DNA of 64,000 nucleotides from Rugalucina vietnamica. Its lineage: Eukaryota > Mollusca > Bivalvia > Lucinida > Lucinidae. The DNA lies in the NCBI GenBank assembly GCA_964017185.1, contig OZ024871.1:63492866-63556865 (forward strand). The letters are read 5' to 3'. The position numbers and the translations under genes are program-made. Of the stretch, positions 1 to 64,000 are shown in pieces (the stretch's first letter is position 1; the number at the start of each line of letters is the position of its first letter). The notes beneath the pieces were generated by a model. That model was not told the DNA's origin and searched no databases. It was given only the letters and a program-made list of their open reading frames with translations.

Positions 1-1461
1 AGTTTATAACCAAGATTCCTTTTCTAACCATCGTTTAATGTGTCAGATCCCATTTGGATTATTATAGTCTTTGTATCGGCTACACTGTTGAAACTTGCAA
101 AATTATAGTAACTAGTAAATTTTACCCGTCTCGACGTAGCAGTAAGATGATTGCGGCGATGAAGACAAAAAAGACAAAAAACATGACCAACAGAAAAAAA
201 CCCATAAATTTTACCTTTGACCTCGATGACCTTTGTCCAAATTGGACCCATAAATCTTAATCAGGGATCAACCTGTATACACTCACCAAGTTTCATGCAA
301 ATCGGACCAAGGACTGATGAGATACAGAAATTTGACTGATGAGATACAGAAATTAGACCTTGACCTCGATGACCTTGACCTTTAAAAATGAACCCTTCGA
401 GCTAATATCCGGGGCCGCCCTCAACCTTCCCACCAAGTTTAGCGAAGATCGGCCCAAGGACCTGGGAGAAGTAGGGGAACAAACAGAAAAAAAAACAAGA
501 TAAATTTGACCTTTGACCTCGATACTCGATGACCTTTGACCTAATTGGACCCATAAATTTTACCTTTGACCTCGATGACCTTTGTCCAAATTGGACCCAT
601 CAATCTTAATCAGGGATCAACCTGGTTACACTCACCAAGTTTCATGCAAATCGGACCAAGGACTGCCGAGATACAGAAATTTGACATTTGACCTCGATGA
701 CCTTGACCTTTAAAAATGAACCCCTCGAGCTAATATCCGGGGCCGCTCTCAACCTTCCCACCAAGTTTGGTGAAGATCGGTCCAAGGACCTGGGAGAAGT
801 AGGGGAACAAACAGAAAAAAAACACATAAATTTGACCTTTGACCTTGATGACATTGACCTTTCATGAAGGACCTGGGAGAAGTAGGGGAACAAATAGAAA
901 CAAACATAAATTTGACCTTTGACCTCGATGACCTTGCCCTTTCAAAAAATGAACCCCTCAAGCTAATATCTGGGGCCGCCCTCCCCCTTTCCTCCAAGTT
1001 TGGTGAAGATCGGCCCAAGGACCTTGGAGGAAACAGAAAAAACATAAATTTGATCTTTGACCTCGATACTCGATGACCTTTGACCCAATTGGACCCATAA
1101 ACCTTAATCAGGGATCAACCTGTATACACTCACCAAGTTTCATGCAAATCGGACCAAGGACTGCCGAGATACAGAAATTTGACCTTTGACCTCGATGACC
1201 TTGACCTTTAAAAATGAACTCCGGGGCCGCCCTCAACCTTCCCACCAAACTTGGCGAAGCTCGGCCCAAGCACCCGGGAGAAGTAGGGGAACAAACAGAA
1301 AAAAAAAACAACATAAATTTGACCTTTGACCTCGATGACCTTGACCTTTCAAAAAATGAAACCCTCAAGCAAATATCCGGGGCCGCCCTCCACCTTCCCT
1401 CCAAGTTTGGTGAAGATCGGCCCAAGGACCCGGGAGGAGTAGGGAATAAACAAACAGACAA
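1..1461. repeat. Complex tandem repeat rich in TGACCTTTGACC words
   Basis: The stretch is built of diverged repeats carrying, in order, a GACCTCGATGACC block, a GGGGCCGCC block, an AAGTTTGG(T/C)GAAGATCGG block and a GGGGAACAAACAG block. The GGGGCCGCC block recurs near 411, 741, 984, 1222 and 1379, and GGGGAACAAACAG near 474, 800 and 1286. Longer units are therefore about 330 bp, with shorter partial ones. ORFs on both strands follow the repeat and show no protein similarity I recognise. The left edge is cut by the window. I read it as non-coding repeat DNA, probably internal repeats of a mobile element. Confidence 0.75.
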
Positions 1462-1964
1462 ACATTGCTCAAATTATAGTATGATTCCCGTTGGCTCCGT
1501 GTTGCCAAATCAATTAGGTCACTGAAGAGGCTTAAGTTGCCGAAACCGCGGTATGGTCCATCCCCTTTCTCACTAATACTTTTACTGCTCTTAAAGGATT
1601 TCAGTTTTATTTTTATTTATTATTTTATTTATAGCAATACATGTATTCCAATAAAACATTTAAAATAAGACATGACATAGTGTCTTTTATATGTCAAATT
1701 TGTTAACATGCCACTGTTTCTTCCCTTTTCCGTAAACTACAAGAAAACGGGTAAATGCAGATCACGGGGAGACCACAATAAATAATGAGACCTTGCATTT
1801 AATGTCATCAAGTCAATGTCAGACCGACCTATGTTAAATTATTTTCTTTTGAAATTAAATAAGCACTTAAACGGAGGTCTTAGACCCAACAGCAATTTAA
1901 TCTAAAGGGAATCGTTTAAAAAATTTCCGACCAGACATTAAAATCGTTATAAACTACCTAGCCG
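1462..1964. other. No gene recognised
   Basis: AT-rich sequence with no convincing ORF, RNA gene or repeat that I can identify. Confidence 0.5.
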
Positions 1965-2623
1965 GTATTGATACCCTAGAATCCAGCCAGGGTAATTTTT
2001 GAAGGAGGTGACATCTTCTGCTATAGTTGGTTTGAATGCATTTTTGAATAGTTTTAACCTTCCCATAAATGGTTTAGGTGGGCTGCTCTGGAAATTTTTT
2101 TGGCAGATAGGTTTACTCACACCATGTTCTGAGGTACCATGGGAATATACGCATTCCATACAAAGCAGATTTTTACATCATTTATGGGGTCATTGTGCTT
2201 TTTTGATAAATAAAACAATGCACATTTATGCAGATACTTTGAATATGAATAACTTCACACAATTCAAAATGTATTTAAAGATCATAAAGTGCTATAAATA
2301 TTTTATAATGTAGGGTTTTGTCATGCCAAGTTTCCCCACCCACTTTCAAGTAACGTGCGTGTTCGAAATTTATCTATAGCTTTGCGTTTTAGATACTTTT
2401 ATTTGAAACATTATCATTGATCGAAATTACACTCTGTCTTTGTGCCTATCTGGGAATTTTGTATAAACAGCTGACCGTTTTCGGTCTGTTCAAAGTTATT
2501 GTACTTCAGCTTCTCACGGTAAAGGCTGGAAATGGTATCGAAAAAAATGTTGAAACAATGTAAAGTCGGTCACTGTCAGATATATAATCATGAGGCTTAA
2601 AGTATCAAGAAAAAGTTATGAAA

Positions 2624-2652
2624 CAAACAAACAAACAAACAAACAAACAAAC
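2624..2652 (+). repeat. (AAAC)n microsatellite
   Basis: About seven copies of AAAC immediately precede the ~190-bp unit array. Confidence 0.9.
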
Positions 2653-2654
2653 AC

Positions 2655-5030
2655 TTACGCAAAATAATGGAAAAAATAAAGAGGTATACCTACAAAAGTT
2701 CTGGTATCTCTGCCTCTGACAGCTCTAAATAGCTGAAATGGTGTTTTATGATTACTTAGACTTGGTTCTATAGGCTGGTTTTCAGATAAATTAATCTTGT
2801 GGCTTAAAATATTAATATTTTTGATGAATGCATTGAAAATAGAGGAACAATGCGAACAAAATAAAAGGTCTATACACAGAAAAGTTCTTGGTTCTAGGCA
2901 TTCAATGCTCACTAAGAGCTGAAAATAGTGTAAAATAATTGCTGAGATAATTATCTTTTGGTATGAAATCGGATTAATTAATCATTATGATTTAAAAGTT
3001 TAAATCTAATATTGAAATCATAGATAATTAAAGAAAAAAATGAGGAAAAATAAAAGGGGTATACTTATGAATAGCTGAAAATGGTGTCAACTGATTGCTT
3101 TGATTTTGATATATAAGCTTGTATTCATATACATAAATCATGTGACTCTTTAGAGCCTCCATTGTCAAAGTGTTTTACATTACCTCATATTGCCATTTAT
3201 ATAATGGATTGAGTGAAATAAAGTTTGAATTGAATTGAATTAAAGTTGTAATATTTTTATGAAGGCATAGAAGATATGGGGAAAATGTGGAAAAAGTAAA
3301 GGGATATACGCACAAAAAAGCTTGTATCTTGGTCTCTTACGAGCCTGAATAGCTGAAAATGGTAACAAATGATTGCTTTGACGTTGTTCTGTAAGCTTGT
3401 ATTCATATAATATTATATAAATCACATGACTCTAAGTGGTGATAATGTTTATGAAGGAATAGAAGATGGATGAAAAATGTCAGAAAAATAAAGGGGTATT
3501 CTTACAAAAGTTCCTGTTTCTAGTCAAACAATGATTATAAAGAGCAGAAAATGGCATCAAACAATTGTGTAGACAACTATTTATTGGTTTGTTATCAGAT
3601 AAGTTAATCATATGATTTCAAGTTTCAAAAATATTATTGAAATCATAAATAGTTAAAGAAAAATTGAGGAAAAAAATAAAGGGGTATTCTTACTTAAGTT
3701 CTTGCATCTCGGCCTCTGGTGGCACAAAATGGCTGAAAATTGTGTTAAATGATTGTTTTGACCAAGGAACGTTGGTTGGTATTCAGATATATAAACCATA
3801 TGATTAAAGATATTAATGATTTTTATGAATATGTAAAAATATAGAAGAAAAATGTGGAAACGATGGCAGAGTATACATACAAAAGTCCTTGTATCATGAC
3901 ATCAGATGACCATAAAAAGCTGAAAATGGTGTTAAATAATTGCTATGACAATTATCTTTTGGTATGAAATTGGATGAATTTATAAAATGATTTCAAGTTT
4001 AAAAATATTATTGAAAACATAGATAATTAAAGAAAAAGTGAGGGAAATAAAATGGGGTATACCTACAAAAAATCTTATATCATGGCCTCTGATGGGCCGG
4101 AATAGCTGAAAGTGGTGTCAAAAGATTGCTTTAACTTTGTTCTATAAGTTTGTATTCATATATATAAATCAAAGTGACTCTGAGTGCTAATAATATTTGT
4201 GAAGGCATAGAAGATGGAGGGAAAATGCGGTAAAAATAAAGGGATATACTTACATAAGTTCTTGTTTCTAGTCAACCAATGATTATAAAGAGCTGAAAAT
4301 GGCATCAAATGATTGTTTAGACAATTATCTATTTGAGTGTAATAATATAAATTATTCATATGGTTTCAAGTTTCAAAAATATTATTGAAAACATAAATAC
4401 TTTAACAAAAATTGAGAAAACAATGAAGGGGTATACTAACATAAGTTCTTGTATTTCGGCCTCTGGTGGCCCCAAATAGCTGAAAATGGTGTTGAATGAT
4501 GGCTTTGACCAATGCTCATTAGCTGGTATTCAGATATATTAACCATACGATTAAATGTTTTTTTTTTATAATTTTATGCATGCGTAAAACTTATTGGGAA
4601 AAATACGGAAACAATAATGGGGTGTACATACAAAAGACCTTCTATCATGGCCTCAAATGGCCATAAAGAGCCGAAAATGGTGCAAAATGATATCCAAGAC
4701 AACTGTCTTTTTGTATATGTTCAAATAGATTAATTATGTGATTTCAATTTTCAAAAACATTTATGAAAACTTAAATAATTAGAGAAAAAATGAGGAAAAT
4801 TGAAGGGGAATACTTACAAAAGTTACTGCGTCTTGGCTTTTTATGGCCCTATAGAGATGTAGATTGCATCATAAGATTGCTAAGACAATGCTCTATTGGT
4901 CCATATTCAGATATATAAATCATGCGACTTTCAATATTTTTTAAGAAATAAGAGCAAAATGCAGACAAATAAGACATTGACTCACAAAATTACCTGTAAA
5001 TTGGCTGCTAATTGACCTGTAAGGCTTCAA
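2655..5030 (-). repeat. Array of 13 ~190-bp units, most with a 39-nt mini-exon-like core
   Basis: The plus-strand block AAATAAAGGGGTATACTTAC recurs, with divergence, near 2671, 2858, 3046, 3289, 3486, 3670, 3862, 4040, 4228, 4423, 4610, 4800 and 4960. Spacing is mostly 178-197 bp. Read on the minus strand, most units show ACCATTTTCAG, then exactly 39 nt, then GTAAGTATAC or a variant. The 39-nt segments occupy 2694-2732, 2880-2918, 3314-3352, 3506-3544, 3694-3732, 3881-3919, 4067-4105, 4254-4292, 4441-4479, 4632-4670, 4818-4856 and 4986-5024. The unit near 3046 has lost most of its segment. In phase 0 they read like LFRAVRGRDTRTF, LFGATRGRNTRTY or LFRPIRGHDIRFF, but about five of the twelve contain a stop. 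This could be a decayed tandem exon duplication or a chance property of a satellite. Confidence 0.6.
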
Positions 5031-6535
5031 ATGGCATCCAATTACATGTATTGCTAAGGCACTGCACAGCTGCCTGTGATATATAATAACATAATATAAT
5101 CTATTGTTTCATTTAAATGGGAGTAATACTTCGGAAATTTTTAGACAGAGTATCAATAATATGCAGAGTTTTAAAGTTGGTGGGGTAATTCTGTGTGAAA
5201 TAATGCCATACTTTCAAAAGATCATAAGGCTTTTAGTGTAAAATGAGACTGCACTTTATACTTTTGCTTACAAACAATATACAATGCATTGGAAAGTAAC
5301 TAATAAATAAGAAACAAGAACCAATTTATATACTACATTTTAGCAGACTTTTCATAGGATATATAGCACTACCTCCATACATCAATGAATTTGAGCAGTA
5401 TGCCAAATAAAATTCAACAGTAGCCCACTTGATCCTTCATCGGGAAGGTGAGAACTACTTAAAAACATTCAAACCAACTATAGCAGATGTCACCTCAAAC
5501 TCAAAATATGAGAGATGCAGGTTTTTGTGTTCTAGGACTTATTAAGAGACAATATTTGACTTCAGTGTATAGTCAAGTAAGTATCAGAAATATTCCAAAA
5601 TAATGCTTAAGTGTCCATACAATTGGTAGCTTGTGTTTGTACTGAGCTTGACCATTACCAAATATACCTAAATTGATTTAATATGCATCATTCAGCTCTA
5701 AGAAAATGCCACAAACTCCACTTTTAATTATAGTCTGGATTGTTTTAATGCATTACACCCTGAGTCCTCGGTAATTAGTTATGGTCTTGTCGGGCTGTCA
5801 GTCGCGTAGCAGCCACCGCTCCTGTGGATAGAGGCAAGTTAACAGTTCTTAGTTCACATTTCTTTTGCCATTAACTTGAATCAGTCATTGAAAAGGAAGA
5901 ATGTCTAATTTAGAAATATTCTCAAACCAAGACTTCACTAGTACAAATGCGCATGTAGTTGATTTTACGCTGTTTGATACCATTGATGCATTACCACATT
6001 TAGGTATTACCTTAAGTATAGGTCCATACAGTTTAGTAAACAGTTTTATTGCTTTTCAGGCTATTGTTTAAGCATGTTAAAGAGGATAGATTGTTAGAAA
6101 CAAACTAACCATAAGAAGATTAACATTAAAATCACTTACATGCATATTATTAAGGTGGGTGGGGTAATTTTACATGTTAAGTGGTAAATTATTAATACAG
6201 AAATATGTTTTAGCAATACAGGTGTTTCATAATCAAATCAATAGTTTCTAAAATTGCTTAAAATACAAAAGCAAGTCATACAGACAGGGAAAATGACTGG
6301 ATAATGGAAAGGTATGTAGTTGTCTGTTTATTAGATTTAAAGCTTATTTCATAGCAGTACCATACAACATCGCCTGATTAGACTATCGTGCCAAAAAAAT
6401 TTCCAGAGCAGCCCACCCAATCCTTCTTAGGGAAGGTTAGGACTAGCCAAAAATGCATTCAAACCAACTATAGCAGGAGATGTCACCTCCAACGCTAAAT
6501 ATGCGAGATACAGGATTTCGGGTTCTAGGGTATGA

Positions 6536-7060
6536 ACAAGACAAAAGTGATTTAAGATTAATGCTTGCACTTTGCTGAGAAAACATTTCGAGGAAATTGT
6601 GCTCCTCGTTTCTATAATCTAACTCGTGGATAAGTTAATCGGGGAGACATAAAACACATTTAGAGACAAACTCTTCTTTACTTGTAATGGTCTAATGTAA
6701 AATGAGGTTAATGCGTGAGCGTATAGCATTTGAACTTTCTGAACCGTGCATTCTGTAGGTGTGCAAGCACCATTACGTCATCACTTTCTGTGTACGCAAA
6801 AATTTAAATGGTATTAAAATTTCAGCTTTTCTGATTGACTAATGCTAGTAGATATATTGATAATTATTTTCAAGCATTTAAATATAAAGCTCAAAGTAAT
6901 GGAATTATTTAGCTACAGTGATTTATTGATTTCAGGGGTGATTGTGAGTCATATTTTTATTTTAATAATTTTTCATGTCGCATCGGTCAAATATCTCCTC
7001 CTTTGAATGCTTACCTCATCCATACTCCCTGATGCTCTAAAATGCAACCTGAGGTATGCT
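6536..7060. other. No gene recognised
   Basis: AT-rich sequence without supported coding, RNA or repeat features. Confidence 0.5.
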
Positions 7061-9898
7061 TTTTAGCTCACCTGATCCGAAGGCTCACAAGGTGAGCTTA
7101 TAGGGTGGCCATGATCCGGCGTCCGTCCGTCCGTCGTCTGTCGTCCGTCCGTCCGTCGTCCACAATTTCAAAGATCATCTTCTCTGAAACTGCTTGGCCG
7201 ACCTAGTTGAAATTTTATGTGGAGCCTCCATGGGTAGTGGCATTTCAAGTTTGATCGCTAAATCCAGGTCACATGACCAAGATGGCCGCCACGCCCATAT
7301 ATGGTAAAAACCCTTCAAAAATCTTCTTCTCCAGAACTGGTGGGCCGATTTCCACGAAACTTGGTATGTAGCATTGGGGACTTCAGCCCATCATAGTTTG
7401 ATAAAATGATGACCCTTGAATGACCTTGACCTATTTTACGGCAAGGTCAAATTTGGAAACATAGGCTTTTACATGGGAAAAAGTGAAAACTATGGATTTT
7501 TTGAAAACTATTGCAGCCTGAGGCCTGAAAAGTGGTAGATGCAAACAACTAATAGAGTAGATGAAGGTATGTGATTAATTTAGGTCAAGGTCATCTCTTG
7601 ACCTTGGCAAGTATGTCGTCCATACACACTTTTCAAAGATCTTCTTCTCTGAAACTGCTTGGCCAATCAAAGTGAAATTTTATGTGGAGCATCCATGGGT
7701 AGATGAGACGAAAGTTTGATCGCGAAATCCAGGTCACATGACCAAGATGGCCGCCACGCCCATATATGGTAAAAACCACTCAAAAATCTTTTTCTCCAGA
7801 ACCCGCTGGCCGATTTTCACGAAACTTGGTATGTAGCATTTGGGGCTCCAGCCCATCATAGTTTGATCAAATGATGACCATAGGATGACCTTGACCTATT
7901 TTACGGCAAGGTCAATTTTGGAAACATAGGCTTTTACATGGGAAAAAGTGAAAACTATGGATTTTTTGAAAACTATTGCAGCCTGAGGCCTGAAAAGTGG
8001 TAGATGCAAACAACTAATGGAGTAGATGAAGGTATGTGATTAATATAGGTTAAGGTCATCTCTTGACGTTGGCCAGTCTGTTGTCCATACACAGTTTTCA
8101 AAGATCTTCTTCTCTGAAACTGCTTGGCCAATCAAAGTGAAATTTTATGTGAAGCATCCATGGGTAGGGGAGACGAAAGTTTGATCGCGAAATCCAGGTC
8201 ACATGACCAAGATGGCCGCCACGCCCATATATGGTTAAAACCACTCAAAAATCTTCTTCTTCAGAACCGGTGGGCCGATTTCCACGAAACTTTGCATGTA
8301 GCATTGAGGACCTCAGCCCATCATAGTTTGATAAAATGATGACCCTTGGATGACCTTGACCTATTTTACGGCAAGGTCAAATTTGGAAACATAGGCTTTT
8401 ACATAGGAAGAAGTGAAAACTATGGATTTTTTGAAAACTATTGCAGTCTGAGGCCTGAAAAGTGGTAGATGCAAACAACTAATGGAGTAGATGAAGGTAT
8501 TGATTAATATAGGTCAAGGTCATCTCTTGACCTTGGCCAGTCTGTTGTCCATACACACTTTTCAAAGATCTTCTTCTCTGAAACTGCTTGGCCAATCAAA
8601 GTGAAATTTTATGTGGAGCATCCTTGGGTAGGGGAGACGAAAGTTTGATCGAGAAATTTGTGTCACAAGACCAAGATGGCCGCCACGCCCATATATGGTT
8701 AAAACCACTCAAAAATCTTCTTCTCCAGAACCGGTGGGCCGATTTCCACGAAACTTTGTATGTAGTATCGAGGACCTCAGCCCATCATAGTTTGATAAAA
8801 TGATGACACTTGGATGCCCTTGACCTATTTTACGGCAAGGTCAAATTTGGAAACATAGGCTTTTACATAGGAAGAAGTGAAAACTATGGATTTTTTGAAA
8901 ACTATTGCAGTCTGAGGCATGAAAAGTGGTAGATGCAAACAACTAATGGAGTAGATGAAGGTATTGATTAATATAGGTCAAGGTCATCTCTTGACCTTGG
9001 CCAGTCTGTTGTCCATACACACTTTTCAAAGATCTTCTTCTCTGAAACTGCTTGGCCAATCAAAGTGAAATTTTATGTGGAGCATCCATGGGTAGGGGAG
9101 ACGAAAGTTTGATCGAGAAATTTGTGTCACAAGACCAAGATGGCCGCCACGCCCATATATGGTTAAAACCACTCAAAAATCTTCTTCTCCAGAACCGGTG
9201 GGCCGATTTCCACGAAACTTTGTATGTAGTATCGAGGACCTCAGCCCATCATAGTTTGATAAAATGGTGACACTTGGATGACCTTGACCTATTTTACGGC
9301 AAGGTCAAATTTGGAAACATAGGCTTTTACATAGGAAGAAGTGAAAACCAGGTCACATGACCAAGATGGCCGCCACGCCCATATATGGTAAAAACCTTTG
9401 AAAAAAAATCTTCTCCAGAACCGGCAGGCCAATTTTCATGAAACTTGGTATGTAGCATTTGGGACTCCAGCCCATCATAGTTTGTTGAAATGATGACCCT
9501 ATGATGAGCTTGACCTATTCTACGACAAGGTCAATTTTGGAAACATAGGCTTTCACATGGGAAAAGGCGAAAACAAACTGTTGCAGCCTGAGACCTGAAA
9601 GTTGCTAGATGCAGACAACTAATGGAGTCAATGAAGGTAAGTAATTAATGAAGGCCAAGGTCATGTCTTGATCTTGGCCCAAGGTCATTTAAATATCAAA
9701 ATCAAAATTATGGTTTTCTCAGAAATCACTGGGTTTGGAAACTATTGCAGCCTGAGACCTGAAACTTTGCAGATGCAGACAACTTATGAAGTCAATAAAG
9801 GTGTGTTAGTATTCAAGGTCAAGGTCATTTCATTATGACTTAATACTCCAAGATCAGGCTTCAGGTGAGCGTTCTCAGGACCAATGATCCTCTGGTTT
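7061..9898 (+). mobile_element. AGCTCACC-family element with ~465-bp internal tandem repeats
   Basis: The element starts with a hairpin-forming AGCTCACCTGATCCGAAGG sequence and ends with GGTGAGCGTTCTCAGGACC followed by AATGATCCTCTGG. Inside, a ~465-bp unit beginning near TCTTCTCTGAAACTGCTTGGCC repeats at about 7180, 7640, 8107, 8571 and 9035, and a rearranged partial unit follows from 9350. The ~71-residue ORFs at 8124, 8588 and 9052 are the same stretch of successive units and are not genes. It holds a CGTCCGTCCGTC run and many AAGGTCA motifs. Related copies lie at 14973, 17827, 38540 (reverse) and 46490. No protein gene is carried, so it is non-autonomous. Confidence 0.75.
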
Positions 9899-10469
9899 CC
9901 TCTTAACTTATGTATGACACCCTAATGCAAACAGGTATTAAGTGGGCAACAGTTTCACCAATTTAGAGGAAAGTACTGCTGTAGCCAAAATGTTTGTATT
10001 GAGGTTTATGGGATTTTAATTGGTGCTTTCGACTCTGTAGTGTACGGTGGCTAGTGAGAAGTACTTAGTGTATATAAATACAGTATACGTATAGACAACA
10101 CGTAAATGAAAACACAATTATCAGTTTTCCCTATGTTTACATTCAGTGTCCAGAACATTAAACGACCTTATTTCCTAAGAGTCATATTTACACATTCTGT
10201 TTACTACGTCTTATCTTATGATGCATTATCTTTAAAGTATTTAATGAAGACGCATTTTAGCCATTATCTATCTTAAGAGACAATATGAATGACTTTAATA
10301 CGAACAATGGTCAGTTTAGTTATTTAAATCAGTATGTAGCAGACGGAGTCTGAAAGCAATGTGACATGCGACTGTTATGTATTTGTCTGAAGCTATGACT
10401 ACATAAACAGTTATTTGATGAAGTGATACACGTCAGGATAATATGTCCGTAGAATCAATAAAGTTATGT
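9899..10469. other. No gene recognised
   Basis: Unique-looking AT-rich sequence with no supported ORF or repeat. Confidence 0.5.
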
Positions 10470-10730
10470 AGTGGTTCTGATTTGTTTTGGTGTTGAATGT
10501 ATGTGCTTTTTGCACCTTATTTTCATGTATGTTTTAATATTTAAATTAAGTTTTGAAAACTGAATGGCCGCTTATTGTGAAAATAGCTGCTCACTTGGCA
10601 TACGATATGTTTTCTTAGTATAAGTACTCGATTGTTAATCTAGTTTTTCCCACCACGGTTTTTGAAGTCGGAAATTCTTTCTGAATGTTCCATTTCCTGA
10701 TCATTGCCTACTTTAACCATATACACTTGA
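10470..10730 (+). repeat. Interspersed repeat family X, copy 1
   Basis: This ~250-bp sequence runs from a GTGGTTCTGATTTGTTTTGG block through AAAATAGCTGCTCA to TTTTTCCCACCACGGTTTTTG and GCCTACTT. Diverged copies lie at 38275-38530 (+), 43075-43312 (-) and 57283-57548 (-). I see no Pol III boxes or clear terminal inverted repeats, so its class is unknown. Confidence 0.7.
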
Positions 10731-11504
10731 CGGTCATACAGTAATACTGGGGTGTACAGGGGTATACATAACTTTTTCTGTTTTTCTTTCTTTTAAATCA
10801 TACAGCTAGAACCGCATCGCCATATCTTTTATTTCTTTCACCAATGCTTCTTGTTTTCAATTTGTTTGCGATCTATCTATGTGGCACATGAATTTCTGGT
10901 TTTAAGACACGGACGTTCAGATTTAATATTTATGTTACTCTAACCTTATAATACATTTTCATCGCCGGGAAGCACTTATGTAGTATCTAGTACGCTGTTT
11001 GGTCTTAATTGCATGTACCATCGACATCGTGTCATTTCATGTTTCAAACTGTATCAAATAATTTTGTAGTACCCTGTATGTTTACCCAAGTTACTGAACC
11101 TACAAGGTCTCGATTCTATCTTTAGTAAGTTGTGTCTGTTTATCGCTATTTCATCCACGTTATATTGTCTAGTATTCATCTTGTGTGAAAGAACTGTCAC
11201 ATAACATGTATAACTTGTCACATAACATAGTATAGAACTGTCACATAACATGCTGCATCCATTTTACGACTTTTAAAATTGTCAAATCGGAAGACCCAAT
11301 TTGCTGTTTATGAAATTGTGTTGATTCTTATGGTTCTCTCTGAATACAGGCTTTGTGAAATGTGAGGTCATTTTAACCCATATTTGACGAATGGATTCTC
11401 CCATCATTATTAATTGGATGAGTCCAATTTCACTTTTAGGGGTGTTAGGAGTGATTTTTATTTTTTATCTCCTTTGTCAATGAAATTTCTCTGTGCAAAC
11501 AGAA

Positions 11505-11549
11505 TAGCCCCAGATGGGACGCCGCGTTTTGCGGCGTCACATCTGGGGT
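11505..11549. repeat. GC-rich hairpin
   Basis: CCCCAGATG, two bases and ACGCCGC are answered by GCGGCGT, two bases and CATCTGGGG across a GTTTT loop, forming an 18-bp stem with one 2-bp internal mismatch. It stands out from AT-rich surroundings. It may be the terminal hairpin of a short element or a folded RNA, and I cannot choose between these. Confidence 0.6.
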
Positions 11550-11904
11550 TATCCTGTTTGCCTATGTCCCACAAAAGGGACGCCAGGCTTAAATGAGTTA
11601 AACATTCAGATCGCTCTGTTGCTTTCGATAGTCTAGTAAGAGTCAATGTGATAGAAAATCAACATGTTAAAACATATACGGTAACGCTAGTACACAAACA
11701 ATCAAACAAGTCATTTGCACTTCACCAGGTCGAATTCTCAATGTTGGTCAAGTTATACTGAACAGGATCGAAAGTTATTATGAGGTCTTGTGGCAAGCGT
11801 TGTATTACAGCTTTTTGCCTTTATCTGGAAATTAAACCAAATGTTTTAGACTGACGTTCAACAGAAGTAGCTTCATTCTGGAATTTGATTCGTTCAATTG
11901 TACC

Positions 11905-12599
11905 TTATTTAGAACTTGTCGTGGTCATTCAGAATCAAAGACGAATAAAATTAGGCCATCTTAACTTATGTTTTAACGAGTCAACACGAATCGTGTCGAA
12001 TGATAAAAGACAAATTTTGCACGCACAGTCATTGTAGCAATCAAACTAAAGATAAAAGAGCACTTGCTGAGATAAGCCGACCAAATGGTTAATGTGCGTG
12101 TGTATGCTGATGATTGAAAATTACGATATTTTCTATTGCTAATGTGGTCATTTCCTTGCCTATATCTTATGTATGTGATGAGTATCAAGAAGAAATCGGT
12201 TCCATACACAAAAGCATGAATAAGTAAATGGCTATTCCCTGACATTCCATCGACATTTCTATCTACATGTAATTGTTTGTGATATTGCTCGGAAGACAAT
12301 TCTTTGTATCTGTGCATGCCGGTTTATGTCTCATTAACTCGGACATATCGTTGAACATTTGCCATAATTAGGACCTGAGGTGGTTGTTTAGAACCAAAGA
12401 CAAGGTAAAATGAGACCAATAAACTCGCCTTATAATGAGACAACTATAATCGAGTCGATGGCACGTCAGTCATTTTAGCACTCAATCAGAATTATATTAA
12501 AAAGCACTTGCTGTCGTAGACGATCAAATGCTTTCTCTGTGCGTGTGTACATCAATAAATTAGATTTGAATTAATGTTTTTGCTAATGTGTCAATTTCC

Positions 12600-12610
<11 letters not shown>
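11905..12610. repeat. Diverged tandem duplication beside a microsatellite
   Basis: Two diverged copies of a ~270-bp segment lie about 450 bp apart (roughly 11905-12175 and 12355-12610). Shared blocks include AGCACTTGCTG, GTGCGTGTGTA and GCTAATGTG.TCA.TTTCCTT. The second copy runs into the CATA microsatellite where the first has only CCTTGCCTATATC. Confidence 0.55.
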
Positions 12611-12630
<20 letters not shown>

Positions 12631-12706
12631 CATACATACATACATACATACATACATACATACATACATACATACATACATACATACATACATACATACA
12701 TACATA
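12601..12706. repeat. (TACA)n microsatellite
   Basis: About 26 uninterrupted TACA tetranucleotides. The Tyr-Ile-His-Thr and Met-Tyr-Val-Cys ORFs across it are translations of the repeat and not genes. Confidence 0.98.
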
Positions 12707-13430
12707 GACGAAGTCGTTTTGCATGCAATACACATATTATGTTCACTGAAAAGACATTTGTTTCACGTACAGTACTTGTTTGCATGTTCTTCTTTCATTA
12801 CTGCGAATGAAAAACATACATGTAGTACTTAGGTACATGTATATAGGTTAAGTTATAACGACATGCGCTTAATTTATTAAAAGAACATCCTTTCCATCAT
12901 TATATAGAATTAGATAAAATTCGTTTTGTCAGCCGTCGTCTAACGAAACCGTGGGTAAAGAGGCGTCCACTCAGAGGAATTCTTAGTTGCTTTTTGAAAG
13001 TTAAGCTACACAGAAGTTCATACATGACTATCATTGCTATACACTGAATTTATGAATTAAGACTGCAGTCACACGAGGGTATGTTTGTCTCATAATTCTG
13101 TTGGAAAAATAGCCATGTACAGGTACGGTTAACATCTGAACTCGTTTTACAGTGTTCTGATAGAAGCTTGAAATGCTCAGTTCCTCCATTATAGATAAAT
13201 AGATGGCTCATTAAAATAGCCCGAAGATAATTATACATTATGCAAAAACTCGTTTGGTGCCTTATACGTGTTTCACGTCGTAGAACGCAAAGTCTTAGGC
13301 ACAATGTCGCACTACACACGGTTCATTTAAAAAGATTCGACACATTCAACTTTTGCCGTATTTTCCAGAATTATCGAGGCAAGACAAAAACCTTCATTCA
13401 TATTTGAAACGATAAATTACGTGGGTCTAC
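12707..13430. other. No gene recognised
   Basis: AT-rich sequence with no supported ORF, RNA gene or repeat. Confidence 0.5.
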
Positions 13431-13440
13431 GGTAAAAATG

Positions 13441-13685
13441 TTTTTTTTTTTTTTTTCAGTTTTACGTCCCTTTCAAGATTATTTCAGCTCATATGAGACG
13501 GGCCAATCGGTAGGCGGGGCGAAAACGGGAGTACCCCGAGAAAAACCACCTGACACTACCGCAAGCAGAACTTGGCTTGTCTCACATGTGGCCAGTGCGG
13601 GGCTCGAACCCACACCAGACACAGCGGCGAGATGATCGAGTGATTAAGAAACAGCGCTCTTAACCGCTCGGCCACAGGGGCCACC
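13441..13685 (-). mobile_element. tRNA-derived SINE, copy 1, with target duplication
   Basis: On the minus strand the head reads GGTGGCCCCTGTGGCCGAGC and continues with a Leu/Ser-tRNA-like A box and a GGGTTCGAGCCCC B box, so it can be read as Pol III driven. The body ends in a run of T on the plus strand, which is the poly-A tail. The 12-bp target duplication GTAAAAATGTTT flanks it at 13432-13443 and 13686-13697, showing insertion by retroposition. Related copies are at 15909 and 24796. Confidence 0.88.
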
Positions 13686-13697
13686 GTAAAAATGTTT

Positions 13698-14034
13698 AAA
13701 TACACTCTGCCTGGTGCAGTTTTACAAATATCTATTTCATTCGCTTTACATGTGTAGATCCCTGACGATCTTATTACATTGAGATATTCGTCACAGATAA
13801 GGCGTTAGAAATATGAATGACACTCCTGTTCCTATTAGACATTTTTCACTTTTGAACGTAAATGCTGCTGGTGCGTGCGGTTACGACTTTCTGTGTGATG
13901 GGGGACGACTCGTGAGGGCATATGTGAGACTAAGACGAGGGGCAATATGAAGAATTACACAGTCAAAACTACCAACAGCCCAACGGAGACGAATTAAATA
14001 AGAGATACAATAAATGTTATAGTTGAGGACGTCT
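13698..14034. other. No gene recognised
   Basis: No supported coding, RNA or repeat feature. Confidence 0.45.
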
Positions 14035-14039
14035 ATCTC

Positions 14040-14106
14040 TGTAGCTCAGTAGGTAGCAAGCTAGGATTCGAAACGAAAGGTTCTGGGTTCGAGTCCTCGT
14101 CGGACC
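14040..14106 (+). pseudogene. tRNA-like sequence (pseudo-tRNA or SINE head)
   Basis: TAGCTCAGTAGGTAGCAAG resembles an A box/D arm, and GGTTCTGGGTTCGAGTCCTC resembles a T arm/B box. The 5' and 3' acceptor strands do not pair well and the anticodon stem is poor. A functional tRNA is therefore unlikely. Confidence 0.4.
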
Positions 14107-14972
14107 GCTTTTTTTCTTTTCTTTATTTGTCTCCCCTGTGACAATAAAGCTAAGGAAATAAAAAAATGTATTATCAGCTGATTATATTTATTGGCGAATG
14201 CAAAAATCAGAAAATGCCCTTGTGCATAAAATACTTAAATCGTAAAGGAATTGAAGTGCGAGACGGCACCTCACATTAATGTTTCTCTCTTGTTCACTTT
14301 TAACCTGTTGAAATCGACAGCTCGATCGTTTTGGTAGAAGAGCTGATCTTCGAGCGATCCTCATGTCAATATTTCTGTCTTGGGGACATAAAAATGTTCA
14401 TATTCTGAAGGCTTGTACAGGAATAATGTGGCTAGGATAAGTTAGCCACCCTGAATGACTTTAAATGTTTTCCGCGGACGTAAGGCACTAACTCAAATAG
14501 TATAGTGTACCTGTACAGACATATGTATATATATATTAGGTGTAAAAACTACAGTTTCACGTGCTGTCTCGTGAGCGAACATAATTCATTTGGCATGTTT
14601 ATACATGTATTTCAAACAGATACTCGAAAGCTTGGTGGGGTTTATTTGGTTGATGTTTCGTTTTGATCCCATACAACACCCATCTGCATGTCATAAGGGC
14701 GATATCCTAACTACATTATGCATATAGCCAGCCATACTAATAATTTGAGGTTTTGTAGGCCTTCAACAGTATTTCAGCCATATCGAGTGCGATAATTACG
14801 AATTTTAGATGATTTTTGCAAGCCACAGGCTTTCTGTATGATCCTCATTTATTCTCTTGTAGTATGCGTTCTGTTTGTCTGGTTGACTTCAAATAAATAT
14901 AATTAATCTTCAAACTAACACAATGTTATTTTCAAGTAAATAAATGATTATAAAACTAAGAAACATCTAGTC
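14107..14972. other. No gene recognised
   Basis: AT-rich sequence with no supported feature. Confidence 0.45.
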
Positions 14973-16600
14973 ATTTTTTTAGCTCACCTGAGCCGAAGGC
15001 TCACAAGGAGAGCTGATAGGATAGCCATGATCCGTCGTCCGTCGTCCGTCTTCGTCGTAGTCTTCTTCTCTGAAACCACTTGGCCAATCAAGTTGAAATT
15101 TTATGTGGAGCCTCCTTGTGTAGCGGCATTTCAAGTTTGATCGCGAAATCCATGTCACATGACCAATATGGCCGCCACGCCCATATATGGTAAAAACCAC
15201 TCACAAAAAATCTTCTTCTCCAGAACCGGCAAGCCGATTCCCACGGAACTTGGTATTTACCATCAGTGACTCCAGCCCATCAAAGTTTGGCAAAATGATG
15301 ACCCTGGGATGACCTTGACCTATTTTACGGCAAGGTAAATTTGGAAACATAGGCTTTTACATGGGAAAAAGTGAAAACTATTGATTTTTTTAAAACGATT
15401 GCAGCCAGAGACCTGAAAAGAGGTAGCTGCAGACAACTAATGGAGTAGATAAAAGTATGTGATTAAATTAGGTCAATATTATCTCTTGACCTTGGCGGGT
15501 CTGTTTTCCATACACACTTTTCATACATCTTCATCTCTGAAACCGATTGGCCAATCAAGTTGAAATTTTATGTGGAGCATCCATGGGTAGGGGGAACGAA
15601 AGTTTGATCATGAAATCCGAGTCACAAGATGGCCGCCATCAGTGACTCCAGCCCATTATAGTTTGATAAAATGATGGCCCTGGGATGACCTTGACCTGTT
15701 TTACGGCAAGCTTAATTTTGGAAACAGGCTGTTACATGGGAAAAGTGAAAACTATGAATATTTCGAAAACGATTGCAGCCTGAGACCTGAAAAAAGGCAG
15801 ATGCAGACAACTAATGGAGTAGATGTAAGTATATTATTAATTTAGGTCAAGGTCATCTCTTGACCTTGACCAGTCTGTTGTTCATACACACTTTTAAAAC
15901 ATCTTCATGGCGGCCCCCGTGGTCGAGCGGTTGAGAGCGCTGTTTCTTAATCACTCGATCATCTCACCGCTGTCTCTGGTGTAGGATCGCGCCCCGCACT
16001 GGCCACATGTGAGACAAGTCAAGTTCTGTTGGCGGGTGTGCCAGGTGGTTTTTCTCGGGGTTCTGCCGTTTTCGCCCCACCTACTGATTGGCCCGTTTCA
16101 TATGAGCTGAAATTATCTTGAAAGAGACGTTAAACGGAATAAAAAAAAATAATAAATATTCACCTCTGAAACCGCTCGGCCAATCAAAGTGAAATTTTAT
16201 GTGGAGCATCTATGGGCAGGGGGAACGAAAGTTTGTTTGTGAAATCTGGGTTACATGACCAAGATGGCCGCCACGCCCATATATGGCTAAAACCGCTCTA
16301 AAACCTTCTTCACCAGAGCCGGCAGCCGATTTTCACGAAAATCGGTATGCAGCATCGATGACTCCAGCCCATCATAATTTGATAAAATGATGACCCTTGG
16401 ATGACCTTGATTTGCGGATCCAGACATTTTTACGAGAGGGGGTCCAACCAAAATGGTAAAATATTGTCGCAGACGAGGGGGGGTCCAACCCCCAAAAAAA
16501 TCCCAAAATTACCTTTTTTAGGTAAACCTTTCAGATTCCGGGGGGGGGGGGGGTCAGGACCCCCGGTGAGCGTTTACAGGACCATTGGTCCTCTGGTTTT
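14973..16600 (+). mobile_element. AGCTCACC-family element, copy 2, interrupted by a SINE
   Basis: It starts with AGCTCACCTGAGCCGAAGGC and ends with GGTGAGCGTTTACAGGACC and a following ATTGGTCCTCTGG hairpin arm, like the 7061 copy. Internal units match the ~465-bp repeat. A tRNA-derived SINE has inserted at 15909-16160. A 13-base run of G occurs near 16541. No transposase is encoded. Confidence 0.75.
15909..16160 (+). mobile_element. tRNA-derived SINE, copy 2 (nested)
   Basis: The head GGCGGCCCCCGTGGTCGAGC continues with a tRNA-like A box and a weaker B box, and the element ends in an A-rich tail. It interrupts the element unit between its TCTTCA and CACCTCTGAAACC blocks, so it is younger than the host element. 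Short flanking matches (AAACATCTTCA / AAATATTCA) may be a decayed target duplication. Confidence 0.82.
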
Positions 16601-17826
16601 CATTACGTGTTGCTAGACGGAATATTTGTTAGACCTCTCCATACACAGAAAAGGAGCGAGGTCACGAAGTGTATCGGAGTGCAGGTTAGCCAGCTGATCA
16701 AACGTGCTGCGAACCTTGCTTAACCCTAAAACAGGACAACAATATTCTGAATTTTAAGCGCGCATACACACTCTAACTCACAAACACACACTCACGCAAA
16801 CACGTTCCGTAGAGGACTTTGTCTCGCAGTGGCACAGTCAGTCGCCTCTTAAAGTCACATGGCAAAAATAAATACGTAGTTGATATAAGACAGGTACAAA
16901 TTGATTTTAATAACATTTGACTCGTTTTGCAGGTTGAGCGCGAGAACGAAACGCCTACAAATTAAAATTGTTGTCTTTCCGTCTGGTGGAACAAGGAACC
17001 AGAAGTGAGCTTTGACACGAAATATTTTCTAAAATCGCATCATATATATATCACTTATCATGTTTGCCATTAAAGATGCGTTACTCGTTCAATGCGAGTC
17101 GGATTTACAAATGCTTGGCGCGAATAAAATGCCTCCATTTTAACAGCTTCCAATGCAGAATTATTCGATTATTTTAGACACTCGTGCAGTGATTTTTTTA
17201 CCTGCGCATCCTGCATCCTATACTCACAATTTGGTCTCTAGGATGCAAAGTTTTAATTTCGGTGGGTCCCAGGATGCTATGATTTTGCATGATTTTTCTA
17301 TGAAAATAGAAAATAGTGTTCAGGACCCATAAGTTTGCAGTAGGACCCATTGATATAGAATCAAGTGAGTCCCAAGGACTCATAGTCTCAAAATTGTAAA
17401 TAAATCACTGCTCGTGTGTATAACTAGGCGTCGCTCGTTCGATAAACCGAGGTCCCGGCTTCATATGACCATAACTGTTGGTGGGAAAAACCAATATCAA
17501 CTATTTGTTATCGTCATGTGACATTTTACATACTGGCTTAATATGTATATACGTACATTGGTTCTGCTAAGCTACATTTTCACGTGTTTTTCGTGAACGC
17601 ACAGAAAACTTTATACATGCATATACATGGCATGATTTACGATTTGAAACATAAGTTGATCTTTAATTTTATGTGCAGTTTTTTTATTCTACGCCTTACA
17701 ACGTTTTGACATATTTCAAGTCATCTCGAGCATGGTCGGTTATCCATATCCGGATAACGTGTCCGTGAATACCCCATGAACCACACTTTTATACAGCAAA
17801 ACTTTGGTATGCATGGGTATACCTAT
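16601..17826. other. No gene recognised
   Basis: Mostly unique-looking sequence. I see no coding or RNA gene. Confidence 0.45.
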
Positions 17827-18612
17827 TTTAAGCTCACATGAGCCCTTCGGCTCAAAAAGCGAGCTTATAGGATGACCATGCCCCCGTCGTCCGTCCGACG
17901 TCGTCCGTCAACAATTTCCATGATATTCTCCTCTGAAACCAAATGGCAAACCAAAGTTAAACTGCTTGCGGAGCATTCTTAGGAAGAGGGAACGAAAGTT
18001 TGCATAAATGACCCAGGTCACATGACTAAGATGGCCGCCATAGCTATAAATAGCAAAAACCTTTAAAACAATTTCTTCCCAGAAGCAGAAGTCCTATGAT
18101 TTTGAAACTAAGTTTGAAGCATCAGGCAATAGAGTTCTACAAAGTTGGTATACATCATAATGCTGGGGTGACCTTGACCTATTTTATTACAAGGTCAACT
18201 TAGGTCGCCCATGCATTTAAATGGGGAAAATAAGTGAAATGTAATTAAATGGGTGGAAACTCGCGATGAGCATGCAAAGGTACACTGAAGATTTATGTCC
18301 GTGAAAACATTTAGTCCCCAGGGGTGTGTCTGCTCCTGCCCGGGGGCTATATACATGCATATGACCAAAATATTCAAACATCCCTGCAACCGCATGGCCG
18401 ATCAAAGCCACACTTCATGGAAAGGGAACGAAAGATTGTATAAATGGCCGCCATGGCTATAAACTGCAAAAACCTTTAAAATGTTCTTCAGAACCAGTAG
18501 GCCTATGATTTTGAAACTTGGCATGTTTATACGTGGCCTAAATCATGACCCAGGGATGATATTGACCTATTTTACGGCAAGGTCAACTTAGGATGCCCAT
18601 GCATCTAAAAAC
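17827..18612 (+). mobile_element. AGCTCACC-family element, diverged copy 3
   Basis: It starts AGCTCACATGAGCCCTTCGG and contains the CGTCGTCCGTCC run, the AAGATGGCCGCCA block (twice) and the TGACCTATTTTA..GCAAGGTCA block. It is shorter and more diverged than the 7061 copy, and its 3' hairpin is not visible. Confidence 0.65.
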
Positions 18613-18617
18613 ACAGA

Positions 18618-18690
18618 TTGTGAGTACTCGTTTGAACTGCCTCTGCGAGGCAGTTTTAGCGTGTACCAACAATCTATGTTTTGAGCAAAA
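18618..18690 (-). repeat. Hairpin terminus related to the satellite right end
   Basis: AACTGCCTC and GAGGCAGTT form a hairpin, flanked outward by GAGTACTC.. and ..GTGTACCAACAATC. In reverse complement this matches the hairpin modules at 22455-22575 and 33125-33190, including a shared TTTTGCTCAAAACATA block. It is probably an orphan end of the same element family. Confidence 0.55.
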
Positions 18691-18700
18691 TAAAAAGATT

Positions 18701-19640
18701 AAAATGTTGAACTGAAAATTTTCATTTTTTACAACTTTAAAAACACTGTATATTGCTTGTTAAGGTTTTGTTATGCTAGCGCCAAGATACACGGCACCAT
18801 TTTAGTGCACATGTATTACACATGCTGACAACAGAGCTACATGTACAACACCTTGATCATTCTTAACCTTATGGGCATTTTTTGCGTCCGGAATCGGGCG
18901 AGCATAAATGCGCATAAGCTTCTTACTCAATCAGAATTTACATAAATAATAAATTTAATTGGTTTGTTGATTTGAGGTTTAACGTTAATCCAACAGCAAA
19001 GGTCATATGGAAACGAGACATCAGTTTATAGTATCATCCGACAGACTTAAGGATCCCGGGATCAAACCCGCGGTCCCTGGTTTAAAAGGACGAACACATG
19101 CCGTTAACACTAACTGTTTTCGGCTTGTCAAGCAGCAATGTGGTTTGATAACTGATCCTGCTTAATAAAATATATAGATTTCCGATAATCCTACAGGTGA
19201 ACGGTCACGAAATTCTCTCAATTTCAGTTATACGATTTTACGCCATTTAGTACTTTTTATTTTCAACTTTGACAGTTCTAACACTGTTTCCAACCTCTCC
19301 AAGATGTATTAGCCCACAAAAATCATAATTTTGTTAAATTTCTGTTTAATTTTCCAAATTTCTTCATTTTCAAAATTCCGTAGCCATTTTGCTGTATTTA
19401 CATTTTTCAAGTTTGTAGCGGTGTGTTTATTTCTTATGTAGTTATATAAGGTTTTACAATGTTATGAGTAGTATGTAGAATTTTTAGATTACATTTTGTC
19501 TCCTAGTTTTGGACTGCCTATGACAGGCAGATGTAGATATCACACTCTTATTATGTAGTATTTAGTAAGCCTCTGAAGAAGCCGAAAGGCGAAAGCGCGC
19601 TCAGGCACAAATAGGATTTTGCACTGTTGATGATAAAATC
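18701..19640. other. No gene recognised
   Basis: AT-rich sequence. A reverse-oriented tRNA-like B box (GGGATCAAACCCGCGG near 19057) is the only hint of a degraded SINE. Confidence 0.4.
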
Positions 19641-19641
19641 T

Positions 19642-19643
<2 letters not shown>

Positions 19644-19684
<41 letters not shown>
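19644..19684. repeat. (TA)n microsatellite
   Basis: About 20 uninterrupted TA dinucleotides. Confidence 0.95.
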
Positions 19685-19685
<1 letters not shown>

Positions 19686-19745
19686 TAGGAAATCTCCCAG
19701 TAATGGGGCAAATTCCGTTTTGAGACCTTTATTGTGGGACATTAA

Positions 19746-19782
19746 AAATTTGTGGGGCATATATAATGCCCCACAAATTTGA
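19746..19782. repeat. 15-bp perfect hairpin sharing a core with the satellite
   Basis: AAATTTGTGGGGCAT pairs with ATGCCCCACAAATTT across a short TA-rich loop. The TTGTGGGGCATATATA core is the same as the hairpin in each ~393-bp satellite unit at 26090-33045, suggesting a solo relic of that element. Confidence 0.6.
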
Positions 19783-20006
19783 AGGTATGTAGAAGCCAAG
19801 AGAGGTTACCCCTGATGTCCTGAGACCAAAACTGCACAATGAGGTTTTGTGCCGACTTTTTATATACAGTCAATCTGAGTTGCTTCCCTTGCAATTTAGC
19901 AGAGGATATTTGATTTCTTACTGCATTTAAAATGTGTTAAAGTCATTAATCTGGAATAGTCATTAAACTTAACCCTTATTGGAAAAAAATGAAAAAGTGA
20001 GCAAAG

Positions 20007-20015
20007 TATATAAAG
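20007..20015 (+). promoter_or_regulatory. TATA box of the SET/recombinase gene
   Basis: TATATAAAG lies 125 bp upstream of the proposed start codon at 20132. A start of transcription about 30 bp further on would give a short 5' leader. Support is positional only, as TATA-like words are common in this AT-rich DNA. Confidence 0.4.
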
Positions 20016-20131
20016 TAGTCTGACTTTAGATTCTGAAAGGTGCTTTTCGAGCGGAATTTTACAGTGATATTTACAGTTTTGATTTTGACGTTTGGACTAT
20101 TACAACTAACTTTTGGACTGAGAAGCAAGTA

Positions 20132-20166
20132 ATGACCAGTCGACAGTCAAAGAGGATTCAAGAAAG
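20132..20166 (+). CDS. Exon 1: proposed start of the SET/recombinase gene
   Basis: It encodes MTSRQSKRIQE and ends AAAG|GTATGA, a strong donor in phase 2. The first base of the SET exon at 40551 completes AGA (Arg), giving a basic N-terminus ..RIQERAKHAKQKLE that reads smoothly. A TATA box lies 125 bp upstream. The weak point is the 20.4 kb intron, because a short exon with one good donor could occur by chance. I know of no other candidate start nearer the SET exons. Confidence 0.5.
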
Positions 20167-23100
20167 GTATGACATATTTTCTCAGTTAAGCAATTAGTAT
20201 TTATTCAAGATGAATTTTGTAGCAAATCATCAGGCGATATTACCATAAGTCTTCAAAGATGCACAAGGCACGGCGTGTTTGCAAAGCAAGCACGCGCAGA
20301 TGAAACTGGACAGACTTATGTGTTTGCAATTTTAGCTTAAACGGACACTGATCCGACCCATAGTCTTGTCCAAACTCTTTCTCGTAAATATTTCCGCTGT
20401 TTTCAAAGGATCGGCTTTAATTTTAAGTCGTTACTACTGCAGCTGTTATTTTTGTTATGCGGCGTCCTTACAAGGTCTCTCCGTACATCACTCATAGTGC
20501 AGAAAGTATTATTAAACGTTAAATAGTTTATTGGCGCGTATAAGAGCATGCATTGATATGAAAGACAAAAACAATATGCGGAAGGGGTAATTCCGACATT
20601 CTGTTTCTGATCGTCTTCAAAATTTTGAAAAACTGTCGCGTGCAACTACAATTAATACATAAAACGTAACAAACATACTAAACAATTATTATCGCAATGC
20701 ACCTAACTGTAAGTCTTTAGAGTGATGTTAGAAAGTTAATATAATTGTGAGTAAAACCGATTCATTGTGTAATTTAAAATCGTTCAGAAAAGCGGACCGG
20801 ATGTAGGAAGGTACAAGTAGGCAAAGATCAGGTAATCGGCTAGTTGCGAGTCTTGGTGTACAAGCCACACAAGCGTTTTCTGACCGCCGGTATATTTGTA
20901 ACTAACAACATTTATTAATGTTTATAACACGAACTATGTTACATTTTCTGTTCGATTTGACATCGATGCTGATTCATAATTTTAATCAAAAGTTTTTTTT
21001 TTCTTCCGTAAAAACATGCACATCCCCTTTTGTTAATTCTTATATTCAATGATGTTTTAAAAGAAATGCTTAATACAAAAAATCTAAACAAATGCGAATT
21101 CAAAACACAAATAAATATTTCGGATAACAACAAGCAGTTTGGCTTTTGTGTTTATGGATCGATACCTGAAGGACAATGCGTTGTAAAGTTCGTTGTAAAA
21201 TGAGTATCTGGAAAAGGTTCCAAAGTGCAAAACAGGAGAGGAAGCTTCAATGTTTTCAACACACAGGACGAAATCTATTTGGTTGTTTTTAACGAAATAA
21301 AAGTTGAAGGGCTTCTTACAGGGTATGGAATTATAACATCGGAATCTGCCCACACTTGGAAATTTATTATCGTATGTGCTTTTTTTTTTGCTATAATTAT
21401 GATGCATTCAGTTGATGTAATAATGTAAGCCGCGGATTTAGATCAGCTGGCTAACTGTATAATTATTTGCCACTCTCGCTACTTGTAAAATTCCGACCCG
21501 CGTTTATTTAGAAAAGTATATAAAACATTAAAATAATTCATCATAATTAAATTATTATTGGTCTCTCACTATTTTATAAGATATCACAAGAAAGTGTAAA
21601 ACCTTGCCGACACCCTGGTGTAAGAAAACATAAAATAACTTAATATTTGGCATGGTCATTCATCCTTTAGAAAAGCAACCCCCCATTCAAGTCTATGTCT
21701 TCTGAGTTGAAATGCTTAGTTAAGCATTTTACCACCAAATTATAGAAGTTTTAATTCATCATCATCATCATCAACTTTATTTCCTCCACTAGTTTCAATA
21801 TTTTGCAATAATGTAAATTTCACAGAAATAGATTAATGTTTTTGTTTAAAAACTGGGTTGAGAGCTGACTGTGGAGGCAACGAAAAAAATCTAAGTTCGA
21901 ATTAATCCACTTCAGACTGTGTTACCTGGACAGGTAATCACAGGATTATCATACTGTAAGTAAACAGATAACTGGCGAAACAACATGTGACAGTGTAGAA
22001 AAAATGCTTCTAAGAATAAATTTTAAATAAATTATTTTTTTCAACTTATTAGATTTGAAATAGCATTGAAATATTTTTTGTTCTTTAGTGTTATTTCTTG
22101 TCCGCTGAATGAGTTGCAAATTCATAACATAATAATCTTAGCCAAAATGACCGAACTGGCAGTGTTTTTGTCATTATAATACATTTCAATATTGTTACAG
22201 TATCTGTCAATTAAAGAAACCTCATTATCAATTCAAGTACATGTATTTCACACTTACTCAAGACATGTTCTTGAGCAAATGGGCTCATTTACCATAGATA
22301 TTGCGAAACCGATATTGCAATGTTATTTATAATCCTCTAATGCCCTGTTTTGTTTGTCATTACGAAAACTTGCCCATGCAATATACAGTTGTAAAAAAAA
22401 GAAAACTTTCTGTAAAAAAAGTTTTGATATTTTTCTTATTTTTGCTACAAAACATAGCTTGTGGGTACTCGTTAGAACCACCACGGCATTTTTCTTATTT
22501 TTGCCCAAAATATAAATTGTGGGTACATGTAAGAACCGCCTCGCCGAGGTGGTCTAACGAGTAACCACAATCTATATTCTTCAACCCTAAATAAGCGTAA
22601 AAAGGGGGTTTTACATGAATTTTTTCTTTCTTTCTTTCTTTCTTTCTTTCTTACACGTGGTATATGAAATGCAAATCATGAAACTTATGATTTATATCGA
22701 TCTAATTTATAAATGGATTAAACAACGTTCCACGTATAAAATACTAATGCATTTAAAAGCGTACTTAATGCAGGAAATTTTAATTCTTTTATGGCAAGCT
22801 TTAGCAGTCACACGCGCGTGACTGAGGCGTGTGCCGGAGGTAAAAAAAATCTCAAAGTTTTATCGAACGTTTGTGTTACGTCCCAGACACGCTAAACACG
22901 CGCTACAGGTGCGCAGCAAACGTTCAACGCGCGCCTCACACACACTGGGGCACGCTACTGAAGCTATATCTCATAAAATCGGAACGCGCATGTAGCGTAC
23001 ACTGACGTGCCTAAAACATGTGCCAAACGCGTCCGAAGCGTATTCAGCGCGCCTGTAGCGCGTGTGGAACTTATTCGAAACGTATAAGTCATACGCCCAG

Positions 23101-26100
23101 GTCACGCCGAGCTTCTAAAAATTTTTAAGCATGTTTAAATTTTTTTATCCCAAACGCGCACGAAACGATTTTTTGCGACGTACAGCGACGCGCATCGGAC
23201 GTACACCAAGCGTACCAAACGTGCTCGTAGCGCGCTTTGAACGTGTCTCTGACGTGCATCTAGCGTATGTGGAATTTTGCATTTTTTTCAACACGCCCGG
23301 CGCGCGGTTTCACTTATACGCTACTGTGTGACTTCTGTTGAATCAGTTAAACAGCAGTCACACATTAGCGTATAAGTGAAACGCGCGCCGGGCGTGTTGA
23401 AAAAATACAAATTTCCACATACGCCAGAGACACGTCCAAGGCGCGTTAAGCACGCGCTGGGTACGCTTGGTGTACGTCCGGCGCGCGTCGCTAAACGTCG
23501 GCGCGCGTTTCGTGCGCGTTTGGGCTAAATAAAATTTTAAACATGCTTAAAAATTTTCTAGAAGTTGGGCGTGTGTCGGGCGTGTGACCTACACACTACA
23601 AGTACGTTCCACGCGCGTTACAGACGCGTTGAATACGTTTCGAACACGCCCAGTACACGCCGAGCACACGTTTCAAGCACGTCGCTCCGTGCGCGTTTCG
23701 ATTTTAACCGGATGCTGGTTTGGGCGAGTGTGGAACGCGCCTGCAACGTGTGCCAAGCGTGCTTGGAGCGCGCATGAAACGCACACAGCGCGTTTGTAGC
23801 GCGTGCCTAGCGTGTCTGGGACGTACGACAAACGTACTCCAAAACTTTGAGATTTTTTATACGTCCGGCACACGCCTCAGTCACGCGCTAATGTGCGACT
23901 GCAAAAGCGAGTTAAAGGAACAAATTAATTTTATACGTCCAAAATCTTCAGCATGTTGAGATTTTTCATACGCCCGGCGCGCGTTTGGGTTATACGCTAC
24001 TGTGTGACTGCTGTTTAACCCTTTGTGTTAAGAATTAAAATGTTTTGAACTATATGTAATCAATGGCCATGACATCGACCAGCCTGCTTGATTTTTCAGC
24101 AAACATACCAATGGTGGTAATCGCATTCTAGAATAAGAAATGATCATGCATTTAAATGCGTTTTTCAGCGGGAAGTGCAGTAGGATTCAATTCTTGCCCA
24201 TGCTGGTTTTCTTAAGATTCTGATCGAACTCGCAAAAGGACGGGATGATTTTATATAAATTTTGCCATGTGTTTTCTACATCTAATCATTCATCTAATCA
24301 TTTTCAAAACATTTTACGATAAATGCTCAACCTTACTAGATTAGTAATATATAAGCCACAGCGAAAGAAAACCGGTCTTTGGAATTTACGACCAGCTCCG
24401 AGACAAACCGGCCTGTGCAAGCACAAATGATGGCCAGAAGCAGGAAGTTCATATTTTTAAAAGAAGAATAGGGGTTGAACTATCTGCAGTTTTTATAGCT
24501 TTACAACTATCTGCAGTTTTTATAGTTTTGGAGTTACTGCGCAGTTGATCTGCGCCTTTGTTTTCGCATATGTTGAAATCCGATTTCCTCATGACGCGGC
24601 TCATATAATACAGGTCTTGCATTGAATCAATCAGCGTGCTTATTTGCAGCCTACAGATCATGTTGAGATTTAAAAAAAAAACAAAAAAAACAACAACAAA
24701 AAACTGAGATCCCTTAAGAGCAGTGAGCATATTCATGAGAAAAAGGAATGGGTCAAGTAGCTTCACTTTTCAATAAAATGCAGGATAAAATGTGCATATG
24801 AGACGGGCCAATCAGTAGGTGGGGCGAAAACGGGAGAACCCCGAGATAAATCACCTGACACACCCGCAAGCAGAACGGCCTGTCTCACATGTGGCCAGAG
24901 CGGGGCTCGAACCCATACCAAACACAGCGGTGAGATGATCGAGTGATTAAGAAACAGCGCTCTTAACCGCTCGGCCACGGGGGCCGCCATAACATTTTAT
25001 TCGAAAACATTTAATAAGGCTGCTTAAGCAACAGAAATACCGTATATTCCTCTTAGTCATTGAGCCTGGACATCAGTTAATGTAAATGTGTTTCTAAATT
25101 TTATGTATATATACTCAGAGGAAAAGGTTTAGTCAGTAAATTTGACCAGCCCGATTATTATAACACCCACCCACTTGCCTTCGATGTTCCCCTTTATTAA
25201 ATTTGCGGAGTCATTATCTTTCGAATTCTGGAAAGAAACTCCACCAGTTATCAATTTTGACAGAGTTATTGGCCTTTTTTTGTAAAACATCATTTTTGTA
25301 ATTACCCGATAGATGATCAAATCGAGATTTTGTTTAATAAAGCTTTCTGATAGAAATTGTTGCCAGCGAAAAAAAAATCCGAAAAAAAAAATCCTTTCAA
25401 AATTCAGCCACAGTCTCGAGAAATAACAAGTCAAACATTCATTATTTTTAGATTACCTCCCTATCATTTAAAACAAGAACGAAAATTGGTGTATGCACTG
25501 TGGCAAAACCACATGCGATATTTCAATCGTTTTCTTTGGAAATGTTAGATTTTATTCACAGTTTTGTGACTGGTAATTTTAATCCTAAACTATCGAGGGT
25601 TTTGAAGCTATAGCGATTTAAACTGTCCCAATGGGTTTTTATATGTTTTTTCACTGAGTAAACTTTTCTCCGGTGAGCATGTTTCAATTCTGGCATCAAA
25701 AGTCATAATTTTTTTATTTATTTTATTTTATTTTATTTTATCTTTTTTTTTCAAATTCATTTAAGCAGACTTACAATGTAAGCAACAGGAGAAAATACAA
25801 TACTTCACTTTCAAATCATTTCAAATTGGCGAATACAGCGAAGGTTCACTTGTATAACCTATAACGCCGATCTGTAGGGGACCCGTAAACTAGCAAAAGT
25901 CCGCGTCATCTACCCGAGTCATCTTTCTTCAAAGGTAATACTGTGAAACCATAACCAATGCTACATAATTAGAGAGAATTTAAACGGAATACCGCTGGAA
26001 ATATTCCGTCTATGTAAGAATATGACATCACTACCAAACTTGAGGATGTCCTAATTTAAACATTTCTGTTGTCATGCATCGAGCAACATTAGATATTCTT

Positions 26101-29100
26101 TTTACTTCCACTATTTTCGGCACTAAAATGAGAAGCAGTATGGGAGCTTTTCCTATTCGAGTTGGCCTTACCACAACGCAGCTGTTCCCCGAAAACTTGT
26201 GGAGCATATATATTATATATAAAAGCCTCATAATTTTTTTAGGAAACTTTATCAATGGGCATAGATTTGAAAAATATTATCTCATTCATTTTTATGTGTT
26301 TGCAGAACATAGCGTTATCATACATTGGAAATCATACCCGACAAAGATACCTGATTAGCGCCTTTGGTTTCGTTACAACGATACTACCATTCCTCTACTT
26401 TCTAATCCAAACTTTCCAGCCTCTAGCCATCTTCGGTGCTTTACAGCTCGGTTTGTGTCAGACCTGTTCCATAACGAAAAATTGCTTGACGTGTTTTTAC
26501 TACCACAATTTTCGGCACTAAAATCAGAAGCATTATCGGAACTTTTTAGCTCGCCTGCACGAAGTGCACAGAGCTATTGTTGTCACTTCGGTCGTCCGCG
26601 TTTACGTTTACGTTTACGTGTACGTCCGCGTCCGCGTCACACTTTCGGTTAAAGTTTTTAGAAGTCTATATCTCTTTTACGTTAAAGTTTTTCATTAAAG
26701 ATTTAAGAAGTCTATATCTCTTGAACATGATGATGGATCAAGTTGATACTTTGCATGTTTGTAGATATTGGTCTGAAATTTTATGCTTTTACGACCCACC
26801 TGAGCGACCTTGAGGTCAAGGTCATGGGTCATAGATTTTGATAAATTTAGTGACAAAGCACAAGCCAGGCGAGCTACGCTGTCCTGCGACAGCTCTTATT
26901 CTATTCGGTTTGGCCTTACCACAACGCAGCTGTTCCCCCGAAAACTTGTGGGGCATATATATTATATATAAAAGCCCCATAAGTTTTCTAGAAAGTTTAT
27001 CAATGGGCATTGATTTGAAAAATATTACGGTATGTTTCATTTTTATGTGTTTGCAGAACATAGCGTTTAAATCATACATCGGAAATCATACCCGACAAAG
27101 AAACCTGATCAGCGTCTTTGGTTTCGCTACACGGATACTACCATTCATCTACTTTCTAATCGAAATTTTCCAGTCTCTAGCCATCTGCAGTGCTTGTACA
27201 GCTCGGTTTGTGTCAGACTTGTTCCGTTACGAAAACTTGCTTGTGTTTTTACTTCCACTATTTTCGGCACTAAAATGAGAAGCACTATGGGAATGTTTTC
27301 AATTCGGTTTGGCCTTACCACAACACAGCTGTTCCCCAAAAACTTGTGGGGCATATATATTATATATAAAAGCCTCATAATTTTTCTAGAAATTTTATCA
27401 ATGGGCATTGATTTGAAAAATCTTATCTGTTTGAACTTTCATTTTCATGTGTTTGCAGAACATAGCGTTTAAATCATACATTGGAAATCATATCCGACAA
27501 AGATACCTGATCAGCGCCTTTGGTTTCGCTACACAGATACTACCATTCCTCTACTTTCTAATCCAAACTTTCCAGCCTCTAGCCATCTTCAGAGCTTGTA
27601 CAGCTCGGTTTGTGTCAGACCTGTTCCATTACGAAAACTTGCGTGTGTTTTTACTTCCACTATTTTCGGCATTAAAATGAGAAGCACTATGGGAATGTTT
27701 TCTATTCGGTTTGGCCTTACCACAACGCAGCTGTTCCCCGAAAACTTGTGGGGCATATATATTATATATAAAAGCCTCATAATTTTTTTAGGAAACTTTA
27801 TCAGTGGGCATTGATTTGAAAAATATCTGTTTCAATTTTATGTGTTTGCAGAACATAGCGTTTAAATCATACATTGGAAATCATACCCGACAAAGATACC
27901 TCTAGCCATCTTCAGTGCTTGTACAGTTCGGTTTGTGTCAGACCTGTTCCGTTACGAAAACTTGCTTGTGTTTTTATTTCCACTATTTTCGGCACTAAAC
28001 TGAGAAGCACTATGGGAACTTTTTCCATTCGATTTGGCCTTACCACAACACAGCTGTTCCTCAACTTGTGGGGCATATATATTATATATAAAAGCCTCAT
28101 ATTTTTTAGGAAACTTTATCAATGGGCATTGATTTGAAAAATATTATCTGTTTCATTTTATGTGTTTGCAGAACATAGTGTTTGAATCATACATTGCAAA
28201 TCATACCTGACAAAGATACCTGATCAGCGCCTTTGGTTTCGCTACACGGATATTACCATTCCTCTACTTTCTAATTCAAACTTTCCAGCCACTAGCCATC
28301 TTTAGTGCTTGTACAGCTCGGTTTGTGTCAGACCTGTTCCATTACGAAAACTTGCTTGTGTTTTTATTTCCACTATTTTCGGCACTAAACTGAGAAGCAC
28401 TATGGGAACTTTTTCCATTCGATTTGGCCTTACCACAACACAGCTGTTCCTCAACTTGTGGGGCATATATATTATATATAAAAGCCTCATATTTTTTAGG
28501 AAACATTATCAATGGGCATTGATTTGAAAAATATTATCTGTTTCATTTTTATGTGTTTGCAGAACATAGTGTTTAAATCATACATTGCAAATCATACCTG
28601 ACAAAGATACCTGATCAGCGCCTTTGGTTTCGGTACACGGATATTACCATTCCTCTACTTTCTAATTCAAACTTTCCAGCCACTAGCCATCTTTAGTGCT
28701 TGTACAGCTCGGTTTGTGTCAGACCTGTTCCATTACGAAAACTTGCTTGTGTTTTTATTTCCACTATTTTCGGCACTAAACTGAGAAGCACTATGGGAAC
28801 TTTTTCCATTCGATTTGGCCTTACCACAACGCAGCTGTTCCTCAACTTGTGGGGCATATATATTATATATAAAAGCCTCATATTTTTTAGGAAACTTTAT
28901 CAATGGGCACTGATTTGAAAAATATTATCTGTTTCATTTTTATGTGTTTGCAGAACATAGTGTTTAAATCATACATTGCAAATCATACCTGACAAAGATA
29001 CCTGATCAGCGCCTTTGGTTTCGCTACACGGATATTACCATTCCTCTACTTTCTAATTCAAACTTTCCAGCCTATAGCCATCTTCAGTTCTTGTAAAGCT

Positions 29101-32100
29101 CGGTTTGTGTCAGACCTGTTCCATTACGAAAACTTGCTTGTGTATTTACTTCCACTATTTTCGGCACTAAAATGAGAAGCACTATGGGAATGTTTTCTAT
29201 TTGGTTTGGCCTTACCACAACACAGCTGTTCCCCGAAAACTTGTGGGGCATATATATTATATATAAAAGCCTCATAATTTTTCTAGAAATTTTATCAATG
29301 AGCATTGATTTGAAAAATATCTGTTTCATTTTTATGTGTTTGCAGAACATACATGTAGCGTTTAAATCATACATTGGAAATCATACCCGACAAAGATACC
29401 TGATCAGCACCTTTGGTTTCGCTACACGGATGCTACCATTCCTCTACTTTCTAATCCAAACTTTCCAGCCTCTAGCCATCTTCAGTGCTTGTACAGCTCG
29501 GTTTGTGTCAGACCTGTTCCATTACGAAAACTTGCTTGTGTTTTTACTTCCACTATATTCGGCACTAAAATGAGAAGCACTATGGGAACATTTTCTATTC
29601 GGTTTGGCCTTACCACAACGCAGCTGCTCCCCGAAAACTTGTGGGGCATATATATTATATATAAAAGCCTCATAATTTTTCTAGAAATTTTATCAATGGG
29701 CATTGATTTGAAAAATATTATCTGTTTCATTTTTATGTGTTTGCAGAACATAGTGTTTAAATCATACATTGCAAATCATACCTGACAAAGATACCTGATC
29801 AGCGCCTTTGGTTTCGCTACACGGATATTACCATTCCTCTACTTTCTAATACAAACTTTCCACCATATAGCCATCTTCAGTTCTTGTAGAGCTCGGTTTG
29901 TGTCAGACCTGTTCCATTACGAAAACTTGCTTGTGTATTTACTTCCACTATTTTCGGCACTAAAATGAGAAGCACTATGGGAATGTTTTCTATTTGGTTT
30001 GGCCTTACCACAACATAGCTGTTCCCCGAAAACTTGTGGGGCATATATATGATATATAAAAGCCTCATAATTTTTCTAGAAATTTTATCAATGAGCATTG
30101 ATTTGAAAAATATCTGTTTCATTTTTATGTGTTTGCAGAACATACATGTAGCGTTTAAATCATACATTGGAAATCATACCCGACAAAGATACCTGATCAG
30201 CACCTTTGATTTCGCTACACGGATGCTACCATTCCTCTACTTTCTAATCCAAACTTTCCAGCCTCTAGCCATCTTCAGTGCTTGTACAGCTCGGTTTGTG
30301 TCAGACCTGTTCCATTACGAAAACTTGCTTGTGTTTTTACTTCCACTATATTCGGCACTAAAATGAGAAGCACTATGGGAACATTTTCTATTCGGTTTGG
30401 CCTTACCACAACGCAGCTGCTCCCCGAAAACTTGTGGGGCATATATATTATATATAAAAGCCTCATATTTTTTCTAGAAATTTTATCAATGGGCATTGAT
30501 TTGAAAAATATCTGTTTCATTTTTATGTGTTTGCTGAACATAGCGTTTAAATCATACATTGGAAATCATACCCGACAAAGATATCTGTTCAACGCCTTTG
30601 GTTACGCTACACGGATGCTACCATTCCTCTACTTTCTAATCCAAACTTTCCAGCCTCTAGCCATCTTCAGTGCTTGTACAGCTCGGTTTGTGTCAGACCT
30701 GTTCCATTACGAAAACTTGCTTGTGTTTATACTTCCACTATATTCGGCACTAAATGAGAAGCACTATGGGAACATTTTCTATTCGGTTTGGCCTTACCAC
30801 AACGCAGCTGCTCCCCGAAAACTTGTGGGGCATATATATTATATATAAAAGCCTCATAATTTTTCTAGAAATTTTATCAATGGGCATTGATTTGAAAAAT
30901 ATTATCTGTTTCATTTTTATGTGTTTGCAGAACATAGTGTTTAAATCATACATTGCAAATCATACCTGACAAAGATACCTGATCAGCGCCTTTGGTTTCG
31001 CTACACGGATATTACCATTCCTCTACTTTCTAATACAAATTTTCCAGCCTATAGCCATCTTCAGTTCTTGTAGAGCTCGGTTTGTGTCAGACCTGTTCCA
31101 TTACGAAAACTTGCTTGTGTATTTACTTCCACTATTTTCGGCACTAAAATGAGAAGCACTACGGGAATGTTTTCTATTTGGTTTGGCCTTACCACAACAC
31201 AGCTGTTCCCCGAAAACTTGTTGGGCATATATATTATATATAAAAGCCTCATAATTTTTCTAGAAATTTTATCAATGAGCATTGATTTGAAAAATATCTG
31301 TTTCATTTTTATGTGTTTGCAGAACATACATGTAGCGTTTAAATCATACATTGGAAATCATACCCGACAAAGATACCTGATCAGCACCTTTGGTTTCGCT
31401 ACACTGATGCTACCATTCCTCTACTTTCTAATCCAAACTTTCCAGCCTCTAGCCATCTTCAGTGCTTGTACAGCTCGGTTTGTGTCAGACCTGTTCCATT
31501 ACGAAAACTTGCTTGTGTTTTTACTTCCACTATATTCGGCACTAAAATGAGAAGCACTATGGGAACATTTTCTATTCGGTTTGGCCTTACTTCAACGCAG
31601 CTGCTCCCCGAAAACTTGTGGGGCATATATATTATATATAAAAGCCTCATAATTTTTATGTGTTTGCTGAACATAGCGTTTAAATCATACATTGGAAATC
31701 ATACTCGACAAAGATATCTGTTCAACGCCTTTGGTTTCGCTACACGGATACTACCATTCCTCTATTTTCTAATCCAAACTTTCCAGCCACTAGCCATCTT
31801 TAGTGCTTGTACAGCTCGGTTTGTGTCAGACCTGTTCCGTTACGAAAACTTGCTTGTGTTTTTACTTCCACTATTTTCGGCACTAAAATGAGAAGCACTG
31901 TGGGAACTTTTTTCCATTCGATGTGGCCTTACCACAACGCAGCTGTTCTCCGAAAACTTGTGGGGCATATATATTATATATAAGCTCATATCTTTTTAGG
32001 AAACTTTATCAATGGGCATTGATTTGAAAAATATTATCTGTTTCATTTTTATGTGTTTGCAGAACATAGCGTTTAAATCATACATTGGAAATCATACCCG

Positions 32101-35100
32101 ACAAAGAAACCTGATCAGCGCCTTTGGTTTCGCTACACGGATACTACCATTCCTCTACTTTCTAATCCAAACTTTCCAGTCTCTAGCCATCTTCAGTGCT
32201 TGTACAGCTCGGTTTGTGTCAGACCTGTTCCACTACGAAAACTTGCTTGTGTTTTACTTCCACTATTTTCGGCACTAAAATGAGAAGCACTATGGGAACT
32301 TTTTTCCATTCGATTTGGCCTTACCACAACGCAGCTGTCCCCCGAAAACTTGTGGGGCATATATATTATATATAAAAGCCTCATAATTTTTAGGAAACTT
32401 TATCAATGGGCATTGAGTTAAAAATATTATCCCTTTCATTTTTATGTGTTTGCAGAACATAGCGATTAAATCATACATTGGAAATCATACTGGACAAAGA
32501 TTCCTGATCAGCGCCTTTGGTTTCGATTTACGGATACACGGATGCTACCATTCCTCTACTTTCTAATCCAAACTTTCCAGTCTCTAGCCATCTTCAGTGC
32601 TTGTACAGCTCGGTTTGTGTCAGACCTGTTCCACTACGAAAACTTGCTTGTGTTTTACTTCCACTATTTTCAGCACTAAAATGAGAAGCACTATGGGAAC
32701 TTTTTTCCATTCGATTTGGCCTTACCACAACGCAGCTGTCCCCCGAAAACTTGTGGGGCATATATATTATATATAAAAGCCTCATAATTTTTAGGAAACT
32801 TTATCAATGGGCATTGAGTTAAAAATATTATCCCTTTCATTTTTATGTGTTTGCAGAACATAGCGTTTAAATCATACATTGGAAATCATACTGGACAAAG
32901 ATTCCTGATCAGCGCCTTTGGTTTCGATACACGGATACTACCATTCCTCTACTTTCTAATCCAAAACTTCCAGCCTCTAGCCATCCTCGGTGCTTGTACA
33001 GCTCGGTTTGTGTCAGACCTGTTCCATTACGAAAACTTGCTTGTGCAATATACAGAGATTATTTTCAGAAGGAAAAATGAATATGTCATTGGAAAAATTT
33101 TGATTTTTTTTTTATATTTTTGCTCAAAACATACATTGTGGGTACACGTTAAAACCCCCTCGCCGAGACTGTTCTAACGAGTATACACAATGGTTGTCTG
33201 GATAAAAAATAAGACAATTAGGCAAACCTCAGTTTTTCTATATATAAAAAGTGGTGTTAAAGTCATTACACAGAGATGTTTTCATGATGAAACACCACAT
33301 CGTTGGTTTTCGCATAAGGCGGTTTATATTTGATGAGGTTTTGATAAGCAAATTTGGATTTTCATTTTTTTTTTTTTGTTCTAAAATAACACTATAAAGT
33401 AATATGTTAATTTAAATTTGTTGAGATTTAAAACGTTCCACAGACAACGCAACTTTATTTTTTCCTCTCTTCTTTTAAATTGGTCAATTATGTGAAAACT
33501 TTTGTGCCCTATCATCATTCAAATGACTCGAAAATCCTTGCATGTTATCAAATTTTAGTGCGCATGCGCTGGAACACGCCCCAGGGTACAAAACTGTATT
33601 TTCCGTGCCCCGCGTGCGCGGGCTCGAAATTTCTCAAAACAATTCACACGATTCAAATCTTGGATGATCGTCTGATGAGTGTATGGCAATACCAATGTTG
33701 AAATCCACGGCTAAACGCTAGAAATTGGCATTGATTTTCAGTACTCGAAAAATGTTTGTTTTCAGGCGTTTAACGTCACTTAGTCACATGGTCGACGTCA
33801 ATGCAGATGTAAACCATATGCTTTATTTTGTGTTGGCAACCTAGCCATATTGAATGAAGTGTATTGCAGCTATGGGAAAGTCGTTTTTCAATGTGTTTCG
33901 TCGCTTTAGATTAAGATGGTTTGCGCAGTTTAGCAAGAAATTCATTAAAATCGCTGATTTCCTTTATTTTTCAAAATGACCCCTTCGCCAGTTTTTACGC
34001 AATTGCAGGCGAACGAAAAACGTCTGACGGCTGAAATTTACAGGTCGTCTTTGAAAATGGTTTGACTACATATATTCGGAATTTCGGATGAATCGACTGA
34101 AACTATAAAAAGTTATTAAAAATTTAATGACGAGTTGCGTTGGCTGTGGAACTCAGTATATATCAGTTCTATAAGCGCATCGGCTGTTTTGACGTCATTT
34201 GTAAAATTGATCAACCACGAGCGCATAGCGCGAGCAGATTATATTTTCTTACAACTAAACTGAAGCATTTGCCACATGTAACACACACAATAAATGTATG
34301 TTAAAGGTTTGTCACAATATTCTGTCGCAAACAATTCTTTGTTCATTTACGCTGTTACATCTTAGACGTTATCATGGCTAGCTGATTACTAGTTTATCCT
34401 TCAGAAGGCACGAGCCTGTCCGGAGTGGTTCAAGTCAAACCATCCATAAATATAAGCCTTAGTTGCTGTTGTTTGTTTTTCTTCTTGGGTGGATATCGCT
34501 AGAGGCACATTTTGGTTGTCATGATATCTTAACGTTGGGTAAAAAAACTAAAAATTCCATAAAAGGACGGCATAGCTGTTGACTGGGACTTTAAGCCATA
34601 ACCCAAACAAACAAAAACGCTAAGCTGCTTGTTGTTATCTGAAATATTTTATTTTTATTTCGCATTCATTTAGGTTGGTTCTAGTAAGCATTTATGCGCT
34701 GTATTTCGTTTAAAATATAAAATGCAATTGCTCTGTGAGCCTCTGTCACATATTCACGTATCAGCGGCGTATCGCTCGCGTATCTATGAGAATTTCGATA
34801 CGCCGAGGCCTGGGCCGTATTTTGTTCTCGCGACGTACATGTATATACCACGTACGTTTGACGTTTCTGCAACGTTCCCGTGGCATATGAGTGGCGTATC
34901 TGTATTCGTATGGAATTTCACTTTCGTATGTACGGTGTATCAAGGCTTATGTGCTACACACGTGTGACGTATGTATGGCGTATGAAGTGTACGGGTGACG
35001 TATTTACGGCGTATGTACTACGTTCCATTCTTATCAGTTGTGTTCACTGTGTTCATGCTATTCGCACATTAAAGTTATCAATTTGATATCAGAGGTCGAA

Positions 35101-38100
35101 GATGTCACTGGAGCAATCTAGATAATCTAGATTAACACCAAAGAAAAAAAACGAGGTGGGGGGGGGGGCATCTCCAAGCTCCATATCCTGGTCATAAGAC
35201 GACATGAACAAAGACAGAGGCTACACCAAGCGTAGCCCTGAGAGAACCCTGCCAGGCACCTCGAATCGTGATAAACATCTGATCTATGACTTCGGAAAAA
35301 ACGAAAAAAAATATATATATATTACCTAGAAGCGTTTAGATTCCCTTTAAACTCCACATACTCTCGGAACGCCACAGATTATTCCTGCTTGTGCCTCCAG
35401 GCAAAGCTTCTTTGCTACTGACTGACTATCTGATGACTGGTTAACCGCTCAGATCTGAGCCTGCCCAGGAAAAGTGGTTCATGTCAAACTATCCATAGAT
35501 ATAAGCCTTGTTAGTTTAGTTGGGTGGTTATATTCAAAGCACTTTTTGGATGTCATGACGTCCTAATTTTGGGAAAATGTCCCATAAAATGGAGAACCAT
35601 TATTAATTAGCTATTGACTGGGACGCTAAGCATCAATTTAAACAAACCGACAAACAAACAAAATATTCCTAATACTCCTAATACTTCACACATACTCCAC
35701 AGCAGCGAAATGTACGCAGCACATACGTAGCACATACGCCATTGATACTTGGGATACGCCACACGTACGTCGCTGATACGCCGTAGATACGAAAAGAGAG
35801 TCGAGGATACGCCACACATACGTAGCAGATATGAAAGGTACGCTGTACATACGTCACGGTTACATGTTAACCGCGACGTACGTGTGGCGTATCAGGTGTA
35901 TTAGCTACGTATCTACGGCATACCTGCCATGTTGCTTTCGTATGCACTACGTATGTGTGACTTATGTACATGTATGGCTTATCGGACCTGTTACGTACGT
36001 GCCACGAATTTTTAAGAGAACACATGAAAAACGTAGCACCTCGGCGTTTGAGGAGTATCAGATACGTATCGAGAATTATGAGCTACGTTTGCTCACGTAT
36101 GATACGCCATAGATATGTGAGTCGATACAGCGGTTTAACAAAAAGAGTTTTGCATGCAATGTCATATTTTTACCGAGAAAGTGTATGATAAAAATATGGA
36201 ACGGCAACCGTATGTTCAGCAACATCATGGTATTATGGTTTTCTATGCTTTGTGGCGGAGGGGAAAGTTAAATCATTATTGATACATGTCGAAATTGTCT
36301 TTAAAAGCCGTGAATTGTCCCGAATTTTAGTTTTCAAAACTGTATTACAATTAATTACAATTACATTCCCTAGCATCTAGCATGTGAATAGCAGGGAAGT
36401 CGGAAACACAGATCTACCTGGAACTACCTCGGAAAAGATAATATGCTGAGTAGACAAAATGTAAAAATCAATACATAGCTTATTTATTTTTTTTATTCAA
36501 AAATATTTATGAATGCAATGGAACTACATCTGTTATGTTTTCCTAAAAGAACAAAAATTTAGGAATTTAACTCCACAAATCTGCAGGCCTTGTCACAATT
36601 ATAATACGCATGGAAGTTAGGGAACACCTGGAATAATGTGACTGTATATATCCTTCTTTATGCTATGAAAACTGTTTTTTTTTTTTAATTTGTCAGCATC
36701 TGTAGTTAGTATCCAAAGTTGCTTCTATGTGAAAATGGTTAGCACCAAACATAAAATGCAGTGGACAGCGGCCATCCTTGATTTTTTTTTTTTTTTTGCT
36801 AGACTAAGGAACGTGTTGATAACTTCATTCTTTGAACTACTCACATTGTCGTAATTTTTCATAATTTTCTGACAGACCCATACTCAAGTTTCCGGGGGTA
36901 GGTTTCATGATCACGTTTAGCGCTTTGGCTATACATTTTGAAGGTTGTAAATGTTGGGCAAGGTATTCGATATGACCCTTTAGGAATTTAAACATGCACG
37001 TTCTGGTCATAGCGGAATTACTAATTCATTTGAAAATAATAATAGAGATGTAAGGTTTAGGCATAATCAGAATAATCCGATTAATCCGAATATTATTGAG
37101 GCAAAAAAGTACAGTATTTCAGATAAAATTATGGGTTACTAAGAATGCATCTCTAGATCCGCCACACGAGTACATTGCATGCTAACGTCTGTTGCAAAGG
37201 ACTCAGTGGCCTATTGGTAGTGTGACTTGCTTCCTAATCTGTCGACCCGGGTTCGATTCACATAGGTGTTTTTATGGGTTTTTTTTGTGTTTTTATTTAT
37301 TTAATTATTTATTTATTTATTTATTTATTATTTAGTTATTTATTTATTTCGGTTTCTGTGAAAAAAACAGCACTCAAGTTTCTAGAATACTAGACGATCA
37401 AAGGTGCGCTTTAACGGAATCAATATGAAAAGCCTGCGTTGATGCTGAAAATATAATCGGATTATTATCACATGAGCATTTATGTTATTGTTTCCATGCT
37501 AGCTTGCTCCGGATAAAAATGCAATGTATAGTCCATTTACATTGGAAAAATAAATTTAATTGTATCATTATCAATAAGCCAGATATTCTACAAAACACCA
37601 TTTTTATTAAAGCCTCTGAAGTTTATTGGTAAGCTTATTACTTTGCATTCAGGGACTGTAGGTACAATGCAGGGCCACTACAGCCGAAGTGCAATTAAAA
37701 TACGTAGCACATACGTGGCAGATCCAATACGCCGCGCATACGTCACACATACGTCGTACATACGAAAGCAACGTAACAGATGCGCCATAGATACGTAGCT
37801 CGTACTCCTGATACGCCACACGTACGTAGCGATTAACATGCCACGTAACCATGGCATATGTACAGCATACCTTTCGTATATGCTACGTATGTATGGCGTA
37901 TCCCCGACTCTGTTTTCATATCTATACGGCCCAACTCGTGTATCAACGCCGTATATGCTACGTACCTACTACGTACGTTTACCAGCTGTTGAGTATGTTT
38001 TACGTATTAGGAGTTATAAGAGTATTTTGTGGTGTTTCAAGAGTATCTGAAATGTCTCCTGTATATATGTGGGCAGAGTACTCTAATTGTAACGTGGCAA

Positions 38101-39690
38101 GCGATTGGCCCAAAGTGTGGGCAGATCTGCAGCGAAAAATACGATAAAAAAAAAAATAGAAAAATAAAAAGTTGTTTGGATTTGAACCCTGATCGCTTGG
38201 GCAGCAGTTCAGTTCTGGGGCCAGGTCGGATTAGCCCGCCAGTAACTTTGAGTTACTGATCGTTCCAAGTCGATACTTCTGTGGTGGTTCTTTTTGTTTT
38301 ATGTCTTGGTGTTTAAATTTTTTTTGTGCTGTTGGCGCCTTATGTATGTTTTCATATTTTTAGTTAAGTTAAGGTAACTGAGTGGCCACCTATTGGGAAA
38401 ATAGCTGCTCATTCGGCTTACGATATGTTGGTATAAGTACCTGATTGTTAGTTTGTTTTTTCCCACCTCGGTTTTTGGAGTGGGAATCTTTTTCTGATTG
38501 CGCCTTTTCCTGATATTTGCCTACTTGTACATTTTTAGAACTCTGGTTTCCATGGCAACATATAGCATGGTTGGCAGGATTTATAAAAAGGACCACTACA
38601 CATTGCTACATGCAAAATATGAAAGCTTTTGGCCTTGTGGTTTCGGAGAAGTTGTTTTATGTTTTTACCATGACGCCCCCAGGGCGTGGCCTGTATGGAC
38701 CCCATGGACATGGTTGGCAGAATTTATAAAGAGGGCCTTTATACAAATGCTACGCACAAAATAGGAAAGCTCTGGGCAATGTGATTTATGGGAAGAAGAT
38801 TTTTTTGTATTTTCCCATTGTAAGTCTATGATAGGTAATGATCTCCGGGGTGGGGACCACTTTTTACCATAGGGGCATTGTTGGCAGGATTTATAAAGAG
38901 GACTACTATACATTGCTACACAGAAAATATGAAAGCTCTGAGTCATGTGGTTTTGGAGAATAAGGTTTTTTTTTATGTTTTCCCATTATAAGTCTATGGG
39001 AGCTATATGTTGCCATGGAAACCAGAGTTCCAATCCGACCTGGCCCAGAACCGAATGCAACCTTTCCCTCGCCCCATCACCCCATTGGTTGTCTACTTGC
39101 GGAGATATTTGTATTTGAAAGTGTGAACGAACGCACGGACGACGGTTCGACTACTATACTACATGTATAAGCTCACCTTGTGAGTTGCTCAGATGAGCTA
39201 AAACGCGAACAATACAATGCGATATGATGTAAGAAAAAAAATAAATAAAAAAACTTGACGGGATTCGAACTCGGATCGCTTGGATTGAAGTCCAGATAAC
39301 TTACCACTAATTTCTCATCTCCAAATCAGTGTTTCAATACATCTACTACGTTACAGAATGTACGAATATGTACCGGATTTTATTTCTAGGGCATATAATG
39401 GGGAGTATGATAACAACAACAAAACGGGTAGGATTCGAACTCGGATCGTGTGCACAGAAATTCAGAATCATAACAACACGCTAACGGGACAGCTAATTAC
39501 AGCTAAGGCCTTCGCAATTATTCTTAAAAGAAAATAATGTTTGGTGCCTACCTTGTAAATAATACATGGTCCTCATTATCGATTTGAGATGCAGCTGGTT
39601 TTCCGCAGAACGCGATCGAATTAAAAGTCACAGGAAACCATGAACGGATTAATAATATTATTATCATTAGTCTTGTAAACCTAACATCTC

Positions 39691-39749
<59 letters not shown>

Positions 39750-42700
39750 TGCTTTCCATCATTAGAAATCAATACAAACTGCGAATTTTGTATGGTTGGT
39801 TAGTTTGGAGAAATCCGAAGTCGTGAGAACAATCACATTCAACATTAATTCCCGTTTTGCTTTCAAAAACTGAGTTCTGCGGAGTACAGAAGCAAAACGG
39901 TAACTCGTATTCTGTAAAAGTGTATATTCCGTAGCACAAAGACAAAATGTTGTGAACCTCCATAAATTGACTGTAGCCAGGCCAAGGTATGAAAAATATG
40001 TGGTAAATTTCAGTATCACCAGAGAAAAGGAAAATAATTTTTTAAACCTTTCCCAAGAGCTAAAATGATCCCAACTTTTTTTCCATGTGTATAAATGTTC
40101 CACAAGTTTTAGGAGACAGATTCAATTCTTAAAAAGTTCTATGGGAGACACCATGATCTTGTTGATCCCATCGATCAGTCTAAACTTGTGACTGACCCAT
40201 TGCGGATTGCCAATTAATAATAAGGCTTTCAATTACCGGACATTCGTTTCTTACCAGATATATTCATTTTCTTGGCTTTATAATCAGTCATATGGACATG
40301 GCGGGTGCAATATAATGGGCAGGTGATGCTCGCCCTTCGCGAACACCTGATCACACCTCCTGTTTTGGGGGGTCAATGCCTGTATGACTACATATCTCGT
40401 ATTCGTCAATGTTGTTACGGATTTTTATGAGCTAGGATATATGATTTCGGTACCTTGACCCCTTTACTTCAATTTAAAAACATACCAATATAGTCACGTA
40501 AGTTAATGAATGTTTTATATAGATCTAAATAGATATTATTTTATTTTCAGAGCCAAGCATGCGAAGCAAAAGCTCGAAAACAAGCAGCTGACATTTGCAA
40601 CTGAAACATGTCGAGTGAGCATTGATCCCGCTGGTTTCGAGGTCCGGTTCATCAATGCTGATATAGGTAATGGAAATCTTTACGTCGCATGCAGTTTGAC
40701 AACGACAGAAAAGTGATTACGTTACATGTAATTCAGTTGAGTCAAAGTTTTCAGGAACATTATTTACTGAAAATTGTAGATAAGCCTAAAGGCGGCCGCT
40801 CTGGCCACAAAGCTATCTTATGACATGTTTTAATTAATTTTATTCGCTTTGGGTAACTGGTAACGATTTTTTAAAACTTTCCCGGCGATTTCAAAACCCT
40901 GCTATAAGCCAAGCAATTCGGGAACTTTATTGTAAAGTTTCTGCTTAAAGCCTCGCCCCTGGCGGATTACAGTTATGATGAGCAATAACTGGGGGTTATT
41001 CTGATAAAAATGTGAAAGATGGGCTTGAATTTGAATTTCTGCTTGTATATGTAGATGGAGGTTGGCAAATGAAATATGGACAATAAAATGGTTAAATGTG
41101 ATAAAACTCACCTAAGAATTAAATTGAGTTATTGTGACCCTGTATGTTGTTTCGCAAAGCTGTCATAGAACATGTTTTATCTTATTGCCAAGACTAGACA
41201 TAGAACAGCACTAAGACTATCATATGTAAGGCATGTCACATGTAAAATATACAAATAAAAAGTTCTAACCACCCACTTTTCAAACAAACCACTATTAAGA
41301 ATGATGAGAATTTTAGCCAGAATTTTAGTCTTTCAAGGTTCTCAAGTTGCATAGTGTTCAAAACGAACGAAACTCATTTCACTCAACTGGATTTTTGGGG
41401 TAAAATAAAAATTGTTTGGCTGGTATGCAAAGTAAATATAACGGTTTTATTTACGTAAAGGTATTAAATATAGCGATGTTATTTTTACTGGTATAAAATA
41501 GAGAAAGAAATAATGGCATTTGATGATTGTATAATGAAACCATGCGTTGAAACTTTAAGAATCAGTAAAACATTATTATTCAATGATGAAGAGGAAAAAA
41601 AATCACAAGAAGTTGGTAGGATTTGATCTCGTATCACCAATATTAACAAGTTTTGGAGTTCTTATTATAATTACTGGCACTTTATCCACTAGGCCACAGC
41701 TGAAGATATATGAATATTATACTTTTATCTTATTTAAATAAAATATTCTTTTAAGTTACTTTATATGAATAATCAGATCTATACATGAATATCAGCGCGA
41801 AAAAATGTACCTTCGGTCATTCTGACATAACTAGTAGAAAACAGCAAAAAGCGGGAAAATGATGTAATATACGTTTAGAAATAACACTGTATTTGTAATC
41901 TTTGAACACTGGGCTTCCAAATGAATGGTTTTTGAAACACACTTATTTTCAATATTTGGTGTTAACTGCCCTTGTTTTAGCCCATAATACACATAGTTTT
42001 CCTATACCTATCGTTAAACAGCAGCCATAGCAACCGCATCATAATAAATTACGACAGATTGTCTGTAAGGATGGTATGCTTCTATCTTAACAATAGGTTC
42101 TGACCAGTGTTAAAATAGTTTTAAGCACATGCATCGAGTGTGTAAGCTCTGCTATCATGCAGAAATACATTACGCACATATGATGTCATTTTTCAGGACA
42201 CTGGCGTCTGTAGGGTTCATATAGTTAATTGGTCATAACTCACAAAATAACTGTAATAATCTGGTCAAATAAAGACTTACATTCTCTTCTCTAGAAACAT
42301 CATACATTCAAAATAACTTTGTTTTTTAATACTTAAATGCCCGAAGGTACATTTCTCACGTTGTGGCCCATTTATATTCAGAGTCTGTTTCATCATAAGA
42401 TATATCATAAAATTAAAGTTATGACATCCTTAGGATATGCCGTATCTGTGTACAAAATATTTGCTTAGATGTTCTATAGGACAAAGACATATCATAATCA
42501 TTATTATGCCAACCTACTACATGTATATCACAAAATACATGAAGTCAGTCAGCTCTATTCTTAAGTTTTTTGATATTCTAATAGCGCTCATACATTCGGA
42601 GATAAATATGCAAAGAAAACCAATGGTAATTTATAAAGGTGCTTTTGAATCAAGTCATAACGCAATGCGATACATTTGCAAAAATAAAACAAAATTGTCA

Positions 42701-43449
42701 AAACTTATGTATTATCTAGTATGGTCTTTGTGGTAAGCGCGCACATGGCCAATCAGAACTGTTTTCTTGTAGGTTCAGGTGTCTTCACGCTGCAAGATTT
42801 TCAAAAGGGTGATTTTCTTCTTGAGTACAATGGAGAACTGTTATCATCGAGCGAAGCAAAGAGAAAATTCAAGTCCTACTCCCCAAGTCAGGGAAGTTTT
42901 CAGTTTGATTTTAAATACAGGGAGAAAACGTTATGGTAGGTAATATGCTAATCAAGAAACCACACTGGTCAACCTATACGCTTAATTTGTTTGTTTTACG
43001 CAAGTTTGATGGAACTTAAAATAGGGAAAATGTATATTTGTAATATCAAAAGGACTAAAGAAGTATGTAAAAAGGTGAAAGTAAGCAATGATCAGGAAAT
43101 GACACAATCATAAAGAAATTCCCACTCAAAAGCCCAGGAGGGAAACAACTAATTTGAAAATCAGGTACTTATACAGAGAGAACCTATCGTAAGACGAGTG
43201 AGCAGCTATTTCCCAAAAGGCGGCCACTCAGTTACCCGGACTATGAATACACACACACATAAGGTGAAAACAGCACAAAACATCAGCACCAAAACATAAA
43301 ACCATTCGAGAAAAAATCACCTCGATATTCTAGCCATTGCTTACTTTTACCATTGTTTCCAATACATCAGCGTTTATTCTGGTAAACCGTGGCAAACGTC
43401 GGCAAATCGACGTAAAGATTGACCAGTGTGGTAACTGGAAGTTGTGGAT

Positions 43450-43495
<46 letters not shown>

Positions 43496-46400
43496 ACGAC
43501 GCATCAACCTATGAAACAAGTCTCTTCAGTTTGTTCGGAAGATCAATCATGAAAAAGTTCGGAAAACGTAATCTACTGTAAATTAAGCAATTTAGTTTGT
43601 TATTTATTTTAACGGTAGTTGAAACAACTAGAAAGAAATCTCTAGACGTATATTGTATAGTCCCGAAGGCGTGACTTGGAGATGGCGGCTATCGACTTGC
43701 GGTAGTATAACTACACGGCCAGACAAGACAATTTGGATAATCACATGACCTGCTTTCAATATGAAACAGAGGGATGCCGCCGTCTGTTACAGTTCCTTTT
43801 TTGGAAAGAGATACCGAAGTGAATAGCCAGTTGGTGATATCTACATTGAAGATCGTTTTAGAACTGCTTACTTGTACTTTGCAGCATCGATGCCACAGAA
43901 ACGCAAGGAATGGGAAGAATGGTGAACGACAGTGCAAAGGACGAGCCCCAATGCAATTCAATTATGCACGTCATTGTAGTGGACAAAGTCCCCCACCTAT
44001 GCTTATTTGCAACCCGCAACATTGCTGTTGGAGAAGAACTCCGATATGACTATGGGGAAGGAAAAAAACTTCCCTGGCGACAGAATAAGGTAACTGCTTA
44101 TTCAAACTCCTCGTTGTTGCGTATAGTAATAAGCAAACAAGTAAAATAAATGATCTATAACAACAGCATAATCTATATACAACTTTACAAACAGATTCTT
44201 AGAATAATGACGATAGGTACATGCATTTTCCAAAAATCGTCATGACATAATATGAATCTCCTTGGGCAAGTAAAATTTCTAATAACATCTAGCGTCAAAT
44301 AAATAAAGCTATGTTCGTTATCATTCCAGGTTGTTGCCAAAGAAAATATAAGTGAGTATATATTTTTCAGATCACTTTCAGTAAACTTTATTTTAAACCG
44401 CAAGCATGTGCCTGACATAGAATGTTATATACTCTTGCATACTGTTAAGTTGTGTGTTTATTTTGAACTGATGCTTAACGTCACAGTCAACATCAAAGGT
44501 CATGTTGGGACGTTGCCTCCATTTTATGGGACTTTTACACAAAATGAGGATGTCATGATAGCCAACAAATGCTTAAAATATAACCATCCAACTAAGCTAC
44601 ATCGGCTTATATATATGAATGGTTTGAATTGAACCACCTTTCCTGGGAAAGCTCAAACCAGAGCGGTTTACTATAGATTATCAGATTGTCAGTCAGTAGC
44701 GTATAAGCTTTGCTTGGAGGCACAAGCAGCCCATCAATTTTTAGGCCCCAATGGGGGACCCGCATGAAATTGTGTATTATACATAATGAAGTAACATAAA
44801 CGGAGTGTATGTCGATAGCGAATATTCGGTAAATGTGCTTTTGACAAACGTCCAGCAATAGCAAATTTACCGACGTTTTGCTACAGACACATCTTATCAG
44901 ATACCAACCTAAACATTGTGATGTTCAAGACAAAAGTGAGTCGTTTTTCGGTATTGATAAGGAAAATGTTCTGGTAAAAACATCAGTATCAAAATGTAAA
45001 ACATCAGTATCAAAATGTGTTGAGGAATGGAAACCATTGAAAGGTAATACTTGTTCCCGTAAGATCTTATGTTTGAAAATAAAAGATGAGGCAAATTACA
45101 ATGGTCTTCTGGGACTATTCTATGTTGCCTAGCAACAATATCTGACAAAATAGCACAACTGATTTCAACGAATTATGACAAAAACCCATATATCAAACAA
45201 ATATTTGACACACATAAAGATGAAAATATGCTGACGTCAACAAAAAACGCCCCAGTTAAGTTTGAAATGCCATATTGCCGAGATAAACAATTATAATTAT
45301 ACTAAAGGAATAAAGAAAACGCAACAGACACTATGGGTTATTGTATGCTGGCTTTGTAATGCAAGCCTGTGGTGTATCTGATCTTTTACATGAAAGCACC
45401 ACCTACACGTCAAATTACAGCAGGTAAAGCCACTATATCGGTTATGTATGCTTCATGGTGTGTGCATACCACATAGTTCACCCTGGAAACATGGTCAATT
45501 AAAGTCAAATTTAAATCACAACCAATTTTATTGTTTCAAAAAGCTTAAAGTAATTGAAGATGTTACCAATTACATGTTGGTTGCGTTAAATCATGATTTG
45601 ATCAGTTTTAACGCAACATGGGATGACACTCAAGTATGTAATAACGCCAATCTTTATCACAGACTATCAAGTCGACATAAGATTAGCAAGCAAAATACTT
45701 GGCATCTTGAACTTCGCCGCGACGTTTACGTCACAATTGGCTATATCACGGTTTTTGACGTTTTGACATTAATTTTATTAATAAAATGACGTATTCTCAA
45801 TTCCAGCACATGCCACAAGCAGTCTGCAAGACATTTCTGAAAGAGGTTTTATTAAAACGCCAAAATGCCAAATACATACGTTCTGTTTAAGGAGCAGGTC
45901 TATCAGGCAGCGCTTCTTTTGGTTACACTAAGTCTTATTCCCAATACCAACGCATATGCCATATATGTAGTGGGACAACCATGTATGAACATATGTTGTT
46001 GAAACAGTTTTTTAAATCAAATTTCGTGTTTTATCGTTATTGGCGTCACTGCAGCTACTCTTCTATCGCTATCAAAATGGCAAACAATGTTTTCAAAGAC
46101 TGTAATGGCTTGGCTATTTGACAATGAATAATTCTCTATGTCACTTTCGCTGCGTTATAACGTGAAACGAATGTCCCTACGAATATATTTTGACGTCCAG
46201 GGAAATTAGCGCCAGCGTGCCATTGCTTCTTTCTCGGCTATTCAAATGAAATTATGACAATTGACTAAAATTGCGCACCCGAATATAATGGCATCGCGTG
46301 TGAAATGTTTTATCACAAGAATCGTAAAGCGTTAGAGACGTCGATGTAAAAAACGATTCTGTTGTAGGAGCATCAGCAAAAGCGCTACAATAGTAATAAT

Positions 46401-49400
46401 CGATAGAGGGGTTCTTATATCGAATGGTCCCTAACAATGGTCCCTAACTATGGAATCAACGCGGGTGCAAGAATCCGAGCAGTATCAATTTTTAGCTCAC
46501 CTGAGCCGAAGGCTCACAAGAGAGCTTATAGGATAGTAAGGCATCCGGGGTCCATCGTCCGTCGTCCACAATTTAAATGATGAATATTTCTGAAGCCAAT
46601 TGGCCAATATTGATCAAATTTGATGTGAATCATCAATGGGTTGAGGGATTTTCGAGCAGATTGTTTGAAAATTGTGGTTTCCATGGCAACAGATAGCTCC
46701 CATAGACTTACAATGGGAAAAACTAAAAAAATCTTCTCCAAAACCACAAATCCAAACGCTTTCATATTTTGTGTGTAGCAATGTAATAGTGGTCCTCTTT
46801 ACAATGCCAATCATGCCCCTGGGATCCATACAGGCCACTCCCCGGGGCCGTCATTATCTGTCAAAGGCTTATAATGGGAAATGCATATTTTTTTTTCTCT
46901 GAAACCACAATACCCAAAGCTTCTATATTTAGTATGCAACATTGTTATGTGGAGCTTTACATAAATCGGGTCAATCATAACCCTGGAGTCAAAAACGGCC
47001 CTTCCCCGGGTGGGGGTGGAGGGGTCATTAGCTTCCATAGCCTTACAATGGGGTTTAACATTAAAAAATCTTCTTCTCCGAAACCAAAAGTGATCCTCTT
47101 CATGTATCCTGCCATACGTATCCCTGGGGTCCATACAGGCTATTTCCCGGCTTGTGAATATCGGCTGGGCAATACATAAACCACAAGACCCAAAGCTTGT
47201 ATATAAAGTATGAAGCAATGTTTTGTGTTCTACATAAATCCTGCCAATCATGCCCCTGGGATAAAAAATGGATCCACCCTGGGGTCATCAGCTCCCATAA
47301 CCTTACAATGGGAAAACACACAAAAACCTTTTCCCAGTAACCATGAGTCCTAGAGCTTCTATATTTTGTGTGTAGCAATGTTAAGTAATCCTCTTTATAA
47401 AACCTGACAACCATGTCCCTGTGGTCATTACGGGCCACGCACCAGGGACGCCATTATACTCCATAGGCTAATAATAGGAAACATATGAAAAAATCTTCTC
47501 TGAAACCGCAAAACCCAAAGCTTGTATACTTAGTATGCAGCAATTTTATATGTAGCTTTACTTAGAACCTGCCAATCATGCCCTTGGGGTTCAAAATGGC
47601 ACCACCCCAGGGGAAATTAGCTCCCATATACTTACAATGGGAAAAGTATATAAAAGTCTTCTTCTCAGAAACCATGAGCCCCGGAGCTTTTATATTTTGT
47701 GTATAGCAATATTCAATAATCCTTGTTATAAATCACTCCACTTGTTCTTCTGGGGTCCATACAGGCCACGCCCCAGGGCAGGGGCCATTAGCTCCCCTTC
47801 AAGTAAAGCTGTACAGAGAAGAAGAGCGTTTACAGGACCATAGGTCCTCTGTTTTAGTTTTCTTTTCGTCGGCTGCTTTTCTTGTGAAAAAGTTCCTGTT
47901 ATTTTCAGTATTTCAACTTAACGTACATGTAGGCCAGTAAAGTACAATTTCCTTGAGTTCATAAATCTTTGCATGGTTTACACAAACTTTCACTTCAAAA
48001 GAGTCTGTATCTTGAAGTAATGGTGCAAGTATAGAAATGGTGCACCCACACCGTTTTGAGAAATGTGCGCATCTTAATCAAAGTCAGTTTATGCTATATC
48101 ATGAATGACAACGTGAAGTTAAGAGAAACAAAAAGCAAAGTCCGTCAATACTGTGCATCTCTTGGCCGAGTAATGCAACATTTTTGATTTGCCTTTTTCA
48201 TTGGCGTCAGTATCATTTAAATATCGGACTTAAGGTCAACCCCATATCGTAATGAAGTATTGCTGTTCGTATAAAAACCCTTGTATAAAATTAAACCTTT
48301 CGGTTAAGTGATAGAGGCGTTTATGAGCATGTGGCGGTTTAGAAGAATTAAAATTGACATGGATCCTACGGACGTCGCGTCAGATGTTCAGGCACAATTT
48401 GCGATTTTTTCACTTTCTTGGTCCTAAAATGTCGTCATGTCAACATTTTTTGAAGTAGCGGTATGCAAAATACATAAAAAAGATATTGAAACCAGCCTTT
48501 AGACCATGTTTTATATGTCTTGTGGCCTATTACTGAATACACCGCCAATGAATGATAAAAAGACGCTAAAAACGTCATGCCAGGCGTTACAAAATTAACC
48601 GTTATTTTCGACGAAAACAATCATAAAATCGCGATCTTCAGTAATTGTGCACTGAAACGACACACAATTGCAGTGACTTCATTGATAGAACGCCTGACAA
48701 AAGCTGAAGTCAGAAGACGAAATATTAGAGATACAACTGTATCTAGTTCGAGAGGTTCGAAAATGTCAGGTTTAGTATGAAAAGTTATAGGTAGTGTGTT
48801 GTTTGTATTATAAAAAATACTACAGAGATAGTAAATTACTAATTTTTTGTATGGACGTTTAGTTCAGTAAATGCGCATTCACGCTATATGAAAATAAATT
48901 CGATTCAGAAATTGAAAATAATTAAAACCTAAAATTTTCCGGATCTTAAAAAATGTAACACTGCCGATTTCTTAGATAAAAATCCATACGTCTATTGTTC
49001 CGTATCATAATTTTCATGTCAGAATACATCTTTTAAGGTTTTGGTTTACATGGTGTTTAAGTTCCTAAACCAATCTTTCATGTGATATTAACTAAATGAT
49101 TCTGCGTTCACTATCAACAAAACTGTGTTGATTTTCCGTGATCTTAAAAAAATGTAACATTTTGACGTTTTAGTCGATTTTACGTTACGTTACGTTATGT
49201 TCACAGGGCCAGCTTGCCTGTTTGAACAAGGCATATAGCGAGATGTTTACTCACAGTCTGGCATAAGCATACGTGGTTGGTGTTGCTATTCTTACGCGTA
49301 CTTTAATTCTCGTAGCTGTCGCTACAAATTGCAATTAAAGCGCATGCAAAAAACACACATAAGACCGCACTGTAGCCGCGATACTATGATACCGGCTCCA

Positions 49401-52400
49401 ATCTTTTCTTGTAACGTTATTGTGCACGAACATCTGACGCGACGTCAAGGGGTACAGACAGCCAAATCTCATTAAATTGCGTTGCGTTCAAGCTATGTAA
49501 AATAAATCTATTAAAGGCTGATCGTACTTTGGAATAAAACGATTATTCTTGCATAGATATGTATGCGCATAGCAGTTTGAAGCCGTTTTCAGTTGGTTGA
49601 AAGCCATGTTCAAACAGCAAAAACCCATGTTCAAATCATGAAATTCACGTGCCGTTTAAACTTGGTTTTGTCCGCATTGGTCAATACAAAGTGGCGTCGT
49701 TGTGTTCCGTGAAACAAAACGGCCGATGTTGAAGAAGCTACGCGGTTTTCAGCGAGTTTTACGTTGTTACTGTTATTTTCAAGAGGTTTTAAGTGAATTA
49801 GAGTGAAAATGCAAGAACAGCGACCAACCGTGTTTTGTTCCAGTGTTCAAACATTCGCTGGATCACTCGGAATGGGTTTGAACTCGCGGTCTTCGGCATT
49901 GTTTAAATGCCTTCCTCTGAAAACCAAAATTGATCTCTATATTGACGTTATAATGCTATGTATATCGCGCTTGATTTCATAAATAAAACCCATTTTATCT
50001 GTGTTCTGAGTCGTTTATCTAGCATTCTATTGTGGGTAGGCTACAAAGATTGCCAAGTTTGTAATCGGATCTGGGAAAATCGACAATGCACCATAATTCT
50101 GATGTAACAGCTTTGATTAATAGTGATGATGAAAGAAATTACACAATAATTCGTATTAGACTACACTCATATTCACTTCAGCCTCCAAATAAAGGTACTA
50201 TTTAAATAAAATAAGACGAAAACAGTCGAATTAGTCAGACTCGAACTCAAATATGATCGGTTTTATGAAATAAAAACGTTTCGAATCACTGATCACCGAC
50301 TGCGTAACAAAGACATGACGTAATAATATTTCAAAACATGCATTTAATAATAACCACATTCGCAGTTGCCTTTCGTTGTACTTGCGAAACCCACACATGG
50401 GAAATATTTGCATTAGTCCCTGCGTTACTATGTGAGTCTCGAGAAGGTTTCAGCATTATCAAATCGTGTCATCAATTCGTATATAGGGTGCAATAATAAT
50501 AATGATAATAATAATAATAAAAATAAAAATATCATATCATAGCAGCACTCACAAAAACAATACACATATTCTCTATATTTTAAGACGAAAAGTTTCAATT
50601 GCGCACTTGCAGCCCATTTCCAACTTACACATTTTTGAATTGAAACCAATCCTATTGTAGATGACAAACTGGACGGTCTGCCTCCTCCTATACATGACAA
50701 TGGTAATGGGACATTATCTGGCGACAGAGGAACTTCGGCGGCTCCTATACATGACAATGGTAACTGGGCATTATCTGGAGACAGAGAGACTTCGCCTCCC
50801 GTACATGACAATGGTAATGGGACAGTATCTGGCGACAGAGGGACTTCGGCTCCTATACATGACAATGGTAATGGGACATTATCTGGAGACAGAAAGATTT
50901 CGCCTACTATACATGACAATGGTAATGGGACAGTATCTGGTGACAGAGGGACTTCGCCTCCCATACATGACAATGGTAATGGGACATTATCTGGAGACAG
51001 AGAGACTTCGCCTCCTATACATGACAATGGTAATGGGACAGTATCTGACGACAGAGAGACTTCGGCTCCTATACATGACAATGGTAATGGGACAGTATCT
51101 GGCGACAGAGAGACTTCGGCTCCTAAACATGACAATGGTAATGGGACAGTATCTGGAGACAGAGAGACTTCGCCTACTATACATGACAATGGTAATGGGA
51201 CATTATCTGGAGACAGAGAGACTTCGCCTCCTATACATAACAATGGTAATGGGACATTATCTGGAGACAGAGAGACTTCGCCTCCTATACATGACAATGG
51301 TAATGGGACAGTATCTGGCGACAGAGGGACTTCGGCTCCTATACATGACAATGGTAATGGGACAGTATCTGGTGACAGAGGGACTTCGGCTCCTATACAT
51401 GACAATGGTAATGGGATATTATCTGGAGACAGAGAGACTTCGCCTCCTATACATGACAATGGTAATGGGGCAGTATCTGGCGACAGAGGGACTTCGGCTC
51501 CTAAACATGACAATGGTAATGGGACATTATCTGGAGAAAGAGAGACTTCGCCTACTATACATGGTAATGGTAATGGGACAGTATCTGACGACAGAGAGAC
51601 TTCGCCGCCTATACATTACAATGGTAATGGGACAGTATCTGGAGACATAGAGATTTCGCCTCCTTCTATACACGACAATGGTAATGGGATAATACCTAAA
51701 GACATAGAGATTTCGCCTCCAATATATGACAGTGGTAGTGTGACAGTATCAGGCTATAGAGACAGTTCGCCTCCTTCTATAAACGACACTGGTTATGGGA
51801 TAATATCTGTAGACAGAGAGACTTCGCCTCCAATATATGACAATGGTAATGGGACATTATCTGGAGACAGAGAGACTTCGCCTCCTATACATGACAATGA
51901 CGATAAGACAGTATCTGGCTACAGAGAGACTTCGCTTCCTCCTATACGTGACAATGGTGATGGGATAATATCTGGAGACAGAGAGACTTCACCTCCTCCT
52001 ATACATAACAATGGTAAATTGACAGTATCTAGAGACAGAGAGACTTCGCCTCCTTTACATGCCAATAGTAGTGGGACAGCATATGGAGTAAGAGGGACTT
52101 CGCCTCCTCCTATACATGACAATGGAAACGGGACAGTATCTGGAGACAGAGAGACCTTATCACGAGGTAATGCTTGATTTCATACAGAAATTTTATAAAA
52201 CGTTTGGTGTTGTATCAAAGAATATAATTACAGTCAATCTAGTATTATTCTGCAATATTAGAAGATCACTGATTCATTGAATCTGTAGCAAAACAAAAAA
52301 GGAATGCCCCCTTTATGATGACCTGCGTAGAACGCTGTTTCAAAAGGCCAATTCTTGTTACTCACACGTTGGCCCTCTTAATTTTACAGATAAATATATA

Positions 52401-55400
52401 TTCTTTAATGAGCATTGGGCAATAAAAACACACAGCCTCTTTTTGCAAAACAGTTTTTATGACACTTTTGTCAAAGAAGAAAACGAGTATTATAAACAAT
52501 GAAAGAATATCGAAAATTTATATCGCTTTAAATCTTGTGAGATTTTACATGTGCATAAAATTTACATGTACAGGTGCGTTCAGTTATTAATATACCCGTG
52601 CGATATTCAGAAATAAATTGACAACTTTTCTTGTTTTTGAACAATGTCACTGGCAAGAAATGTACAACTGGATACTGGATGAATTTGCTTAAATAATGTT
52701 CTAGTTATGAGTATAAATATTTACTCTCTGTATATAAAACTTTTCGATCTTGTGAAGTTGTATGCCTTAATTGATTGCATAACATGCGGAACCAAATTCT
52801 TAACCAAAATTCGCTGATATTGGAGTTTCAAAGATTCCACAAGGAGCCATGAGTAATGGATTGTAATTATGTTTTTGTCGTTTTTTGAAAGAATAACCAT
52901 TTATGTAATACCCTAACGGCTGAAAATTTGGTATCTTTATGAACACTATTTACAAAGTCACAGCCTGATTTTCATTCATTGTACATTCTAACATTTCATT
53001 GAATAGCGGTTGCTTCAATATAAAACTAAGCACGTACGTCAGTGGTATTTTGCAAGAAAACTAATATTCTACCAGGACGGTTTGACGACCAAAGCTTGCA
53101 AGACTAGTGTGTTCCTTCACGAGGTAAGCATGTCTTAAAGCACTTTGGGGTCATCCATGGCTTTGTATTCTGTCAGAACGTGGGTTGACATTTCATCATG
53201 CAGTTTCATGATTTGTATAGCATAATGGGCTAAATTGATTGATAGGCAATGACTGACATCTCCCCTTCGTGATATTCCAAAACTTTTCTATAGTGTTTAA
53301 GTCATGGAAATTAACATGCCAATAAAGAATGCGTATTTATGCAAGGTAGGTGTTCTTCGTATTTATCCTAAATCCGAAAAACACAGTATTGATATTAGCG
53401 GAATGTCTTTCTTTGAATGTCATTGTATTCCCTTGACTTAAAGCCTATAAAAGGGGATTGAAATATCATAAAGATGAGCTGTGAAAGATAGCCTACCAAT
53501 TAAAGCCTCTCTGTTAAAGTACCAGTCCCCTATGGTATTCTGTGCTGAGAAAACAAACTATGAATTGTGTAACGAAATGCCAACCCACGTTCTGGCAGAA
53601 TACAAAGTCATGGGTAACTCCACAGTGCTTTAAGACATGCTTACCTCATGCAGGAACTCACTAGCCAGCTTAGGTCGTAAGTCCACCTGGTAGAATATTG
53701 GTTTCCTTGCAAAATAACACTGACATGCTTAGTTTTATATTGTATCAACCGTTTTACCATGTAATTCTAAAATGTACAATGAATGAAAATCAGGGTGCAA
53801 CTGTGTAAATAGTGCTCATAAAGACACCAAATTTTCAGCCTTAGTACAAAAACGGTTATTCTACCATAAATTACGAATATAATTACAATCAATTAATAAT
53901 GGTTCCTTGAGGAATCTTTGAAACTCGATTATCAGCGAAAGTTGTGTTAAAAATTTATAAAATCAATTTAGGCATACAACATCACAAATTCTGGAAGTTT
54001 TATATACAGAGTAAATATTAATACTCCTACCTAACACATTATATAATAAATTCATCCAGTTGTCCATTTCTTGCCAGTGACGATTGTTCAAAAACAAAAA
54101 AAAAAGTTGTCAATTTATTTCTGAATATTGCAGGGGTACATTAATAACTGAACGCACCTGTACTTAATCATATTTTAAATGGTCTTAATTGCATTGCGTG
54201 TCTCATAAGCTTAAAACACCAGGCCCGAGGTTATAAAACTTTTTTCAAGCTCAGCTCAGCTGAGCATGAAATTTTAACTGCTTATAGATATTGAAATACT
54301 TGAAATTTGTGGAAAATTTAGGTTAAAAACTAAAAAACTAGTACTTTATCCTGCTCATAAATGTTATAATGCCAACAATTTAATATTTATGAGCAGGATA
54401 AATTTTAGTCTCAGCTGAGTTGAGTATGATACAAGTTTTATAACCTTCGGGCCAGTTGCCAGCTGTGTGTCTTTAATTATTCACACTTATATAAAGTTTA
54501 TATGCTTTGTACATAGACATGTGACACGTTAACAAACTACATGTATTTACGTACTTACTAGTGTAAGGATTTTTTTTCAAGACTTTGATAAAAATAATTT
54601 ATTAAAATTCCTCATTATTATTTTGATAGATGTTTTTTTAGCATGACTTAGAACTTATTGGCAGTGACAGTAATGTGTTAGAGTTGTAAGATCTGCTAGC
54701 CATTTTGTTTTCCTCAAGGCATTAACATGGTATATACTGTTTAAAATCATACCTTTTTATTCTGTCTTTTTTCTATAAAACAGGTGCTGGTACATCACTT
54801 TATAAAGAACTGGAAGAGTTACGAGCACAGAACGCTCGATTATTACGATTATTACAGGCAAAAGGTAATTAAGCCATTATTTACTTATCATTAACCAACA
54901 CCAGTCTCTAAAACCTTATAGAGAAACTTAACTTAAGCACATCGTATTTGTAAAAGCGAAGGCTTAGGTATTTCCCAAACCTAAACGTGGCCATTCAGTA
55001 TTCTTAATCGATTCAAGTACACTCTTTTGATAGATAAAATATTTATTTGTTTTGGAACTGTCGGATTGGAAAAGATTTTACCGAGTAGGGTGCACTACGC
55101 CCATAAATAATTAATCATACTGTCTGATTTTGCCCAGGAAAAGTGATCCAGAAATATAAGCATTATTGGACACACGTTTCGGATGTCATGACAACCTAAT
55201 TTTTAAAGTCCCACACTAAATACAAGGCTGTTCTAGTCATCCTGCTCTTCGAGTGTGTTACCCGAAAAATGTTTTGCTATGTTCTATGTACATAAATTTC
55301 CTTTCCTGGTGTCTATGTCGGGACTTTAAATTTAATTCATTGTCCCTATATTCTTATTTGAACTACTATTATTATGTATTTCAGAAACAAATTCGGACAT

Positions 55401-58400
55401 GGACAGACAGTTAGAAACACAGAAAAAAAGAAAAGAGGTTAAAAACGTTGATGATGAACTTGAAAAAACACATAAAAGGCTCAAACGCTATCATAAAAGT
55501 GGGGTCAGTTATGACGATGATGACGACGATGACGACGATGGTGACGATGACGACGATGATAGTGGCGATGATGATAATATAGGGGATGCTCCATATACCC
55601 CCACGAAATCAGGTGATTACAGAAGCATTTTCTATGTTTTTATATATTCTAGATATTTACATACAGCCAAAGACCCGCCCATAGACCTAGCCATTTTTAT
55701 ATATGTATGCAAGTCACAATCGTAATAATGCATCCTATTGAAACTATGCCTACAATTTATTAGATTGGCCCAGTTTGTGCAAATCGGCTCTAAATTAGCC
55801 TTGTTTGTAAGATTAGTCTACGCATGGGATTGGCCAAATTTGTAAACTTTGCCCAATGTCCGAGTTCTACAAATTGAATAAAAGTCAACCCTACCGGGTA
55901 GCGTTTGCCCTAGTACTCATGAATGGTTTTTGATTACTGTGATTTAAAAAACCTACAGCGCAGAGTGACTGTTACGGTAAGGAACACGAAAATACGTACG
56001 ATATAGGTGGCTGCAATAGTTCTGCACTTTTTGCTGTGGATAGATCAAGATAAAATTTGTAGTTATTTTATTCAACGTTTGAGATTACTTGGGTTGATGT
56101 AACTAGTCTGTATATTGAAGAGATTGAAACAGAAGAATCAGAAGAAGATGAAGAAGATGACGAGGATCAAGAGGAACATACAAAGCATAAGGAAGTGATG
56201 ATGAAATCAGGTATGTTAGAACAAAAGGGGTGAAAACTAAAATGTCACAAATTTAAAAAGGCGCGTTACGTTAAACACCCATAATCAACCGGCTTTCTAT
56301 GTTGAACAGGTAAGTCAGTTATCTACAATATTACATGTACTTGCACGTGACCTTATATATACTTAGAGCCTACAAAATATTGATTAAACTTAAATTCTTG
56401 AAATGCCAAAATCTAAAATATGTGCTCTGCAGCGTCCATCCTTGGTTGCGCAACATATGGACATCTAAAAAATAAAACACATTTATCTACAGCATGACAT
56501 TACATAGGTAGTCAAGGTATAATTTCCATTATCAATCAACATTGTGATTTCTTATATCTCTGGAACGACTACCGGTCCATACAGGATATTAGTTTCAAAG
56601 TAAAACTAATTTTATATTCACATCCGACATTGCAGGGATGGAAGAATGTACAGACGGTGACAATGCCTGTAATGATGGTAGCGCAGACAGTACAGCTGCT
56701 TCCAGGAAGCAAATGAAAAAAGGTAATTATTTTGAAGACAACTACTCTGTCCCATTCTAGTTTTATATGTTTATATCTACGTACTCGTACTATATTTCTT
56801 TTATTTTCTTTCTTCAAGTAAAATGTAGAATTCATGAAACTGTGACAGATAAATTACGCTCCAGTATTCTGAGCCACGGTTTTGATGATCACTTTATTGG
56901 TTAACCATCTGACTTAACACTAGTAATCATTGTATAAATGTGACGAGGGAGCCTCCGCGTCCTAAGTATTTACCTGTACTTTGGGCAGATGCTTGTTTGT
57001 AAAAGTTGTTATAGTGGATATCGGTTAAATCGTTTTCATAACAAACTTAGTATACATCTACCTTTACCTGCACAGGTACAAATGAAGTGTCAGACAGATA
57101 CATTGATGGTGACAGCAGTGGAGCGGAAAGTAATGACGAAAGTTCCGCAGTCAGTGCCGCTGCTTTAAAGAAACAGATGGAAAATGGTTGTTGTTTAAAA
57201 ATATTTTTCTGTATTATAAACACCTCCTCTTGCATTAAGTTTGAAAACAATTAATAGCTAAATGCACATAAATTCTTTAAAAGTAAAAGTAGGCAACGAC
57301 CAGGAAAATGCGCAATCAGAAAGAAGTTCCCTCTCCAAAAACCGAGGCGGGAAAAACTAAATTTACAATCAGGTACTTATACTAAGGAAACATATAGTAA
57401 GCCGAATGGGCAGCCATTGTTGTTGTTGTTTACATTTTCCCAATAGGTGGCCACTCAAACTTAACAAAAATTATGAAAACACACATAAGGTGCCAACAGC
57501 ACAAACAATCAACACCAAGACATAAAACAATAAGAACCACCACAGAAACTAAAATCCTAGCTTTGAACTATAAACTGGGGTTTGAAAAATTCAAACCTTT
57601 GTGTGAAAAATTTAAATCAAAGTGCACATTAATTCTTCTAACCGAGGTTTAAAGTTTCAAGTGCGCATTTATTCTTTAAAACTAGGTTTGAACTTCAAAC
57701 TAGTGTTTTAAATTTTCATGCTATGGTTTGAAAAAATATCCTTATTTGAAATCTATAAACTATGTTTTGAAACTTCAAATCGGCCAAATGCACAGTATAG
57801 TAATCATTTAAACATAGGTTTGAACTTCAAATCCAAGTTTCAGTTGACGGTCTCGCTTTGCAAAATAAACATTTAGTCGTTTAAACCATAGTTTGAATTC
57901 CAAACCTAAGTTTAAGTACGTATAAATGTGCACTTGCCTAGTTGAAATCCTGAGATTTAAAACGTTAAATCCTGGTTTCAAAAGAAAAATCGATTACTTT
58001 AATTTCAAAATATAGTTTAAAAATTTCAAACGATAGTTTACAAAAAAAAACTGTTTAAACGAAAGTTTAAGATTTTCACACCTAGATTTAAAGAATAAAT
58101 GTACACTTGGTCAGCTCAAAAGACAGTTTGAACTTTTAAACTGTGGTTTAAAGAATAAATGCGCGCTTTGAAGTTCAAATCTAGGTGAAAAAATGTGCAC
58201 TTGGCTTGCTATAACTCTCATCTGCAATTAATGAGATGTATATGGGAAACAACCAAGCTCATTGAAAGGCCTGTCTATTTAGACTGTTGTGTCTTGTTAG
58301 TTTGCTATTCCTTCATGTACTGTATGCTATGGCAACTATTGCATTACCTTGAATTACTTATTTTGTTTCAGTGAGAATTCCTGTCTACACTAAAAAACCA

Positions 58401-61400
58401 GACGGATCTCGAAATTATAAAGACAAGATTGATTACTGCCTTTATTGTGAAAGACCATACGCGTCTAAAATAGCTGTCCATTATGCGAATGTTCACACAG
58501 ACGAGCAGGATGTGAAGAAGGCACTACTTCACCCTAAAGGCACAAAAGAAAGAAATCACGCCCTTAGACTGATCGAATATAAAGGGAATTTCTATCATAA
58601 TGTGAAGGTCTGTACAATACCCCCCTATCCGACTCATAAGTAATTTCTACTTCCTAAGTTTCACCTGTTAATTTCGGTTATGTTTACAATTCCAAAAAAT
58701 ATTGGTTTAAAGATACCAAAAGGGCATGCATAACAAATGAATGTACAGCTCATCTTAAGTTGAAGGACATCTTGCAGAAGGAATTGATTCACACATAATA
58801 ACAACCAGTTTGCCACTAACAAACCGGTTTTATTATTTCTTTTGCTCCTTTCAGTAAGAATATTTAGAGTATCAAAAATTGTACGTTTAGAGCCATATTC
58901 TACGCAATGGTTCAATAATTTGACCCCGTTTAGGCATGTGTCTTTGATTTAGACATCCCTTTTGTAAAGTTTTGAAATTGCAGTATATTTACATGTATCT
59001 GGCTATCGTTGCCGGCTTATAAAGGGTCACTGATGAGGGTTAAGTACCCGAAATTGCACAATTTGGTCCATACTACCTCCCTTTGAACGTTTTCACTGCT
59101 CCCAAAGGATCAAAGTTTTATATTTCATTTGATATCAAACTAATTTTATCACTGATTTTTCAAAGCCAGTTTGTAGTTTATGGGTTCTTAAATTGAAACA
59201 ATAGACTTGCCCTTGTTTAGTTTAACTGTGTCGCTAAACCATGTGAATACGAACAGGGCGTTGTGGTATTATTTCCGTTTCCCGTTCTGATTTACGTATT
59301 ATTCACTTTGAGTAAGTTCAACAGATTTATATCAACATCTTGTTTTAACAGGTAATAGAAAAAGGTGTCGGAGATCTTGTGGTGGTGAGGAGGCCAGGAG
59401 AACACAGTGGAAGAAAATATGAAGCCCATCACTTTCTTCCATGTGAATATTGCTTGGGATTTATTCTTAATGAGTCACTTTGGCATCATCTAAAAACTTG
59501 TTCAGCCAAGCCCACAACCAATCCGGACACAAACTATGTAAGGAACGCACGAATGCTTCTGGCCCCATTTATAGGAAAACCAAATGCAGAAAAGGCAAAA
59601 ATTGATACCTTACTAAGTGGGATGAAGGAGACCGTGGCCAACCCAGGCATTAGAAAGATCTGTCAAAATGACAGACTGATTATGGAGTTCACAAAATCAG
59701 TGCTGGGAAGAGTGGGTGACGAGAATGAGCAGAGACTGAACGATATGGATACGACAAGAACAAAAGTACGAACAGTTGGGAGATTACTAAAATACCTAAA
59801 TCGAGGAGAAACTAATCCTAAGCCGCTTACTGATTACATCACCGGTCGCTCTTTCAACCAAGTACTGAATGGAGTAAGAGGAATTTCCAAGGAAAGTGAT
59901 TCACCTCAACTGGCACTCAATCTAGGCTACTATCTCAAACAGATAGCACTGCTGAAAATAAGCCTTGGGATACAGGATGGAAGCCCAATCGACCAGGAAG
60001 AAGGCAGGAATGTGCAGTTTCTGATGGCAGCACACTGGAACAACTCCATTTCGTGTGTTGCAAAACGGCGTCAGAAACTTCGCACAATAAACAAGCCAGT
60101 AGTTTTTCCAATTACATCGGACCTGGTCACCATCAAGGACTGGTTGGTCAAGGAAATCAACGCCTGCATCAAAAATCCCCAATTCAATTGGACCTGGGAG
60201 GCACGTCTGCTACTGGTACGCATACTTCTGTTTAACAAGAGGCGTGTATCAGAAGTTAGAGAATTGAAGGTCACCGACTTTCTGCAGCGCCAGCAAGACG
60301 TTGATAGCGAAGAGATTCTCAAGTCTCTAGACATCTCAGAAAGACTACTTGCAAACAGGTACATTTTCGCCTAAAGTATTAAACTTCGCGGGGGTTGTAG
60401 ATACACCACAAACCACCCCAAATCACACCGAACCACCCCAAACCACTTCAAAACCACCCCAAATCACATTAGAACACTTTTCAATCGCCTCAAAACGCAA
60501 AATATCACAAACCAGACATTTCAGCGATGCAACACTTTAACCTTACCATAAATAACTCTAAACCACATAAAACACCCTAAACCGCATCAAAGAAACGCCC
60601 TAAAATTACACCATTTCAACGCACTCAAACCTCCTCAACATCATCCCAAATAACACTTAATCACACAAACCACCTCAAAAACCAATATAAGCTTACGAAG
60701 AAAGAAACGTTAACATACACAGGTTACATGCATACATGTTTATGGGTTTTATATTGGCTCTTTCTGTGCAAACCCATATGTTATGAACATACCCATATTA
60801 CCGTTGTATGAGACTAAGTTGAGGGTTTAGGGTACTGAATGCCTGGTTTGTGATACAGTTACTACGTTTCGGGTAGTTTGTTAGTTTTGAAGTGGTTTGT
60901 GGTGTTCCCATGATCCGAAATTCACATCAAAATAATCCACAAAATGTGTAGCACTTTGTAAATGTGTATTTTGGGTCAAGTGTAATAACGCAAGGTACAG
61001 ACACATTGCAAGTGGTTTCATTAGATATAGACACAGAAAATTTTTCTAGTGTCGAATATGTATAAGAAAAACCATTAGCCCTGTATGGCTAGCATGAGTA
61101 AGAATAACAATACATCACAGTGCATGCACAATAAAACAGTTATATATATCATCACAGCAGTTTAATACTGTATATATAATAAGAGCTGTCCCAGGACAGG
61201 ATAGCTCGTCTGACTAGTGCTTTGCCACTAAATCTATTAAAATCTATGACCCATGACATTGGCTTCAAGGTCACCCAGGTGGGTCGTAATGGTACAGCAT
61301 AAAACTTCAGACCAATATCTTCCATCATACAAAGTATCAACTTTATCCATTTACATATTCGTTATAGACTTAGACTTGTAACATAAAATTTCTAAGTCTT

Positions 61401-63825
61401 TGACCTTGACCACCAGTGATTCAAGATGCTACAGTATAAAACGTAAGAATAATATCTAACAGCAAAGTATCAACTAGATCCACCCATCTGTTCCAGCAAT
61501 TTATAGTTCAAAACACTTAAAGTAAAAGCTTTAACATAAATATTCAAAGTCTGTGACCTTTGGTACAGCATTAAACTTCCGACCAATATCTACCAAGATG
61601 CAAAGTATAAACTTGATCCATCAAACATGTTCAAGAGATATAGACGTATAAAAACTTTAACCAGAATTTCTAAGTCCATGACCTTGACCTCAAGGTCACC
61701 CAGGTGGGTCGTGATGGGGTAGCATAAAACTTCAGACCAATATCTAACAACATGCAAAGTATCAATTTGATCCATCAACAACTACAAGAGATACATACGC
61801 ATAAAATCTTTAACCAAAAACGTTTACATTTAAGCAACGCCGATGCTAACACTAACGCAGACGCCAAGGTGACTACAATAGCTCTTCCTGTACTTGCGTA
61901 CAGGCGAGCTAAAAGCCTACACATTATTAAAGCGTACATATTGAAGTGTCGTAGAAATCGAACGGAAAATAGCAAACCTTTATATGAATGATTTTAATTT
62001 ATCTCTCATAAATAAATGCATATACAGCTGTAGGTCATGTTTCAACGTTGGTCATGGTCAGCTATTCTCTTTTATATTGCAGAATGAGTGTTATCGAAGT
62101 GCGGGGGAAGTCAACACGCGAAATTAGAAAGGTATACGTGCTCCTCACCCCTGATATGGTCCAGGCAATCGACCATCTGATCAGGAAAAGGAAATACAGC
62201 CACCCATTTATCTTTGGAAGGTAAAATATTCTAACTAGCTGGCAAATTAATTGCGTCAGTGTCCACTTGTCTTCTTATTGTACAGCCACTACTTTGATAA
62301 TACAGGGCTAGCCCCTAAATACATGTCTCACAATTCACACTGCAGCTTGTTTATAAAACATGTATTCAGAGTCTGATCTTTCTTTTTCGAAAGAAATATG
62401 TTTCCTCAGCGTTTAATGATTGTGTGTTTGTTTTCAGTAAGCATGGTACGAAGCCGATAGATGGGTGCACCGCGATGCGGGAGGTCACAAAGGCTTGTCC
62501 TGGACTCAAATACCCAGACAGGATAAGGACGAGAGATTTAAGAAAGTATTTGGCCACTACTTCACAGGTTAGACTGACTTTTACACAGACAATATAACTT
62601 TTTAATTTATAATCTAAAATATTAAATTTCTATATCTGAAACAAAACTGTGTTTGGAAACATTCGTTAATTCACAATAACGCGTTAACCTGCATTGTAAA
62701 AGTGCGCGAGTAAAAGCAAAATTGAAATCAATATGATTTAAAATGTGGTGTAAGATGACGATTCATAATGTGTTTATGTACTTTGATAACCATTTGAACA
62801 ATATCAAATTTAAAAGAGTTCGTTGTGCAGTGTCCTCCATGCTACCACCTCTTTACTGAATGATACGAGGGACGACATAATATTTTTTATGAGTCAATAC
62901 TCGTTCCAATGCGTCTCTTATTTTCAGATCATGGATATGAAAGATTCAGAGTTGAAGATGTTAGCGGATCACATGGGTCACAACATAAACATACACACCG
63001 ATGTGTACCGTCTCCAAAGTTCCCTTTTAGAGCGAGCCAAGGTTGCATCGGTGCTAATCGCTCTCGAAAATGGCGCATTAAACCAGTTTCAGGGAAAACG
63101 GCTTCAGGACATATCCATTAAAGGTATCGCATGTTACAATTTTATATAATGTTTTTACGACAGTTGGTGTTGCTGGTTACTGCGCTTTGAATCAGCAATG
63201 GTACCTACAGATTTAATGAATATACCCATGTGTAAAAAAAAAAATAAATAAAAATAAAAAATACGTAGACAGTTAGTTTGAGAAAGGGGTGGAAAAGTTG
63301 TTTTCGTAAGCACACAAACATACAGCTGTACTGACTATCAGTGTGACAGCCGCATCGTATAATATGTAGTAGCTAGGATACCTTCTGCCCGAGTAAATAG
63401 GGCTGAATTGCCATCCTTCTTGAACAAGCCTCCTTATCGGTTAACTAAAGGAGTTTCTATCGGTTTCCTCAGGGGTTTGAAAGTCCTTGGTTAACTGTAT
63501 GATATTTTGTATCAGTGCTTATTTATAATTGTGTCCATTTTCAACTTTGGTGTTTGGTGGGATTTTTGTTCTCATTGCGCCAGTTTTTGGTCGTTGGTCG
63601 AGTGCGAACCAATAAAACCGGTTAAAGCACGTCAATTTATTTTATATCAATCACCTTTCTGTATTATGCATTACAGATTTTATCTTTAAAACAAGACTAA
63701 AGACTACAGTTAATTAGTTAATCATGTTGTTTAAAAATTGCTGCCTTTAATTACATTCTAGATCCTGTATATTATTTCAGAATTGCCAGTGCCAGTGACA
63801 TATGATGATAATTGGGCCGAAACAG
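20132..63825 (+). CDS. Predicted SET domain-tyrosine recombinase fusion gene (18 coding exons, 3' incomplete)
   Basis: Hand-built model with coding exons 20132-20166, 40551-40666, 42773-42935, 43885-44089, 44887-45043, 48584-48769, 50661-52166, 54784-54864, 55385-55612, 56121-56210, 56636-56722, 57076-57186, 58372-58607, 59352-60358, 62083-62220, 62438-62567, 62928-63123 and 63781-63825. All junctions are AG/GT and in phase. They total 4,717 coding bases (1,572 codons plus one base) with no stop. Domain order is SET methyltransferase (about residues 35-173), linker, 27 x 18-residue repeats (about 300-789), coiled coil (790-816), acidic/Ser-rich region, two zinc-finger motifs (1011-1030, 1098-1117) and tyrosine recombinase catalytic domain (about 1360-1525). 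SET proteins transfer methyl groups to lysine, and tyrosine recombinases cut and rejoin DNA. A nuclear, chromatin-associated role is inference. The main alternative is two adjacent genes, split between 44089 and 58372. The recombinase half resembles Crypton-type domains and large uncharacterised families I recall from fish and invertebrates. Confidence 0.6.
20167..22330. other. Intron 1, proximal part
   Basis: AT-rich sequence with no further exon seen. Small ORFs here lack splice support or similarity. Confidence 0.45.
22335..22575 (+). repeat. Orphan copy of the satellite right terminus with hairpin
   Basis: ATTACGAAAACTTGCCCATG and following CAATATACAG match the last satellite unit and its flank at 33025-33060. 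Next comes a TTTTGCTACAAAACATA block, then an imperfect hairpin of CCGCCTCG and CGAGGTGG framed by GTGGGTAC and GAGTAACCAC. The hairpin end appears here without the array, as at 18618, so it belongs to a dispersed element. Confidence 0.6.
22620..22653. repeat. (TTTC)n microsatellite
   Basis: About eight TTTC tetranucleotides. Confidence 0.85.
22807..23905. mobile_element. Giant GC-rich foldback element (~1.1 kb palindrome)
   Basis: The left arm (about 22807-23338) is repeated in inverse order and complement as the right arm (about 23352-23905). Matches include GACTGAGGCGTGTGCCGG at the outer end, CCCAGACACGCTA, TTTTTAAGCATGTTTAAA, GGACGTACACCAAGCGTACC and CAACACGCCCGGCGCGCG at the inner end. 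Arms are diverged but collinear. Each arm is itself bounded by CAGTCACAC.TTAGCG-like ends, so the whole looks like two inverted copies of one ~550-bp element. The sequence is dominated by ACGCGC-type words about 9-11 bp apart. It has high CpG content in AT-rich surroundings. ORFs across it follow the CpG-rich words and are not genes. Confidence 0.85.
23935..24017 (+). repeat. Fragment of the foldback arm
   Basis: ATACGCCCGGCGCGCGTTTG, a TATACGCTACTGTGTGACTG block and CTGTTTAA repeat the inner end of the adjacent foldback arms. This is a third partial copy. Confidence 0.65.
24796..24988 (-). mobile_element. tRNA-derived SINE, copy 3
   Basis: The same head in reverse (GGCGGCCCCCGTGGCCGAGC on the minus strand) is followed by a GGGTTCGAGCCCC B box. 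The 3' part stops near CATATGAGACGGGCC without a poly-A tract, so it is 3'-truncated. It lies in intron 1. The overlapping minus-strand ORF is a translation of the SINE. Confidence 0.85.
25000..26085. other. Intron 1, no gene recognised
   Basis: AT-rich sequence. A short (TTTTA)n run lies near 25716-25740. No supported exon. Confidence 0.45.
26090..33045. repeat. Satellite array of about 17 ~393-bp units
   Basis: The block CAGCTCGGTTTGTGTCAGAC recurs near 26449 (slightly altered), 27200, 27601, 27925, 28316, 28707, 29098, 29496, 29891, 30289, 30683, 31075, 31473, 31818, 32208, 32608 and 32999. Most intervals are 390-400 bp, with shortened units near 27601 and 31473. Most units hold an imperfect palindrome with a GGGGCATATATATTATATAT core followed by AAAAGCC, a TATA-box look-alike. 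Variants such as CATACATGTAGCG recur at 29342, 30137 and 31321, that is every 2 or 3 units. ORFs of 62-188 residues occur on both strands in register with the units. Confidence 0.92.
26547..26885 (+). mobile_element. AGCTCGCC-type element inserted in the satellite
   Basis: AGCTCGCCTGCACGAAGTGC begins a segment that ends near GGCGAGCTACGCTGTCCTGC and breaks the first satellite units. Internal blocks (GACCCACCTGAGCGACCTTG, TCATGGGTCATAGATTTT) match, in reverse, the element at 61180-61915. Confidence 0.6.
33055..33195 (+). repeat. Right flank of the satellite with terminal hairpin
   Basis: After the last unit comes CAATATACAGAGATTATTTT, a TTTTTGCTCAAAACATACAT block and a weak hairpin in which CCTCGCCGAG and its neighbours are framed by GTGGGTAC and GAGTATAC. 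The same module occurs at 22335-22575 and, inverted, at 18618-18690, marking this as an element end and not random flank. Confidence 0.6.
33196..34410. other. Intron 1, no gene recognised
   Basis: No supported exon or repeat was seen. Confidence 0.45.
34417..35010 (+). repeat. TACG-word repeat, copy 1, with family Y leader
   Basis: A leader (34417-34620; GTGGTTCAAGTCAAACCATC, ATAAGCCTTAG, GTTGACTGGGACTTTAAG) precedes about 270 bp dense in GTATC, TACGT and GGCGTAT words spaced roughly 10-11 bp apart (34740-35010). The same order of leader plus word array recurs at 35455-36130. Confidence 0.6.
35455..36130 (+). repeat. TACG-word foldback repeat, copy 2, with family Y leader
   Basis: The leader (35455-35640) matches 34417-34620. 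The word array (35684-36130) is dense in ATACG, TACGTAGCAC and GGCGTATC words and is partly self-complementary about TTACATGTTAACC near 35870. Its first 350 bp match the reverse complement of 37690-38040. Confidence 0.65.
36131..37195. other. Intron 1, no gene recognised
   Basis: AT-rich sequence with several homopolymer T runs. No exon supported. Confidence 0.45.
37198..37262 (+). pseudogene. tRNA-like sequence
   Basis: TGGCCTATTGGTAGTG resembles an A box and CCCGGGTTCGATTC a B box. T-rich simple sequence follows at 37265-37350. It is probably a degraded SINE or pseudo-tRNA. Confidence 0.4.
37690..38040 (-). repeat. TACG-word foldback repeat, copy 3
   Basis: Reverse complement of the 35684-36010 array, diverged but collinear (CACGTACGTAGCG, GATACGCCACA, ATATGCTACGTATG). 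It is partly self-complementary around 37840. The overlapping ORFs are translations of the word array. Confidence 0.65.
38275..38530 (+). repeat. Interspersed repeat family X, copy 2
   Basis: Matches 10470-10730 from GTGGTGGTTCTTTTTGTTTT through GGGAAAATAGCTGCTCA to TTTTTTCCCACCTCGG and GCCTACTTGTA. Confidence 0.7.
38540..39203 (-). mobile_element. AGCTCACC-family element, reverse-oriented copy
   Basis: The minus strand starts TTTAGCTCATCTGAGCAACT with ACAAGGTGAGCT following, then carries TTCCATGGCAACATATAGCT and the ~20-bp block ACTTATAATGGGAAAAC, as in the 46490 copy. Two ~190-200-bp internal repeats (GGCAGGATTTATAAAGAGGAC) are visible. Confidence 0.65.
39245..39325 (-). pseudogene. tRNA-like SINE remnant
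   Basis: On the minus strand TTAGTGGTAAGTTATCTGG (A-box-like) and CCGAGTTCGAATCCCGTC (B box) are followed by an A/T-rich tail. A second weaker B box in the same direction is at 39425-39445. Confidence 0.4.
39691..39747. repeat. (TAA)n microsatellite
   Basis: About 19 uninterrupted TAA triplets. Confidence 0.95.
40551..40666 (+). CDS. Exon 2: N-terminal flank of SET domain
   Basis: TTATTTTCAG precedes the exon and ATATAG|GTAATGG ends it (phase 2 in, phase 1 out). It encodes a Lys-rich helix-like stretch (AKHAKQKLENK) followed by DPAGFEVRFINADIG, which leads into the SET core as in KMT5A-like proteins, where a D-P-x-G/F-E-x-x-x-I-N segment precedes G-x-GVF. ORF continuation past 40667 is intron read-through. 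Confidence 0.75.
41605..41702 (-). pseudogene. tRNA-like SINE remnant in intron 2
   Basis: On the minus strand TGGCCTAGTGGATAAAGTG resembles an A box, and GAGATCAAATCCTA a decayed B box with enlarged spacing. It is not a functional tRNA. Confidence 0.4.
42773..42935 (+). CDS. Exon 3: SET domain, first half
   Basis: Flanked by TTTTCTTGTAG and TTATG|GTAGGT. It encodes GSGVFTLQDFQKGDFLLEYN.. and ..FKYREKTL, matching the start of the KMT5A-type SET fold (G-x-GVF, then KGDF-(V/L)-(V/L)-EY-x-GEL). The exon ends in phase 2, and TG plus the first C of the next exon makes the Cys that precedes I/V-DAT in the family. Confidence 0.88.
43075..43312 (-). repeat. Interspersed repeat family X, copy 3
   Basis: Reverse-oriented copy of 10470-10730 (GCAGCTATTTCCCAAAAGGC, GGCCACTCAG, CATAAAACC). 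It lies in intron 3. Confidence 0.65.
43450..43493. repeat. Long A homopolymer
   Basis: About 44 consecutive A. It could be the tail of a retroposed sequence, but I see no target duplication. Confidence 0.9.
43885..44089 (+). CDS. Exon 4: SET domain, second half with catalytic motifs
   Basis: Acceptor TACTTTGCAG, donor ATAAG|GTAACT. It encodes CIDATE.. (residue 105 on), GRMVNDSAK at 115-123 where most SET enzymes have RxxNHS, HVIVVDKVPHLCLFATRNI, and GEELRYDYG at 154-162, the signature that supplies the active-site Tyr. It ends PWRQNK. The Asn is conserved but the following His is Asp, so cofactor contacts may differ from classical enzymes. Length (~140 residues for the whole domain) fits KMT5A, and no post-SET Cys cluster is present. 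Confidence 0.9.
44330..44351 (+). other. Possible alternative 22-nt micro-exon
   Basis: CATTCCAG|GTTGTTGCC...ATATAA|GTGAGT has good signals at both ends and accepts phase 0 from exon 4, but it leaves phase 1, which does not fit the next exon at 44887. It may be alternatively spliced to a later phase-1 exon such as 48584 or 50661, or be chance. Confidence 0.3.
44887..45043 (+). CDS. Exon 5: linker with duplicated VSKCKTS motif
   Basis: TTTTGCTACAG precedes it and TGAAAG|GTAATAC follows (phase 0 in, phase 1 out). It joins exon 4 directly in frame and encodes a Lys/Ser-rich linker containing a perfect tandem duplication of 21 bp at 44977-44997 and 44998-45018 (KTSVSKC twice). No known domain. 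Support comes from the phase match and donor quality. Confidence 0.5.
45044..48583. other. Intron between exons 5 and 6
   Basis: It contains the AGCTCACC-family element at 46490-47856. A 113-codon ORF at 45448-45789 has no splice support or similarity and is not called as a gene. Confidence 0.5.
46490..47856 (+). mobile_element. AGCTCACC-family element with ~200-bp internal repeats
   Basis: It starts TTTAGCTCACCTGAGCCGAA with the AGGCTCACAAG hairpin arm and ends GCGTTTACAGGACCATAGGT followed by CCTCTGTTTT. The inside differs from the 7061 copy. It repeats a block with TTACAATGGGAAAA, AAATCTTCTTCTC.GAAACCA, CCTGCCAATCATGCCC and CTGGGGTCCATACAGGCCAC about every 200 bp. Both ends are shared with the 7061 type, so different cores share the same ends. 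Confidence 0.72.
48584..48769 (+). CDS. Exon 6: possible linker exon
   Basis: CATGCCAG|GCGTTACAAAA at the left and ATGTCAG|GTTTAGT at the right, phase 1 in and out, so it slots between exons 5 and 7 without disturbing the frame. It encodes a 62-residue segment with LTVIFDENNHKIAIFSN followed by a basic RLTKAEVRRRNIR stretch and a Ser/Arg-rich tail. Polypyrimidine support is weak and no family is recognised. Frame compatibility and unbroken coding are the evidence. Confidence 0.45.
49735..50660. other. Intron between exons 6 and 7
   Basis: AT-rich sequence with an (AAT)n-like run near 50490-50520 and a reverse tRNA-like B box near 49875. No exon supported. Confidence 0.4.
50661..52166 (+). 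CDS. Exon 7: 27 tandem copies of an 18-residue repeat
   Basis: CCTATTGTAG precedes it and ATCACGAG|GTAATG follows, phase 1 both sides. After DDKLDGLP the exon is 27 units of 54 bp (a few 57-60 bp) encoding TSPPIHDNGNGTVSGDRE or near variants, about residues 300-789. The last nine units are more diverged than the first eighteen, indicating recent expansion at the 5' side. The repeat is hydrophilic, Pro/Gly/Asn-rich and likely disordered. This frame has no internal ATG and no stop from 50639 on. The long ORFs in other frames (361 residues on the minus strand at 50428-51513 and 329 on the plus strand at 50661-51650) exist because the unit length is a multiple of three. Confidence 0.75.
52167..52567. 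other. Intron, no feature
   Basis: AT-rich. Nothing recognised. Confidence 0.45.
52571..54160. mobile_element. 1.6 kb near-complete palindrome with TA target duplication
   Basis: The outer ends are CAGGTGCGTTCAGTTATTAA on the left and its complement on the right, each flanked by TA (52569-52570 and 54161-54162), as for Tc1/mariner-type insertions. Collinear inverted matches continue inward, for example TGCCAGTGAC, ACTTAGTTTTATATTG, CTACC(A/T)GG, GACATGCTTACCTC and CCCACGTTCTG. Weaker similarity reaches the centre near 53365. Arms are therefore about 800 bp with almost no spacer. No transposase ORF is present. It sits in the intron between exons 7 and 8. Confidence 0.85.
54222..54453. mobile_element. 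Palindromic MITE
   Basis: Terminal inverted repeats GGCCCGAGGTTATAAAACTT and (right, complement) GGCCCGAAGGTTATAAAACT. Further inner pairs are CAGCTCAGCTGAG / CTCAGCTGAG and TTTATCCTGCTCATAAAT / ATTTATGAGCAGGATAAA. About 230 bp long. The superfamily was not determined. Confidence 0.85.
54784..54864 (+). CDS. Exon 8: coiled-coil segment
   Basis: TATAAAACAG|GTGCTGG and GCAAAAG|GTAATT, phase 1 in and out. It encodes GAGTSLYKELEELRAQNARL and LRLLQAK, with Leu/Tyr/Asn at heptad spacing typical of a leucine-zipper coiled coil (residues 790-816). This suggests dimerisation. The coding sense is clear although the exon is only 81 bp. Confidence 0.72.
55130..55245 (+). repeat. Family Y fragment
   Basis: TTGCCCAGGAAAAGTG, ATATAAGCATT and GGATGTCATGACAACCTAAT match the leader segments at 34417 and 35455. 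Confidence 0.55.
55385..55612 (+). CDS. Exon 9: basic helix then poly-acidic tract
   Basis: TATTTCAG|AAACAAATTC and AAATCAG|GTGATT, phase 1 both sides. A basic, coiled-coil-like part (DRQLETQKKRKEVK..ELEKTHKRLKRYHK) continues the coiled coil of exon 8. It is followed by an Asp run encoded by GAT/GAC triplets (55511-55570) and then GDAPYTPTKSG. Acidic tracts of this kind are common in nuclear proteins. The triplet run could vary in length between alleles. Confidence 0.75.
56121..56210 (+). CDS. Exon 10: Glu/Asp-rich segment
   Basis: GTATATTGAAG|AGATTG and AAATCAG|GTATGT, phase 1 both sides. It encodes EIETEESEEDEEDDEDQEEH and TKHKEVMMKSG. The exon 9 end (TKSG) and this end (MKSG) are alike, hinting at exon duplication. 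The acceptor is short of pyrimidines, so the left edge is less sure. Confidence 0.62.
56636..56722 (+). CDS. Exon 11: acidic/Ser segment
   Basis: CGACATTGCAG|GGATGG and AAAAAAG|GTAATT, phase 1 both sides. It encodes GMEECTDGDNACNDGSADST and AASRKQMKK. It resembles exon 12 in layout (D-G-D-x-x ... S-A-x-(S/T)-A-A ... K-(K/Q)-M), so 11 and 12 are probably a tandem exon duplication. Confidence 0.68.
57076..57186 (+). CDS. Exon 12: acidic/Ser segment, paralogous to exon 11
   Basis: TACCTGCACAG|GTACAAATG and GAAAATG|GTTGTT, phase 1 both sides. It encodes ..RYIDGDSSGAESNDESSAVS and AAALKKQMEN. The donor GTTGTT is weak, but a read-through stays open for only about 20 more codons. Confidence 0.65.
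57283..57548 (-). repeat. Interspersed repeat family X, copy 4
   Basis: Reverse copy of 10470-10730 with CCAAAAACCGAGGCGGGAAA, AATAGGTGGCCACTCA and CCAAGACATAAAAC. A (GTT)n insertion is present near 57418. Confidence 0.7.
57560..58210. repeat. TTTGAA-word foldback array
   Basis: The stretch is packed with GGTTTGAA, TTCAAAC and GTTTAAA words. The two ends are inverted relatives: AAAGTGCACAT..TTTATTCTTTAAA.CTAGGTTTGAA at the left matches the complement of the right end (AAGTGCACATTTTTTCACC, TTTATTCTTTAAA). No coding sense. It has the same design as the ACGCGC and TACG arrays but different words. Confidence 0.65.
58372..58607 (+). CDS. Exon 13: zinc-finger motif 1
   Basis: TTTTGTTTCAG|TGAGAATTCC and GTGAAG|GTCTGT, phase 1 in, phase 0 out. 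It encodes VRIPVYTKKPDGSRNYKDK then DYCLYCERPYASKIAVHYAN and VHTDEQDV. C1011-x2-C1014-x10-H1025-x4-H1030 is a C2H2-like finger, continued by KALLHPKGTKERNHALRLIE and YKGNFYHN. I recall the same order (finger, K-x-x-K-E-R..., GN(F/Y)-x-HN) just before the second finger in uncharacterised fish and invertebrate recombinase-like proteins. Confidence 0.83.
58608..59351. other. Intron
   Basis: No repeat or extra exon recognised. Confidence 0.5.
59352..60358 (+). CDS. Exon 14: zinc finger 2 and recombinase N-terminal domain plus box I
   Basis: TTTTAACAG|GTAATAG and GCAAACAG|GTACAT, phase 0 in, phase 2 out, 336 residues. F-L-P-C1098-E-Y-C1101 ... LWHHLKTC1117 is a C2HC-type zinc finger. After it, a helical region (about 1120-1340) fits the core-binding/SAM-like part of a tyrosine recombinase. 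LLLVRILLFNKRRVSEVREL matches box I (consensus T-G-x-R-x-S-E-L) with the catalytic Arg at 1365 (codon 60243). Codon use is even and there are no breaks. The ORF past 60359 (ending YIFA) is intron read-through. Confidence 0.87.
60390..60915. repeat. CCAC-word foldback array
   Basis: From 60395 the plus strand is C/A-rich with words such as AACCACCCCAAA and AATCACA every 10-11 bp, fading by about 60690. Near 60885-60915 the complement appears (GAAGTGGTTTGTGGTGTT), matching ACACCACAAACCAC at 60400. It is a weaker relative in design of the other word foldbacks. Confidence 0.5.
61180..61915 (-). mobile_element. AGCTCGCC-type element, reverse orientation
   Basis: The right end reads TACAGGCGAGCTAAAA, the complement of the AGCTCGCCTG start seen at 26547, and the left end GAGCTGTCCCAGGACAGG and following ATAGCTCG matches the complement of 26870-26895. 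GTCACCCAGGTGGGTCGT repeats twice inside. It lies in the intron between exons 14 and 15 and has no protein gene. Confidence 0.65.
62083..62220 (+). CDS. Exon 15: recombinase catalytic Lys hairpin
   Basis: TTTATATTGCAG|AATGAG and TTGGAAG|GTAAAA, phase 2 both sides. It encodes MSVIEVRGKSTREIRKVYVL then LTPDMVQAIDHLIRKRKY, matching the V-x-GK-x-x-K-x-R-x-V-P-L beta-hairpin and the following helix of tyrosine recombinases. Lys-1412 is the likely catalytic Lys. It ends SHPFIFGR/S, where the family often has a PFVFG-type segment. Confidence 0.83.
62438..62567 (+). CDS. Exon 16: recombinase box II (xxR)
   Basis: TTTGTTTTCAG|TAAGC and ACTTCACAG|GTTAGA, phase 2 in, phase 0 out. IRTRDLRKYLATTSQ aligns with H-D-L-R-H-x-x-A-T of box II. 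Arg-1484 is the catalytic second Arg, and the usual His is Arg-1481. His-to-other changes at this position are tolerated in some tyrosine recombinases, so this does not by itself prove inactivity. Confidence 0.85.
62928..63123 (+). CDS. Exon 17: recombinase C-terminal box with His and nucleophile Tyr
   Basis: CTTATTTTCAG|ATCATG and TTAAAG|GTATCG, phase 0 in, phase 1 out. LADHMGHNINIHTDVYRLQ matches the (L/H)-(L/M)-GH-x8-Y end of tyrosine recombinases, with His-1510 and Tyr-1519 nine residues apart as usual. It then continues into RAKVASVLIALENG and GKRLQDISIK, as in the fish/invertebrate family I recall. Confidence 0.87.
63781..63825 (+). CDS. Exon 18: downstream linker exon
   Basis: TATTATTTCAG|AATTGCC and GAAACAG|GTACGC, phase 1 both sides. 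It encodes ELPVPVTYDDNWAET in frame after DISIK. There is no stop, so the gene continues past the right edge of the window. Confidence 0.7.
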
Positions 63826-64000
63826 GTACGCATGTTGAATGGGAACGAGTGGAAATTTACATTATTTTCTGTAAAAATATGCCTCAGATATACAAAATAG
63901 GTTTAGTTGTCCCTTAATTCAAAATTTTATAATAAAAAAATCGCAGATATTCAGCCAAGATATTTCCTTCTTCAGTTTTACAACATTGTAGGTAATCTGC

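Follow-up and report, generated by a model that had tools for sequence, protein, structure and literature searches.

A SET-tyrosine recombinase fusion gene in a lucinid bivalve and the giant transposon that may carry it

Can a single animal gene join a SET methyltransferase domain to an enzyme of DNA strand exchange, and would such a gene serve its host or a mobile element? The question is raised by a window (the whole stretch of DNA that was analysed, 64,000 nucleotides) from Rugalucina vietnamica, in which a sequence-only reading had linked SET exons to tyrosine recombinase (YR) exons and had suggested a domesticated or self-targeting recombinase. Judging from the sequence, we consider it likely that most of one copy of a giant DNA transposon (50 kb) lies in the window, and that a SET-YR fusion is the product of the one gene so far recognised in it.

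The SET-YR gene model

The exons were re-derived from the window, and the resulting model comprises a KMT5A-like SET domain (40551-44089), seven in-phase linkers and a YR half (58372-63825) that runs beyond the window:

40551..40666, + strand: SET exon, the first located (the start exon is missing from the model)
42773..42935, + strand: SET exon
43885..44089, + strand: SET exon with GRMVNDS ... ELRYDYGE ... LPWRQNK, ending in phase 0
44330..44351, + strand: linking microexon of 22 nt, from phase 0 to phase 1
50661..52166, + strand: exon formed by a 54-bp (18-aa) minisatellite, 1506 nt, about 27 copies, in frame
54784..54864, + strand: linking exon, phase 1-1
55385..55612, + strand: acidic linking exon, phase 1-1
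56121..56210, + strand: acidic linking exon with a weak acceptor
56636..56722, + strand: linking exon, phase 1-1
57076..57186, + strand: linking exon with a weak donor, similar by eye to 56636-56722
58372..58607, + strand: exon of the YR half with the first Cys/His knuckle
59352..60358, + strand: YR exon with the second Cys/His knuckle, the core-binding part and the first catalytic Arg (FNKRRVSEV)
62083..62220, + strand: YR exon with the catalytic Lys (VRGKST)
62438..62567, + strand: YR exon with the second catalytic Arg (RDLRKYLATT)
62928..63123, + strand: YR exon with the catalytic His and Tyr (HMGHNINIHTDVYR)
63781..63825, + strand: C-terminal exon, followed past the window by three further exons up to a stop

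No stop stands at the LPWRQNK end of the SET exons, and every linker downstream of the microexon is phase 1-1. The three exons beyond the window, which were placed by eye (the last one by tblastn), complete a tail that ends in a stop. The linking exons proposed earlier are indeed in phase and on the same strand, but the eight exons and 1,572 codons of that proposal become seven exons and 1,453 codons within the window. That the SET and recombinase halves form one gene is borne out at the level of sequence by the in-phase chain and by an order common to predicted proteins of other animals and to 12 loci of the same genome. All 16 window exons are intact in all three copies of the family to which this locus belongs (family 1). 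A chance chain of exons is ruled out by the shared order, the 12 genomic pairs and the three intact copies. As far as sequence can tell, the fusion gene is real, and it is predicted to be transcribed.

Among solved structures, the SET half is closest to KMT5A, and the SET fold was matched for one relative (P0010). The domain retains its Y-G end, and ND replaces the NH of the NHS cofactor motif in 11 of the 13 family SETs aligned; the window reads GRMVNDS at this position, with NH in Argopecten and NN in Mya. Support in a tree of the SET domains is too weak for use.

The YR half presents the YR fold, with a core-binding and a catalytic domain. In 40 aligned rows, fragments included, Arg I is kept in 38, Lys in 35, Arg II in 35, His III in 35 and Tyr in 37, the remainder being mostly gaps, and the HxxR histidine is R (23 rows) or T (13 rows). 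Pfam scans covered 11 proteins, namely the two joined parts of the window protein and nine of the 60 proteins found. The SET part was identified as a KMT5A-like domain. The Phage_integrase profile appeared, below its cut-off, in the window, and among the nine relatives scanned it was seen in one and absent in the other eight. Matches to DUF3504 and to the Starship DUF3435 were absent at E values up to 1 in the same 11 proteins, which is weak evidence since most of these proteins also escaped the general YR profile. A Crypton-derived DUF3504 gene is not favoured, given the lack of a profile match and the retained catalytic residues. By sequence, the YR half has no match in the PDB, and no Foldseek or VIA match listed names a Crypton or a Starship captain, a result that is uninformative. 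Scans of viral contigs (two, with two short patterns each) and of bacteria and archaea (one, with one pattern) returned no relatives, which is a weak test of a viral or bacterial origin.

Related loci and proteins

The genome assembly (1.09 Gb, 47 contigs) contains at least 53 SET matches (53 rows) and at least 39 YR loci, which we merged from two query sets (26 and 56 rows); both counts are lower bounds. At 12 of the 39 YR loci, a SET lies 8.8-19.9 kb upstream on the same strand, with 0.024 such pairs expected by chance, and no SET lies within 25 kb of the YR loci in any other arrangement. The remaining 27 have no SET within 25 kb, and many of them are fragments or broken. The count omits same-strand pairs whose SET and YR lie 73 kb (C9) or 120 kb (C4) apart. 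Copies of a family are not independent, and thus the 12 SET-YR loci (contig and position in Mb) represent five lines:

Family 1: C3:63.5 (the window), C2:65.2, C3:43.8
Family 2: C13:11.5, C3:44.5
Family 3: C4:78.7, C2:30.4, C1:82.2
Family 4: C8:9.2, C14:25.0, C17:27.2
Single locus: C1:90.5

For families 3 and 4, only the right parts of two of the three copies each were compared, and the third copies are known by their near-equal match scores. Contig C11 holds many SET-less YR loci, several with stop codons, which are possibly old copies or reflect an unusual chromosome. The same contig carries, at 33.95-34.07 Mb (L002-L007), a tandem cluster of SET-bearing open frames, most of about 835 aa, at a spacing of about 12 kb; no YR match was found in the six 3.35-kb loci examined there.

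A search with query words taken from the first 500 residues (7990 candidates scored) recovered the SET-then-YR order in at least 11 predicted proteins from at least eight species, including a coral, a hydroid, echinoderms and fishes, and several of these species show many isoforms. Many predicted proteins contain the YR alone, and the YR relatives of highest identity (from Dreissena, Lineus, Crassostrea, Mercenaria and Elysia) are annotated without a SET. With the SET alone as query, three proteins were found among 164 candidates, none from molluscs, which says little about mollusc SET-YR proteins. The repeat that follows the SET in other animals differs from the 54-bp minisatellite of the window. 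Internal repeats are not specific to SET-YR proteins: the eleven score 24-342, and with the same script (no null model) P0015, which has no SET, scores 61 and P0023 scores 36. In Acanthaster (P0016) a similar SET has a protein kinase and BRCT as its partners, and in Argopecten (P0013) FHA, which suggests that the middle part of SET-bearing proteins may swap modules.

The claim of a new combination needs dividing. It stands for the literature matches listed, in whose available text (full text, best matches and abstract starts, a scope outside which most subscription papers and preprints lie) neither a SET-YR fusion nor a giant animal YR transposon is named. It does not stand for sequence databases, where uncharacterised predicted proteins with the SET-YR order are deposited.

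The repeated element and its ends

The gene lies within an element that has the following features:

19644..19683: (AT)n microsatellite of 40 bp flanking the element on the left; no other perfect dinucleotide run of at least 16 bp occurs in the window
19684..64000, then 5,686 bases beyond the window, + strand: element of 50,003 bp, starting ACTAGGAAATCTCC and ending CCTTCGTG, then TATATA...
19746..19780: palindrome of 35 bp close to the left end, with ATATA between two 15-bp arms (AAATTTGTGGGGCAT and ATGCCCCACAAATTT), matched on both strands at six places
26899..33045: tandem repeats of about 398 bp, with homologous repeats in the other two copies

Two further near-identical copies of this element exist (C2:65.2 and C3:43.8), and all three stop at the same two points. 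The window and the C2 copy are 98.5-99.2% identical to the right of 37022 and 95.7-98.6% to the left, and identity with the C3:43.8 copy is 93.4-97.8%. This similarity extends through introns and non-coding DNA, with indels of up to a few kb. The palindrome at 19746-19780 is a possible binding site for the recombinase. Some 21 kb of the element lie to the left of the gene, and about 4.3 kb separate the gene from the right end. In a survey that split genes could escape, the family-1 element has no other open frame longer than 157 aa beyond its two repeat arrays; the same open-frame survey, made without profiles, revealed no long frame suggesting a reverse transcriptase or RNase H. The family-2 element, of about 29 kb, has no nucleotide likeness to family 1.

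Between family-1 copies, the SET has no amino-acid changes and 0-1 silent changes, and the YR has a pN/pS of about 0.1 (1N/3S, 4N/8S and 3N/9S); constraint on the linkers (0N/1S, 7N/1S and 7N/2S) is not clear. From these small counts, constraint appears better supported for the YR than for the SET. The minisatellite exon (50661-52166) has a pN/pS of about 1.4-1.5 and in-frame lengths of 1506, 1506 and 1284 nt in the three copies. This fast-changing exon sits beside conserved domains.

A dinucleotide microsatellite, either (TA)n or (GT)n, is present at all 19 element ends examined, as defined by a dinucleotide run of at least 12 bp within 12 bp of the end. By family, (TA)n borders six ends of family 1 and two right ends of family 4, and (GT)n borders four ends of family 2 and two right ends of family 3; end queries located at least three more left and at least two more right ends of family-1 type, all with (TA)n. 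Perfect dinucleotide runs of at least 16 bp make up 0.33% of the 361 kb fetched, ends included, and the window plus 20 kb downstream (84 kb) has just two such runs, both at the ends of the element. The C2 and C3:43.8 copies have extra (TA)n runs some tens to hundreds of bases beyond their ends, a pattern suggestive of insertion into TA-rich repeats.

Short repeats, the longest of about 310 bp, recur among the outer 3-kb flanks of the family-1 copies. A flank of about 190 bp that is common to the window and C2 adjoins the left end, terminates in (AT)n and resembles the left flank at C12 by eye. In the window it occupies 19448-19643, and C2 has it in both orientations beside its left end. Our reading is a dispersed repeat, tailed by (AT)n, that received insertions more than once. 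Because they share these bases up to the (AT)n, the window and C2 sites are not wholly unrelated. Outside the element, the window has a 464-bp tandem repeat at 7166-9348 (4.7 copies, 94% matches).

Shorter relatives have the same termini. Elements of 21 kb on C12 and 23.5 kb on C6 have both family-1 ends at 81-85% identity, and C7 has a family-1 left end at 80%. Neither of the two shorter elements contains a SET or YR match among the best candidates listed exon by exon. For the right-end query, 40 of 729 candidates were scored, which makes the numbers of right ends and short elements minimum counts, and 35 of 45 matches cover solely the first 70 query bases, a dispersed repeat.

Competing readings and known systems

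These data could instead reflect a host SET-YR gene spread by segmental duplication, with microsatellites as boundaries through the breakage or mispairing that they promote, in which case the product would be a domesticated recombinase or DNA-binding protein. Microsatellites are known breakpoints, the gene has many introns, and about 190 bp immediately beyond the left end are common to the window and C2 copies. However, this explanation seems unlikely when the same left and right ends recur in at least five elements (three full and two shorter), besides the C7 left end, and when four families obey one end rule. Moreover, the YR catalytic residues are kept, whereas they are lost in Crypton-derived DUF3504 genes according to the available text of PMC3212892. 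Given these residues and a repeated element of about 50 kb with fixed ends at dinucleotide microsatellites, the gene looks like the recombinase of a mobile element, and the earlier proposal of domestication is probably wrong.

It is quite unlikely that the SET and YR are two neighbouring, separately transcribed genes of an element that gene predictors have fused in other animals. YR-only predicted proteins are common, the Acanthaster SET is joined instead to a kinase and BRCT, and intron read-through could end a SET-only product 19 codons after 44089. Yet the SET core has no stop directly after it, the microexon gives the exact phase change needed, the chain is open in three copies, and the same order occurs in at least eight species, several with many isoforms. 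Very improbable, in our estimate, is a SET-YR gene that travels as a passenger of another enzyme encoded by the element. About 21 kb of the element lie to the left of the gene, where open frames were surveyed without profiles, and YR activity is predicted from sequence; but family 1 has no other open frame of more than 157 aa outside the two repeat arrays, the SET-YR gene is the feature known to be common to all four families, and palindromes lie at the ends, as in YR sites.

With a transposon that encodes a SET-YR fusion as the preferred reading, we lean towards a wider proposal, that animals carry a superfamily of YR transposons of about 29-50 kb whose recombinase is fused to a KMT5A-like methyltransferase. 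These elements would integrate in dinucleotide microsatellites, which would be the crossover sequence, and the enzyme would write chromatin marks where it recombines. The YR would bind the subterminal palindromic repeats and recombine the element, probably in circular form, with a (TA)n or (GT)n microsatellite of matching type; this microsatellite would provide a short identical crossover region and hence persist at either side of the element. DNA binding may be aided by the Cys/His knuckles and the helical tail, and shorter elements with matching ends could move in trans. Catalysis and excision are both predictions. The KMT5A-type SET half would most likely have histones or other proteins as its substrates, at the donor or the target site. 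That it helps to choose permissive chromatin is a tentative guess, as is the idea that it shapes the silencing of the element itself.

Giant YR transposons have been described from fungi, and an animal parallel, if true, would be a route for moving large pieces of DNA. Microsatellite targets, if true, would be plentiful and mostly harmless, and could explain some large structural variants. A recombinase with its own methyltransferase would allow a direct test of how mobile DNA deals with chromatin, and the conserved active site makes the enzyme testable at once.

Among the YR elements of animals are the DIRS and Ngaro retrotransposons. In contrast to these, the mobile copies described here keep introns, and a reverse transcriptase was not recognised in the open-frame survey (no profiles). 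DIRS and Ngaro are named in PMC3212892 which, with PMC3537659 and PMC12134995, forms the comparison literature, each in its available portions. Cryptons are YR DNA transposons, with CryptonA and CryptonI in animals; the short direct repeats of fungal Cryptons are the presumed recombination substrate, and animal Cryptons reportedly lack a C-terminal domain and terminal repeats (PMC3212892). The present elements differ in their length (29-50 kb), their SET, knuckles and helical tail, and their repeated copies with fixed ends. Domesticated Crypton YR genes of the WOC/ZMYM/KCTD1 type have lost catalytic residues, whereas here R, K, R, H and Y are kept and the gene is multi-copy.

Starships of the Pezizomycotina, as described in the available text of PMC12134995, are giant elements of 15 to about 700 kb that are mobilised by a YR captain and have direct repeats at their ends, with many solo captains. 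The likeness lies in giant elements with fixed ends, with direct repeats there and, here, families of 50,003 bp and about 29 kb with 19 of 19 ends at dinucleotide repeats. However, the Starship captain, in that partial account, is a DUF3435 protein at the 5' end of a cargo-bearing fungal element, whereas the present YR is fused to a SET, its gene stops about 4.3 kb short of the right end, no cargo has been recognised and the flanks are dinucleotide microsatellites. SETMAR (Metnase), as far as the available literature describes it, likewise fuses a SET methyltransferase to a transposition enzyme, but it is a co-opted primate fusion with a mariner transposase, whereas the present fusion has a YR and a KMT5A-type SET and occurs in several phyla and in repeated elements. 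Finally, KMT5A (SET8) shares sequence and fold with the SET of the element, which differs in having ND for NH (11 of 13) and a long repeat-bearing tail after the SET.
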